Positions 1 to 64,000 of a stretch of DNA of 64,000 nt are shown here, one piece after another (positions within the stretch are counted from its first letter, which is position 1; each line of letters starts with the position of its first letter). Source of the stretch: Halichondria panicea (taxonomy: Eukaryota; Porifera; Demospongiae; Suberitida; Halichondriidae). The stretch spans positions 4,655,047 to 4,719,046 of the forward strand of contig NC_087388.1 in assembly GCF_963675165.1 (NCBI RefSeq), in the 5' to 3' direction. The notes under the pieces were generated by a model, which did not search any database, was not told the DNA's origin, and saw nothing but the letters and a program-made list of their open reading frames with translations. A program made the position numbers and the translations under genes.

Positions 1-1593
1 CACGTGCTACAAAGAAGAAACAGAGTGGAGTTTCTTTGTGCGTACGAAATACGAAGGGATGAGACCACACCGTGCAGTATAAATCGTTTTGCCAGATGAA
101 ATGTCCCAAATTGATTGCTTATAGGGAAGCATACAGTGAAACCTAGTCTATTGTACACCCTCTACATGTATAATACAGCCATGCAGGATAATGGCTCTGA
201 GCCTCCACAGCATGTCTGTGTTAGCAGGCCACCTCTTTACAGTATTACAGACACTGTTGGTCTACCCAAGGGTGACCACTAAAAGGACATTTTCACTGTG
301 TGCTATATAAGTTTAGAGTGGTTCGTAGTACTGCAACAATAGCCTAAGGGACTGGACTGGCTGCACGTGTACAGTGCCTGGGGCTGACCTCCTCCTAAAC
401 AAAAGAGGAGAGGAAGTTGGTGCAACAGTATCACTATATCAAATTTCAGAGGAGAATACAAAGAGGTGGGCATGCAGTAGCTTATGAAAGGATCAACAGG
501 AAGAGGGGAAGTTGCATCTACATACATAATTAATCACTCGTTATGACAGTATGATATTCTGCTTGGCGGCGAACTTACACGAGCAGTAATTGATGGATTG
601 TGTACATTGTATATTCCCAGGGGGCACGTTTGGACAGAACACAATAGAAGGGGATTTATACACGTACTTAGCTCGACAGATTTTGGATTTTGGATTTTGG
701 TGTCCAGGGTGTACCACTATTGTCCAATCTACACTCAGTACATTTCTACAATACAGCCAGGTTATAATTATTACGATTTCCAGAGCATGTTTCTAGTTGC
801 TAGGCCACCGCTTAATTTATTACATTAACTGTTCGTTTGCCCTAGGGGGACCACTGTACATGCGTGCAGCAAATTATGCCTCATGCAAAATCATATCTAG
901 CTAGTATATAGAATTGATTAAAGAAAAACGAAACTCATTCCCATGAGCATAGCTGACTACGTAATGTACTAGGTAGATGTACTAGGTGCCTTATGGTGCT
1001 TGTACAATATCAATGTTTTCATAAATTAATGTAATTATACAATGACAGATTAACAACAAAGCAGTGTGCATAAGGCAAATGAAATGACATAATTATAAAG
1101 ACAATGATAAAATGTGACTAGCCAGCCAAACCAAAGCCAAAGTCAGTAATAGATACAACAATAGTATAGCTATGTATCTAGGACACACACACACACTGTA
1201 CACCCAGCTACTGTAATATGGTGGAGGGGTTTAAAAGCACATAACTTTATTAAATCTCAGCGTGATTCGATCTTTTGATCTTCTGAGAGCTTAGAAACAG
1301 CTCTTTCAACTTTGCGCTGACATTTTTCTTCTGTTCACGCTTTTTGGTCAAAACCGGGCTTGAAAAAATGACCTAAGTTGCTTTAATGCTTCCCCTTTGA
1401 GCTCTAAAAAAATCATAAGGAATATTGGACTATCCAAACTCATATAAAGTTTAACTAAATTTGGCATTGACAATTGACCAAATTAAACGATGTACATCAA
1501 TTATTCTGTAGCCACTCTATTACACAATGATACAACGCAAATACGGAAGTTAGCAACAGAGGGTACTATGACGATGTGAATTATGTCACATAC
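1..1593. other. Gap left of the SH3 exons: no gene recognised
   Basis: AT-rich DNA with no convincing exon on either strand. It should contain later introns, and perhaps small exons, of the minus-strand SH3 gene, but none could be placed. A short (AC)n run lies near 1183-1194. Confidence 0.4.
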
Positions 1594-1661
1594 CTTGTTC
1601 TCTCCGAATGATGACTCGGCAAGTTTCTGTGCTAATTCTCCGTCCACTGGATCAACAAACG

Positions 1662-1697
<36 letters not shown>

Positions 1698-2268
1698 GAG
1701 GGGGAGGGGGAGCGGTTATTAATTGACCTTAGGAGAATAGATCTTTATCTAATCATGTTTCCCAACAGAAATTACTATAACCTTTCAACATAAAAATAAT
1801 ATCGTTCTGCAGAATATGATTCAATGTTCGACTCGGAATAAAAATTCTGTAGATACGATAAAACACAGCACACGATCAATGTTTTAATAGTGACAGTCAG
1901 ACATACTAATGCTTTACTTTCAATATAGTGCACTAGGCTTCTGTCAATTTTAACCACTATAATTAGACACACACGCCCATAGAGACGCAGGTGACATCCC
2001 ATTCAGTATGGTATGCTAGTTCTGTTATTGAGCAGTGTACACATAACACATTTTGATCTGCACAATAGTTTCTATGGAGACTGAGACTGAGTGTGTGTGT
2101 GGTCATAAGGATAGCTCTATTAGGGTATCCCATGATATACAATAGAGACTATAAATAACGTTACCTAATAATTAAACAATCAATATAATTATGTGTACTG
2201 GGATGAATGAAAGTTTTGGATTGGGAATTGACTAATTCTCAACAGGCTCCTTACAAGGGAACAAACAC

Positions 2269-2335
<67 letters not shown>

Positions 2336-2345
2336 TACACACACA

Positions 2346-2387
<42 letters not shown>

Positions 2388-2814
2388 ACACAGCAAACAC
2401 ACACTGTATGACATTTACAGTGAACGAGGCTAGCCATTGCATTCAAATTAAGAATGGTGAGGTAGCTGGAATAATCTCCAATGGTCACACACAGTGGCTT
2501 GATCGAAGGTAAACATCAAAGGAAAACATGTTTAGGCTACCATACTCCGTCCAGCTAGCTCTAGCTCCAAGTACCACACATATGTACACCTAAACCACAT
2601 CACATCAATTAGTTAGACCTAGGGTTAACCATAGCTATAACATTACCTCCAAATACTGACTGGGTACATAGCCATAGTTTCCACTGCTCACAGCATATGC
2701 TGCCCACCATCTAGAGTCTGCTTTGGAGGCTATTCTGAACAACTCGCCCTCTTTGAAGCTCAAAATGTCCTCTCTCTCTTTCTCGTAATCAAATTTGGCT
2801 CTAAAGACCTCCAT
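1594..2814 (-). CDS. SH3-domain protein, first two coding exons (partial)
   Basis: Two exons are supported on the minus strand. Exon 1 (2814-2647, 56 codons) starts at an ATG and encodes one nearly complete SH3 domain: an ALYDYE-like start (FRAKFDYE), DILSFKEGELF, the paired Trp of the RT/n-Src region (RWWAAY) and the closing GYVPSQYLE. It ends in phase 0 at a GTAATG donor. Exon 2 (1662-1594, 23 codons) follows in phase 0. It has a CACACACAG acceptor and a GTATGT donor, and encodes an acidic segment beginning AFVDPVDGEL. SH3 domains bind proline-rich peptides in signalling and cytoskeletal adaptors. The rest of the gene must lie at lower coordinates, but no further exon could be defended. The family is unknown because the SH3 alone is not diagnostic. 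The acceptor of exon 2 is supplied by a (TG)n/(CA)n microsatellite. Confidence 0.75.
1661..1694. repeat. (TG)n microsatellite at an exon boundary
   Basis: A run of about 17 TG units followed by a G-rich patch. Read on the minus strand it is the polypyrimidine/AG region immediately 5' of SH3 exon 2. Confidence 0.9.
2264..2387. repeat. Interrupted (CA)n microsatellite
   Basis: About 120 bp of CA repeat with a few CC and TA interruptions, inside the SH3 intron. The long open frames across it on both strands are artefacts of the repeat. Confidence 0.95.
2421..2511 (+). other. Possible plus-strand exon (unassigned)
   Basis: An open stretch bounded by a TTTACAG acceptor and a GTAAAC donor. It encodes an ordinary-looking peptide that includes IQIKNGEVAGIIS and HTQWLD. 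It lies opposite the intron of the minus-strand SH3 gene. The minus strand also offers a splice-bounded open stretch here (2497-2419), but its 79-nt length would break the frame between the two SH3 exons. No partner exons were found on the plus strand, so this may be chance. Confidence 0.2.
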
Positions 2815-3564
2815 CTAAATATCTTTAACTGAAAGAACTGTCCACACTCGCTAGCCGATACTTTCTTTCTTTTAGAACTGAATAGAGAATGAAATGATGA
2901 AGCCCGGCCCATGAATATTTATCGCCATGTGGAGGAATTCTGATAAGTCCTAACAATGAATCTCATTATAGATAGGATGCAATTTGCACACCACAAAAGT
3001 TATAGCTGAAAATCATGTAATATAAATACGTTTGATGTTGCATGGCTAGTACGGAAGTGAGCTCTAGGCATTCTCTGGCATTGATCGTCCCCTCCTACTT
3101 GGCTGATCTGTTAGTGTGTGTCTGTTTGTGTGCTCTCTGTACGGTCTGTGTGTCAGTCACTCCTGTAGCCGCCGCGCTCGGTGAGAGACCCTTGGTGTAA
3201 TAGCTGTATCTACTCCTTCTTAGGCTCGTAGCTGCAGTCCCAACTCTCCTTTCTTCAAACACTTCCAGTGGCACTGCTAGTTGCAGTTTGCCATTTTTTT
3301 TCATTCATAAGTATTCATTGAACAATCACTTCATATTCAGGTTCTCTTGGCTTTACTTAAGTTTTAAAGCTGAGAGAAATTCATTTTTCATGACAGGTAA
3401 GGAACACATCTCAACAAAATAATGTTCAATGAAAATATAAAATGCATCAATAACTATTTATGGCATGCATGGGTAGTTTAAAAAAAGCTATAGCTATAAT
3501 AATAATTATACTTGATCATCATGAGAATGCATACAATATCTAACTACAAAAGTTGTGAAATTTT
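2815..3564. other. Intergenic region between the SH3 gene and the cadherin 3' end
   Basis: Contains the putative promoter of the minus-strand SH3 gene. A 70-codon minus-strand open frame at 3095-3304 has no splice signals or recognisable domain and is not called. Nothing else is visible. Confidence 0.4.
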
Positions 3565-6500
3565 TTAGGAAGCAATGAAGTCATAAATGTTATCGATTGA
3601 TACTCGTTGTCCATCCAACAAATCGCTCTTTTTCTCTCCCTCACCCACCAGTAATGGCACCATCTTCCTTAAGCCCTCAGCATCTCGTTCGTCCAGATGA
3701 TATCGCTGAGCCAGCATTGATGGGTCAGAGCTACACCTTGCTCTTTGGCCCGGGTTTACCGATTGCATTTCCAAATATTCTTCCAACTCGGACTTGATAG
3801 AGGGGTTTTTCAATGGCTGCTCAAGTAGTCCAGACGGTACAGGGGGGAGCTGTAGATACGAAATAATTAACTTATAATTATAATAGACTCTGATTAATCC
3901 GGCCACCTTTGGGAGAGTGCAGTTAGGCCAGAATAGCGATTTCAGAAACTAGCCCGCGGCTAAAAAAACGACCTTACCTGCATGGCTCGAATCTGTAATG
4001 ACTAATTTTGAGGTTCTCATAGGTGCCATCTGTCCCGAAACTCCCGGGACAGTCCCAGATTTGGAGGCTCTATCCTAAGTCTTTTATGGAAAGTGCTATT
4101 TACCCAGATTTTCAAAGTTGCTGCTCCTAGAGTCCAAAGAAGCTCAAAAATACTGTAGCTTTGGCTTGAAAGCTTGAGACTAAAGTCATGAATAGAATTG
4201 CTGTCTTACATCGCTACGATCGAACATTGCTGTGCAGTTTTGTGGGTGGGCTCTCCAGCATGATCCATACTGACTGAGCATGCGCAGGAAGCATGCGTGC
4301 AACTGCTAATATATATTATAAATCTCTATGAGTGCATGTCATGACAAATGGGGTTCAATTTTTTGTCCCAGACACTTTTCTTTGGACCTAAGGGTTCTGT
4401 TTCGAGGAAATTATTCATTCTGCCCTCTATTTAACAATTTTATCTGCCAAACCACACCCAAAACGTCATATCTGGCCGTAATAAACATACATTGAAAACC
4501 TATAGTTAGAGGCAGTATACTGGCCAGTATATGGAATAGCAAGAATGGCCGCATTTCAGGCCGAGTTTTGTGCAGTAAACATCTAGTTAGCAATCCATGC
4601 CAAACCAAAATGGCCGGTATATCTAGGTGGCCATGTACTTCAGAGAGCTGGAATAGCGAGAGTCTATATTGCACTGCAAAAATATTAGCTGGAACAGGAA
4701 CAAGCTTGTTTAGCTGACATGCAAAAACTCTAGTTACGCCAAGGGCTAAAGAGAAGAGGCATCCAACTCACTATTTACCCTTAGTCTTAATGGCTATGTC
4801 ATCACCATCTACTTCATATCAGAGGCAGGGAATACAATAAATAGATCGAATCCATGCAGTAGTGCATGTGCAAAAGTCAAGCATTCCGCTCACATGGAAT
4901 CATTACGGTGGAATGTAAAAATAGTAATATGAAGTTTGCTGATTCTGAAAATAGCCCAAGTTTCATGCCCTCTTTGCCCTAGTTCACTTTTTTACTGCAC
5001 TTACTTAGTAAATTGCCTCACCTTTAAATTAGCACATCTTCGTCCAGTCGTAGCATAGTGGTAGGTATCCTCTGAAGTTGACACAGTAGAGTACATGGGA
5101 CATGGCACTGTCGTTGTCTCGTTTACTTTGCTATAATTATAGGTGGCAGTGTATGGGAGGGTTTGCTGTGAGACTTAATCACACAAACACATGCACACAT
5201 GCATCATGCGACAAATAAAAAGTGATTGTATATTTTGCTAAACAGTATTGTTACATAAGCAACGAGTGAGAAAGCAAACTGATAGGGTTAATTAATGTAC
5301 CAACACTGTGTGGGGAATTGTAATTAAACGCACAAACAACATTAAACAGACGAACTTTTTATATGTATGAACCTATACCTGTAATGTGATGTCTCCGTGT
5401 TACTGTGTCTTAATGAGTTGGTCCTTTCAAGGATACTGCTTTGGATTTTAGAAACAAGTTCACGTTGCTTCCTTCGATAGCAGAGTACTAGCAGTATGAC
5501 TGTCATTATGTGTACAAATACTGACAGAATCAAAATGATGAGTGTCGCTGCAAAAGCAATGCAGAATTCATCACATTTTCCAATTTTTACACCAGAATCA
5601 AATTCTGTGTTTTCAGCCGTGCTTAAAAATGTTAAGTTGACAAGTACCATTGTTTGGTCAGTATACAATCCATCCGTGACTTCAACAATAACAGCTAGTT
5701 TATCGCACACGGTAGCAGAATTAAAGTCTTCATATAGTGAAAGCGTACCCATGGAGTCCATTCGCAGAAACTGACCATCCCCTGACATGATACTATACGT
5801 GAGCTCGCTGCCATAATCAGTGTCCTCATCAACTGCTTGTACTTGTCCGACAATGTGCGAGAACTCATTCTCAAGGGTATACACATAAAACGGTTGAGTG
5901 AATTTCGGAACGAAATCATTTGAAGGCAACACTTCGATATTTACTGAAACTGAAGCTGTTAGATTGCTAATTCTGTCCAAGCAATCAATGTTAAAATTGT
6001 GATCCATTTCGTTTTCATAGTCCAATGAATTTCTGAGTACTAAAGTGCCATTTACTACATCAAACAATGTTAAGACATCAGACGATCCGGTCAACTTTAA
6101 ATGCTTGTCGTTAGCTACATCAATAGTTCCGGGGGTATTACAGGTAAAGTTGTACAAATCAGTTCCTATGGACACCGACTCGTTCACTTGAATTAGATAA
6201 CTGTTTTCAGCAAATGAAGGCGTACAATTTCCAGACACAGTAACAAACAAGCTAATGTCGAAAGTTGGACATATTTGTGTGTCTACAACAGTTGCTTCAC
6301 ACACTGCTAACTGTAGGATGATCCTTTCAAACTGAGGTCGCTCGAAACAGTATCTATATGTCAGTGACTTAATCAGGGTGATGTTACCACTACTGCGATC
6401 CAAACGAAAATATTCCTCAAGATAACTTAGATCAGTGCTTTGAAAATTGAAATAAATGTCTCCATGATTATCACCCTCATCACTATCTACTGCATTGATG

Positions 6501-9500
6501 AATACCAGTGCTTCAGACTCAGGGACGTTTGAGGCAATTAATGTTCCAACATGTAATGAATCATCACTGCTACTAATGGAAACAGTCCGTTCAGCTAGTT
6601 CAGGAGAGTGTTCGTTAATCGGTATGATTTGGACGGTTAGGTTCGCTATATCGAACATTTCAGGAGCACCCAAATCAAAGCATTTAAACTGCAGCTTGTA
6701 AAAACTACGTTCCTCATAGTCCAATACATGCTGTGGTGTTACGAATACCACACCAGTGTCGAATTCAATATCAAAAGGTTCTTCAGTAAACAGTCTCTGA
6801 TACTTAATCAACCCAGGAAGGGTGTCTAAATCAGAGCATCTCAGTTGCTGAACATTACTGGGTCTGCTTCCTGGATGGCTGTCAAATTCATTTACAGTTG
6901 CCGAATACTCAGGTGGATCAAACATAGGTGGCTCATCGTTCACATCGATGATAGTTAGCAGAGCATCGATTCTTGAGAAATGATTGGGCATGCAGATAGT
7001 ATTCGTAACTTGCAAACGAAGTGTGTATGAATCTCTAGTTTCATAATCCAATGGAGACACCAGTTCCAGAGTTCCTGTAGAATAACCAATTCGAAAAAGT
7101 GTCTGATCATTTCCAGACACGATCATGTATCTCACTACTCCACAATCACCACGATCGTTGTCAGTAGAATTCACAGTAATTAGTGATGACCCGACTGCAG
7201 TATCCTCCCGAACCTCAATGCTCAAGTATGGAAGAGTAAATTGAGGTGTAAACTGATTATCCAATTGGTTTGAAACAGTAATCCTTGTACCATTTGTAAA
7301 ACTGCCAGCTGCACAGACTATAGTGGGTTGGAAATCACAATTGATGCACGATAATTGCACAGCCTCAGTAGCCATTGACAAAACTCCAGACGTGGAATTG
7401 ATGCGAAACCATTGGTTACTCTCATTCTCAAGAAAACTATATGTGATGTCATCATCAATATCTGAAGATATACATTCAATGTTATCTGTTATTACATCAC
7501 CCGTAAGGAAATTCTGGTTGATTAGAAATCGAGCCCTTGCTGGAATGTTAAATCTCAAAGAAGGGACTGTTTGGACTTCAACTAAAACAGAAAGAGAGAC
7601 AAAAGAATGATAAAATATTAACTCTTAAATGATACAAAATGTTTTGCGTTCATCATTTAGAAAACAAAATTAGATAAGGAATGTATAACACATAAGTGGA
7701 CAGTTCTGGTTCATACTGGACAATGCAATAACACGGGAGAACGTAACCGTTGATTCTATAGCTACAGTATATTATCAGAATGATGGAGCATGTTTTTATA
7801 ACCTATATAGCAGTATATTATTATACTTCAGGATGGAGCATGTTTTTATAACCTATAGCTGTGAATAAGAAAAAGGAAGTTGCATATGCTAGTGAGAACA
7901 AACAACACATGATGAAGTCACTGCTCTAAGTATACAAATCTGCAAGTAAGATTGGTTAACAATTATATACACTTGTGCTATATATAGCCTGTGCTATATA
8001 GAGGCTATATAATTATAGCCTCGTTCCCAGGCTAAAAATTATAGCGAACAACAAAACTATGGCCTGGTGTCCATTGCATGAGTGTTAGTATACATGCGCT
8101 GCAGTATTACCAAGAATCCAAGTACTTGTAATACAGTAGACTCCACTAATCCAGCTCTCTGAAGTCGATTCGATATAATTATACTGTGGCCGTTTCATTT
8201 GGTACGGATAATTGCTAGCTTGATCTTTACTGCACAAAACTCGCCCTGAAATGTGGCCACTCGCTATTACGTATACTGGTCAGTTCTGGCTGTCCCAAAC
8301 GAAGGTAATTTTATACATTTATTACGGCCGAATATGTGTGGTTTGACAAATAAAGTTGGATTACACTTAAATTTCATTATCCTCGAGACACACCGCAAAA
8401 TTAGTCATTAGATTCGAGGTAGGGTCGCTTTTTAGCCGCGACTATTTTCTAAAATGCAGCTATATACCAGCCAAACTGCACTGTGTTCCAAGGGTGACCA
8501 GATTGACGAGAGTCTACTGTATATCAGTTAAACTATTTCAGTAAAAACTAGTTAATTTACATGGACTTGTCCTACACTTGAAGCTATCCTACCTCATCGA
8601 ACCCTATCATACATCCTACCACGTCCTACACTGGATCGTCTGTTCAAAGTTATATATATATACTGTCTCAATGGGATGACTGAGTTTACATGTGAAGCTA
8701 TATATATAAGCTTATATGTACTATCTTGCGCTGTTAAAAAAGACTTGATATTAATTATTATAGTGAAGCTGGAGGCTCTCATTCACCTCTCTATATAATT
8801 ATGCTAGACTATTTTGCCAGAGAGAATAATAGCACTATATGATCAGAGATCAGAGATTTTGCTATGTAGGATGAGATGCTTTGAGGTTCTTTCGATCAGC
8901 ACAAGAAAAAACATTAACTGACACAGCTTCACAAAGCTGAAGTCGATTCCTATACCAAATTCCGAGTAAATGAACTAGGAGTTTAACTGACGTAGTATAC
9001 GATTACTGGGTAATGCTGGAGCGCATGTTCACTATCACCCATGCAATTGACACCACCAGCCCCCTTTTTCGTACAATTGCAATTAGGACAAAATAGCCTG
9101 GGAATGAGGCTAGCTAGAGTTCAATGGACAGGATGATGATTATGACCTAATGATAAAAGATCAAACTTTAAAGGTATCTCTACCCACTGATGAAGCTCAC
9201 AAACCAACTGAAAGGTCTATTGTACCTATAATGGCTTGCAAAAGGAAGTAATTGATGCCATCATTTTGAAATCATTTTTCACTCGAGTTATACTTGTCCA
9301 TGTGAGTGTAAAATGATTATTGTTGCCCAGTGAGTGGGCATATCAAAGCAATCCAGTGTTCTGTATATTGCATATTGCATCACTACCATAGCAACCATAT
9401 ATTGCACTGCATTGTATGGCATAATGCACTGGGATTATATGCACTTGCACTGTGTGTAAATGCAGTAGACTTTGCGAAAGAGATCTACTTTTGGGACTTA

Positions 9501-10044
9501 TATACCCCATCATCCCACTCGATAACTAATTTGTAGGCTACTACCTAGGGAACAAAACCTAAGAATTTACTCAACACTAAAATTCCACTCAAAACACATG
9601 TCTTTTAATCAAAAGAATTTGACGTCATTGGGCAACAAGTTAGTTGTTGCAGGCGCCCTCGTGCAACATGCCATATATTGCACTGGATGACATAATGTGC
9701 TCGGGGCCTGCGGACCTCGAGCATTATGTTACTCCATATGGCATGTTGCACGCGTGCTGGGCAATAACTACTATAATTATAGCTATACTATAGATGTGCC
9801 AAAGTGTCATAGTGTGTCTAATAAAGTTGACAAAATAATGCTAACGTTGATTTTCTCAAAGAAAGAATGTTTTCGATCGTGTCAACTCATATAATGTTTG
9901 CAGTACAGCAACAAATTCAGATCCAAATTGCATGAAACAGTTTTTGCTTGCATAACTTAGATACTCACTGCAAAACTCACCTCCAAGTTCAAGGAGAAAT
10001 ACAATGCACAGCATAAATCCAGGTGTAGATCTAATGATTACCAT
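3565..10044 (-). CDS. Transmembrane cadherin, four exons, about 886 aa
   Basis: Exons are 10044-9981, 7581-5379, 5130-5022 and 3849-3565, with consistent phases 1, 2 and 0. Exon 1 is a signal-peptide exon (hydrophobic FMLCIVFLLELG). Exon 2 carries about six cadherin repeats, recognised by calcium-site motifs such as DNDRGDCG, IDVNDEPP, DSDEGD and DEDTDYGS and by inter-repeat PxF motifs. These are followed by one membrane helix near residues 694-721 and a basic CYRRK stop-transfer. Exons 3-4 add a cytoplasmic tail that is rich in Tyr, Ser and Thr in its first part. No classical beta-catenin-binding motif is visible. Cadherins mediate calcium-dependent adhesion at the cell surface. If the donor after codon 755 is not used, the frame stays open to a stop at 5342, which gives a shorter tail. 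Exon 1 is separated from exon 2 by a 2.4-kb intron. The join rests on exact phase and on completing a signal peptide. Confidence 0.85.
3950..4700. repeat. Dispersed repeat, copy 1 (cadherin intron 3)
   Basis: Shares several similar blocks with 8135-8525 in the opposite orientation. The shared blocks include a CGCGGCTAAAAA segment, a segment around TTAGTCATTA, and a block around TGCACAAAACTCG with its flanks. It contains a spurious 87-codon minus-strand open frame at 4411-4674. Probably a transposon-derived repeat; termini not defined. Confidence 0.6.
8135..8525. repeat. Dispersed repeat, copy 2 (cadherin intron 1), inverted relative to copy 1
   Basis: Inverted partner of the repeat in cadherin intron 3, in the same block order but diverged. 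The rest of the intron (7582-9980) is AT-rich and shows no exon. Confidence 0.55.
9660..9752. repeat. Foldback (inverted) repeat
   Basis: Arms 9660-9676 and 9736-9752 are perfect 17-bp inverted repeats. The interior is also partly palindromic (ACATAATG facing CATTATGT). Looks like a small foldback transposon or hairpin inside cadherin intron 1. Confidence 0.7.
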
Positions 10045-10839
10045 TTTTTGCTTATGGTTCCAGTGAATCTATCTTGTTAGTAATGGTTATCTAGAGAATA
10101 AAGTAGACATTTTATGCACAGAGGAGGTACGACATAGGTTGACCTTTTGCTAATGAGTTACTCCCGTATTGCATTCCTGCAGCATGACAGGATGTCACGC
10201 CCACATTTACCTAGAGGAGGTGTGGCCTCGCGTCATATTTTATCATCAAGTTTCACTGAGGAATTGTGAGTGTACGGAGAAAGAAGAGAATATACAGAAG
10301 CACAACACCAAAACTTGCTCTCCTAGCTAGCTAAAAGACTACAAACGATCATAGTACTCCACAGTAGTTATAAACAATGCCTAGCTATATCCTGTGACAT
10401 AAGAAAATGAATAGCATAGTCATAGTTGAAGAAATGAGCTATAAACTTACAGTGTAAGAGTTTGTTGCGCTTTCTAAGGCTCCTGTGTTAATGTAATACT
10501 TTAGTAGATACTAAGATTGATAAACAAGTAGAAAATGCCTCTTGGAGAGACTCCAGAAGAGATAAACACAAAGAACAGTAAAATAGCGCTGACGGTGCAT
10601 AAAATACTTGCTGAGTCAACACAAATATCATGTGGGCGTGACATGTGCGGCTATTAATCAAGACACAAACAAACACACCAAACGGTCTCTGCCAACCAAA
10701 TTCAGCCACAGCATTCGTATAGCGCAGTGACATGATATGAATGCCTGAGAAGATAGCTTCCAGGAAATCTGTACACAAGGCCTCCTCTACAATACAAGAC
10801 CAATACAAGAGCACACTATACAGCATATTGGCCACTAGA

Positions 10840-11380
10840 ATGGACTCTTCAAAGAGAATCAGTAGATCTACTCACAACCTACTCTCCTGTCTGTCTTTAG
10901 TCTTGTGTGTATCTCTCCTAACGTGCCCGAGCAGGGTAGCCGCTGAAGAGACCGACTACTATAAACTACTGGGCATATCTAGAGATGCATCGAACAAAGA
11001 GATTAAGAAGGCGTTCAGAAAGTTGGCTATCAAGTATCATCCCGACAAGAACCCTGCCCCCTCCGCTAGAGAAGAGTTTGAGAAGATAGCTAATGGTGAG
11101 ATACTCGTTTAGTAGTCGTAATATTGCTGACTTTGGCATCATAGTTGTTCTTTCACACGTATGAGTATTTGGATCTAGATCATTGTCAAGCGCTAGTTGT
11201 AGAGACTTCCTTAACATTACCTTCAGAAGAATTCCCTATTAATAAACACTCTTCCTTCATAATTCATAATCTTCTGCTATTGGTTTGATTAGCAAAACAC
11301 AGAAATAGAAAATGATTCTTTGACTGTGTATACTATATAATTGTCAATATTGCTCCAACTACACACCCACACATACACAC

Positions 11381-11424
<44 letters not shown>

Positions 11425-12161
11425 ACCCACACATACACACACACCCACCCACACACACACACACACACACGTACAGCCTATGAGGTCCTCTCAGATACAA
11501 AGAAACGGCAACACTACGATCAATTTGGAGCAGAAAGCCCTGGGGGCAATCCTAGCCAAGGTTTCGACGGTTTCAACTTCAACTACGATTCATTCTTCAA
11601 TACCGACCATTTTAACAGTGAACACTCTGAGTTCAATACACACTTCAACTTCAACTTTGACGATGTTTTCAATGATTTCTTCGATGATGAGAGCGATCCA
11701 TTTGAAGGTTTTGGATTCCACAATCACTTTGGTGGTGGAGGGGGCGGAGGTCATGAGGTTGACGATGGTTTCGGATTCGGAGGAATGTTCGATGGTATGG
11801 GAGACATGTTTGGAGACAACTTTGCAGGACAGGAAGGTAATTGGCTATTATAGTGTTCTTGCTTGCTTGTAGATTAGGTGCTTTCCCCTTTGTATAATTG
11901 GGTTGCGGTGATACGTTTGCTTGTAGAAAAGGTGTTTTCCCTTGTGTTGGCTTGCAGTTGATGCCTTAGCTTGGTGATTTCCCCCTAACCCTTGCATATA
12001 AATTTTGTCTTGTTCAAGTTATACTCCTTTGTTGATCCTTACCACTTTCGTACCTCACCAATACTACTCTCTGTACAGCTACAGGTGGTGGAGGCAGATC
12101 GTGTAAGACTGTCACCAGAAGAGAAGGAAACACGATCACCTCACACACTATTTGCTCATAG
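10840..12161 (+). CDS. DNAJB9: DNAJB9/ERdj4-like J-domain co-chaperone, three exons, 232 aa
   Basis: Exons are 10840-11095, 11477-11836 and 12079-12161 (699 nt including the stop). The start is the ATG giving an N-terminal hydrophobic signal segment ([14 protein letters not shown], about residues 14-27). A J domain follows at about residues 37-105, with the HPD motif at 67-69 that stimulates Hsp70 ATPase, and with AYEVLSD and YDQFG at its end. A long Gly/Phe/Asn region with NFNFDDVF comes next. The C terminus contains [10 protein letters not shown] and matches the known CRTVTQRRGN-type end of vertebrate DNAJB9. Length is close to the human protein (223 aa). Family role: ER-lumenal co-chaperone of BiP in ER-associated degradation and the unfolded protein response. 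Exon 2 directly follows a (CA)n microsatellite that forms its acceptor. Confidence 0.9.
11356..11470. repeat. (CA)n microsatellite in a DNAJB9 intron
   Basis: Compound CA/CCCA repeat that runs to within 6 bp of the exon 2 acceptor (GTACAG). Confidence 0.95.
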
Positions 12162-12387
12162 GATACAAATCAACTCTCAGTTAATTATACAAATAATTGA
12201 TTGATCACTTTTAATTTTTCTAAATTTTCACAATGATTTGTCAGTTCGTGAAAAGCAAATTATAAATAAATTATACTCACAATGTAATAGTGCAATTGTC
12301 TAAAAACTATATATGGTCTATATAATTATTATATAGCTTCCCATGTCTATGAGTCGAAATAAGTTATATGTAAGGTAAACACAGAGG

Positions 12388-13273
12388 CTAAACAAGCAAT
12401 GACGGTTCAGATCGTAGCTGGTCGAACTCTGACCCTTGCCATGCCCCTTCATCAAACACACCTCCTGATAACGTCTCGCTCCGATGATCGTAATGAATTA
12501 CATCACTATTGGAGTCTTTCCTTCTCTGATCTAAACTTCCATTGTATGCGTACGGAGTGCTACAGTTGTCTTCATAATTATGAGCTTCTGCAAGTTCGAT
12601 TGTGTTGCTTCCATCGTGTAGCGTGGAGTGTGCCAAGACTCCTGCGTTAAATGTACTTGCTGGGTTGTACAACACAGGAGTAGCTTCCAGTAGAGCAGGA
12701 GCACTACTGAGAGGGTGTGTGTGATTTTGTAGTCCAGTTGATTTGGTTGGCGGGGTGAATGGTACTTGAGGGGAGAGGTGTGCTGCCTGACTGGTGCCAT
12801 AGTTATTGGGTGTCATAGAACTTGAAGGGTGGTAGTTGTGGAGTGGAGAAGTTTGGGGTGTATACTGGGTTTCATGTACTTGATTCTGTGATGGAGTGTC
12901 CCCTTCAATGGCGGCTCGATATCTCACTGAAACCTCCAGACTTGTGTCGTAAGTGTTTGAAGAATTCTTAGGAAACATATTCCTAGGCACAAAACCGAGT
13001 TTTGGTGGAGGCCCAACATTTGATTCATTATGAATAGGAGTTTTTGAGCCAGGTGTACTTTGACTGTTTCTGGTAGCACCAACGTTTTGAGTGATATCGA
13101 GTGTTTTAGAGTTGGTAACAGACTTGTTATGTCCAGATGTGTTTTGAGCACCATTAGGGAAAGGTGCTGACAGATTGAGTGTGGCATTGTTTGTAGGGGT
13201 AGTGGGGGAGAGCATGAAGGGAGAGGTGATGGGGTGGTCGCCAAACAAGGACCTCCAAATGGTGCTTCTCTGT

Positions 13274-13338
<65 letters not shown>

Positions 13339-16300
13339 AGGGTTAGTAATAGTGTTACACATTAAACAGCTATACATGTGTAATAAGTAAAAGCAAATTG
13401 AGATATTGAACATGCAACATTTGATAAGAGAAATTCGTATTTTTACGGATAGCAATTGGATCACAGAACTATGTAAAGTTATGGTTGTTACAAGAGTTGA
13501 TTTCAGTTGCCTCCTATCAAAATGCAAGACGTCCTAATACAATACTGTGACAACTTAAGCACAATTAAGTCATAATGAAGAGGAAGTATCTAGACTCACA
13601 CTGATCTTGTTGGAGTAGAGCGTGGAGATCCGCTGTCGTGTTCTGACAAACCCGACTAGAGGGGGAGGGGCACACCCCTCGTCACTCACAAGGTACTGTA
13701 GAGGGTGGGGGCATTCTAATATTCTAATATTCAGGAATGCCACGTGTTCAGTTACCATACTTTAACACACTGCTATAGACGTACCTAGAAATAATTAAGA
13801 TTAAAATGTCAGCAACCTACATGTGTGTGTATTCTATTCAATCCTCTATCTCAATTGAACACACAAATTTGCCTCTTTTACGTAATATGTATCAAAACTA
13901 GCTAGGCCTAAGATGTGGTTATATTTTGTTTGGTGTTGGTTAGAGCTATATCTACCACTGACCAGTGCGGACACATCCCTGTCTCTATGATAGGGACAAA
14001 GTGGTTGCCCCAATAGTACCAGCTATAGCTATAGCTACACTGAGCCACAGGTTACTAGTAGCTACAGACACTCACCCTTAGTTCGTACGGACAGTACTCC
14101 TCTCCCTTGAGTTGCTCAGCCAACGCTCTCGCTATCGTTAGAATGGAGCCCAAGGGAGCATTACAAGACAGGCTCATCGCAAACTACATGTTAAGGGGGA
14201 GGGGCAACGTAAAACCACATCAAGATATAAGTACACATGATCAGTTCCAGTCCACAGAGCATGGGTTCGAGCAAATAGCTTTTTGCATACGGTAATTGTT
14301 CGCATTCCAATACCATAATTATATACGTACGGCACACTTTATTCGGATATTATTAGTCTCGCAAATGGATGGAGCTGGTACACCGATTCTTACTTACTTG
14401 CATAAACGATTCAATTGTCTTGCACAAGAGGAGTTCTTGCTTGTAGTGTACAAGGATTGCCACGGCCATAAATAATTGGAAATGCTTCGTAAGATGATCA
14501 CACCAGATAATCTGTATAGGCACAACATCAAAACGGCACTCTCGCGTATATTAAAGATAACAGTATCCCAGTTTGTACTACTGAAGCTAGATACAGCTGC
14601 TTAATTTACACCCATCAACTTACCTCCCAGAGAGAGATGACATCTTCCATTGAAAACTCCCTTTTGAAGTTCAGCAAAACACCCCTGAAGGAAAACACAA
14701 ACAGAACTTAAACACTAAACGCACTCAGTTCATTCCTTTTTTAGATGTCGTAGCGAATTTGAGACTGCATGGTATTAATTCTAACGTAAAATAAGTATTT
14801 GAATCACAATACTAGACTTACCTGTAACAAAACATCCAGTCATCATCTCCATGGATACCATCTGTATAATACACAATTCATCATAATAAACAACACACTG
14901 AGATAACACAATGAACAGTTGATGAAGGCCTCACCGATGTGATTGTGCAGCTGTGTGTCGGCATAGTAACAGAGCCGAGCCACGGAAGAAAGAGGTTGAG
15001 AGAGAGTTAAATCAGAAAACACGTGAGTCTGCATGTGAACAGAAAGTTAAGAACAGAAACTTAAAATTCAATTCTTAAACATGTACCGAGTATATTATAA
15101 GCATTGAACGTGTGCATGGGTAGAGCTTTAATTTGGAATAATTCTTTTGTTTGTGTACCAAGAAATCCCATGTACATAGCCATTCATTCACGCCATTCAT
15201 TCACGCTTAAACAGAGGAACAGATTTCTTCATTAATTATTATTCTTCATATTCAAGTTAAACATTAAACCCACACTGAGCACACTGATGCGATCAAGCTA
15301 ACGTTAACGCACCATTCTCCTCATGACCTCTGCCAGACACCAGAACGCTTGATGCTCACAACCCAGCATCAGCAGCAGTGGTGACAGAAACTCGTTCATA
15401 CCTTGAACATAGCCTGAGGGGGAAATTATAAGGAAATGACAATCAGCCTCCTTGTACGAAAATACCGTCTACATAATAAAAAGCTGCAGAGTTTGATTTT
15501 GGCACCAATATATTAGAAAGATAAACTATTCGTCATTTTCTAAACGAGCTTCTAAGCTTAGATCCTGTTCTCTGAGTTATAATTATATCAAGGACGTATA
15601 AAGAGAAGAGGGCATATGCAACTATACAGTCTATCGTATTATAAACGAGCGGGGGCGTATGTCTAAAAATAGTAAACAAATTATTGCACGTGCGCACTTT
15701 ATACTCTAGACTAACTTTATTCCCTAGTGGGCGGTTGGCTAAATATAGCATATCCTGCTGACTCATCAATACTAATATGACGCATACACAGAATACATAC
15801 ACATTGTGAGTTGCATGCCCTCTTCTCTTTATACGCCCTTTGTTATTATACAGTACCTCTTCTCTTTATATGCCCTTTGTTATTATACAGTACCTCTTCT
15901 CTTTATACGCCCTTTGTTATTATACAGTACCTCTTCTCTTTATACGCCCTTTGTTATTATACAGTACCTCTTCTCTTTATACGCCCTTTGTTATTATACA
16001 GTACCTCTTCTCTTTATACGCCCTTTGTTATTATACAGTACCTCTTCTCTTTATACGCCCTTTGTTATTATACAGTACCTCTTCTCTTTATACGCCCTTT
16101 GTTATTATATACAGTACAAATGTCACTATCACACACAGCTAATGTAGTACATGCAACCATGGCAACCATGGCACCTCTACGATTGGTTACGTACCAAGGT
16201 CAATGTTGTAGACACAGAAGGTGGTGAGCACTCTGTTGAGAATGCTAATGTTCTCAGTGGCCTCTGGTCCGCTTCCTTTAAAGGAGGCGTGGCTTCTATC

Positions 16301-16713
16301 AGTACGCACACAGTCCTTGCCTAGTGTGCACAAGATAAGACACGATATAATTACCATTTCAAAACATGGAATGTGGGAAAAAGGGAATTTGGGGGTTCAA
16401 GTACAGCATCAGAAGGAGCTCAATTACAGGTCATTGAGATTAGTAAAACGTCTAAAACACAAGACTTAGAAAAAGCATTCAATTATAGGGGGCATTCATT
16501 AATTGTATACGTATATAGCAACCAACCTATGACTCTGATGTAATCTGCGACACCATCGGGAATAACCCCACACTGCCAGGTGTCCACTAGCCGTTGGTAC
16601 TCCAGTCTGTGTGTGTGTGTGTGGGGGGGGAATCGTGTGTGCATGTGTGCGTGTGCACGCGCGTGTGTGTGTGTGTGTGGGGGGGAATTGTGTGTGCATG
16701 TGTGCGTGTGCGC

Positions 16714-16748
<35 letters not shown>

Positions 16749-17587
16749 TGTGATGGCCGATATACTATACGTCTGGGAGGTCACCACACCTCCAGCTAGT
16801 AGTGGGTGTTAACCGTTTGCAACTAAAGACTTATTTGGGAGCATATCAAGGAGCTTCATGCAGTCATCACATAGTAACTGTATATATAACAACCTCTGAC
16901 CATTAGGAACATAACAAGCCTCTTAGCTGAGCTGGTTCAAGAGACTGTACATACATTAATCACCATTGCACTGGCTGTTTATTACCTCTTATCTGTGTCT
17001 ATCTGTTCCCTCTCTTCTCTTGTTGACAGGAATGGATAATAGGCAAGCAGAAACTTCCACACTCGACCTCTAACCTCAGGGCAAATGCCCTGGGGGGGGG
17101 GGGAGGAACATTGAATGGGTACCAGTATAACAAGAGGAATTTCAGTGACATATCTCAGGGGTAACAGTGCAACGTTAACATAATACAGTTGAACCAATGG
17201 TTCTGAGCAGTAAAATGAGCTCAACTGGACCTCTAGATTTCCAGGCCTGATAATCACGCATAATAGTCTAGTCTACCTCATGGAAGGTCCACTTTCTGAC
17301 GGAGTATTCATCGAGAACTTTGCCACTGGAATCCTGGAATAAGGCCCATACTGAGCCTGTGATCTTCTGCATGTCAATCACCAGGGGCATGATTGGTCTT
17401 GAAGACACGTACGTACCTATAGAGCTCCACCTAATACTACTAGTCTGTTCAGCCTTGTATCGTACATAGATTCTAGACACAGATAATGAAGACAAAGATC
17501 CCTCCTCCATGAGGTACCAACCACTCCCCCACCTTTTGTTGCTCTTGGCGCATGCGTACAACAAACCACGTGGAGCAGTTGTCACAT
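12388..17587 (-). CDS. TBC-domain RabGAP, twelve exons recognised (5' end missing)
   Basis: Exons: 17587-17277, 17089-16986, 16606-16527, 16320-16195, 15413-15313, 15028-14935, 14861-14822, 14684-14624, 14511-14398, 14183-14076, 13695-13600, 13269-12388. All phases agree, giving 704 residues. The TBC domain starts at [15 protein letters not shown] in exon 2 of this list. It has the arginine finger [10 protein letters not shown] and the glutamine finger GYVQGMN, then FWCLAEV, WMFCY, NFKREFS and WEIIWCDHL, so both catalytic fingers are present. TBC proteins accelerate GTP hydrolysis by Rab GTPases on membranes. The N-terminal exon is unlike any family I can name. The last exon is a Ser/Thr/Pro/Asn-rich tail of about 290 residues. 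The WKFLL and GYVQGM signatures fit the TBC1D15/16/17/25 group; the exact orthologue is not assigned. An initiating exon must lie upstream, near the divergent snoRNA host gene. Confidence 0.88.
13275..13335. repeat. (TG)n microsatellite
   Basis: About 30 TG units. Read on the minus strand this forms the acceptor tract of the last TBC exon, which ends CTTACAG. Confidence 0.95.
15818..16117. repeat. 37-bp tandem satellite, eight copies
   Basis: Units start at 15819, 15856, 15893, 15930, 15967, 16004, 16041 and 16078. They are nearly identical, with the core CTCTTCTCTTTATACGCCC. There are no spacers between units. It lies in the TBC intron between the RTDR exon and the GYVQGM exon. A related inverted segment lies at about 15593-15627, and a further one at 37787-37817, so the satellite appears to be grown from the end of a dispersed element. 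Confidence 0.95.
16606..16745. repeat. (TG)n/G-rich compound microsatellite
   Basis: Imperfectly duplicated units of TG repeat and a G-run, abutting the acceptor of a TBC exon at 16606. Open frames across it in all directions are repeat artefacts. Confidence 0.9.
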
Positions 17588-17780
17588 CTCACAGCTGCAA
17601 CTGAAGCAGAAGGTAGTGAGTCTCTATCCAGGTAAATCAGCTACTCTTGTGTGTTTGTGTTGTTTGTTACTTCATTCTCTACTCTCTTTTACAGGCCGTG
17701 AAGATGCTGTGAGCAATCCAGAATCCTTTGGTTGAATGTGCTGCAAAAAGGTATAATGTGCATTGCTTGTTGTACTTGTC

Positions 17781-17857
17781 TCTTTGATCATATTGGTTTG
17801 ATTGGAATTACCGTCTGATCTACTGTGCTTACCACTGGCATCTGAACTAAGGGAATT
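17781..17857 (+). pseudogene. C/D-box snoRNA copy 1, decayed
   Basis: Aligned to the other five copies it has a broken C box (TGATCAT instead of TGATGAT), a broken D box (CTAA instead of CTGA) and changes in the second guide. The first guide (TTGGAATTACCGT) and the D' box remain intact. Probably not processed as a snoRNP. Confidence 0.65.
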
Positions 17858-17997
17858 TAGAATGTCATAGGATCTTTTAAACAAACAGCTTTCGTTTTAA
17901 GTTGTAGACAATGCCGCCCGCATTTATGCTGATCTTTTTGCTCTTAGGCTGTGATGTGAAAATGTTGTAATAGAAAATTATTACATTGTGTTTTTTG

Positions 17998-18070
17998 TTC
18001 CCTTTGATGATACTGGTTTATTGGAATTACCGTCTGATTAGCCGTGATTACCACTGGCACCAGAACTGAG
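17998..18070 (+). ncRNA. C/D-box snoRNA copy 2
   Basis: C box TGATGAT at 18005-18011 and D box CTGA at 18066-18069, with an internal D' CTGA after ACCGT. The element before D' (TTGGAATTACCGT) and the element before D (CTGGCACCAGA) are both complementary to the 18S rRNA 530-loop region. C/D RNAs guide 2'-O-methylation by fibrillarin in the nucleolus. The closing stem is short in this copy. Confidence 0.85.
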
Positions 18071-18314
18071 GATCTAGGAATATTTTACCGTCAATATTGA
18101 AAGCTGTAATGTAATTCTTGTTTCTCTTTACCTTTATCTGTTTGTACATCTGTAGGTACTGCCTTCCACCTTAATCAAAGACGGGGAAGACGAACCAAAA
18201 ATGTGTGGAAAAGTTTGGAAGAGAAATTGGTAAATTCGAGTATCTAGCTGTACTAGTAATACTGTCAACAATTGTAAGAAGTTTAGAAAAATGATGCTTG
18301 ATAGACCTGTTTCT

Positions 18315-18447
18315 AGCCTGCTTGCCACAGAGCACTGACAGTCCGTACAGTGACCCTATCCAGAGCGGGCTCATAGTAACAATCATTGATGGACCACAAT
18401 AGGAAACTGGTTACCTTCACTACAATAGGTTTTCAGTGTCGACAAGT
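18315..18447 (+). ncRNA. H/ACA-box snoRNA copy A
   Basis: 133 nt. The 5' hairpin is closed by AGCCTGCT pairing with AGCGGGCT, with an inner CACTG/CAGTG stem. An H box ATAGTA follows. The 3' hairpin is closed by CATTGA/TCAGTG, and ACA stands three bases from the inferred 3' end. This is the hairpin-hinge-hairpin-tail structure of pseudouridylation guides. Target not determined. Differs from the other two copies at a few positions (GTCCGTAC against GTCTGTGC). Confidence 0.85.
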
Positions 18448-18803
18448 GGACACACCTTTTGAATGCTGTACACTGTAATTATAATATAAGTATACCTTCT
18501 TGTATTCTCCTCCGTTTCAGAATCTTTGCAACACACCGTCAGTTAGTTAATTAGAGCGTTATACAATCCTCAAATGGAATATGTGTACTCACTGTGGTCT
18601 GGTTTACTACAATAATTGGGAGCATTTCCCATAAATACTGTGTAAGGAACTCGTAATGCTCAACATGTGTTGCTAACTCTATACATGCATGCACAGTATC
18701 ACTTTTTATGATTATTTATATTTTGGTAATCTAGATTGTGGAGATACTGCAAGCAACACTGAATTTGGTAAGTATTGATTGTGTGTGCATTATGTATATA
18801 ATT

Positions 18804-18882
18804 TTTCCCGTTGATGATACTGGTTTATTGGAATTACCGTCTGATTAGCCGTGATTACCACTGGCACCAGAACTGAGGGAAT
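18804..18882 (+). ncRNA. C/D-box snoRNA copy 3
   Basis: C box at 18812-18818 and D box at 18873-18876. Guides are identical to copy 2. Confidence 0.88.
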
Positions 18883-19071
18883 TTAGTTGAATGGTTATTT
18901 GCACTTCTCATGCAAGCTTTTATTACTATAATATTTCATTTTGAATACGTATAGGAAGATATCCCATCAAGCCTGCTCGCCATGTTATAGGTGTGGAGAT
19001 GCTGAGCAAAATGGAATAATTATGGCGAGTATCATAATTTATGAATGTACGTATAATTATACTGTTAATTT

Positions 19072-19148
19072 TTCCCTTTGATGATACTGGTTTATTGGAA
19101 TTACCGTCTGATTAGCCGTGATTACCACTGGCACCAGAACTGAGGGAA
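19072..19148 (+). ncRNA. C/D-box snoRNA copy 4
   Basis: C box 19079-19085, D box 19140-19143. The terminal stem TTCCCT/AGGGAA is clear. Guides identical to copy 2. Confidence 0.9.
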
Positions 19149-19302
19149 TATGGATATGTCTTGGTTAAAATATCTTCTAATTAAGAGCATGCACATGTTG
19201 ATATTACTTTTATCTTGATGTCGTTATATACATACAGTACAGGTGTTGGGAATTGAAAAATGCTCAAGAAATTTGTTGTTAAAAGGTGGGAGAAGTGTGT
19301 TT

Positions 19303-19383
19303 TGTTCCCATTGATGATACTGGTTAGTTTGGAATTACCGTCTGATTAATCGTGATTACCACTGGCACCAGAACTGAGGAAAC
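19303..19383 (+). ncRNA. C/D-box snoRNA copy 5
   Basis: C box 19312-19318, D box 19374-19377. It differs only in the spacer before guide 1 (TTAGTTTGG) and in one or two bases between D' and C'. Both guides intact. Confidence 0.88.
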
Positions 19384-19622
19384 TGATGTATTGTTGTATA
19401 TATTTGTGATAGTTGAGCATTCCGTTATGAACGCACTTTTCAAATGTTTTTGCTTGTATGGCAATTAACTGTTTTTGTTTTTCTGGTTCCCATAGGAAAT
19501 TGTGCTGGGCTGTGATGCACGAATGCACTGAAGATGAAGTACGAGTTAATAAACAGGTACTGTGTAAATGTCAGTACTGTATTATAATGTAGACACCCCT
19601 ACTTTAAAAAGAGTGTCGTCCT

Positions 19623-19755
19623 AGCCTGCTTGCCACAGAGCACTGACAGTCTGTGCAGTGACCCTATCCAGAGCGGGCTCATAGTAACAATCATTGATGG
19701 ACCACAATAGGAAACTGGTTACCTTCACTACAATAGGTTTTCAGTGTCGACAAGT
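19623..19755 (+). ncRNA. H/ACA-box snoRNA copy B
   Basis: 133 nt, with the same closing stems, H box ATAGTA and terminal ACA as copy A. Sequence identical to copy C over most of its length. Confidence 0.88.
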
Positions 19756-20039
19756 GGGCACATACGTGTTGTTATTGGTTTATGCGTACTGGACTAACAA
19801 TTACACTATCACAATTTTATGTATAATTATTTCAGGAAGAAGAGTGCAAAACTTGACCCACTGGACATGGCAGAGGGTGGGTGCTGTACCTCATTCAAAA
19901 AGAAAACTCTAGCGTTGATCTATAATTGGACTAGTAGACTATTGTCAAGAGCTTGAGGGCGACCAGGGACTGGCTCTATAATGATGACGAAGACTGCATG
20001 CATCACGTTTTTATAGCTGGTGAGAATGTTTTTGTTCTA

Positions 20040-20152
20040 GATTAAGCTCTGAGCCGATGAAGAAAAGATATAGGAATTGCCGTGTGATGCCTATGAAGGC
20101 GTGTGAACACAGTGATCAATCAGAGGCATTGTCAATGAGTGATTATGATGTT
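20040..20152 (+). ncRNA. Conserved intronic block, copy 1: RNA of unresolved class
   Basis: About 110 nt, almost identical to the block at 20980-21090, in a host intron. CTCTGAG at 20047 can pair with TCAGAG at 20120-20125. Inside are the short stems ATAGG/CCTAT and GCCT/AGGC. GATGA near the 5' end is C-box-like, but no correctly placed D box is seen, and no clear H/ACA layout is present. Conservation and position suggest a third processed RNA. Confidence 0.55.
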
Positions 20153-20280
20153 TGCTTGCAGGTGTTATCTTCGTTAGTTTCTAACTTCCTACTTTTCTTT
20201 TGCTGCAGGTTTAATTGACTTGTGTACAGAATGCTATAAAGACACATGGCGAAATTAAAATGTGAGTAAAAATAGTGTTA

Positions 20281-20361
20281 ATTCCCTTTGATGATACTGG
20301 TTTGTTTGGAATTACCGTCTGATTAGCCGTGATTACCACTGGCACCAGAACTGAGGGAATT
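20281..20361 (+). ncRNA. C/D-box snoRNA copy 6
   Basis: C box 20289-20295, D box 20351-20354, terminal stem ATTCCCT/AGGGAAT. Guides identical to copy 2. Confidence 0.9.
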
Positions 20362-20678
20362 TTATTTGATTGCTGTATGGTAGAGCATTCATTGGAACAC
20401 ATTTTGCACTATTCAATTGACTGTTCTTATTTCTTGACTACCGTAGCTCTCTGTGGTATTGTTCTAGCTGGGCAGCGTGTGCGAACTTGTACTGAAATCT
20501 GGAGGAAAGGTGAACTAACAGGTACAGTTTCATGTATGTTGTGAAGGTAAACAGATTTTGTGTATTAAGTTTCATGTCCGCCTAAGGGGTTATATAAATG
20601 TTGATCCCGTACTCTTAAGATTGAAAGTGTATAAGCTAGCCCTTACTTAAAATATTCCTTCCTGGTTGACATATTTCT

Positions 20679-20811
20679 AGCCTGCTTGCCACAGAGCACT
20701 GACAGTCTGTGCAGTGACCCTATCCAGAGCGGGCTCATAGTAACAATCATTGATGGACCACAATAGGAAACTGGTTACCTTCACTACAATAGGTTTTCAG
20801 TGTCGACAAGT
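20679..20811 (+). ncRNA. H/ACA-box snoRNA copy C
   Basis: 133 nt, essentially identical to copy B, ending in GTCGACAAGT with ACA three bases from the inferred end. Confidence 0.88.
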
Positions 20812-20979
20812 GGGCACATACGTGTTGCTGGTTTTACGAGTACTTGATTACAATTCCTACAATTGACAATATATATATTTCAGAAGGATGAACTTCTACA
20901 CTGGACATGCACGGCGCCGATCCTATGTCAACGAGCTCGAGGACGGCCATAGTTGGTGAGAATGCTTTTGTTTTAATCA

Positions 20980-21090
20980 TTAAGATCTGAGCCGATGAAG
21001 AAAAGATATAGGAATTGCCGTGTGATGCCTATGAAGGCGTGTGAACACAGTGATCAATCAGAGGCATTGTCAATGAGTGATTATGATGTT
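20980..21090 (+). ncRNA. Conserved intronic block, copy 2: RNA of unresolved class
   Basis: Second copy of the block at 20040-20152, closed by TCTGA (20986) and TCAGA (21058-21062). Together with copies B and C of the H/ACA RNA it shows that an H/ACA-plus-block unit was duplicated as a whole. Confidence 0.55.
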
Positions 21091-21442
21091 TTGCTTGTGT
21101 TTCTACTGGCTTTTTAAATCCTACTTTCTTTTTTGCTGCAGGTTTGGCTGGTTGATTTCTACCTGACAGCACCTATTAAAGATTTCGACATAATTATGCT
21201 ACTGTCATTTTCGCTGGCTGTGCAGAATTCTATGAACTGTTATGAACTGTATAAGCCCCAATTGTGTTAATGTGTAACTTATTAATGTCTTGTTTGTGTC
21301 TGTCTGTCTGTCAATAATAATTTTGCTATTTTCAAAGATGTTCGTTGGGCATGCCTAGTTTATTTTCAACGAGCCCCGCCTTCGCTTCCTCTGATTAGAC
21401 ACACAAATTAATAATTATAGGAAGAGTGACCTTTCCAATAAG

Positions 21443-22411
21443 ATGTCCTCAGACACTCCCTGCATCCCTGTGCTAAACTTTGCCAACCCAGACCGAGATG
21501 CCAAAGTCAAGCTCCTTGTTGAAGCCATGGAGAAGGTTGGATTTGTCTATATGGACAATGTACCCGGCTACAGCTTGGAAATTGAAGAGAAACTGCTGCA
21601 GGCTACCAAGTGGTTCTTTGCCAAACCTTTAGAAGATAAACTCAGAGTTTCTTGCACAAATTGGAACAAAGACGCCAAAGGATATTACAGAGGGTATATT
21701 CCCATCAACGTCAAGGAAGGTCATTTGAGAGAGCAATACGAAATGGGAGAAGAGCTTCCCGAAGATGACCCAGACCGAAATTCTGCCAACTACTTGTATG
21801 AACCAACTCCTTTTCCTGATGGTGAGGAAGGCTACACTTATCGTGAGCTGATGATGTCTCACTATGCTGCTATGACCAACGCTGGAATAGAATTTCTAAG
21901 ACTCTTAGCAAAAGGGCTTGAAGTTGCTGAAGATTTCTTCGACAAAAAATTCTTGCCAAAAACACTCTCAAGTCTTCGTATCATGCACTACCCCACATAC
22001 GGTGACACTCCTCAGCCAACGTTTGTTTGTGAAGAGCATTTTGACACACCTTTTGTTACTATTCTTACAACGTTTGCATATTCTGGTCTCGAGATAAAGA
22101 ACAAAAATGACGAGTGGGTGAAAGTTGCTCCACGTCCTGGTTCTCTGGTGGTGAACATCGGAGATCTCCTGTCTAGAGTGTCGAGGAGAAGATTCAAAGC
22201 GACCTGGCATCGAGTTAGAGACACTGGTGGAGATCGTTACTCTATTCCTTTCTTTTTTGAGCCTCGAGCAGATGCACAATTTGAGTTTTCACATGAGGAC
22301 GACCTCGGGTGGATAACTTATGGATCATGGATGGTGAATCATATGAGAAGATTTAAGTATCAATTTGGTCATTTGCCAGAATACCCGTCAGATTTACCAA
22401 TGTTTGGTTAA
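21443..22411 (+). CDS. Isopenicillin-N-synthase-like 2OG-Fe(II) dioxygenase, paralogue 1 (322 aa, intronless)
   Basis: Single open frame from ATG to TAA. The N-terminal DIOX_N-type region (CIPVLNFANPDRDA, GFVYMDNVPGY) is followed by the catalytic jelly-roll. The iron ligands are H199 and D201 (EEHFDTPF) and H256 (ATWHRVRD). The 2-oxoglutarate-binding RxS is R265 and S267 (DRYSIPFF). Length is normal for the family. These enzymes oxidise small molecules with Fe(II) and usually 2-oxoglutarate; the substrate here is unknown. The next gene is a close paralogue 200 bp downstream on the same strand. Unlike most genes in the window it has no intron. Confidence 0.92.
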   Translation: MSSDTPCIPVLNFANPDRDAKVKLLVEAMEKVGFVYMDNVPGYSLEIEEKLLQATKWFFAKPLEDKLRVSCTNWNKDAKGYYRGYIPINVKEGHLREQYEMGEELPEDDPDRNSANYLYEPTPFPDGEEGYTYRELMMSHYAAMTNAGIEFLRLLAKGLEVAEDFFDKKFLPKTLSSLRIMHYPTYGDTPQPTFVCEEHFDTPFVTILTTFAYSGLEIKNKNDEWVKVAPRPGSLVVNIGDLLSRVSRRRFKATWHRVRDTGGDRYSIPFFFEPRADAQFEFSHEDDLGWITYGSWMVNHMRRFKYQFGHLPEYPSDLPMFG

Positions 22412-22613
22412 TTCTTGTATCATCTTATGACTATAATATAGCCATTTTTTATATGGAAGGTCACAATTGTCTCACATGCATGCACACATGTCTGTTTCAA
22501 TTATTGGATGTAGATCTGAACCTGAATGACCTTTAGTTTAAAGGTCATGACCATAAAAGATCTCATATTCCAAGAAACCCTCCTAGATCCTGATCTGACC
22601 TGACTCTACAGAA

Positions 22614-23570
22614 ATGTCTGCAACCAGTGTGCCGGTGATTGACTTCTCCAATCCGGACCGAGATGCCAACTCCAAGCTACTAATGCAGGCTATGGAAACT
22701 GTGGGGTTTGTGTATCTGGACAATGTTCCTGGATTCAATCGTGATGTTGAAGAGAAGTTATTACAGGCTAGCAAGTGGTTCTTTGCCAAACCCCTCGAAG
22801 AGAAGATCATGGTGTCTTGTAAAAATTGGAACAAGGACGCAGCTGGTGTGTACAGAGGGTATATTCCCATTAACGTCAAGGAAGGCCATTTGAGAGAGCA
22901 GTACGAAATGGGGGAAGAGCTTCCTGAAGATGATCCAGACCGAAATTCCGTCAATTACCTTTACGAACCGACTCCATTTCCGCCAAGTGAAGAAGATAGT
23001 TTTCGTAAATTGATGGTGTCTCACTACTCTGCTATGGCCAGCACTGGAGTGGAATTTTTGAAACTCCTCGCATTAGGGCTTGGACAGGAAGAGAATTTAT
23101 TTGACAAAAAATTTCTCCCTAAGACTCTGTCAAGCTTGCGCATTATGCACTACCCCACATACGGAGACACACCTCAACCGACATTCGTTTGCGAAGAGCA
23201 TATAGATTCAACGTTTGTTACTCTCCTAATCACATTCGGATATTCGGGCCTGGAAATTCAGAACGAAAATGACGAGTGGGTGAAAGTTGCTCCGCGTCCT
23301 GGCTCTCTGGTGGTGAACATCGGAGATCTCCTGTCTAGAATGACAAAGAGAAGATTCAAAGCTACCAAGCATCGAGTTAGAGACACTGGTGGAGATCGTT
23401 ACTCTGTTCCTTTCTTCTTTGAGCCTCGAGCAGATGCACAATTCGAGTTTCCCGAAAAAGGAGATTTAGGATGGATAACTTACGGACCATGGATCGTGAA
23501 GTATGCTGGGAGATTCAAGTACCAATTCGGACATTTGCCTGAGTATCCAAATGTGCCTATGATTGGTTAA
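22614..23570 (+). CDS. Isopenicillin-N-synthase-like 2OG-Fe(II) dioxygenase, paralogue 2 (318 aa, intronless)
   Basis: Intact tandem paralogue of the preceding gene. Iron ligands are H196, D198 and H253, with RxS at R262 and S264 (DRYSVPFF). Long stretches match paralogue 1, such as YIPINVKEGHLREQYEMGEE. Differences cluster at the N terminus, around residues 120-165 and at the C terminus. The residue after the first His changes from FDTPF to IDSTF, close to the active site, so substrate preference could differ. Confidence 0.92.
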   Translation: MSATSVPVIDFSNPDRDANSKLLMQAMETVGFVYLDNVPGFNRDVEEKLLQASKWFFAKPLEEKIMVSCKNWNKDAAGVYRGYIPINVKEGHLREQYEMGEELPEDDPDRNSVNYLYEPTPFPPSEEDSFRKLMVSHYSAMASTGVEFLKLLALGLGQEENLFDKKFLPKTLSSLRIMHYPTYGDTPQPTFVCEEHIDSTFVTLLITFGYSGLEIQNENDEWVKVAPRPGSLVVNIGDLLSRMTKRRFKATKHRVRDTGGDRYSVPFFFEPRADAQFEFPEKGDLGWITYGPWIVKYAGRFKYQFGHLPEYPNVPMIG

Positions 23571-24485
23571 CTTTCATTCTTGTTGTTGAGTTTTGTGTAT
23601 TATTAGACGTATGAAATTGTGAATGTTATAGTGCATGGTCAACTATTATCGGGTTTTATTTAGGTATTACCAAGAGTTGTAAGGTTTTTCCTAGCCTTGA
23701 ATCCAGGCTGATTACTTACTGGTCTCGAGGCTAGGTTTTTCCCAGACCTCTCTGTACATATATACTACATGTCAATTATCTCAAAAATAAATATTATACA
23801 ATAGAAGTTAGCATGTATGATATCGGGTTATTAATGTTGCCAAGTTACTATGTTAAAATTAATGTTTACAAGTTCAGGACATGTTGAGTCCGAGTTTCAA
23901 TTCAATACATATGTAGCTGTTTAGTGGTCCTGCTGAACTTGGGGATAGCCACTATAGAGACGTACTGCATCCTGTGATTGAGAAATATTTATTGAATGTA
24001 ATTAATATAATTATTGCAATGAGGAACATAATTATATAGCTATAGGATTGGTAGATTATGCTCGCGAGTGTGACCTATTTTTTATTGTTTATGCTCGAGT
24101 TAACAGCCTATCATTCTTTTCAAATTATTGCCTATTATTCCTACGTTTAAGTTCCTCCAAGCACAACATAGATCCCATGTCGTCACATGGCGTCACACAA
24201 ATAATCAGTTAACACAGAATGCATGTGCCAAGGAGATAATTAACCACCATGCAGTACTTCCGTCAGGCCTACAAATGCTTATACTATGATTCGTGCTGAC
24301 CTAGCTGTATTCCCAAAACCTGCCGATTATTCTCTTAAAAGGTGCCCAATGTCAGTATAATTCTCACCCAAAAAATGCGCCTATTATGCTCAAAATTATG
24401 CCGACATATCTACCAACCCCCTAATAGTATATAGCTCACCCTCTGTACAATTTTATACATGTAGGTAGTCATTGTAGTATACAAT
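23571..24485. other. Intergenic region, no gene seen
   Basis: AT-rich spacer between the dioxygenase pair and the convergent coiled-coil gene. No open frame or structured repeat worth calling. Confidence 0.5.
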
Positions 24486-25346
24486 TTAATGCACCGTGTG
24501 CATTAATGGTTCAATTGCACTAACCTGTTCATCTTCTTTGGCGCAACCAGGATCACGAAACATTGGTGGAGGCTCGGTAATGGCTGTCAATATCTCCCCT
24601 TCTTTTACTGATTTCAACTGCTCATCAAATTGTCCCAACTTCTCTGCAACTTGCTGCATGCAGTGCTTGAACTCATCAGTCAAAACTTCAAGGTTTTCCT
24701 CCATAATTTTCTTTGTAGCTACACTTTGCTCGTCAATCCCACTTGGTTGCTCTGTATTCGCCTGAAAATTTTCCAGTTGCTTGTCTCTCTCTAATAGCTC
24801 TGCAATATGTTCCTCTTTAACTAGCTTGAGTTCTTTTTGCATTTTCATTTCACGTCGTTTAGCTTTGTCTAAGTCAGCTTCCAAACTGTTGATTTTTGCT
24901 TGTCTGTCTGTCAAGTTTCCGGTTACCATTCTTAGCTGCTTGTCCTTAAATAAGATCTTCTCATCGTGTCTTCTAGTTGCTTCTTCCAGCTGTCGCTGCG
25001 CTTGTGCTTCACCTGCTTTAACCTCTTTCAAGTCCGCCTCCAAACGCTCAATCTTTGCCTGCCAATTCAGACCTCCTAAAAATTTCTCGTTGTATGAAAT
25101 CTCCTCCTCATGTTTTTTAAGTGTGTTTTCTAACTCCTGCTTTGCTAGTGCTTCCCCCAACTGTGATTCTTTCAAGTCAGCCTCCAATTGTCTAATTTTT
25201 GCTAGAGCTTCAGCCAAAGATAGGCCTTCAGAGCCTGATCGTTTCGAAGAGGGTTTTGGTGTAAGCCACAAGTCTTGCAATTTTTTGAACTTATTCTCCC
25301 AGTTAGAGCTTCCTCCATCATCTCCCTGAGCTCCCTCGACCTGCAT
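24486..25346 (-). CDS. Coiled-coil protein with three repeated segments (286 aa)
   Basis: Open from ATG to a stop with no intron needed. After a short N-terminal segment come three related coiled-coil units of about 50-60 residues, each starting with a version of AKIxxLEADLK and continuing through a GEA-rich and a charged stretch. A less repetitive helix follows (EVLTDEFKHCMQQVAEKLGQ). A consensus-like donor (CAG/GTTAGT) near 24522 means the last 12 codons could instead be intron and a further exon could exist, but none was found. It starts 184 bp after the kinesin stop on the same strand. Function unknown; the amphipathic repeats suggest a dimerising cytoskeletal or scaffold protein. Confidence 0.7.
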   Translation of the reverse strand: MQVEGAQGDDGGSSNWENKFKKLQDLWLTPKPSSKRSGSEGLSLAEALAKIRQLEADLKESQLGEALAKQELENTLKKHEEEISYNEKFLGGLNWQAKIERLEADLKEVKAGEAQAQRQLEEATRRHDEKILFKDKQLRMVTGNLTDRQAKINSLEADLDKAKRREMKMQKELKLVKEEHIAELLERDKQLENFQANTEQPSGIDEQSVATKKIMEENLEVLTDEFKHCMQQVAEKLGQFDEQLKSVKEGEILTAITEPPPMFRDPGCAKEDEQVSAIEPLMHTVH

Positions 25347-25529
25347 TGCTTCTCTTTGTAAGACTTTAACTTAGTACATGTATGTAGCTGGTAACGCCCA
25401 CTTATATGCAAATAACATTTTATTTTGCATGCATGCGCATGCGCAATGTTAATTAGATCTGATAACACTCAATGAGCATTAATTATTGTGTATCATGAGA
25501 CATTGACTGCTTAATGCATAAAAATATGT

Positions 25530-28500
25530 TTAATTTGGAGCCCTAGTAACATGTTTAGTTGCTTTTCCCAGTTCCACTTGTCGTACGTTCTGTCCAAACT
25601 CCAGTGTGCTGATGGTCTCCAGAACATTGCATTGCAGGGGACTCACATTCACAAACATGCATGCCTATAGTTTATGTGTGTGTGTGTGCGATAGGAAAAG
25701 TATTTGATCAAGGTAGAAATTACCATTATCATCAGTGAAATAGCTATAGCTCAAGTAAAATAAATGACAATCTTTTTTCTAGCACGAAATTTTCGAGGCA
25801 CGAATAAATTGTTTGCTCTTTGGTTAATTGTTGCGATTTCCGATAGCTAAGTATTTTGTGAACCTAAGTTTCGTACCACAAAAATTAAGCACCTCGAAAA
25901 TGTCACGCTCTTAATTTACTTGAGTCTCCGAGTCTCCGAGCATGATGATAAGATACTCACCTTCGAATCTCCTCCAATAGAAGGCTGAAGGAGATGAGTA
26001 AGCTTAGAGTTACGATATGGAATGTGCAGAGCACCAGTACGAATAGACGCAAACACCTGGGAGTATAATAATTGTCAAGTAACAGCCTGCATGAGTGCAT
26101 GTGCTGTTTTAAGGTTATATATACCTCTATACTACAAAGACTCCCATTTACATAACAGTCACTGTACGCATGTGGATCGACTCATGTTATATAGACATGC
26201 ATTACACAGTGAAGACATTGCATGCACTATAGTATACATTCTCAGCCATATCCCGAAACTAGTGTCTGAGAGAATGCACCAGATCAATGTATGTATAGTC
26301 GAAAGTATATAGCCCTGCACCTTTGAGATGCTACGTACATGCAATGTACATGCAATGCACGATGTACCTGTCCTAATGCAGAGAGACTCTTGTTGATGGC
26401 AGCTGCTTCCACTAGTCTTATTCCAGACGCCTCACTCCGTGAAATCCTCTCAGACCCAGCGAGATCGACAAGGGTTAACCTCCCTCTTGTTGTTGCCCTG
26501 GAGACAACATCAAATCCCTCCACTTTGAGGAAGAACAGAAGATGAGAACGAGAGCTGCATGCATGGTGTATAGCCGAAGGTGTTCAATATGCATGACGAA
26601 TGGCAGAGTGCAATGTTGTGTACACATGCAGTAAAACAGAGGAAGTGCATGCATGTACTCAAAGTGATCGTTCTACTTTCAAATGAGGATAAAATTAATT
26701 TTACATGCCGATAAAACTGGAATCTATATAATTAAGTAGCTGCATGATCATAAGGAGAGTAATCTTGCACATTTCTGTACCTGCTGGTGTTCATCTTGGT
26801 GCTGGCTACAGTGCGATTTTTCTCCCCCTCATTGAAGATCATCATCACATCCTCCATCGTCCTCACTTCAATCTCAATCAGACCCTATATACAACAAAAA
26901 TGCCAACATGCAGTTACTTAAAATGTGTGCTTGCAGGTGTCTTTAAAATTCTACAACTGCATGCATGATAAAAAACCCTCTATATAATTATACAAAGTAC
27001 GTAAAATACTATAATAATACTATAGTGTGGCATATACAAATCCTCTAGACTTAATTGTCTTAATTGCTCAAAAATAAATGTCCTTTTGCTGCATGTAATA
27101 GAAACTTCAAAAGATATTGCGTCCGAACAATAACTATGTTCAATTACATATACAAATGCATGTACTATACTTACTGGAACAGCCACGTTCTTCCCTTTAT
27201 TCTGAAGTTGCAACTTTTGGTGACCCTCATCCGGAGAAGCCAGTAAATCATACACTGCTTCATTATACACCTCCACCATTGACACCTATACGTATAACAT
27301 GTGATGATCAAAAGTTATCTCAACCAGCTAACTTACTCTCATTGTGTATTTGACTTTAGTTCTCTCGTTGCATATCTTGAAAAGTTCTTTCATTGACCTA
27401 TACCGTACGTATATAATGAATAAAATATTGCTTATAATTATAATAATATAGGTGACCACTCTGTCAATCTGAAGCTTGTGTATTGCAGTCCTCTGTTGAA
27501 CAGGTCACCACCAAACCTTCAAAGCATATATACAATATATGCTCTGTTGTTATAGCATGCATGCATGCATGAAGCCACCTTTTCACTATTAATTGGTCTG
27601 CCTCAGAGTGACTGGCTGCATACATTATACCTGATATTGACTCCATAAGCTTCTCGTTCGCCCATCATGGTGTACGTCTTCCCAGCCCCTGTCTGACCAT
27701 ATGCTAGGATGCACACATTATAACCATCCACACAGGAGGTGATAATAGGCTTCGTATCCTCAAATACCTGTAGCAAAATTGTTGCGTTTTAGTTTTAGTT
27801 AGCTGCGAAACGAAAATGCAATTTCGCCAACACTTTTTCAATTTCTATATGACATGTGTATTGCTTTGATGTATATAAACAGCTATTGCTAGACTTTTTA
27901 TAATTGGGCCACATTTCACATGTATATATATACAATGTACATGTACTAATTACCTTTTCTTGAGTGGTGTCAGGCATGTAGACTCTTTCAAACTCAAACA
28001 ATTTCTTGCGACCTTGCTGTGTGGTGCATGTCACTCTGTCATCGTCAAAACGAAGATGACATCGATCAGATTTGTCATAGCGACAACGGCAAAATACTCG
28101 AATATTACCCTTAAGTTCTTGAACCTAATAAAAACCAAACGTTAAGATTAAGCTGGACAATAATTGATTAAGAATCCAATCATGAGAATTTGACTGTTGA
28201 TTGTACCTCATTGAAAAGTAACTTTCTTTGAAGGGCCTCTTTCTGATACAGTGTCCTCACTTCCACAATCTCTCGCTTCTGTCTCCAGTGAATACGTACC
28301 AGCTGCTCCACTGACTTAGAAAGCTAAAAAGGAATGTAGAATTTACTTACTTTAGAAGTTAAGTGTCTCAGGAGTAAAGCGTCCTTAATTTATTGGGTTC
28401 AAAGTTGCTATAATTCTAATAATTATACCTGATGTAAAGAGCCAGCATAGCTTGTGAGTCCTTTGGTGGCTACACTGCGAAGAGCTGTAAATTTTGCCTT

Positions 28501-31212
28501 GAGTGTTCGAGACTCTTCCCCAAGGATGGTCAGCAATGGTCTTATAACAGATGGTTGAATACCACCACGGAAACTTTGACTTAGCGATTGCTGCCGATGC
28601 ATTTTGGACTGCAATAAATATCGTAGTTTGTTAGATTGGTACACCCTAATTATAATTCATATAGATAAGCGAAAGCTATCAAAGTTATCTCTACCAATGC
28701 GTTTCAAGAATTAGATTAATTCTTACTTGTTTTCTATGCTCCATTTTCCCGTTCTCAAGCTCTCTCTTCATCCTCTTGTTTTCTGTCTCCAGCTCATCGA
28801 CCTTGCTTTGAAGTTGCTCCAGCTGTTTTTTGGCCTCTTTATGCTTATCATTCATTGCTCTGAGCTGTGCAGCCTGACATTGTGCATGCATACAATGATG
28901 TTTATAATAATTATGCTATAAAGCACAATCATACTAAAAAAATGATATTGAAATGCGGCAATATAGCTGTTATAATGTAGCATTGCATGCAGTACTGGCT
29001 AACAAGTGATTTCCATATATTACCGTTTCTTTGAGCTTCTTTTCAGTGAGGTTTTTGAATGGGTCTCTGCCACCATATAATCCAGCCTCAGAATAGTCCA
29101 ACACTCCTGCAGTGTGTAGTATAATTATAGTGTTTAGTGCAACACTCTATAAGTGCATGTATTATAATGATTATTCTGAAAGCTTATAATCACTATTTAC
29201 CGTCATCATTAATAGCGTTGTAGACGCTGACACTCTCTTCCACTGAATACTTGCAGCAGCGAAGCATGGCAACTATTGACTTCGCATCCTTCCACTCGGG
29301 ACACGCTTTCTGTAAAGGAAAGTAACATAATTTAAATATAGTTTACACTCAGTCATATGTACCTGTACTTCGCTGATAATTGAGGTGACTCCCGGAACAT
29401 GTCTCTCCCAAGAAAGAGGCATAGGATACCAAGATCCTGTGCCCTCGTCAAAGAAGTACAGAACATTAGTTGTCTCCTATAGAAATTGCATGAACTTCTT
29501 ATAATTATAGCTGTGGTATAGAGAATGTACCTTTCGGAGGTATGTGACCAGTTTTCCTCTAGTGGGATGAATAAACTCTCCTTCTCTCACCCCAGTAAAC
29601 TGCTTCTGTCTGCCAGTTGTGCCATCATCACTCTGCACCTGCATGGAAGAAGTACATGTATAACTTAAAAGTTTGTTATAGGCATGCCAATTCAGTTTTT
29701 TTACCATGTGCCTGGGAGTGCACCGTGTTTAGTTATATACATGCAGTGTTACTAGCATGAGGGCAAAAGCTATATAATAAACTAAGTATTCTACTATAGG
29801 TATTCTCCTATAACACAATTATCTGGGAATTATAGTGCATGGTGTTCAATTGACAGTGAGGTTAGTAACCATATAGCAGGAAATTTTTGCCGGTGCAGAA
29901 ACCATCATGCACCGAGTGTATATACACTCAAAAATATTCGTACAGCTCAGAATGGTACATGCATGCTTATGGCGTACTTCACAGTTTTAATTTTCAACGA
30001 ACATTTTGACCATACGAAAATAACATATATACAGCCTACCTGATAGGGATCGTGGTCGATTGGTAGGAAGTTTCCTCTGTCACCCCAAGCATCAGGAAAG
30101 TATCTCCACTTTTGTTCTTCAAAATCGACATAGAATTTCTTCCCATCTTCTCTCACATACAAAGTAAATTCTTCTCCTTCGAATGTTCGAAAGAGCTCGA
30201 ACATGTTTCCAGCGTTTGCAGCAACGACTGAACTCTCACTCACAGGTGAGAGCTCGACTTGTGTGTGAGGAGTGTCTCTATCATTGATGCTCTGAGTCTC
30301 TAGCGTGCTTGTACTGTAGGTGCCTCCGGTGATATGGCTGTTGTACTGGCGGTGGTAGGATCTACATAAAAGAGAGATCAGAATACCGTATTACTAGAAT
30401 GTTTTGCGAGCATTAAACATTTGCGAACTTTGCGAGGGTTGATCAATTTGCAACCATAAAATCCGTAAATTAAATACACACGATCCTTGCCAGAATGCAA
30501 CAGTTAGATCGCAAAGGGTCAACTTTTCTGCTGATTTGGCTCATTCGCAATAGTTTTTCACCTGCAAAATATTCTAGTAATACGGTAGATGCATAATTAT
30601 TATATAGATGTATATGATCATCTACTTAGCTTGAAACCTAGTCTGATGCCTCTTATATTTGCTCTTACTTGCTCTGTAGGTCTTTGCTAGACACCTTTCC
30701 TGTTACTCCCTGCCTTCTCTGGCGTTTAGTAGACCCCTCTGACGGTCGTCTGGTGTCAATGGACTCCGGCCTCCCCCTCTCGTAGCCAGCTCCTGTTATA
30801 AACTCTGTCCGATGCTTCCCATTATCATATATAGAGGTTGTCCCGATATAGCCATTGGAATAGTATGGATCATTTGAGTCTGGTTCTTTGGCAATGTCGA
30901 GGTGGGAGGGTGGAGTTCTTCTTGTCGCACGGTCTCCTAGAGAGAAGAAATAATTAAACTATACATCCGCTAGTTCTATGGGTAAGGCTAAAAACTCCAG
31001 GAGAAGATAATCGTAGAATGTAACTTGGTGTATACTGGCTAAATATTAAACTTACCACTGTCACTAGTTTGCTGGAGCTCAGATGCAGTACCCTTTTTCT
31101 TCATGGCTTCGGAATAAGCTCCCCTGATCATTTTGGCATCCATCTGACCACCCTCCTGAGACTGCACCACCACCACATGAACCTCATGGTCTCTGGAAGA
31201 GCTAGTACCCAT
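25530..31212 (-). CDS. Kinesin-14 (C-terminal motor), 18 exons, about 868 aa
   Basis: Exons: 31212-31056, 30936-30669, 30361-30040, 29638-29531, 29476-29363, 29309-29201, 29106-29024, 28873-28727, 28608-28429, 28323-28207, 28124-27954, 27767-27631, 27397-27337, 27285-27175, 26884-26781, 26554-26368, 26056-25961, 25664-25530. All phases agree. The motor (about residue 536 to the end) opens with the kinesin-14 neck/motor junction [13 protein letters not shown]. It has the P-loop GQTGAGKT (about 616-623), switch I SSRSH, switch [17 protein letters not shown] and [10 protein letters not shown], and it ends shortly after the motor. A coiled coil ([19 protein letters not shown]) precedes it. The N-terminal part has two WW-like segments ([32 protein letters not shown]) not usual in animal KIFC proteins. 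The family moves toward microtubule minus ends and acts in spindles and transport. Confidence 0.92.
30384..30597. mobile_element. Foldback MITE with TA flanks
   Basis: Terminal inverted repeats of about 22 bp: TACCGTATTACTAGAATG at the left, and its near-perfect reverse complement at 30572-30597 at the right. Noncoding, 214 bp, in a kinesin intron. Termini resemble Tc1/mariner-type TA-flanked MITEs. Confidence 0.8.
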
Positions 31213-31457
31213 CTCTATGAGTATTGTGTGTACACAAGATTTATTGGTTGCTTTGTTTTTGCAGCAACGAGCCCTGCCCACCTTTACCACGTGAGCTTTA
31301 TAACCTTCTTTTGTCAAAGGTTAAAAGGTTAATTAAGAAAGGTGTGAAGCATGCATCGCCTAAAAGCTTAGCAAACTCATGGCGTTTGTGTTTATAAGCT
31401 TTAGCAGGCACTGGTCGAAAATAAATGTGTATGAGCCTCACTTAATTTATACCAAAA
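31213..31457. promoter_or_regulatory. Divergent intergenic region between kinesin and the Rieske gene
   Basis: Only 245 bp separate the two opposed start codons, so a shared bidirectional promoter is likely. No specific element was identified. Inference from spacing alone. Confidence 0.4.
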
Positions 31458-34400
31458 ATGGATTTTCTGAAACCACAACAGAAGCAAACTTCTAATCTCA
31501 AGACAAGCATTTCTGTGGAGTCCCTTCAAAGACCTAATGTAACCCATGCTGAAGGAGACAGCACTACTAAGCTAACCACTAGCAGGTACATGCTCACTGG
31601 TGCAGAACAGGTGTCTGGTTCCAGTACACATCTTTCCAAGGGTTCGTTGTCATTGGCAACCAATCTTCATCACATTGGCAAGGAGCTCTTTTTCCCCGTC
31701 ACAGGTAAATTGCACACCAAGCTCTTGTACATAATATTTGTACTTTCACCCTCCAAAGGATTAACTGTTGAAAGCTTTCTCTCGGAGACACCACCGCTAT
31801 CACCACGACAACAACCCTCACCCAGCAAAGCCCCGCCCACTGATGACTCCCCACCACCACATGGACGGAAGGTGTGCGTGAATGGACGTGAGATCGCTGT
31901 CTTTCTCTATGGAAACAATTTCTATGCAGTGGATGAGCATTGCTCACATTTAGGTGAATGGATTGTGTCTACAATGTACAGCGTGCATTTTCAATCGTTT
32001 AAATGTCTAATTGTTGTCCTATGTATTTTCCGGAGACCTTAACTGGAATTCTGTTGACCTACAACAGTGCATAGTAGCTTCCTCCAATGAATTTAGTGCA
32101 GTAATAGCAGGGTGTCATACAGGATTTTGAAATAGAGGGGTGAAATAAGATACACAGAGTGTGTCGTCAGCTAGGGGAACCCAGGAGCATATGCCCCTCC
32201 AGATTTTGTTCTTAATTAGGTGATCCTACGTGAATTCTGGTGGGTTTTGGGGTTGCCTTTGCATACTCAGTCATACAACTAGTACCTTTGATGGGATATA
32301 TATCCCCCTTTCCCCCGCTATGAGATCCGGATAGAGTATCACCAAGGGAGAAGATGCATGCACCTCTCTGCTTTCGGGTAACATAATATTATTATGCTAT
32401 AAATAGAAATTCTAAATCCAGTATCAACATTTTACGCATCGGCAGAACGCTTAAAAGTATGTACAGTCTAAAAATAGAAATGGGATTTAGAATATGCCTT
32501 TGGTATTCTGTATAAATATAGACCAAAGAGATGGCCCATGTTGTTTGCCTCACTATATGACTCAGTAGTGCATGCCTTGTACTGGAGTTATGTAACGATT
32601 CCTCCCCACCTAACAGTTGTACAAACATGATATATTTTTTTGTTTCCCGAGCAGAGTTTACCTACTACGGTAATTCTGGTACCTACATGTACTACATACA
32701 TGTACCACTATACCATTGTACATGTACATGCATGTATCTCTAGCTGTATGTAAGCTCAATCCTCAAAGACAAGTTTGGCCAGCTCACTGTGCATAATTTA
32801 TGGTAGTATAACAGTAATGCTGTTGAAAGCTTCAGTTTTTTTTCCCTTTCCTTTTCACCTTTGTCTTATAGTGTCAAATCTCCCTTGCCATGGAAGTATA
32901 ATGATTGTGTTAAATAGAATTTTGAGAAGTATGCGATATAGAATCCATATAAGGTGTATGGTTAACAGATGCCATACAGGTGCATGGTGAAGTCGTAAGC
33001 TGTATATAGGGAAATGTTATTGGAGCATTGATATGGTAGGAGTATTCCGGCAAACATATCTAGTCGTGTGTAGGACTTCATGTGCTTGTGTGCTGGAAAC
33101 TAACGTGCATGTACTGCACATGGTATAATAATTATTATTGCATTATAATTATATGTACTATCAAGAGTTCATGAACTCTTGGTACTATGTAATGACTATA
33201 GTGTGGGAACAATGTTGTTCCAATAATTATAATTATACCATCAATAATCTGTTTTTTATGAGATAGTAAATGTGTTGGTAATTTTTAGTGTGCACAATAC
33301 TGGCCTGTAATAGGTCCACACCCTTGAAGCCTAGATGTACTATGTCTATACGTCTGAGATGAAATTGTTGAGTACAGATCCAAAATCCTTTCATGCATAG
33401 TCAGCATATATTTCGTGACATTTACACAAAGTATGACCAAGACTTCAGTATGGTGATCACATGCACTGAGACGGTAAAGACCCACTAGACAATTAGTGAC
33501 CTACATTACCACCCACTTGGATAAAAGTTCTGCGAGGGGCGCAAGAAACTGCCTATTTCGAAAAAGACCAAGGGCTATGATTATAAATTATTAGCCTATT
33601 TTCCTACAGGCTGCTTTCGGGAAGTCATAACTTTCGTGAAGATTGCTTGCAATTAATTAGTAAAGACGGTTTGTTATTTTCTAGCAGAGGTATTATAGCT
33701 TCCTATATTTAGCTATGAACCCAGTCACTCTCCTCTGACTCAACAAGGCCATATATAGGCATCGATATCCTCACTGTCTAGCTGCAGAGGAGGAATACCA
33801 GGGTCAATAGGGTCCCGTTTAATAAAATATTTAACATTCTTGTTCTCAGATTTGACTTGTACAAGCATGTATATACAATGCATATTCTCACCACTTAGCA
33901 TGCATGCGTAGACAACTGGCGCAATGATATACACCCGATACTTCCCATTTAGCGTAGTATCGTCCTTTTCGGTGCTTTCTTCTCCTCAATCCTACATTTC
34001 AAACATTTTGTGGTCTACTGTCTCTGTGCATATATGCCCCAAGGGCATACGATAATATGCGTGGTGTGTCTGTCTGTGTAATCTAGCTGTTTCGGTGCTT
34101 TCCTCTTCACAATTAATTCTATACATTTCAAATATTTTGTTTGGTCTACTGCCTTTGAGGGCATCTGGTAATAATTATGCGTGTGGGTTCTATTGTTCTG
34201 CAATAAAGCCAATGAAGCATCCCACACATTCCAATGAAGCACGTTCTAGGTGCTCTATGAGAAATAGAGCCCATAGAAACAAGAAGCTTAAGCAAATACA
34301 CTTGAGTGCATGAGATGTAAATCTATAATAGACGCTAAGTGCTATTATAGTGCATTTATGACCAATTTAGGTGGTCGAATAGCGACATTCCTACACCCAT

Positions 34401-35333
34401 GCATAAAATAATAGTTAGTTGTTTATATAGAACTTCACAACGCTGAGGCAGTATACATACATAAGCACCTTGATGTCTAATTTTGCACTAATTAAAAAAT
34501 TATGAATCTCATTAAAAATTTGTTAAAAATGTATTTTTGAGAGTATGCTAAGCAAGCTATAGCCCTTTCATTTATATATCTGACTCTAAACTTTCAATTC
34601 AACCTTTGAGGAATTTTTGAATTTGTTGAATTTGCCAAAAAAACGCACCCGTCTAATATATAGTTACCTTAACCCTTTCCTAGCTTTAATTAAAACAAGA
34701 AAATACACATATTTTTCTTTAAAAATTCGTATCTCATGAACCATACATTGACGTAACTAATTCCTACAGGTAGCCCATGCAGACCCCAATGCAGAGGTAT
34801 CTTGATACCATCATCGTCACCTAGCAACATGATGTATGAAGCGTACCTCGAGGCAGCACAATGAAAATACCACGTGAAAGAGCAGCTCAATGCGCATGTG
34901 CTGGTACCTACAGCGTGTGCATAGCTCCAACACAGCGCCCACAATCATTTTTTGAAAATTAGCAGTAGCCATGCCGCCTATAATTGGCGGCTATAGCGGG
35001 GAAAGGGTTAAGTTACGCATACTTCTATATGAAGTGAGCCTATAGCCTCGTGTCCATCATTACTATCTCTACCCTTTTTGTCATCCAGGTGGACCACTGC
35101 ATCTCGCGGACATTGAAGATTCTCTTTCACTAACTACTGGACAATCAACACCCTGTATTATCTGTCCCTGGCACAAGTGGTGCTTTGATCTGAGTACTGG
35201 GAGACAGTTAGACCCACTTGGGAGAGAGCAGCACATACAATCTTATCCTGTTCGAGTAGATTCAGATACTGGGACTATTTCTATTGGTTTTGCATCGTTT
35301 GATTCATCTTGTTTTACTGACTATGACTTCTAG
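31458..35333 (+). CDS. RFESD: RFESD-like Rieske [2Fe-2S] protein
   Basis: Exons 31458-31953 and 35089-35333, joined in phase 1. The Rieske domain is split by the intron: box 1 C-S-H-L-G at the exon junction and box 2 CPWHKWCFD in the last exon, giving the CxH...CxxH ligands of a [2Fe-2S] cluster. [11 protein letters not shown] and [14 protein letters not shown] closely follow the known RFESD pattern. The frame through 31705-31758 is open but looks intron-like (CAG/GTAAAT donor, CCAAAG acceptor), so the first exon may be two. The roughly 110 residues before the domain are Ser/Thr/Pro-rich and longer than in human RFESD. Probable role: soluble electron-transfer protein or the ferredoxin-like partner of an oxygenase; not established. 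Additional copies of the last exon lie at 47815 and 50509. Confidence 0.82.
31954..35088. other. Large intron of the Rieske gene
   Basis: Holds a diverged member of the Y block (about 32560-33300), the duplicated X block from about 33350 onward, and a piggyBac-like MITE. No exon seen. Minus-strand open frames here (for example 33740-33934) are also present, or broken, in the paralogous block and are not called. Confidence 0.6.
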
Positions 35334-35475
35334 CAGGAGTGCAACTCCTGCTTCTATAGTATTCTGTTATCATGTTTATTCTTCAGGTAATTATTTTTAT
35401 ACATTAATTTGGGGAATTAAATTAAGGTGGTTTGATTTGGGTGATTCAGCCTGTGCATGTCCTAGCAATAATTGT
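33350..35475. repeat. Segmental duplication X, copy 1
   Basis: About 2.1 kb closely similar to 45408-48186. It covers the 3' part of the Rieske intron, the last exon and about 140 bp beyond. Similarity begins at CTGAGATGAAATTGTTGAG. Confidence 0.95.
34669..35011. mobile_element. piggyBac-like MITE
   Basis: 343 bp, flanked by TTAA on both sides and bounded by CCCTTTCC and GGAAAGGG-type inverted termini (right end GGGGAAAGGG). TTAA target duplication plus CCCTTT termini is the piggyBac signature. Absent from the paralogous position in the second X copy. No transposase inside. Confidence 0.8.
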
Positions 35476-35526
35476 TTCCAAAAGCGTGCATGCATGGGTG
35501 GGTGTCTATTTGCATGGTCATAGTAG

Positions 35527-35634
35527 ACTGTATAGCGAGTAATTTTGTGGTAAAATATTGGTGGGCAAGCTGAGCTGCCCTCCACGAAATTTTTTACCCC
35601 CCCCCCCACAAAAATTACCCGCTATACGCGCGGT
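35527..35634. mobile_element. Short foldback MITE (TATAGCGGGTAATTT family)
   Basis: The left end TATAGCGAGTAATTTTGTGG faces the right end AAAATTACCCGCTATA, with a C-run inside. Same family as the elements at 35844, 39097, 41881 and 51642. Confidence 0.7.
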
Positions 35635-35843
35635 ATATAAACCTGAAGTGTTATGCTATATAAAGCGGCCTGCATGCATATACTGGAAACAAATTAAAGA
35701 GCCTCAAGGAAGAAACACTAAACTGAGTGGTGACTAGAGACTAGCAAAAGTGAGTGGTGATTAGCTAGATCTATAGCTATTATATATACATGTTTGTACT
35801 ATATGGTTGCACTAAAGATCAAAGGCTTCAGTTGTAGTTTATA

Positions 35844-36042
35844 CTACCATATAGAGGGTATATTTCGAGGGTATAAATGTTCGTGGTTTTCGCGGTTTAT
35901 GAACATTTATAACAGCGAATTTAATATTCCATGCATGCATGCTGCAAAAAGGCGCTATTCCACGAAAATTAAATCTGCGAAAACCTTTCTAAACACACAT
36001 CCGCGAACATTTATACCCTCGAAATATACCCGCTATACGGTA
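35844..36042. mobile_element. Foldback MITE (TATAGCGGG family, long form)
   Basis: Inverted termini: GGGTATATTTCGAGGGTATA against TATACCCTCGAAATATACCC. Inner arms GTTCGTGG and CGCGAACATTTATA also pair. About 200 bp, noncoding. Confidence 0.75.
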
Positions 36043-36062
36043 CTTATACAACCTGTCTGACC

Positions 36063-36123
36063 ACAAGCCATGGTATATGGCAGTTATACCCTAAGTGTAT
36101 AACTGCCATATACCATGGCTTGT
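36063..36123. repeat. Perfect 27-bp hairpin
   Basis: Arms 36063-36089 and 36097-36123 are exact reverse complements, separated by a 7-base loop (CCTAAGT). It lies 20 bp after the adjacent MITE. Confidence 0.95.
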
Positions 36124-36742
36124 GCATGGTCAAACTACATGTACAAGCTAGAACTGAATACAGTATCCCACCTTTGCAACAAAATTGACACACTGTTCCA
36201 ATTCAATTCATCATAACTTTAAAACAATGACACACTACTCAATTCATCAATATTAGAGCTAGAGATAATTCAATACAAAACAGAACTAATGATTTTAGAA
36301 AGAGCCAAGTTCGAGCGATGAATATTTCCAAAAAGGGAGGCAAATTTGGAAGAACTCTGTGAACGATACTGGTTTGTTTGTGTTGCTTTTTTTCAACTTT
36401 CAACATTGGTTCTCACAACCTGCTTATTACATTGCTGCATGGGACCAGGAGCATGCAGTAAGAAGGGTCCAGACTGCCAATTTAAGTATTTATCTGGTTC
36501 CTTCACAATTCCTCAGACTAAAGAGACTGCACTGGGCCAGTAGGCTTGTGGAATGATATTTTTGGGTACATTTGCACTCTCTGTAGACAAGTAGCACCAG
36601 TGTACTTTCTTGAAGTGCCTTCTATAAAGACAACCTTCACAGTTGCTTGCTTGAATCATAGACGCTTGCTTAATTGAATCAGCCATCGCTTTTTAAAAAC
36701 ACTTTAAACAAAACTATGTAACTCTGACAACCCATGCACAGT

Positions 36743-36885
36743 AAAAACATAACATAAAACATCCCAAATAAAATGCATAATCTGAAATTTAATCAGTAGA
36801 AATGACATAAATTTCTGTCATTTTAACACTAAAATACGATGATGCATCCCATATAACATAATTATGTGTTTTTGCTGTGCATGCA
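36743..36885. repeat. 140-bp direct repeat, copy 1 (5' of IgR1)
   Basis: Closely matches 55561-55690, including TAAATTTCTGTCA and GATGATGCATCCCATATAAC. One copy precedes IgR1 and the other follows IgR2. Confidence 0.9.
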
Positions 36886-37028
36886 CTTATACCACTGAAT
36901 GTGCCCATGCAACAGATGTTCATAGCTCCACATGTGTAAGTACTACATATAATGCATGCATGCAGGATCATACAGTATACTGTGTACAACACATGCAATG
37001 CAGAGCAACAACCAACAAGAGCCTCATC

Positions 37029-40000
37029 ATGATGCAAGTACAAGCAATCGTGCTCAGCACAGTCCTACTATTATGCTTGCCAACGTTGTCCATGTGTGAG
37101 TATCAAGTGATCAACACTGGTCGATTCGGAACAGACCGGAATACAATTGAGCTAGAATGCAGAAACAATGGTGTGGCATTACAAGGAGCGGTCTTTTGGC
37201 TTAATCGAGTCAGCAGAGAGAATGAGTTACTAGCATTGGGAGTTGATGTGACTGTACGTCCAGATGGTCGAATCGTGTTTCAGATTACAAGAGAACTGGA
37301 GGGAACATTCTTTTGTGGTCAAAACGTAGAAAATTTCGGTTCAGTTGGACAACAGTTGATTGGTGAGTGAGTGTAATTGGTAGCTTTTTTTCTATGTTTT
37401 CAGCAGAAATGTGATACAATATAATTATATCCGTCATAAAATGCATTTAATATGCTTCATTTTCTCTATAATAGCTTATCCTGACCAATTCCTATCACCA
37501 AATTATGAACGGACTTTCTTTGCCAAGGTTGGCACCACTGCTCGCCTGCATTGCTCCATTCTACCCGGGGCACTCAGGGCACAGTACTTTGCAGATTGGA
37601 GAAATGCCACAAGCTCTATAGAGGTTGCTAGACTCGATGGACCACGAGCCTCCTCTCCACTCTCCACCACTCCGGACCCAAGGTGGGTGTAATACAAGGA
37701 GTAAGTTACTGAATCCGAGCAAAGCGAGGCTATATAATGAGGTCAATATAATGAGGTTCAATCGAGATCCATCTTGGTGATAGTGCCAAGGGCGTATGAA
37801 GAGAAGAGGGCATGCAACTACAATCTATGGGAGGGGCGTGTGCATTAAAAATAGATTGCACGTGCACTTAATCCATAATAGTCACCAAGCCAGTTAGCTA
37901 ACTCGCTGGACCACATCTGACCTCAAAGCGAAACTGTGTTTATTAAAATAGATTCAAGACATTTTAACGTAAAACCAGGGTAGCTCAGATGGCTAGTGTG
38001 AAGACTTCCCCATGCATGCAGAATAGTATAATTATTATACAAAAATAACTGAATGAAAAAACAGAAACAACTTACTGTCCAACTTGGTGTGACGTCTAGA
38101 AAAAAGGAACATTTTTGTGCATGGGATGAGGTGCCTATACATGTGGTAAAGCATTAATGTTGGTTGTGCTTGTGGATGGGTGGGATGAAAAGACGAATAC
38201 AGGTTGAGTTTTGTAACAGTTTTGCACATTCCTACGGTTTTTATTATAATAAGTCAAAAGTTTGTTATAAATTATATACATGTACCGGTAATCAGATTTC
38301 CATTCTTTGCTTTTTTGTCGGTAATTTTGTCAAAAGCCACAGAAATGAAATGCAACAGCGATCGAGGACTTGCACCATGTGTATATTATATCATGACCCC
38401 TAGTAATTATATAACAATATACAGTGTACGTAATACACAATGGCCAGCAGTGATTAAACCTTTGATCAGTATTTTCAAAGCTGGTATATAAATCATATAA
38501 TTATTGTGAACTGCTTTAGGGTACGTCTCTAAGATTTTTTATCTGTGGAGTGCAGTCATAATTATAGTAACAACTATTGTCCATCCCATCCCTCCCATGC
38601 AGGTTCATGGTTGATGAGACGACGTTTGCCCTCATTATTGAGTCAGTGAGTCTATCTGATGCAGGTAACTACCAGTGTGTGCTCGGTGTGAGGGACCCGG
38701 CCGGTCTGCCTCTTATCTATCCCCAAACTGAGACACTCAACCTGACACTCGTCGTCTATCGTAAGTCTGAGGGATTATTCACAGAGGGATCTCTTCCAGA
38801 TTCACTTGGTCCTTTTCTTATATTTGGTATAAGTCATACTTGTAATATCGTAGATGGACTTGAATAATAAAGAACTCTGATTCATGACAAACAACACAGG
38901 TATTGAAGTGAACTAACTAGAATATGTATAAATATATAGAAGACAGCCGTTACATCATAAGTACAGTAGACACAGTTTACAACTAACACCTGATATAGTC
39001 TATTCAAGTTATGTCCTGCAAAGGCATGAATGTTCAAGACATCACAACACTCTAGCCCTGTTTCTCCTGCCTGCATGAGGCCGCTAATTCTATAACTACC
39101 GTATAGCGGGTAATTTCGGGGGACAAAATATTCGTGGTTCAGCAATATTGAGACATTTCGTGGATAATATTTTCGTGGTTGGAGCTTGCACTGCAGGTAA
39201 AGGTAGGCAAGGTCGCTTCATTCGTGGGTAAAATATTCGTGGTCAGACTTCCAACCACGAAAACCACGAATATTTTGCCCCACGAAAATTACACGCTATA
39301 CGGTATACTATCCTAGTGCATGCGAACGTGAAGCTTTTAATATTGCTACATATGCTTAAATATTCCTACGTTTTAATATAGATTGCTATCTTCAAAACAT
39401 GTATAATTATACCTTTGCCATCCCATTTAAGTTTATCATTGTCTTGTTACATATTATAATTATAGAGGCTCCAATAATCACCGAGTCTCCAAAGAACCGC
39501 ATCATTGCTCTTGATGACAACAGACCGAACCAAAGTGCCACCTTCCATTGTCAAGCAAGAGGGCAACCAAAACCTGAAATCAAATGGCTGCACCACTCAC
39601 CAGATATTGAAGACGATTTAAACTCAGACACGATTGGGAAATACTTATTACGTACAGATGCTGTAAGTACGCCAACTGGAGATTACATTGTCAGTAGTTG
39701 GTTAACTGTTAACACGGTGGATGCTTTTGATGCGGGTGAGGTGGTGTGCAGTGTAATGGCCGATGATGATGAACTACCTACTGATTTACAGACAGTACAG
39801 ACAATGGCTCAACTAGCTGTAATTGGTGAGTATTATATCTATACATCATCAAAATTAATGGTGTGATTATAACAAACGGCTACTTATTACTTGTCAATGA
39901 GTCAATGACTATTTGCTAAATCAACTGTATTTGTTTGTGGTATAATGTAATCAGAATGATTGCTTTTGTAGTGCGGTTGGTGGTAAAACAATACTGCATG

Positions 40001-41318
40001 TGCCATGCACGCTAAGTGGTTAATTACCTAAGTGCTTAAGATTTAATATGTACACAGATCGACTCATGCATGTGAGTACCTGTTTTGACATTCACATCAT
40101 TTTTTTTTTACAGGGAGCTTTAACAGTTTGGACCTACTAATTTCAACAAATGGCGACATCATATTTAAACTAAGACTACCTTATCCTATTCTGGTTCCTG
40201 TGCAACTATCTATCATCTACATGGACGCTAATGACAACAGAAAAATCTTTTCAAAAGTGACTGAAAATGCGTACATCGGTACAGACCTAATCACTCATTT
40301 TGAGCCAAGTTTTCAAGTCCCCACTGATTTTAACACTGTCAGGATCAGAATAGCCCTGCGGTATCAGAGACTACAAGGACCATTCAATGAATCGCCACTC
40401 ACATTCGGTATGTACTTATAGATGATGCATGAGTTATACTTATTCATGTTCATTGATTTGATTTGCTTAATTATTCTACACTCATATGTGACAGGCTCTG
40501 GGAAAAGGGCCAATTGGAGCCCATTGAGCAATAGTTACTTTCTTGGCTTATAGTTATCTAACTCTACAATCTTTCTACTACCTCTCCGCAAAATCTCTTT
40601 CCAACAAAGCGCTTTGTCTAAGCATCCACCATTACCTTACTTTTCCCAATTTAGTGAGTGAACGTTTCTCAATACTGCCCATGCACATAACTCAGGCATG
40701 GAACGAGGTATGTGCACACTAAGCATATCAATGCGTAGGCAATTCTTTGCTCTATCATCTGGTATATAGATCACAAAAATTATAGCTTGCGCTAATTGGG
40801 CCCTTTTCCCAGAGCCTGTATTTTCTTACGAGGTGCATTACATTTAATTATTCACATAGCAGGTAATTTGGGGGGAGGGTAATTTTGTGGTTGAATCTTC
40901 TTATTTGTTTACAGATATCCGACGTCCAAATTTTTTCAGAGAGGAGGAAACCAGTGTCAAGAGTGTGACTATCATCAGTATAGCTGGATCAGTCGTTGCG
41001 ATCTGTGTAGTCATCACTGTTTTGGTTGCAGTATTAACTTGTATCACATGTCGAGAAACGACAAAGCGCAAGCTGAAAGCAGCTCATGAAGATAAAAACT
41101 GCCACAATTTGGAAATGAAAGAACGCAATCTGGAAGAACGCAATCTGGAAGAACGCAATCCTCAGCGCACAATTAAACGGACTAACTCCCTTCCCCACCT
41201 TAACATTGAAAAATGTGAAGTATATCTGCTTCCTCCTGGCACAAGATCTAAACAAGATTTCTTGGCACTTTTTCCCCATATAGCCAGCAGTTTGTATAAG
41301 GAAATTTCCTCCCCCTAA
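37029..41318 (+). CDS. Ig-superfamily transmembrane receptor IgR1 (585 aa)
   Basis: Exons: 37029-37362, 37475-37682, 38603-38760, 39466-39825, 40114-40407, 40915-41318. Phases agree (1, 2, 1, 1, 1). Signal peptide in about the first 22 residues (IVLSTVLLLCLPTL). D1 (to 111) is V-like, with LEC, VFWLN and ITRELEGTFFCG. D2 (112-233) is V-like with both canonical Cys (LHCSIL; DAGNYQC) and is split by an intron. D3 (234-353) is I-set-like (FHCQARG, IKWLH, GEVVC). D4 (354-451) is a Cys-free beta-sandwich, FN3-like. A membrane helix lies at about 470-497, and the cytoplasmic tail is 88 residues and charged, with a small ERNLE repeat. No ITIM/ITAM is visible. Very close paralogue of IgR2 in the ectodomain. 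The architecture suggests a cell-surface recognition receptor; the ligand is unknown. Confidence 0.9.
37787..37930. repeat. Copy of the dispersed element that seeds the 37-bp satellite
   Basis: CAAGGGCGTATGAAGAGAAG and the following 100 bp resemble the segment from 15590 in the TBC intron, including the GCACGTGCACTT region. It lies in IgR1 intron 2. Confidence 0.6.
39097..39305. mobile_element. Foldback MITE in IgR1 intron 3
   Basis: Begins TACCGTATAGCGGGTAATTT and ends with the inverse (AAAATTACACGCTATACGGTA), TA-flanked, 209 bp. Inner arms TATTCGTGGTT and AACCACGAA also pair. Absent from the matching IgR2 intron. Confidence 0.9.
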
Positions 41319-41635
41319 TATACTTCTGTCATGTCATAGATCATATAGCTAATAGCTGCTTATAATTAATATTGTGCAAGCTACTTGGGTGATGGGTGAA
41401 GTATTTATAGACTTAAATGAGAACGACATTTAATCTAGATTCAGATTATGCTTTTTGTGATGGGTGTTTCAGAGTTCACATTGTGGTACGTACGTGGTGT
41501 TGATTATAACAAGTGTGTTACTACAGTGACCCGGAACCTCCAAATAACAGACAAGTTGATGCATGCAGGTTGTTTTGTTTGCTATTCGGAGGTGTCCTTT
41601 TTATTGAGTGTTATACACAATGCATATAAGTATGT

Positions 41636-41810
41636 TCATTCTGACCGCTTGCATGACAATACCGCTTGCATATTGGTTCTGCATGACTGCTTGCATGATG
41701 ATACCGCTTGCATGTTCATTCATACCGCTTGCATATATTGGTTCTGACCGCCGCTTGCATGACGATTCATACTGCTTGCATGCATGTTTGTCTTGACCGC
41801 TTGCATGCCG
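41636..41810. repeat. Degenerate minisatellite (CCGCTTGCATGA units)
   Basis: About ten irregularly spaced copies of CCGCTTGCAT separated by short variable segments. Noncoding. Confidence 0.7.
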
Positions 41811-41880
41811 AGTTATCATTTTGGCACCAAAAACACACCATAAAATATTACCACTCAATATTGCTGAACCATGCACGAAT

Positions 41881-41920
41881 AGTTTGTCCCCCGAAAATTA
41901 CCCGCTATATATACGGTATA
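41881..41920. mobile_element. Solo right end of the TATAGCGGG foldback family
   Basis: CCCCGAAAATTACCCGCTAT followed by ATATACGGTA; no left partner was identified. Confidence 0.55.
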
Positions 41921-41925
41921 TTTGG

Positions 41926-42800
41926 AGTTGCATAATTATTCCTCCCTACTTAACAGTTCACACACAGTGATTGTTGTCTCAGCTCTAGCATTGTCTGGAG
42001 GGACAGCCCCTCACAACATGTGAGCCGGTTTGTGCCTTCTATAGAAGATTGCTTTATGTCTGTGACATGTACATGCATGCACGTGGTAATCCTATTGGGT
42101 AAAAATCAAAACTACACTGTAATAATAATGACTGCATGTGTATATATAATGTCCAGACCTGCAAATTTCTCATCTGCATGTGTGTATAACGGCCTTGAGT
42201 CATAGTATGTATTCTGTCATTGATATCTTGGTACTTATATACTGTGCTTAATTTGCAGTTCACTTGGATTTCTGGGACAATAATTATAGAAATACTTTTG
42301 TACAGTTTGCATGCATGCATGGGGCCATGTTTACTAGCACATAAAAATTATTATTTTGTAAGACATTATCAGTTACTGTTTGTATATAAACATATACAGC
42401 AATAATCGTTGCACACATTTTAACCCCATTTCCAACATCTATAGTGTCTCAAGCCATGAGCCAATTTTGGACTCATGCAATGGTATTGCACGCGTGATAT
42501 TGCTGCACATATAAGGTTGAACTATTTTAATATGAGCTATAGTTTGGCAAGCTCAATTGGTCAGTATAGTATTATGCAGTATAGATATAGCTTCCTGCAT
42601 GTGAGAAGATCCTTCATCCTTTCCTGTTCACATACTTTGTCCACTCATTTCAAGTTATACACTCCATACTTGCCCACAATCTCCCTTGCCATATGGACGG
42701 TAGTATTATGTTGAATACGAGATCTATAGTTCTAGATGTTTTTGGGAACGAAATATGATCTTGTGATCACATAAAATAGTACGGGGGATGTTAGATTAAT
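41926..42800. repeat. Block Y, diverged copy 0
   Basis: Shares order and words (GCATAATTATTCCTCC, GTGATTGTTGTCTCA, CACATACTTTGTCCACTCAT) with the two younger Y copies, but is more diverged. Confidence 0.75.
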
Positions 42801-43699
42801 TGAGTTCCTGCAAACTGACACTGTCATGTGTCATGACTCATCCAACTAGAAAAACATTTGCAATGTGAAAAATTGCTAGGATTGGCCAGGGGAGCCATAA
42901 AAAAGCGTGGAAACAAGAAATCAGACGAGAGCATAACTCCAATCCGTTACAATGTCATGAATGATTCCCTTTCTTTTTCAGTACAATTATGACATGCATG
43001 GAACGTCAAGAGGCAGTACAGAAGTTCAAGAAGAGAAGACAGGACTAATCAGATATCTTCTCGAATATCTCTGGACTAATAATGAGTAATAATTTATATT
43101 GCTTGATATGTTGAATTTTTGAATCAGTATTAAATGACAGCCATTTTAAGAGCATGATATCTAGCCAGTGCATATAGCATACCTGTCAGAGAAAGGGAGC
43201 TAGAGCTGAACAGTGTGAAGAAAAGCAACACCCAGGCTCTGGAAAAGCACCAGAGGTACGCCAATGTCAAAAGGTCACTAATTAAAACATCACGTGGGCT
43301 TATGTTTTACATGTAAAAAACTGAGTTTACCCTCGCGCCTGTTGTACCACAAATCCGAAATGCCTAAAAAATAAGAAATGAAGAGCATTATGGGTGTGGC
43401 ACTGTGGGTGTGTCTGGAATTCGCACTCATATAATTGAAATGCGCGTGTGTGCGTGACACTATATAGTGTCATCTTATAAGAAAACCACAAGAGCTCTAT
43501 TCCAACACTTGTGTTGTATAGTGCAATTTTACCTAAAAAAAGGTCATCACTTTTCATCAGCAGTAAGCATGCGCAGTAGATGGCCCTGCCCACATTTCCA
43601 TTGAATGACATCATTCTAGTAACTACGCATGTGTGCAGTGCAGAATAGATGAGAGGATCAAGCTGAGTTGGAGTTGATGAAGCACAAAATGGGGGGGGG

Positions 43700-43741
43700 C
43701 TCTAGTCCCGTCAGCCCCCCTCTGCCTACGCCACCGCTGGT
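43700..43741. mobile_element. hAT-like element terminus
   Basis: Read on the minus strand it starts CCAGCGGTGGCGTAGGCAGA and continues in a G-run, a typical hAT-type end. The other end was not identified. Confidence 0.4.
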
Positions 43742-43910
43742 TTAACACAAAAATCAATGATACCGGTGCTGTTTTAACATTGATATCAAGTAACACGTAT
43801 GTATATAGTGTGCTATTTTAGGAGACATTCGAACGACACGCTACCACGTGTTAAAATAACATGTTTGTTTTTACAGTGTATGACTCGGCATTGCATGCCC
43901 TATCATTTTG

Positions 43911-45345
43911 GAATTGCATAATTATTCCTCCTCACTTAACAGTCTCACACACACAGTGATTGTTGTCTCAAATCTAGCATTGTCTAGAGGGACTCACTGT
44001 ACCAAATATTAGTGTCTTAAGCCGTAAGCCAATTTTGGATTCGGTATATGGCTGTGCATTCTAAGCCTTACCTGTGTTCCTTGTTATATCTGTGACGTGG
44101 TGGCCCTGGGTATAGCACTACATGATATTGCTGTATATAAGGTTGAACTATTCTATAGTTTAGCGATAATGCATGTGTTTGTACTTAAGAAACAGGGAGG
44201 CTATAATTATAGTGTATCTTTGGGAGGATGCTATTGCATGCATGGATTTAATTCACTGAGTATGTTTAATTACATCTTATATATAGTTGAGTATTACCTT
44301 TACAATCACACATGCATGTACTACCATCAGCTCCCTTTGTATCTCTATAATTATGTGTGTTCAGTGTGCAATCCTTGCATATAATTATCAACTTTGGCAA
44401 GCTCAATCGGTTAGTATACATGCTTTATAATTATAGTAATGCAATGCAATGCTGTGAGATTCTGAAGATGTTATAATCCTTTCCTTTTCACATACTTTGT
44501 CCACTCATTTCAAGTTTCTATAAAAGCGCTGCAATGGGTTAATTTTCACCGCTATAATTATACACACTCTATAGTTGTTCCCAAAATCCCCCTTGCCTTG
44601 GAGGGTAGTATGTTGGGAAGGAAATGTGATCTTGTGGTCAGACTATACATAGAATCGCACATAATTGTGGGTAGCTATATATAGCATATGCCAAATATGC
44701 ATGGTTGTGGTGCAAGTCGTATAATATTATGGCTGTGCGTTTTAGTACCGTATATAGTATAGGGGGATGTTAGAGCTGATAGTAAAGTTTCTGCAAACTG
44801 CATGTCATGTGTATGGCTTCATGCATGTGTGCATGCGTTGGGAAGTACCTAGTGCACATGTATAATACTATAATTATGCATGTATTATGCATGTTTCAAT
44901 TGTTCTTTTATGGTCATGCACATGAGAGCATATTAAAATACTGGTCTGTAATAGGTTCACACCATTTAAGCCAGCAGGAACATTCCCTCAGATTGAATGT
45001 ATTTTGGGTCTATATGCATGCCTTTGTGTGCATGCATAAAATTATATGCGCCAGAGACATACGATCATTATTATGTACATGTGTCTGTCTGTGCATTCCA
45101 TGCAGTTGTAATTTCTAAACAGTTACGCAATTAATAGGAACACAGTTAAGAGATTCGTAGGCTTCTCGGCACGTTTTATTGTTCTGTAATACATGTAGTA
45201 GCTGTTTTTTATGCTATATTATGGACGGAATTACACTCTATAAACAGCAACTTATTATTATTTGCATCGATGTGTGAAACATTCTAAAATGGAATCATAA
45301 TAATTATAATTAGCATGCTCTGCCATGTACTTTTAGGACAACGTA
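43911..45345. repeat. Block Y, copy 1
   Basis: About 1.4 kb closely similar to 48516-50015, in the same orientation. The similarity stops at TTTTAGGACA, exactly where the IgR3-derived 56-bp segment begins. Confidence 0.95.
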
Positions 45346-45401
45346 TTCTTAGCTCTCTTTGAGTGCTGTCTATCCAATAGAAAAGATTTGGATAGTCAAT
45401 T
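45346..45401 (-). pseudogene. 56-bp fragment of IgR3 exon 1
   Basis: Identical over all 56 bases, and in the same orientation, to 59588-59643, which encodes the conserved FYWIDSTQREL segment of IgR3 D1. It lies precisely between block Y copy 1 and block X copy 2. It is not part of any gene here. Confidence 0.9.
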
Positions 45402-46211
45402 CTGTCTGAGATGAAATTGTTGAGTACAGATCCAAAATCCTTTCATGCATAGTCAGCATATATTTCGTGACATTTACACAAAGTATGACCAAGACTTCAG
45501 TATGGTGATCACATGCACTGAGACGGTAAAGACCCACTAGACAATTAGTGACCTACATTACCATCCACTTGGATAAAAGTTCTGCGAGGGACGCAAGAAA
45601 CTGCCTATTTCGAAAAAGACTAAGGGCTATGATTATAAATTATTAGCCTATTTTCCTACAGGCTGCTTTCGGGAAGTCATAACTTTTGTGAAGATTGCTT
45701 GCAATTAATTAGTAAAGACGGTTTGTTATTTTCTAGCAGAGGTATTATAGCTTCCTCTATCTAGCTATGAACCCAGTCACTCTCCTCTGACTCAACAAGG
45801 CCATATATAGGCATCGATATCCTCACTGTCTAGCTGCAGAGGAGGAATACCAGGGTCAATAGGGTCCCGTTTAATAAAATATTTAACATTCTTGTTCTCA
45901 GATTTGACTTATACAAGCATGTATATATACATGCATATTCTCACCACTTAGCATGCATGTGTAGACAACTGGCGCAATGATATACACCCGATACTTCCCA
46001 TTTAGCGTAGTACCGTCCTTTTCGGTGCTTTCTTCTCCACAATCCTACATTTCAAACATTTTGTGGTCTACTGTCTCTGTGCATATATGCCCCAAGGGCA
46101 TACGATAATATGCATGGTGTGTCTGTCTGTGTAATCAAGCTGTTTCAGTGCTTTCCTCTTCACAATTCTACATTTCAAACATTTTGTAGTCTACTGTCTC
46201 TGTGCATATAC

Positions 46212-47083
46212 AGGGGCGGATCCAGGATTTAGGGAAGGGGGGTTCTTTTCCCACGGACCAGAAGTGTCACTCGGCGCGTAGCGCCGAAATTTTTGGCTGA
46301 CCACGCCCCCTTTTACATGCCACGCCCATTAATTAACCACATTCCCCTTCAACAAAAACAATTATTATAATATCTGAAAGAACACAAGGCAAAGCCATTC
46401 TCATGCTCTGGGATAGTGATTGCACTTTCTTCTCTTTCAGGAGAGCACCAATGTCCATTGGCTGATCCTCAGCGGAAGATCTCGTTGCTTGCTTCGATGA
46501 ACACGGAGGGGTGATGGAGGTGGCTGGTGGTTTCAGTAGAGAGATAGTTGTGACTGGAGGAGAGATGGTTGTGACTGGAGGAGAGACGTTGATGACTGGA
46601 GGAGAGACGATGGTGGCTGGTGGTTCTCTTGAAGAGGAGACTGGCTGTAGACTTGACGCATCATCTAGATTATTATATTAGTCAATATAGATCTAATTAT
46701 TATAGCAATTATAATTAATCTATACAGTGTCTATCATTCAGTATGCAGTGCCATGAACTCTCCCTTACCTGAAACTTTACTCTTCTTAAACCAGGAGTCA
46801 ATGGAGGGTTGCAATCTAGACCTTTTGTTAGGATTCATGGCCAGGCTTATCACTGCGACCACGTGGCTGGATGAGTCAATATAGCCAGCCCCACCCTCAT
46901 ATTATGCAGAGAGTACCAGCCCCACCCTCACATTATGCAGAGAGAACTTTGTACCCTATTGTCATGACAGTAAGCTACTAGCTAGCTAGCAAGCCGGGTG
47001 TATTAAATATAAAGTATCAACTTAGTGGAAGGGTAGTTCGTACGAACCCAACGAACTACCTCTGGATCCGCCACTGATATATG
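46212..47083 (-). mobile_element. hAT-like transposon, internally deleted
   Basis: Inverted ends CAGGGGCGGATCCAGGA and, at the right, the reverse complement of CAGTGGCGGATCCAGAG. The flanks repeat a short AT sequence (ATATA), and the empty site is seen in X copy 1. On the minus strand it encodes the start of a transposase: exon 46838-46769 (MNPNKRSRLQPSIDSWFKK) spliced in phase 1 to 46664-46333, a Pro/Ser/Thr-rich segment then QPMDIGALL and a stop. No catalytic core or dimerisation domain remains, so it is non-autonomous. Confidence 0.8.
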
Positions 47084-47814
47084 CCCCAAGGGCATACCAT
47101 AATATGCGTGGTGTGTCTGTCTGTGTGATCTAGCTGTTTCGGTGCTTTCCTCTTCACAATTCTACATTTCAAATAATTATTTTGTGGTCGGTCTACTGCC
47201 TTTGAGGGCATCCGGTAATAATTAGGCGTGTGGCTTCTATTGTTCTGCAATAAAGCCAATGAAGCACGTTCTATAGGTGTTCTATTAGAAATAGAGCCCA
47301 TAGCAACAATAAGTCGCGTGCATGAGATGTAAATCTATAATAGACGCTAAGTGCTATTATAGTGCATTTTAGACCAATTTAGGTGGTCGAATAGCGACGT
47401 TCCTACACCCATGCATAGTTAGTTGTTTTACCAGATATAAACTCGACCTATTATTATCACAACGCTGAGGCAGTATACATATAAGAACCTTGATGTCTAA
47501 TTTTAGCGAATTTGTAAATGTCTTCACTAATAAAACACTATGAACTCATTAAACATTTTGTTCTAATGAAATGTTTGAGAGTATGCTAAGCAAGCTAGCC
47601 CTTTCATTTATATCTGACTCCAAACTTTCAATTCAACCGTTGACGAATTTTTAAATTTGCTGCAATATCACCAAAATTCAGTACCGGCTTAAAAATCTGA
47701 AAACGTACCCGTCTATTATATGTAGTATTAGGTACGCATAATTCTATATGAAGTGAGCCTATAGCCTCGTGTATATTGCCCATCATTACTATCTCTACCC
47801 TTTTTGTCATGCAG

Positions 47815-48059
47815 GTGGACCACTGCACCTCGAGGACATTGAAGATTCTCTTTCACTAACTACTAGACAATCAACACCCTGTATTATCTGTCCCTGGCAC
47901 AAGTGGTGCTTTGATCTGAGTACTGGGAGACAGTTAGACCCACTTGGGAGAGAGCAGCACATACAATCTTATCCTGTTCGAGTAGATTCAGATACTGGGA
48001 CTATTTCTATTGGTTTTGCATCGTTCGATTCATCTTGTTTTACTGACTATGACTTCTAG
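47815..48059 (+). pseudogene. Duplicated last exon of the Rieske gene, copy 2 (intact)
   Basis: 245 bp like the original, with the GCAG acceptor and the frame open to the same stop. CPWHKWCFD is intact. Few amino-acid changes (A to E, G to R). It has no upstream Rieske exons of its own. It could only be expressed by long splicing from 31953 or in a chimeric transcript. Confidence 0.8.
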
Positions 48060-48515
48060 ATCCTATATAGTATTCTGTTATCATGTTTATTCTTCAGGTA
48101 ATTATTTTCATACATTAATTTGGGGAATTAAATTAAGGTGGTTTGATTTGGGTGATTCAGCCTATGCATGTCCTAGCAATAATTGGTTTCTATCATAAAT
48201 ATAATTATACCAACGCATAATTTACAAAAGCGTTGGTGTCTATTTGTCAAATGTAAAGGTGAGGCGTCTCATAATGAATTTGGTATAAAGCATAGCCTCG
48301 TTCCCAGGCCTTATACTTTTTCTTGTTGTTGTCACTGTTCATCCATAAATCATAAGAAAGACATATAGTGAGGCAGTAAAGAAAGAAATGGGCGTACGTA
48401 AAGCTTACATCTATTTCTTTCTTTATTCCTCCAATCAATATCTCAATCTCATTGAACGATAATATACAGTATTTAATCTTATTGAACGATTGTGAGAACA
48501 TATATGTGGAATATC

Positions 48516-50015
48516 ATTAGCATTGTCTAGAGGGACAGCCCCTCACAACATGTTGATTGTGACACGTGCATGTAATGTCCTATAATTGCATGGGGAAAAT
48601 CAAAAACTATATGACTGTGCAATGTGTATGTGCATGTCACTGTGTGTGTTTATTCGATATCTTGGTACCTATATATACTCACTGTACCAAATATTAGTGT
48701 CTCAAGCCGTAAGCCAATTTTGTTGTGCATTCTGACCTGTGTTCCTTGTTATATCTGTGACGTGGTGGCAGCCGGCCGCCCTGCATGGGTATAATATTAT
48801 AGCACTACATGATATTGCTGTATATAAGGTTGAACTATATTCTATAGTTTAGTGATAATGTGTTTGTACCGTTATAAGAAACATATTTGGGAGGCTATAA
48901 TTATAGGGTATCTTTGGGAGGATGCTATTGTATTGCATGGATTTAATTCACTGAGTATGTTTAATTACATCTTATAGTTGAGTATTACCTTTACAATCAC
49001 ACATGCATGTACTACCATCAGCTCCCTTTGTATCTCTATAATTATGTGTGTTCAGTATGCAATCCCTTGCATATAATTATCGACTTTGGCAAGCTCAATA
49101 GGTCAGTATACATGCTTTATGCAATACTTCCTGTGAGATTCAGAAGATGTTATAATCCTTTCCTTTTCACATACTTTGTCCACTCATTTCAAGTTTCCTA
49201 TAATTATATAAAAGCGCTGCAATGGGTTAATTTTCACCGCTATATACACACTCAATAGTTGTGCCCAAAATCCCCTTGCCATGGAAGGTAGTATGTTGGG
49301 AAGGAATTGTGATCTTGTGATCAGACTATACATAGAATCACACATAATTGTGGGTAGCTATATATAGCATATACCAAATATGGTTGTGGTGCAAGTCGTA
49401 TAATATTATGGCTGTGCGTTTTAGTACCGTATATAGTATTAGGGGGATGTTAGAGCTGATAGTAAAGTTCCTGCAAACTGCATGTCATGTGTATGGCTTC
49501 ATGCATGTGTGCACTGGGAAGTACCTAGTGCACATGTATAATACTATAATTATGCATGTATTATGCATGTTTCAATTGTTCTTTTATGGTCATGCACATG
49601 AGAGCATATTAAAATACTGGTCTGTAATAGGTTCACACCATTTAAGCCAGCAGGAACATTCCCTCAGATTGAATGTATTTTGGGTCTATATGCATGCCTT
49701 TGTGTGCATGCATAAAATTATATGCGCCAGAGACATACGATCATTATTATGTACATGTGTCTGTCTGTGCATTCCATGCAGTTGTAATTTCTAAACAGTT
49801 ACGCAATTAATAGGAACACAGTTAAGAGATTCGTAGGCTTCTCGGCACGTTTTATTGTTCTGTAATACATGTAGTAGCTGTTTTTTATGCTATATGGACG
49901 GAATTACACTCTATAAACAGCAACTCATATTTGCATCGATGTGTGAAACATTCTAAAATGGAATCATAAATAATTATAATTAGCATGCTCTGCCATGCAT
50001 GTGCTTTTAGGACAG
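48516..50015. repeat. Block Y, copy 2
   Basis: Same orientation and order as 43911-45345, with small indels. It is followed by about 500 bp of unshared DNA and then the third Rieske exon. Confidence 0.95.
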
Positions 50016-50508
50016 TGTAAACAATAGCTGTAAAACAGACCAACTATAAAGTGATTCGTGAATAGCATTAACTGCCATTATGCCAGAGGATGTGCCAGGA
50101 TGTTTGGTCTGTGACTGTTTTCCAGGATGCTTGCAGCTTTGGCTATACGCATGGGAACTATTTGGAGACGTTCGTTGTGCGGCTAAATTACCAGACCATG
50201 TGTTCACCGCTAAGGTTAAATTATTTACTAACACTATAATAATGGCTTTGCTAGTACACATTTTACTCAGTTTGCATGGTTATAGGACTGTATAGTAACC
50301 CGGGTATGGTGTAATGTGTTTATTAATGATTGACATGTGTGCATAATGTATAACGCAGTTATGGCCAATTTTGGGGTCCAATATTGACATTCCAGTAGAT
50401 CTATACTAATTTGCTTAATTAGATTGAACATGAGATCGGTATACTGCTCTCAGTACATGTGTAAAGTGAGCCTCGTGTATTTTTGTTACAATTAATCGTG
50501 TCATGCAG

Positions 50509-50755
50509 GTGGACCACTGCATCTCGGGGACATTGAAGATTCTCTTTCACTAACTATACTGGACAATCAACACCCTGTATTATCTGTCCCTGGCACAAGT
50601 GGTGCTTTGATCTGAGTACTAGGAGACAGTTAGACCCACTTGGGAGAGAGCAGCACATACAATCTTATCCTGTTCAAGTAGATTCAGATACTGGGACTAT
50701 TTCTATTGGTTTTGCATCGTTTGATTCATCTTGTTTTACTGACTATGACTTCTAG
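50509..50755 (+). pseudogene. Duplicated last exon of the Rieske gene, copy 3 (frameshifted)
   Basis: 247 bp instead of 245. Two extra bases (ACTATACTGG against ACTACTGG) lie before the second cluster motif and shift the frame, so CPWHKWCFD is lost. The acceptor is still present. Confidence 0.85.
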
Positions 50756-51217
50756 CGTTGTTTTTCATTAATTTTACATAAGTGGTTTAATTAATTCGTC
50801 TGATCCAGCAGCTTGCATGCATGCCTTAGTAATAAGTTATTCTCATAGCACATACGTTTTGCGAGACAGCCAATAAAGGTATTATGCTATTCATGCACTC
50901 CTATCCGCTAACGCACACAGAGTCACTGGCTTATTAAATCAACCGTAAAGCGTGGGTGTCTATTTGTCCAATATTAAAAGGGGGCGTAGCAAGCCATGAA
51001 AACACCCTGGGTATTCCCAGGCTTCTAGGATATAAGTCCAGGCGGCGTTAATTCTTTATGCAAAGCAGATTAACGCAAGAGCGTCGAGAAAAAAGTAATC
51101 GAGTGGTGAGTATAATAATGTCTAGCTAGACTAAGCTATAGCGGTATGTGTATTAAGGTGTGAACATGCATAATGACAACACCTTGCAGATAACAACTGA
51201 CAAAGAAGAGTCTCATC
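50756..51217. other. Upstream region of IgR2
   Basis: 460 bp with no gene. Presumably contains the IgR2 promoter and 5' UTR. The last 35 bp resemble the IgR1 leader. Confidence 0.4.
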
Positions 51218-54200
51218 ATGATACAAGTACAAGAAATCGTGCTTAGCACAGTTCTACTATTATGCTTGACAGCATTATCCAAGTGTCAGTACGAAGTGAT
51301 CAACACTGGTCGATTCGGAATCATCCGGAATACAATTGAGCTAGAATGCAGAATCAATGGTGCGGCATTGCAAGAAGCTGTCTTTTGGCTCAATCGAGTC
51401 AGCAGAGAGAATGAGTTACTAGCATTGGGAGTTGACGTGACTGTACGTCCAGATGGTCGAATCGTGTTTCAGATTACAAGAGAACTGGAGGGAACATTCT
51501 TTTGTGGACAAAATCTAGAGAATTTCGGTCGAGTTGGAAAACAGCTGATTGGTGAGTGGGTGGTAGCTTAATTGCTTCATTTTTTTAAAATGTGATAAGA
51601 GACTGAATGTTTGCTCAATCAGTGCTTGCACTAAAACTGAATAGTTAGTAAATTCTGGGGGGCAAAATATTTGTGGTTTTCGTGGCTGAACACTGGACCA
51701 CAAATGAAGCGACCTTGCCTACCTTTACCTGCAGTGCAAGCAGCAACCACCAAAATAAGATCCACGAATTGACTAAATATTGCTCAACCACGAATATTTT
51801 GCCCCCCCCCCCCCCCTGAGAATTACCCGCTATACGGTATTATTCATTTTTAGTGCAAGCACAGGAAACAGGGATAAGGTCACACTTTATGCTTTGTGGT
51901 AAGATAGAGTCTTGCATGAGTGTTGCTGGTTTCTGTTGTGTGCGTGACATCCTCTAGCTATATCCATCGACATGTGGTAACTACTATTATGTTTTAACAA
52001 CAGAAGTGGTGCAAACTATATAGAATTCCCTATAGCTAATGTGTTCGCTTACCTCTGTATAAAGTGCAATCTGTCCCAGATTATTAATGACAGCAAGCAT
52101 TGTGCAACCGCACCAACTATTTTTTGCAATTTACAGTACATACAGTTATAATATGTAGTACAGGAAGGCTCGTTTCATTACATACTCGCGACATAAATTG
52201 AAGTGACTGTTTCATCGTCACTACTTTTCATGATAGTATAAAACCCGGCTTGGAAACAAACATTAATCTAGGTACTCTCCCAAAATGTTTGATGTCCATT
52301 TTAGTCATTGCATTGTCTGTAAAGCAGCTTTAACAATCCCACTGATAGGATGGAATTTTAAATAGCAGGTGTGTGTGTGTGTAAATTGAAGCCATGTGTG
52401 TATCATCACATGGTCCGAAATACCATGCAGTAGTATGACATGAGTAAGAAGGTGGTTAACGTAAGCTAACTGTAATGTATATTTTTCACCAGAAAATGAT
52501 TTAATATCTGTTTAGTATAAGAAGGTGGATAACTGAAACTGATGGCTTTCAGAAAACTGCTCTTTGATTAACTGATTTCCTTTTCCACAGCTTATCCTAA
52601 CCGGTTCATACCACCAAATAATGAACGGACTTTTTTTGCCAAGGTTGGCACCACTGCTCGCTTGCGTTGCTCCATTCTGCCTGGGGCACTCAGGGCACAG
52701 TACTTTGCAGACTGGAGAAATGCCACAAGCTCTATAGAGGTCGCTAGACTCGATGGACCACGACCCTCCCCTCCTTTCTCCACCACTCCGGACCCTAGGT
52801 GGGTGTAATTATAATAAAATAGGCGTAGGAATGAGCACCAAACAGTCTATTAATACTCATAACTTATGATGCAAACTTTTAATATCTAATCAGTTTCCCC
52901 AATTGTTTACATCATTCATTGTCAACATGTAGGGGATTTCTTTAGGGTTGATCCCTGGGGTTTTTTTTTATTATCTAGTCAGCACAAACTTAAGCTGATG
53001 CATGCGGGTTACAGTTCGCATATAATTTATACAGTATATACACTAAATCAATACCACATGCAGTTCTATTTATAATATTATTGGCAGTATTTTAGTGTCC
53101 CTTCGTCTTGCCATCCAGATTCATGGTTGATGAGACGACGTTTTCCCTCATCATTGAGTCAGTGAGTCTATCTGATGCGGGTAGATACCAGTGTGTGCTC
53201 GGTGTGAGGGACCCGGCCGGTCTACGTCTTATCTATCCCCAAACTGAGACACTCGACCTGACACTCATCGTCTATCGTAAGTCTGAGGGATTGTTCACAG
53301 ATTCACTAATAATTAATTTTGGTCTTTTGGTATTATAGTATAGTTTTAATAGAGTAATGGGGAATGTTTCTCCTCTCCTATATATATCTATGAGCCGCCA
53401 TGCATGGGTGCACTCTAGCTATCCCAGTGCATGTTAACGTGAAGCGTTTGGCTTCCGTAAGCATAATTACATGTGTATGTATCAAACCATCTATATAATT
53501 AGATCATAATTACCTTTGCCATAATTAATTAGAGGCTCCAATAATCACCGAGTCTCCGGAGAACCGCATCATTGCTCTTGATGACAACATACCGAACCAA
53601 AGTGCCACCTTCCATTGTCAAGCAAGAGGGCAACCAAAGCCTGAAATCGAATGGCTGCACAACTCACAAGAAATTGAAAACGATTTGAACTCAGACACAA
53701 CTGGGAAATACGTAGTACGTACAGATGCTGCGAGTACACCAACTGGAGATTACATTGTCAGTAGTTGGTTGACTGTTAACACAGTGGATGCCTTTGATGC
53801 GGGTGAGGTGGTGTGCAGTGTAATGGCCGATGATGATGAACTACCTACTGATCTACAGACGGTTCAGACAACGACTCAACTAGCTGTAATTGGTGAGTAT
53901 TATTATCAATTTGCTGTGGTTATTGCTTTGATAGAACATAGCCTCATTCATAAATAATATTAATGACATCCGTTAATCCGAATGTATTCGGATGGAGTCT
54001 GTACAATTATTATAGTGGGGTTAATTATGTTGGTGGTAAAATACTCTGCCACACACACTTTATATAAGTGGCTAATTATCTAAGTGCTCTGTACACAAAC
54101 TTCTGAGTGTGAGTTACTTGTTGTGACATTCACTTTTCTTTTTACAGGGAGCTTTAGCAGTTTGGACCTACTAATTTCCACAAATGGCGACATCATATTC

Positions 54201-55386
54201 AAACTAAGACTACCTTCTCCTATTCTGGTTCCTGTGCAGCTATCTATCATCTACATTGACGCTAATGACAACAGAAGAATCTCTCCAAGGGTAACAGAAA
54301 ATGCGTACAACGGTACAGACCTAATCACTCATTTGGAGCCAAGTTTTCAAGTCCCCACTGATTTCAACACTGTGAGGATCAGAATAGCCCTGCGGTATCA
54401 AAGGCTACAAGGACCATTCAATGAATCGGCACTTACATTTGGTATGTATACCTAGTAGCTTATGTGAATGATGTGTTTTTTTAAGCCCATATCCGGCTAA
54501 CAAGTGCACAATACACAACAATTGAATGCAACATTTGGACTGTGCTTTTCGATATATACAGTCCATATCGATATCATATTATTTTCTGTTTTTTACAGAT
54601 CTCCGACGTCCAAATTTTTTCACAGAGGAGGAGGCCAGTGTCTGGAATGTGGCTATAATCAGTATAGCTGGATCAGTCATTGCGATCTGTGTAGTCATCG
54701 CTGTTTTGGTCACATTGCTAACTTGCATCGCATGTCGACACACGATGAAGCGCAAACATACCAGTCACATGGCAGACATTGCTAGAATGGAAGCAGGTCA
54801 TAACCAAATTCTAGCAGAAAAACATAGCGATAATCAAGCAGAATTGAACATACTTCGAGAAAACCATGAGCAGATTATTAAAAAACTTGATGAAAATAAT
54901 GAAGCAAAACTGAATACATTGAAAGAAGAAAACGATGCAGAAATTGAAAGACGCACTCTTGAATATGAAAGAAACCAAGAATCAACAAATCAAAAATACA
55001 AACATGAGCTTATGTTACTCGAAGCAAAACATGAACACGAAACTAGACTGAAACTCTTGGATATGTATTCCGATAAAATGTCAGCTTGCAATGGTGGGGG
55101 CTTTAAAATTACTTATATAGTTGGTAAAACAGAAATATCAATTGAAAAGAAGAACACCAGTTGTGGGGATATGATAGATGGACCACATACAATGTACACA
55201 GCACAAGCAGTGGATAAGCGACCAATGTTACTCAGAGGAGAGAGTATCGACTATGGGAGCAACTTCCAGTTAGAGCAAGAGTGTGTGATTGACTGTTTCA
55301 AGAATATTGTGGAAGCCAGTATGAAAGACTCAAGGATTGGACCAACACTACGGAGATTAGTATCAACTGACCAATTAGAAAGATAG
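51218..55386 (+). CDS. Ig-superfamily transmembrane receptor IgR2 (713 aa)
   Basis: Exons: 51218-51551, 52591-52798, 53119-53276, 53533-53892, 54148-54441, 54599-55386. The first five have exactly the same lengths as in IgR1 (334, 208, 158, 360, 294). The ectodomain has the same order: signal peptide, V-like D1, V-like D2 with both Cys, I-set D3, FN3-like D4. The membrane helix (about 470-496) is near identical to IgR1, then the protein diverges. The tail of about 217 residues has a long highly charged coiled coil (for example NEAKLNTLKEENDAEIERR) and a C-terminal segment with ITYIVGKTEIS that is not recognised. The tail may oligomerise or bind the cytoskeleton (inference). Tail-to-tail with IgR3, 317 bp between stops. 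Confidence 0.9.
51642..51839. mobile_element. Foldback MITE in IgR2 intron 1
   Basis: Right end GAGAATTACCCGCTATACGGTA is clear, the left end is decayed (AGTTAGTAAATTCTGGGG), and the inner arms contain a CCCC run and CACGAATATTTTG. Not shared with IgR1 intron 1. Confidence 0.75.
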
Positions 55387-55560
55387 CTATAGTTATTGTT
55401 AGTAGAATTTTTTAAACTTCACTTATTTTGTTCAACACTTGTTCACTGTAAACTCACTATAAATTATTAACAATCATGAAAAATGGAGTGTCAAACTGTC
55501 AATGCTAGCTATAATATAACACACAGTCTATATATATAATTATGTAAAACAGATACGTTT

Positions 55561-55690
55561 TAATAACATAAAACATCTCAAATAAAATGCATCATTTGAA
55601 ATTTAATGTAGAAATGACATAAATTTCTGTCAGTTTAACAGCACGATGATGCATCCCATATAACATAATTATGTGTTTTTGGTGTGCATG
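55561..55690. repeat. 140-bp direct repeat, copy 2 (between IgR2 and IgR3)
   Basis: Partner of 36743-36885. It ends only 14 bp before the IgR3 stop codon, so it is probably inside the IgR3 3' UTR. Confidence 0.9.
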
Positions 55691-55703
55691 ACTAAAAATA
55701 AAC

Positions 55704-58316
55704 TTACACACAAGTTTCTTTTTGGGTACAATATCCTTGCCCACTATATACTGAAACAGTCTCCTCTATATCAGCTGGTTGTCTTGTATCTGCAGCGTCT
55801 TCACTATTTAGCATAGTATATGTGATAGACGGCTTGAGCAATTCCTTGATAGTTTTAAAAGTATTCTTAGTTTCCTTCTCTTCAGCACTCTCTCGGAAAC
55901 AAAATGGTCGCCAGTGTCGTTTAGTTGTACTTGATTTCCTCCTGGTAGTCACAGGTGGTTCTTCCTCAGGGGGCATAGCACCTGGATATGTCGGACCAGA
56001 AACTGCACCTGCCGGTTTGCCGTTGGTTTCTTCAGATGGGATCTTAGGTGATTTTTGCTTCAAAGCTTCCAGTACCTGGTTTAGTGTTAATTGGCCAGGC
56101 AAATTGTCGTTGACAAACTTTGTTTGTGCACCTTTTGTGTTGGCTTTGAAGGAGCATTCCAAGGCTTTTTTTCGTCCGAAACAGAGGCAGAGTAGAACAA
56201 TCAAAACTATGGCAATGATGATGAGTGCAAGGAGCAGGAAAAGTCCGGGAACGAGGAACGTCACAAGGATAATTGACAGCTCAGTTGGTAGCGATCGATC
56301 TGTGAATGTAGTAACAATGAGTATATACTGTGCGTACGCATATAATGATATTGCGTGAAAATTGAAGTAAAACATGCTTTGTGTCCAGTCCAAAATAGCT
56401 CCCAACAAAATAATGACAGGAAACGATTAATTTTGCTAATTAGCTTGAAAAATGTGCTTATACTAGAACGTGGGTGCACCTTTTTAATTAGATTACGGCT
56501 ATTTCGACGCTAATAACAATGAAACCTGCATGTCTATAGCGGGCATACCAACGGTGGCTGTAATAAAGATGTGGTCACATGTTATAATAGAGATTTTGAG
56601 GCCCATTTTACCTAACTGTATACGAAATAATTATGTGAACCTGAAGTAGCCATTAGCGGAATTTCACTGAATCAGCGACTCTGAACCGTGCTTCAGGCGT
56701 ATTGTACCTCATACACATCGCAAAAATTAATTGTCAGAGGCTACTCTAACTTACAATTAGTTACTTTCCCGTCCACCCCCCGCATGCATACTGATCATGA
56801 GCTACATATCACATTGAACTGTGCTACTGATCATGACCTCTGAGCTGTAGGAAATCATATGGTTTTGTTATTGCATCAATTTTAAAGGATTTCATGATAA
56901 TTATTATTGCTATTACATAATACAAACACACTTTCTGCTCGCATCCTCTTTTTAAAATTGGAGTGGCCTAACGTTATAGAGGGCATGCACTGTTGTGGAG
57001 GGTAACCTGCTTTTACTGGCTAGGGTGAACATGCACAACAGACATGCTCACTCTTACCGTGTGTAACTTGGTCTCCTTTCAGAGGTCCAGTATTAGACTG
57101 ATGCATTAGTGCAACATCAACTGTAAAGCGTTGGTAAGGCATCGTGTCATCAAAGTGAGTAATTTCCTGCGACTGAGTGAAACGGCTGAGAGTTATGGTA
57201 TTGAGTGAATCACCAGTGTCAATATCAGTGTACTTGATAAACAGTTGCACTTCAGCTGGTATGGGTACCTCAAGAAATACCCGAAAGATAATAGTTTGTG
57301 AGACTGTGATGAATGTAGACAATCTCTGCACTTCACCTGCAGCATGCAATATAGAGTATATGAAATGGACAGGTTACAAAACACATTATCCACAAAGGAA
57401 TATCATAAAAAGACTCCCAAGACAGTCTCCTATACATGACAGTATGGTCAAATGAACTGGTCAACGCACTCAATGTTCTTCTTACTGATGTGTTGATATA
57501 CAGTAATATTATGCATTGTGCACACTGAAAGTGTAACTCGTATACATGTGTGCGAATTATAGCACTTACCTAACACTGACAAGAAAGCTGTTGCAGTGGT
57601 TTTAGCCGACTCGCCATCACCCGGTCTAATAGTGCCTGTACAAGTCACGTTCCCACTGTCATAATTATCCAGACTCTGAATCGCAAAAGAGCTCTCAAAA
57701 ATAGTATCTTCTACTCTTGAAAAATTCAATATGTATTTGTTTCCGTTCCTCAAAATTTCTTTGCCGTTATGCTTCCAGGAAATCTCCAGTGAAGGGTATC
57801 CTCTTATTCTGCAGTAGTACGTTACTAATTGGTTGGCATCAGAAGTGGATAAGACAACAACTTGAGATTCAGGTGGTTCCATAAAAGTCGGTGGGACTGT
57901 ATAATTATAGGAAAACAATCAATTTGTGTGACTTCATAACCTTTGGAGTATAATTATAGTAGTATAGGAGTTTATCTACAGTGCACCTGTTTTAGAGGGT
58001 CACCAGTGGCAGTATAATTATTATAATAAACAGAGCCCATACTAACACACATTGAGGTTCAATAAAGGTAGTGGGACCGCATGGGAAATAGTGTGAATCA
58101 TAATAAACTATAGCCTATTAATTTGGGCTATAGTAGTAGGTCCGGAGTTTTTTTACAGCGAAACGTGTTTTAGAGGGTCACCAGTGGCAGAATTATAATA
58201 AAGAGGTGGTTAAGACTGACTATGTGATACTTTGGCTTCTGGTTCAGTCTAATTGCATGTGGGCGGGAGGATTTTGCATTATTACCCTATGCGTGTGCAG
58301 CAGGGGTAGAGTGATT

Positions 58317-58352
<36 letters not shown>

Positions 58353-59783
58353 TGTTTGTGTGTGGACACAAAAATGAGCTGTTTGAGCGAACTAGACAAT
58401 TTCATGGACTGCTTTAACTGCTAATGAGACAGTGGTTGAAAAATGAATATAGCTAGTTGAAACTTGTAGGCGATCTTCGAGTGACAAAAAACACTGTTAT
58501 CTAATCAATCTAATCGTTGTTTTTATGAATTTACGATCATGCATTCCCCATACAAATATTAAGGTCATTATGGTAAAAAGTTGTATCCATTTTGCTGCTG
58601 TGCGTTGAAGCGTTGAAGCTCAACGCACAGAGTGCATCTTGTATTACTAAGTTTAACCTGATGAATAATAATTATTATGAATATGCAAATGAGTTTCATT
58701 AACATACTAGCCATAATTAATGATGCGAGGGTGTACCAGAAACTACTTGGCATGACAGCAATAAAGTTTCACTGTACTATAGGGAACACATGCACCGCTT
58801 TTAATACACATCTCACTAGCCAAGAGGCTATAGAACTGAATGCTATCCTACTACAGCTGGCACGCACAATGCATCACCATGACATTGTACTTCCATTAAT
58901 TGTACAATTCTATTTCTGAATGGCTTCTGGTAGCCATGTGCATGCACTGACGGTACAGGGTGATATAAATCAAGGCTTCTCTCACCATACACATCAAGGG
59001 TCACTCCTAGCCTCTGAGTCTGCGTGTACAGAAACATTTGTCCTGCAGGATCAGCCACACCCACAACCCCGAAGTATATGCCTCTGTCATCGAAGGATAC
59101 TGATTGAATAGTGAGAGCAAAAGTTTCTGGATTAACAAAGTATCTTGAGTTGGGATCCAATGGCAACAAACTTCGACGAGGGCCTTGGATTCTACCGATG
59201 GTCTGTGAACTGTTGTCTAGCCAGTCAACGTAGTATTGTGCTAATAAACTTCCAGGGAGTACTAATGGATTGAGCACTGCATCACTACCGATTCGCACTG
59301 TTTCTTTCTTTGATTCAAGTTGAGAAGATATTAATGGAAAAGCTGCAGATATATAGGGGAATTAAGAACAAGCACAAGCCATTTAGCGCTGCTTCAATAA
59401 ACTAATGGACATGCTATAGTAGATTATGCACTGCACGTAACTTTTTTCTAGCACTCACCTATAAGAGGTTCCATTCCACTAATGGTGTTCACATCACTAC
59501 CACAGAAGTACAATCCTTCAAGTTCTCGAGTAATCACAAAGTTAAAGCCTTGAGAGTTTTGTGAATACTTTTCTTCTCCCAGTATATTTCTTAGCTCTCT
59601 TTGAGTGCTGTCTATCCAATAGAAAAGATTTGGATAGTCAATTAGGTTGACATCTCTGCAGTTTAATGCTAGTTGGTTTTGATTGATTCCTGCTCCTCTG
59701 CTTGTGATGAGCTGAAAAGGACCTTGCTGGGCACTGCAATACTGCAGCAGCCCGTTGAGAGATAGCAGAAATAGTAGTAGCAT
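55704..59783 (-). CDS. Ig-superfamily transmembrane receptor IgR3 with ITIM-like tail (627 aa)
   Basis: Exons: 59783-59459, 59342-58986, 57896-57570, 57336-57058, 56299-55704, all joined in phase 1. Signal peptide (LLLFLLSLNGLL). D1 is V-like with LNC, FYWID and ITRELEGLYFCG, the same motif as IgR1. D2 is one exon and lacks both canonical Cys (F-strand RGIYFGVVG). D3 is I-set (YYCRIRG, ISWKHNG, VTCTG). D4 (336-429) is a beta-sandwich. The membrane helix (about 437-468) is long and very hydrophobic. The tail of about 160 residues is Pro/Ser/Thr-rich and contains ITYTML (588-593). This fits the ITIM consensus (I/V/L/S)xYxx(I/V/L), the SHP-phosphatase docking motif of inhibitory receptors. The motif is short, so signalling is an inference. 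Confidence 0.9.
58317..58352. repeat. (TG)n microsatellite
   Basis: About 16 TG units in an IgR3 intron; here it is not at an exon edge. Confidence 0.9.
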
Positions 59784-60111
59784 TTCTTTACTTGTTCATT
59801 AGAGTCTAGTCTATCCTCACAGTCACTGTTTCTACTGAGTATAAAATGTAGTTCATTTGCTTGTATAAATTGTCGGTTTGTTGAGCACGTGACATTGACG
59901 ACGTCACCGCCGCAACTAGTATTTTGTGGTAAAGTTATGATGTTATTATGCTAATTGTAGTCTGTGGTAAAATTTGTGACCCATATTTCTGATTACGAAA
60001 TTTGATGAATTGTTTTGGCATTGAAAATTCACAAATAGAAAACAATTAATACACACAACTAAACCAACTGAAATGTACAACCATGCATATGCACTTCATA
60101 AATTTATATAT
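59784..60111. promoter_or_regulatory. IgR3 upstream and IgR4 3' flank
   Basis: 328 bp containing the IgR3 promoter by position. TATAAAA lies about 55 bp upstream of the IgR3 start codon (minus strand: ACTCAGTAGAAAC lies between). No other site was recognised. Confidence 0.3.
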
Positions 60112-62594
60112 CTATTCGTTAAGAGACCTAAATAATTCTTTTCCTTTTTGAATTGCTTCTTCTCTAGTGCATTTTTTATACGGTTTTATTTTTCTTCTTT
60201 CTCTTGCACATGATTTTCCTTTTGTTTTAATAGGAGAGAGATCACTCGGAGGCACACAAGTGACTCGTTTATTGTTATTGTCAAAGACTACACTGAGGGT
60301 AAGTGCTGACGGTTCTTCCGCGTTTTCCATATGTATTGAAGACTGAGCCGATGTTATGCAATTATACTCTTGGCATGGTGGTGGACCACTTGAGGATACA
60401 ATTTGTGTGCCATTGTGAACTGTCTCGTATTGCTCTTCTATATGTTGAAAATAATCTAGCAAATCTCCGACTTTTTCACACTTTTGATCACAAGTGGATT
60501 TGGGGTTATCTTGTACTTTTTTAAGGTTTTTGTAGAATTTATAGCTACCTGTTTCAAGGTAATTGTGTTTGCGAATGTCTTCTCTATCATTTATCCAGCA
60601 CTTGATGCAGCATAAGATTGAAATACAGAATAGAAGTAAGCACACTGTGACGAGTCCACTCCCTACTGGTATTGCTATTGTGATCAGTCGCTGGTAGAGG
60701 GAAAACTCTGCATATTAAAAAAGGGGTTATTGGTGCATGCAAGTTTATTCTATAATATTATCAGACGAGGCATGAAGCATACACATGCAACTATCTATAC
60801 TGCTCATGTTAAAATTCCTTAACTTAGCAAATTAAAGCATGGCCTGTGTTTATTGAGAAATTGATAAACACGATAATTTATTTTACCGTTTTTTATCTCC
60901 ATTGACAGATCCTTGCTCATGGGGAGACTGGATCTGGATCCTCTGCTTTCTACAACCGTCACAGAAACAATAGACGTAAACAATGCTTCTGGAGGGTCAT
61001 CGTAGACAAAGGTTAGTGAATTAGTGTTCATGTATACTTCTGATGTCGTAAGAGGCTCTTGCCCATCCTCAAAGTCTAGTTGTATCCGTAAGCCAATTGG
61101 TATCATCACATCATCACCGATATTGACAATGAAGATTAACTTATTCTCAACTGTCCGGTAAACATCAACATCGAAAATGTCTGCATGAAGATGGAAGCAC
61201 ATAATTATACTTATACTGGTATCAGTTATAGCTTTTCATTGCAATTTATATCTGTAAATTTTGCTTACTTAAAACAGAAAAATTTGCAACTATTTTTGAG
61301 TCGTTCACAGGAGGTATATCGCCACCAGGTTCCACAGTAGCCACACATCTCACGCTTCCGCTGTCTACAGGATGAATGTTGTGTATCATCAAAATCCTGG
61401 TCACTGTGTCTTCACTGTCTTGGTTGGGAGCCATTTCTTTAACGCTGTATTTTGCAATTGTAGAAGAGGTTGAGACTGGGTTTCCATTGTGTTTCCACGA
61501 AATAGTAGGAGCAGGAAAGCCCTTAGCTGTACATGTGAACTGCGCAACAGCATTTTCTTCGTACTTCATGGTCACGCTCACTAGTTCCTGCATGATTCTG
61601 GGTTCTTCTGCAAATAGAACAGCTAATTGCATGCATACAGGTGTAATCTACCTACCGACCACCTATCTGCATGAGGTTAATTTTTTAGATCTAACATCTA
61701 AATAAGCGTAAAAAATCCTACAAAGTAGTTCTGTATAATTATAAGATAGTGCTCACCGTAAACTTCCAGACGTATACCCATACTTATGGTCTGCATATAG
61801 TTCATTTCAGAGGCACCTTCTGCTTCCATAACTCCGAGTTCCCCAAAATAATTTCCAGCATCAGTATGACGAGTTACACTCTCTATTTTCAAAGAAAAGG
61901 TGTTAGGCTCCACAGAAAATCGTTCGATTCCTTGATTTATTACAGTGTTCCGGAGTCCTCTGATTGCACCTACCGATATTTCATTGGTACCAGTCCTATT
62001 CTTCCAGTCAATGTAATATCGAGAGAACCAAATACCAGGTCCAATGTACGGGGGAAGTATCGCTGTAGTTCCACTCTTTGCTCTAATGGTGATACTCCCA
62101 TCAAGTGCTACTTGATGGTCAGTTGATGGTTGAGCTGTAATAAATTATAGGGCATGCATAAAAAACTGCCTATTATATATTAAAGGGTCTATATGCTGTA
62201 ATGTATGGAAGGAATTAAGCTGTTTAGTATCTGACAATAATATAATTATGCTGGAACAAAATTAAAGATACTCACCTATTACATTCACAAAATCACTGCC
62301 AGAAACTATATTTATATCGTTACTGCAAGTGTACTGCCCCTCATTTTCCAGTCTATCCACTAAAAAAGTGTAACTGTCAGTGGCTGCATCCATTACTGAG
62401 GATTCAAATGTGCCATTTTGAAAGAAAAAGGCACTACCATCGAGGGTTCCACCTCCATTCAGTCGACAGGTCAGTTGTACGCCATTTGAAGAAAATCTCG
62501 TAAAAACAATTTCATAAATTTGAGCATCTGCTTGGCTGGCTAGAAAGCAGGTCATCACCAAGACCACTGCAACAGATACTCCTCCTCCAATCAT
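60112..62594 (-). CDS. Ig-superfamily transmembrane receptor IgR4 (about 641 aa)
   Basis: Exons: 62594-62276, 62134-61757, 61607-61269, 61180-60887, 60707-60112, all in phase 1. Start chosen at MIGGG, because GCAG directly before ACTATG looks like the acceptor of a 5'-UTR intron; an ATG at 62603 is the alternative. Signal peptide VAVVLVMTCFLASQADA. D1 has LTCRL and EGQYTCSN but lost the C-strand Trp. D2 is one exon and lacks the canonical Cys pair (AGNYFGELG), as in IgR3. D3 is I-set (FTCTAKG, ISWKHNG, VRCVAT). D4 is a beta-sandwich. Helix at about 452-478, Cys-rich at its inner edge (CISILCCIKC). The tail is about 160 residues, basic at its end, with possible phospho-Tyr sites (QYETV, EYNCI) that do not meet ITIM rules. 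Confidence 0.88.
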
Positions 62595-63085
62595 AGTCTG
62601 CATAAAAAAGAATGCTTTAAATGTAGCCAATAAATAATTAGCTGCTAGATCTATAGAATCTTAAGCATGCCAGTATAAGTAGATCTATAGCTATAGTTGT
62701 ATCTACAAGCATGTATGTATACCTAATAGTAAGCTATATATATACCTTATACAGTATAATTTTACATAGCCATAGAGTAATTAAAGAATGTTACCTTTTT
62801 CGTTTATTAGTAGAGTTATAGGTGTAGTTCAGCTAGCAGTCTGCAGTCCAGAAAGCTGTGTATATAGACAATCAGTATAAAGTCTCTGATGCTTATGGCA
62901 GTAACTAGCTAGATATTATAGCACTGAATGTCAGTGCATGGCCTTTTATTAGCTACAGCAGCCCACCCCACCCACACATTCAGTAAAACGTACATGATGA
63001 ATTCATTTACATCCTTGTTAATAAGGATAGATAAAAAAAACCACAAAACATTACATTGCATTATACAATCCAAAAAAGTGATATC
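62595..63085. other. IgR4 upstream region
   Basis: 490 bp. Holds the likely 5' UTR intron and promoter of IgR4 and the 3' flank of the next minus-strand gene. No coding signal. Confidence 0.4.
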
Positions 63086-63892
63086 TTAAACCTCAGTAGC
63101 CTGAGATGACTCTATAGCACTGAATCTGCGTCCATGCAAACCAGCGGGTGTGCTAGCACCTATCTGCAAACTAGTTCTCCTAGGAGAATGTCTGTTCTGA
63201 GTTGTTGAAAGTTGAGAATGTTGACTCAAGTCCATGCTCTGCGTATAGTTTGATCGATTCTCAGACGGATTCAAATAGTTATAGTAACCGAACGAGCTCT
63301 GAGTTCCTCTAGGAGGCTGCATTTTGCCATTCCCGTTCTGCACATTACCACTTCCACTGTGCAAATATCCGCTTCCGTTCTGTACATATCCATTCCCATT
63401 CTGCACGTTACCACTTCCACTGTGCAAATATCCGCTTCCGTTCTGTACGTATCCATTCCCATTCTGCACGTTACCACTTCCACTGTGCAAATATCCGCTT
63501 CCGTTCTGTACGTATCTATTCCCATTCTGTATGTTTCTGGGTCCACTGTGAATATAGTTGTTGCTACTTGAGCGCCTGTTAGGTAGATTACTAACACTCG
63601 AATGGTTCACGCTATTTAGACCGTCTTGATGAATTTGTGGCAATGAGTGACGATGGTTTTGTTGCATGTGGATGGACATTGACGAACTGTCTGTTGTCGG
63701 CGAAGTCTGAATTACACTGTGCAATGGGGCGGATAGTTCGCGTGATAGTGAGAGGCGACGAATCTTCTGTGAGCCCGTGGGTGTGGGGGTGGACTGACGG
63801 TGAGCTGTTAGGATCACAGAGTTCGGTCTCATGTCCATGATATCATCGCCTGTATGCATTGGGAGGGAAGAACATGTCAATCCATCATCCAT
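63086..63892 (-). CDS. Low-complexity Ser/Asn/Gly-rich protein with 21-residue repeats (268 aa)
   Basis: Open from an ATG (MDDGLTCSSLP) to a stop, with no acceptor seen just upstream, so taken as a single exon; an upstream exon cannot be excluded. The central part has three near-identical 21-residue repeats of the form GNVQNGNGYVQNGSGYLHS plus partial copies. The flanks are rich in Ser, Arg, His and Gln, with several RRxS-type basic sites (RRLSLS, RRSSS, RRTSL, RRFSAI) that could be phosphorylated by basophilic kinases. No domain, signal peptide or helix is seen. It could be the cytoplasmic tail exon of a larger protein. Function unknown. Confidence 0.6.
   Translation of the reverse strand: MDDGLTCSSLPMHTGDDIMDMRPNSVILTAHRQSTPTPTGSQKIRRLSLSRELSAPLHSVIQTSPTTDSSSMSIHMQQNHRHSLPQIHQDGLNSVNHSSVSNLPNRRSSSNNYIHSGPRNIQNGNRYVQNGSGYLHSGSGNVQNGNGYVQNGSGYLHSGSGNVQNGNGYVQNGSGYLHSGSGNVQNGNGKMQPPRGTQSSFGYYNYLNPSENRSNYTQSMDLSQHSQLSTTQNRHSPRRTSLQIGASTPAGLHGRRFSAIESSQATEV
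63327..63515. repeat. 63-bp coding minisatellite, three copies
   Basis: Units start at 63327, 63390 and 63453, with a partial fourth. The period is a multiple of three, so the frame is preserved. Confidence 0.95.
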
Positions 63893-64000
63893 CGTAACAG
63901 TATACAATATGGCAATACATGCAGCCGGCAGTGATTAACACATAATAGACTTTGAATCGAGGGATGATTAATAAAAAAGAGTTGTACAAAATTATTAATG

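Follow-up and report, generated by a model that had tools for sequence, protein, structure and literature searches.

The window, that is, the whole stretch of 64,000 nucleotides of Halichondria panicea DNA analysed here, carries at 37029-62603 four complete single-pass receptor genes of the immunoglobulin superfamily (IgSF), two of which, R1 and R2, set near-identical ectodomains on unrelated cytoplasmic tails. The explanation that we favour, at about an even chance, is a family of recognition or adhesion receptors with a shared ectodomain plan, the output of which would be set by private tails. The plan common to R1-R4 consists of a leader, an Ig domain (D1), a V-type domain (D2), an I-set domain (D3), an unmatched domain (D4), one strong membrane helix and a tail. 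All frames are intact, 18 of 18 introns are of the GT-AG type, and whole-protein identity to R1 is 79% for R2, 31% for R3 and 26% for R4. The gene models, with the analyses applied to them, are as follows.

37029..41318, forward strand: R1, six exons, 585 aa (splice phases, Pfam, dN/dS)
37029-37362 (leader and D1), 37475-37682 and 38603-38760 (D2), forward strand: R1 exons 1-3
39466-39825 (D3), 40114-40407 (D4), 40915-41318 (helix and tail), forward strand: R1 exons 4-6
41072..41318, forward strand: private tail of R1; homology with R2 stops at 41071, within the terminal exon
51218..55386, forward strand: R2, six exons, 713 aa (splice phases, Pfam, dN/dS)
51218-51551, 52591-52798, 53119-53276, 53533-53892, 54148-54441, 54599-55386, forward strand: R2 exons
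54756..55386, forward strand: private tail of R2; the R2 side of the homology ends at 54755
55704..59783, reverse strand: R3, five exons, 627 aa (splice phases, Pfam, tail analysis)
59459-59783, 58986-59342, 57570-57896, 57058-57336, 55704-56299, reverse strand: R3 exons
60112..62603, reverse strand: R4, five exons, 644 aa (splice phases, Pfam, tail analysis)
62276-62603, 61757-62134, 61269-61607, 60887-61180, 60112-60707, reverse strand: R4 exons

Genome searches revealed two further full members, R5 on the same chromosome, 280 kb off, and R6 on another chromosome, together with one stray exon, which brings the full-length members found to six. In all six, splice phase 1 occurs at every domain border; R1 and R2 have an extra phase-2 intron within D2, which R3-R6 lack. 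The earlier note's description of four clustered Ig paralogues with one plan and common intron phases is thus borne out. We read the genes as a small IgSF family in which one ectodomain plan is wired to different outputs.

Membership of R1-R6 in the IgSF is established by profile-recognisable Ig domains and symmetric phase-1 exons. Pfam matches above cut-off fall on D2 and/or D3 in six of six members: Ig_3/I-set on D3 in R1-R5, and V-set on D2 in R2 and R6, the latter match being just under cut-off in R1 and R5; in R3 it is weak, and R4 lacks it. For neither D1 nor D4 does Pfam give a confident match. All 44 PDB sequences listed for the D1 profile are Ig-domain molecules by name, eight of them with E ≤ 0.016 (FcRL5, 5.6e-8, and seven of pIgR/secretory component) and the remainder with E of 0.14-1.7; D1-D2 of R3 alone matched only ICOS ligand (E 0.33). 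The D1 motif ITRELEGxxFCG, singled out earlier as unfamiliar, is indeed present in R1-R3; it corresponds to strand F of an ordinary Ig domain and includes the second Ig cysteine. The proposal that D4 is FN3-like was not confirmed: the PDB gave no match up to E 5, Pfam gave none to FN3 up to E 10, and in profile comparison FN3 was the best of four yardsticks, but with E = 0.23. PDB chains 8ovq and 8qpx, which we take to be from the sponge Geodia, were matched by both the family and D1 profiles; they rank among the generic Ig matches and prove nothing on kinship.

Within the family, only R1 and R2 form a recent pair, with ectodomains about 89% identical (dS 0.165), and for them the earlier characterization as recently duplicated holds. 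It does not hold for R3 and R4, the domains of which are 12-44% identical to those of other members (D2 of R3 and R5 reaching 53%); the concatenated tree joins R3, with support of 97, to R5, which lies 280 kb away. The R1/R2 homology begins some 18 bp upstream of the ATG and extends just past the helix; it so delimits one ectodomain-helix cassette, which has other 5′ DNA and another tail in each of the two genes. It stops abruptly at 41071/54755, beyond which the tail alignment scores 27, whereas shuffled sequences reach up to 30. Both genes are under purifying selection: dN/dS is 0.33 overall (dN<dS, Fisher P = 1.4e-7) and below 1 in each of the four domains, including D1 (0.36). Where introns 1, 3 and 4 can be aligned, the distance is 0.153 compared with dS of 0.165 (Fisher P = 0.81), a comparison that comprises 239 aligned columns, gaps excluded, of some 2000-2500 intron bases; intron figures of 60-70% for this pair count gaps or forced alignment. 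Because intron distance equals dS, replacement rather than long decay explains the R1/R2 tails.

The six cytoplasmic tails, as judged by sequence comparison, are unrelated past the helix, in agreement with the claim that the four receptors of the window carry different tails; R1 and R2 share no DNA beyond it. For other tail pairs, BLASTP matches are confined to the surroundings of the helix or have E > 0.01, with the exception of an R1/R6 stretch (25% identity, E 9e-4) that continues from the helix. Tail searches covered R1-R4: neither the coding part of the R1 tail nor the R2 tail has a second genome copy in protein or DNA searches, the only other R1 match having E 0.08 and three stops, and protein searches found no second copy of the R3 and R4 tails. 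The search of the genome for a donor of either the R1 or the R2 tail thus gave none.

The R2 tail is long and K/E-rich, and by eye it looks like a coiled coil. The R4 tail, earlier called basic, is so mostly in its C-terminal part, with a net charge of only +3 over 161 residues. The label ITIM-like stands as a match to the regular expression [SVILT]xYxx[IVL], which occurs in two of the four window tails (R1 SLYKEI, R3 ITYTML), but not as a signal clearly above the chance level given by composition shuffles (P = 0.18; three of six tails across the family, P = 0.08). SLYKEI alone is within chance (P 0.10), and the R2 tail has no match. No recognised signalling motif is clearly above chance in the tails, ITAM being judged by eye, and the core of the hand-picked helices contains no charged residue.

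In our favoured reading, the R receptors would be cell-surface recognition or adhesion molecules, the distal V-type domains of which may bind partners outside the cell, whether other cells, matrix or microbes, while the tail would fix the signalling output. Given their roughly 89% identical ectodomains, R1 and R2 probably bind the same or similar ligands and, as in vertebrate receptor pairs, may give different signals. The pair is, in our opinion, a natural experiment, with nearly one ectodomain, two tails and two 5′ flanks.

The locus itself may evolve by segmental duplication with template switching, which would offer a possible route to tail replacement. The following features bear on its rearrangement.

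45346..45401, reverse strand: 56-bp exact copy of part of the R3 D1 exon (59588-59643), between duplicated blocks 43992-45340 and 45404-46202
35051-35333, 47777-48059, 50473-50755, forward strand: three copies of a presumably Rieske-protein-like exon, so named by eye
38462..39156, forward strand: R1 segment (second half of D2 and the introns on either side); a copy with 96.6% identity lies about 296 kb off, at C12:4397.1-4397.8 kb

We read the 56-bp piece as a templated insertion at a rearrangement junction. The second copy of the Rieske-like exon is 98% identical to the first over its whole ungapped length; the third is 77% identical over that length and 97.7% over 258 aligned bases. A match between 36749-36883, upstream of R1, and 55563-55690, in the R2-R3 gap, was considered as a duplication scar and rejected as a dispersed repeat: of 249 candidates, 40 were scored, and 39 of these were further matches.

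That the genes encode ordinary adhesion molecules, with routine duplication and tails that diverged without functional exchange, we consider rather unlikely. Purifying selection in R1/R2 speaks for this view, as does the similarity of R1 D2-D3, which, like the family profile, is closest to IgSF proteins of adhesion and guidance, Robo, DSCAM and contactin among them. The R genes differ from such receptors in their short four-domain ectodomain, in having no confident Pfam match for D1 and D4 and in the lack of a significant FN3 match. Moreover, the R1/R2 tails share nothing at a neutral divergence of about 0.16, so that there, at least, drift does not suffice and the tails must have been replaced.

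Somewhat more doubtful is a family of microbe- or damage-sensing receptors with paired outputs, which would be immune without being allogeneic. Vertebrate paired receptors (Siglec-11/16, CD300A/C, CEACAM) are likewise reported to combine near-identical ectodomains with different cytoplasmic tails, the layout of R1 and R2. The sponge pair differs from them in that ITIM and ITAM are not clearly above chance, the helix core is uncharged and gene conversion is unsupported. An ITIM in one member with an ITAM or charged helix in the other was not found in R1/R2 (ITAM by eye), and the uncharged helix core gives no sign of an adaptor-type activating member.

The earlier note proposed an allorecognition or immune complex. 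The clustered Ig paralogues with different tails are real, and the R1/R2 tail replacement is sharp; the proposed role itself gains no support, given purifying selection in R1/R2, ITIM matches not clearly above chance, six full members found and rival V-set clusters. Specifically, polymorphic homophilic receptors of the Alr type, alleles of which would decide fusion or rejection, seem improbable here, and an allorecognition role for the R genes is possible but unsupported. The parallel is one of gene layout: Hydractinia Alr genes are reported (PMC11067881, PMC13119343) to encode single-pass IgSF proteins that follow one plan at low mutual identity and to lie in a cluster, with some members outside it, and the R genes share this arrangement along with V-type distal domains and different tails. 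Against it, the full members found number six rather than 20-40, the close pair is under purifying selection, with D1 well below 1, and V-set clusters with more hits occur elsewhere in the same genome (nine and eight hits, at C10:5.07-5.16 Mb and C10:1.64-1.73 Mb). Like the R genes, these are adjoining Ig receptors, with ends that vary between copies at C10:5.07-5.16 Mb; the five members read there look by eye like proteins with a single V domain, which lack the D1-D4 plan. In an Amphimedon graft transcriptome, neither cell-adhesion nor aggregation-factor genes are reported to be significantly enriched; the six-gene family and the V-set clusters make a short list of candidates for sponge graft rejection. 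Very improbable, in our view, is the broadest reading, in which the R family would be a recognition complex of an early-branching animal, with one ectodomain plan, six private tails, and tail and 5′-flank exchange by template switching, independent of Hydractinia Alr and vertebrate paired receptors.

Gene conversion homogenising the R1/R2 exons while introns and tails drift apart has hardly any chance of being correct and was dropped: R1 and R2 do align exon by exon, while, of four further Ig paralogue pairs from the genome, three give unbroken alignments of 1.3-3.3 kb and one (L001/L005) falls into three blocks of 0.6-0.9 kb, but the gap-excluded intron distance equals dS and the introns differ by insertions and deletions, a test that is not final since local alignment favours the most similar intron parts.

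Some observations on the genome at large may be added. One 18S pattern was searched and gave no match, and an innexin search gave two weak matches just above cut-off. A survey for the papain family yielded 77 matches; four genes were read and two compared with the PDB, where the best matches were cathepsins, and the sole silicatein-named entry, 2vhs ('CATHSILICATEIN'), stood well down one list. In a fragment of mitochondrial cox1, TGA is read as Trp.

The window (C12:4655047-4719046, in a genome of 131.5 Mb and 39 contigs) contains four intact, constrained receptor genes with a common ectodomain plan and private cytoplasmic tails. Six-frame translation and splice-site inspection yield complete models for all four, with GT-AG at each of their 18 introns and phase 1 at all domain borders; this confirms, with corrections, the four-gene cluster with shared intron phases described in the earlier note. 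A genome-wide search using R2, R3 and R4 as queries, which more diverged members could escape, returned at E ≤ 1e-10 nothing beyond the following loci:

Members of the receptor family and a related exon copy
R1: window, + strand, 585 aa
R2: window, + strand, 713 aa
R3: window, - strand, 627 aa
R4: window, - strand, 644 aa
R5: C12:4997.5-5001.5 kb, found by the genome search
R6: C2:2997.9-3002.6 kb, found by the genome search
Lone D2 exon: L065:4608-5294 (C12:4397.1-4397.8 kb), copy of the second D2 exon of R1 with its intron flanks, 96.6% identity over about 700 bp, about 296 kb away

The weaker matches (C4, C8 and C9; E 1e-5 to 0.01) lie mostly over the I-set domain D3. R5 and R6 have open frames and the five-exon plan of R3 and R4; an extra phase-2 intron inside the V-type domain D2 occurs in R1 and R2 and is absent from R3-R6. 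Each of the six has one strong membrane helix, and a hydrophobic leader exceeds the Kyte-Doolittle threshold in R1, R2, R4 and R6, that of R3 and R5 being shorter or weaker. By eye, the lone D2 exon sits amid sushi-type exons.

The ectodomain units are recognized with unequal confidence. D3 exceeds the Pfam cut-off for Ig_3/I-set in R1-R5. The V-set match of D2 exceeds it in R2 and R6 and narrowly misses it in R1 and R5; R3 has a weak match and R4 none. In the family alignment of D2, both canonical cysteines are present in R1, R2 and R6, and that of strand F is absent from R3, R4 and R5. For D1 no Pfam match is confident, the best (E 0.0047) being to the general ig family, in three of the six members. 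A profile built from the six D1 sequences listed 44 PDB sequences, all Ig-domain molecules judged by name: eight at E ≤ 0.016, namely FcRL5 (5.6e-8) and seven of pIgR/secretory component, and 36 at E 0.14-1.7. R3 D1-D2 searched alone matched solely ICOS ligand (E 0.33). Since all six members also retain the strand-B and strand-F cysteines, the D1 motif ITRELEGxxFCG, previously assigned to no recognized family, is best interpreted as a form of the common strand-F signature; altered versions of it occur in R5 (INKNYEGRYLCG) and R6 (ITRDLEGMYTCG). D4, described earlier as FN3-like, had no PDB match up to E 5 and matched just two unrelated families in Pfam (E 0.12 or worse). FN3 was the best of its four yardsticks in profile comparison, with a score of 6.2 and E 0.23 (D1-D3 gave scores of 0.8-3.2), a method by which the proven Ig domains D2 and D3 reach only E 0.006 with each other. 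The FN3 nature of D4 is thus suggestive and no more.

The cluster comprises one recent pair and old members rather than a single recent burst, so that the recent duplication proposed earlier holds for R1/R2 alone. With that pair excluded, identities between members are 22-33% in leader plus D1, 27-53% in D2, 21-37% in D3 and 12-39% in D4. A concatenated unrooted tree joins R1 with R2 (support 100), R3 with R5 (97) and R4 with R3/R5 (78); single-domain trees are poorly resolved. Separately, a 769-bp stretch, 99.35% identical, is found in an R5 intron on C12 (L062:7722-8490) and inside R6 on C2 (L064:6007-6775), with a 77% relative near R5; it may be either a recent mobile element or an exchange.

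The R1 and R2 ectodomains are 89% identical, with 47 residue differences over 428 codons. Their dS is 0.165 (s.e. 0.025) and their dN 0.054, a ratio of 0.33, so that dN lies well under dS (Fisher P 1.4e-7). Ratios are 0.36, 0.40, 0.30 and 0.25 for D1 to D4, and 0.72 for helix and juxtamembrane codons. No sign of diversifying selection was seen in R1/R2, a paralogue comparison being blind to allelic diversity.

The claim of different tails on one ectodomain plan is borne out at DNA level by R1 and R2, whose sequence is 86% identical up to 41071/54755 and loses homology within the same terminal exon; their tail alignment scores 27 against a shuffled maximum of 30. Upstream of the ATG, BLAST follows the homology for about 18 bp, and a more permissive alignment extends it to 43 bp (score 31, shuffled maximum 29). 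Unfiltered BLASTP matches tail exons to one another around the helix, continuing into about 35 charged tail residues for R1/R2 and further for R1/R6 (25%, E 9e-4). We take these extensions as a composition effect, because R1/R2 DNA has no similarity there. Protein and DNA searches of the genome found no second copy of the R1 or R2 tail, the lone R1 match (E 0.08) being interrupted by three stops; protein searches found none for the tails of R3 and R4. The ITIM-like tail of the earlier note survives as a regular-expression match in R1 (SLYKEI) and R3 (ITYTML), besides R6 (VLYEEV), at frequencies not clearly above chance: two of the window's four tails versus 0.82 expected (P = 0.18), three of the family's six versus 1.16 (P = 0.08).

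R1/R2 introns are barely alignable, whereas of four control pairs of Ig paralogues from this genome three give contiguous alignments of 1.3-3.3 kb and the fourth (L001/L005) gives three separate blocks, each 0.6-0.9 kb long. This suggested gene conversion of the exons, which is made unlikely by an intron distance (0.153 over 239 alignable columns) equal to dS (P 0.81); the introns therefore changed through insertions and deletions, not extra time. Between R1 and R2, 43992-45340 copies 48677-50014 and 45404-46202 copies 33352-34157. The 56 bases joining them (45346-45401) are identical to part of the R3 D1 exon and are a templated insertion; one joint carries 5 extra bases and the other 2. Filler of this kind is a typical mark of replication-based template switching, and the distant copy of the R1 piece fits such restlessness of the locus. 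Events of this type, which no junction proves here, probably replaced the tail and 5' flank in R1/R2. A dispersed repeat of about 130 bp (36749-36883) lies about 150 bp upstream of the R1 ATG; of 249 candidate copies, 40 were scored, and at least 39 of these are further matches.

We infer that these receptors serve recognition or adhesion at the cell's exterior and give different outputs within it, and that R1 and R2 probably bind common ligands; allorecognition is one of the possible roles. The allorecognition or immune complex proposed earlier is partly supported: for it speak the clustered Ig receptors with private tails; against it stand the low dN/dS and the V-set clusters on C10, which are at least as good candidates and cast doubt on the R cluster as the allorecognition locus:

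V-set clusters
C10:5.07-5.16 Mb: nine matches, including L001, L004, L005, L006 and L008
C10:1.636-1.729 Mb: eight matches

Scoring 150 of 172 candidates gave at least 36 V-set matches in the genome. None of them is on C12, partly because the search reads exon by exon and an intron splits D2 of R1/R2. Five members read from the first cluster, a recognition-locus candidate better populated than the R cluster, encode proteins 46-94% identical, by eye single-V-domain membrane receptors with at least two kinds of end, which differ between recent copies (L001/L004 versus L005). The R family is of moderate interest as a resequencing target.

In Hydractinia, the ectodomains of Alr1 and Alr2 are highly polymorphic, and the reference contains 19 further full-length Alr genes (at least 41 loci in an earlier study), of low identity and common plan (PMC11067881); Podocoryna has 22 Alr genes in one complex and eight elsewhere (PMC13119343). 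The R family parallels them in layout. The vertebrate pairs Siglec-11/16 and CD300A/C resemble R1/R2 in being alike outside and different inside, but neither their signalling motifs nor their gene conversion finds support in R1/R2.

Elsewhere in the window, a tandem pair of long open frames (21395-23567; 78% DNA identity over 935 bases) resembles, by eye, 2-oxoglutarate/iron dioxygenases, and a 760-codon frame (5345-7624) resembles, likewise by eye, a cadherin-repeat membrane protein. A papain-family gene, L072 (C9:2570213-2570782), is probably inactive, because it has SSWAFS at the expected active-site cysteine and a changed histidine.
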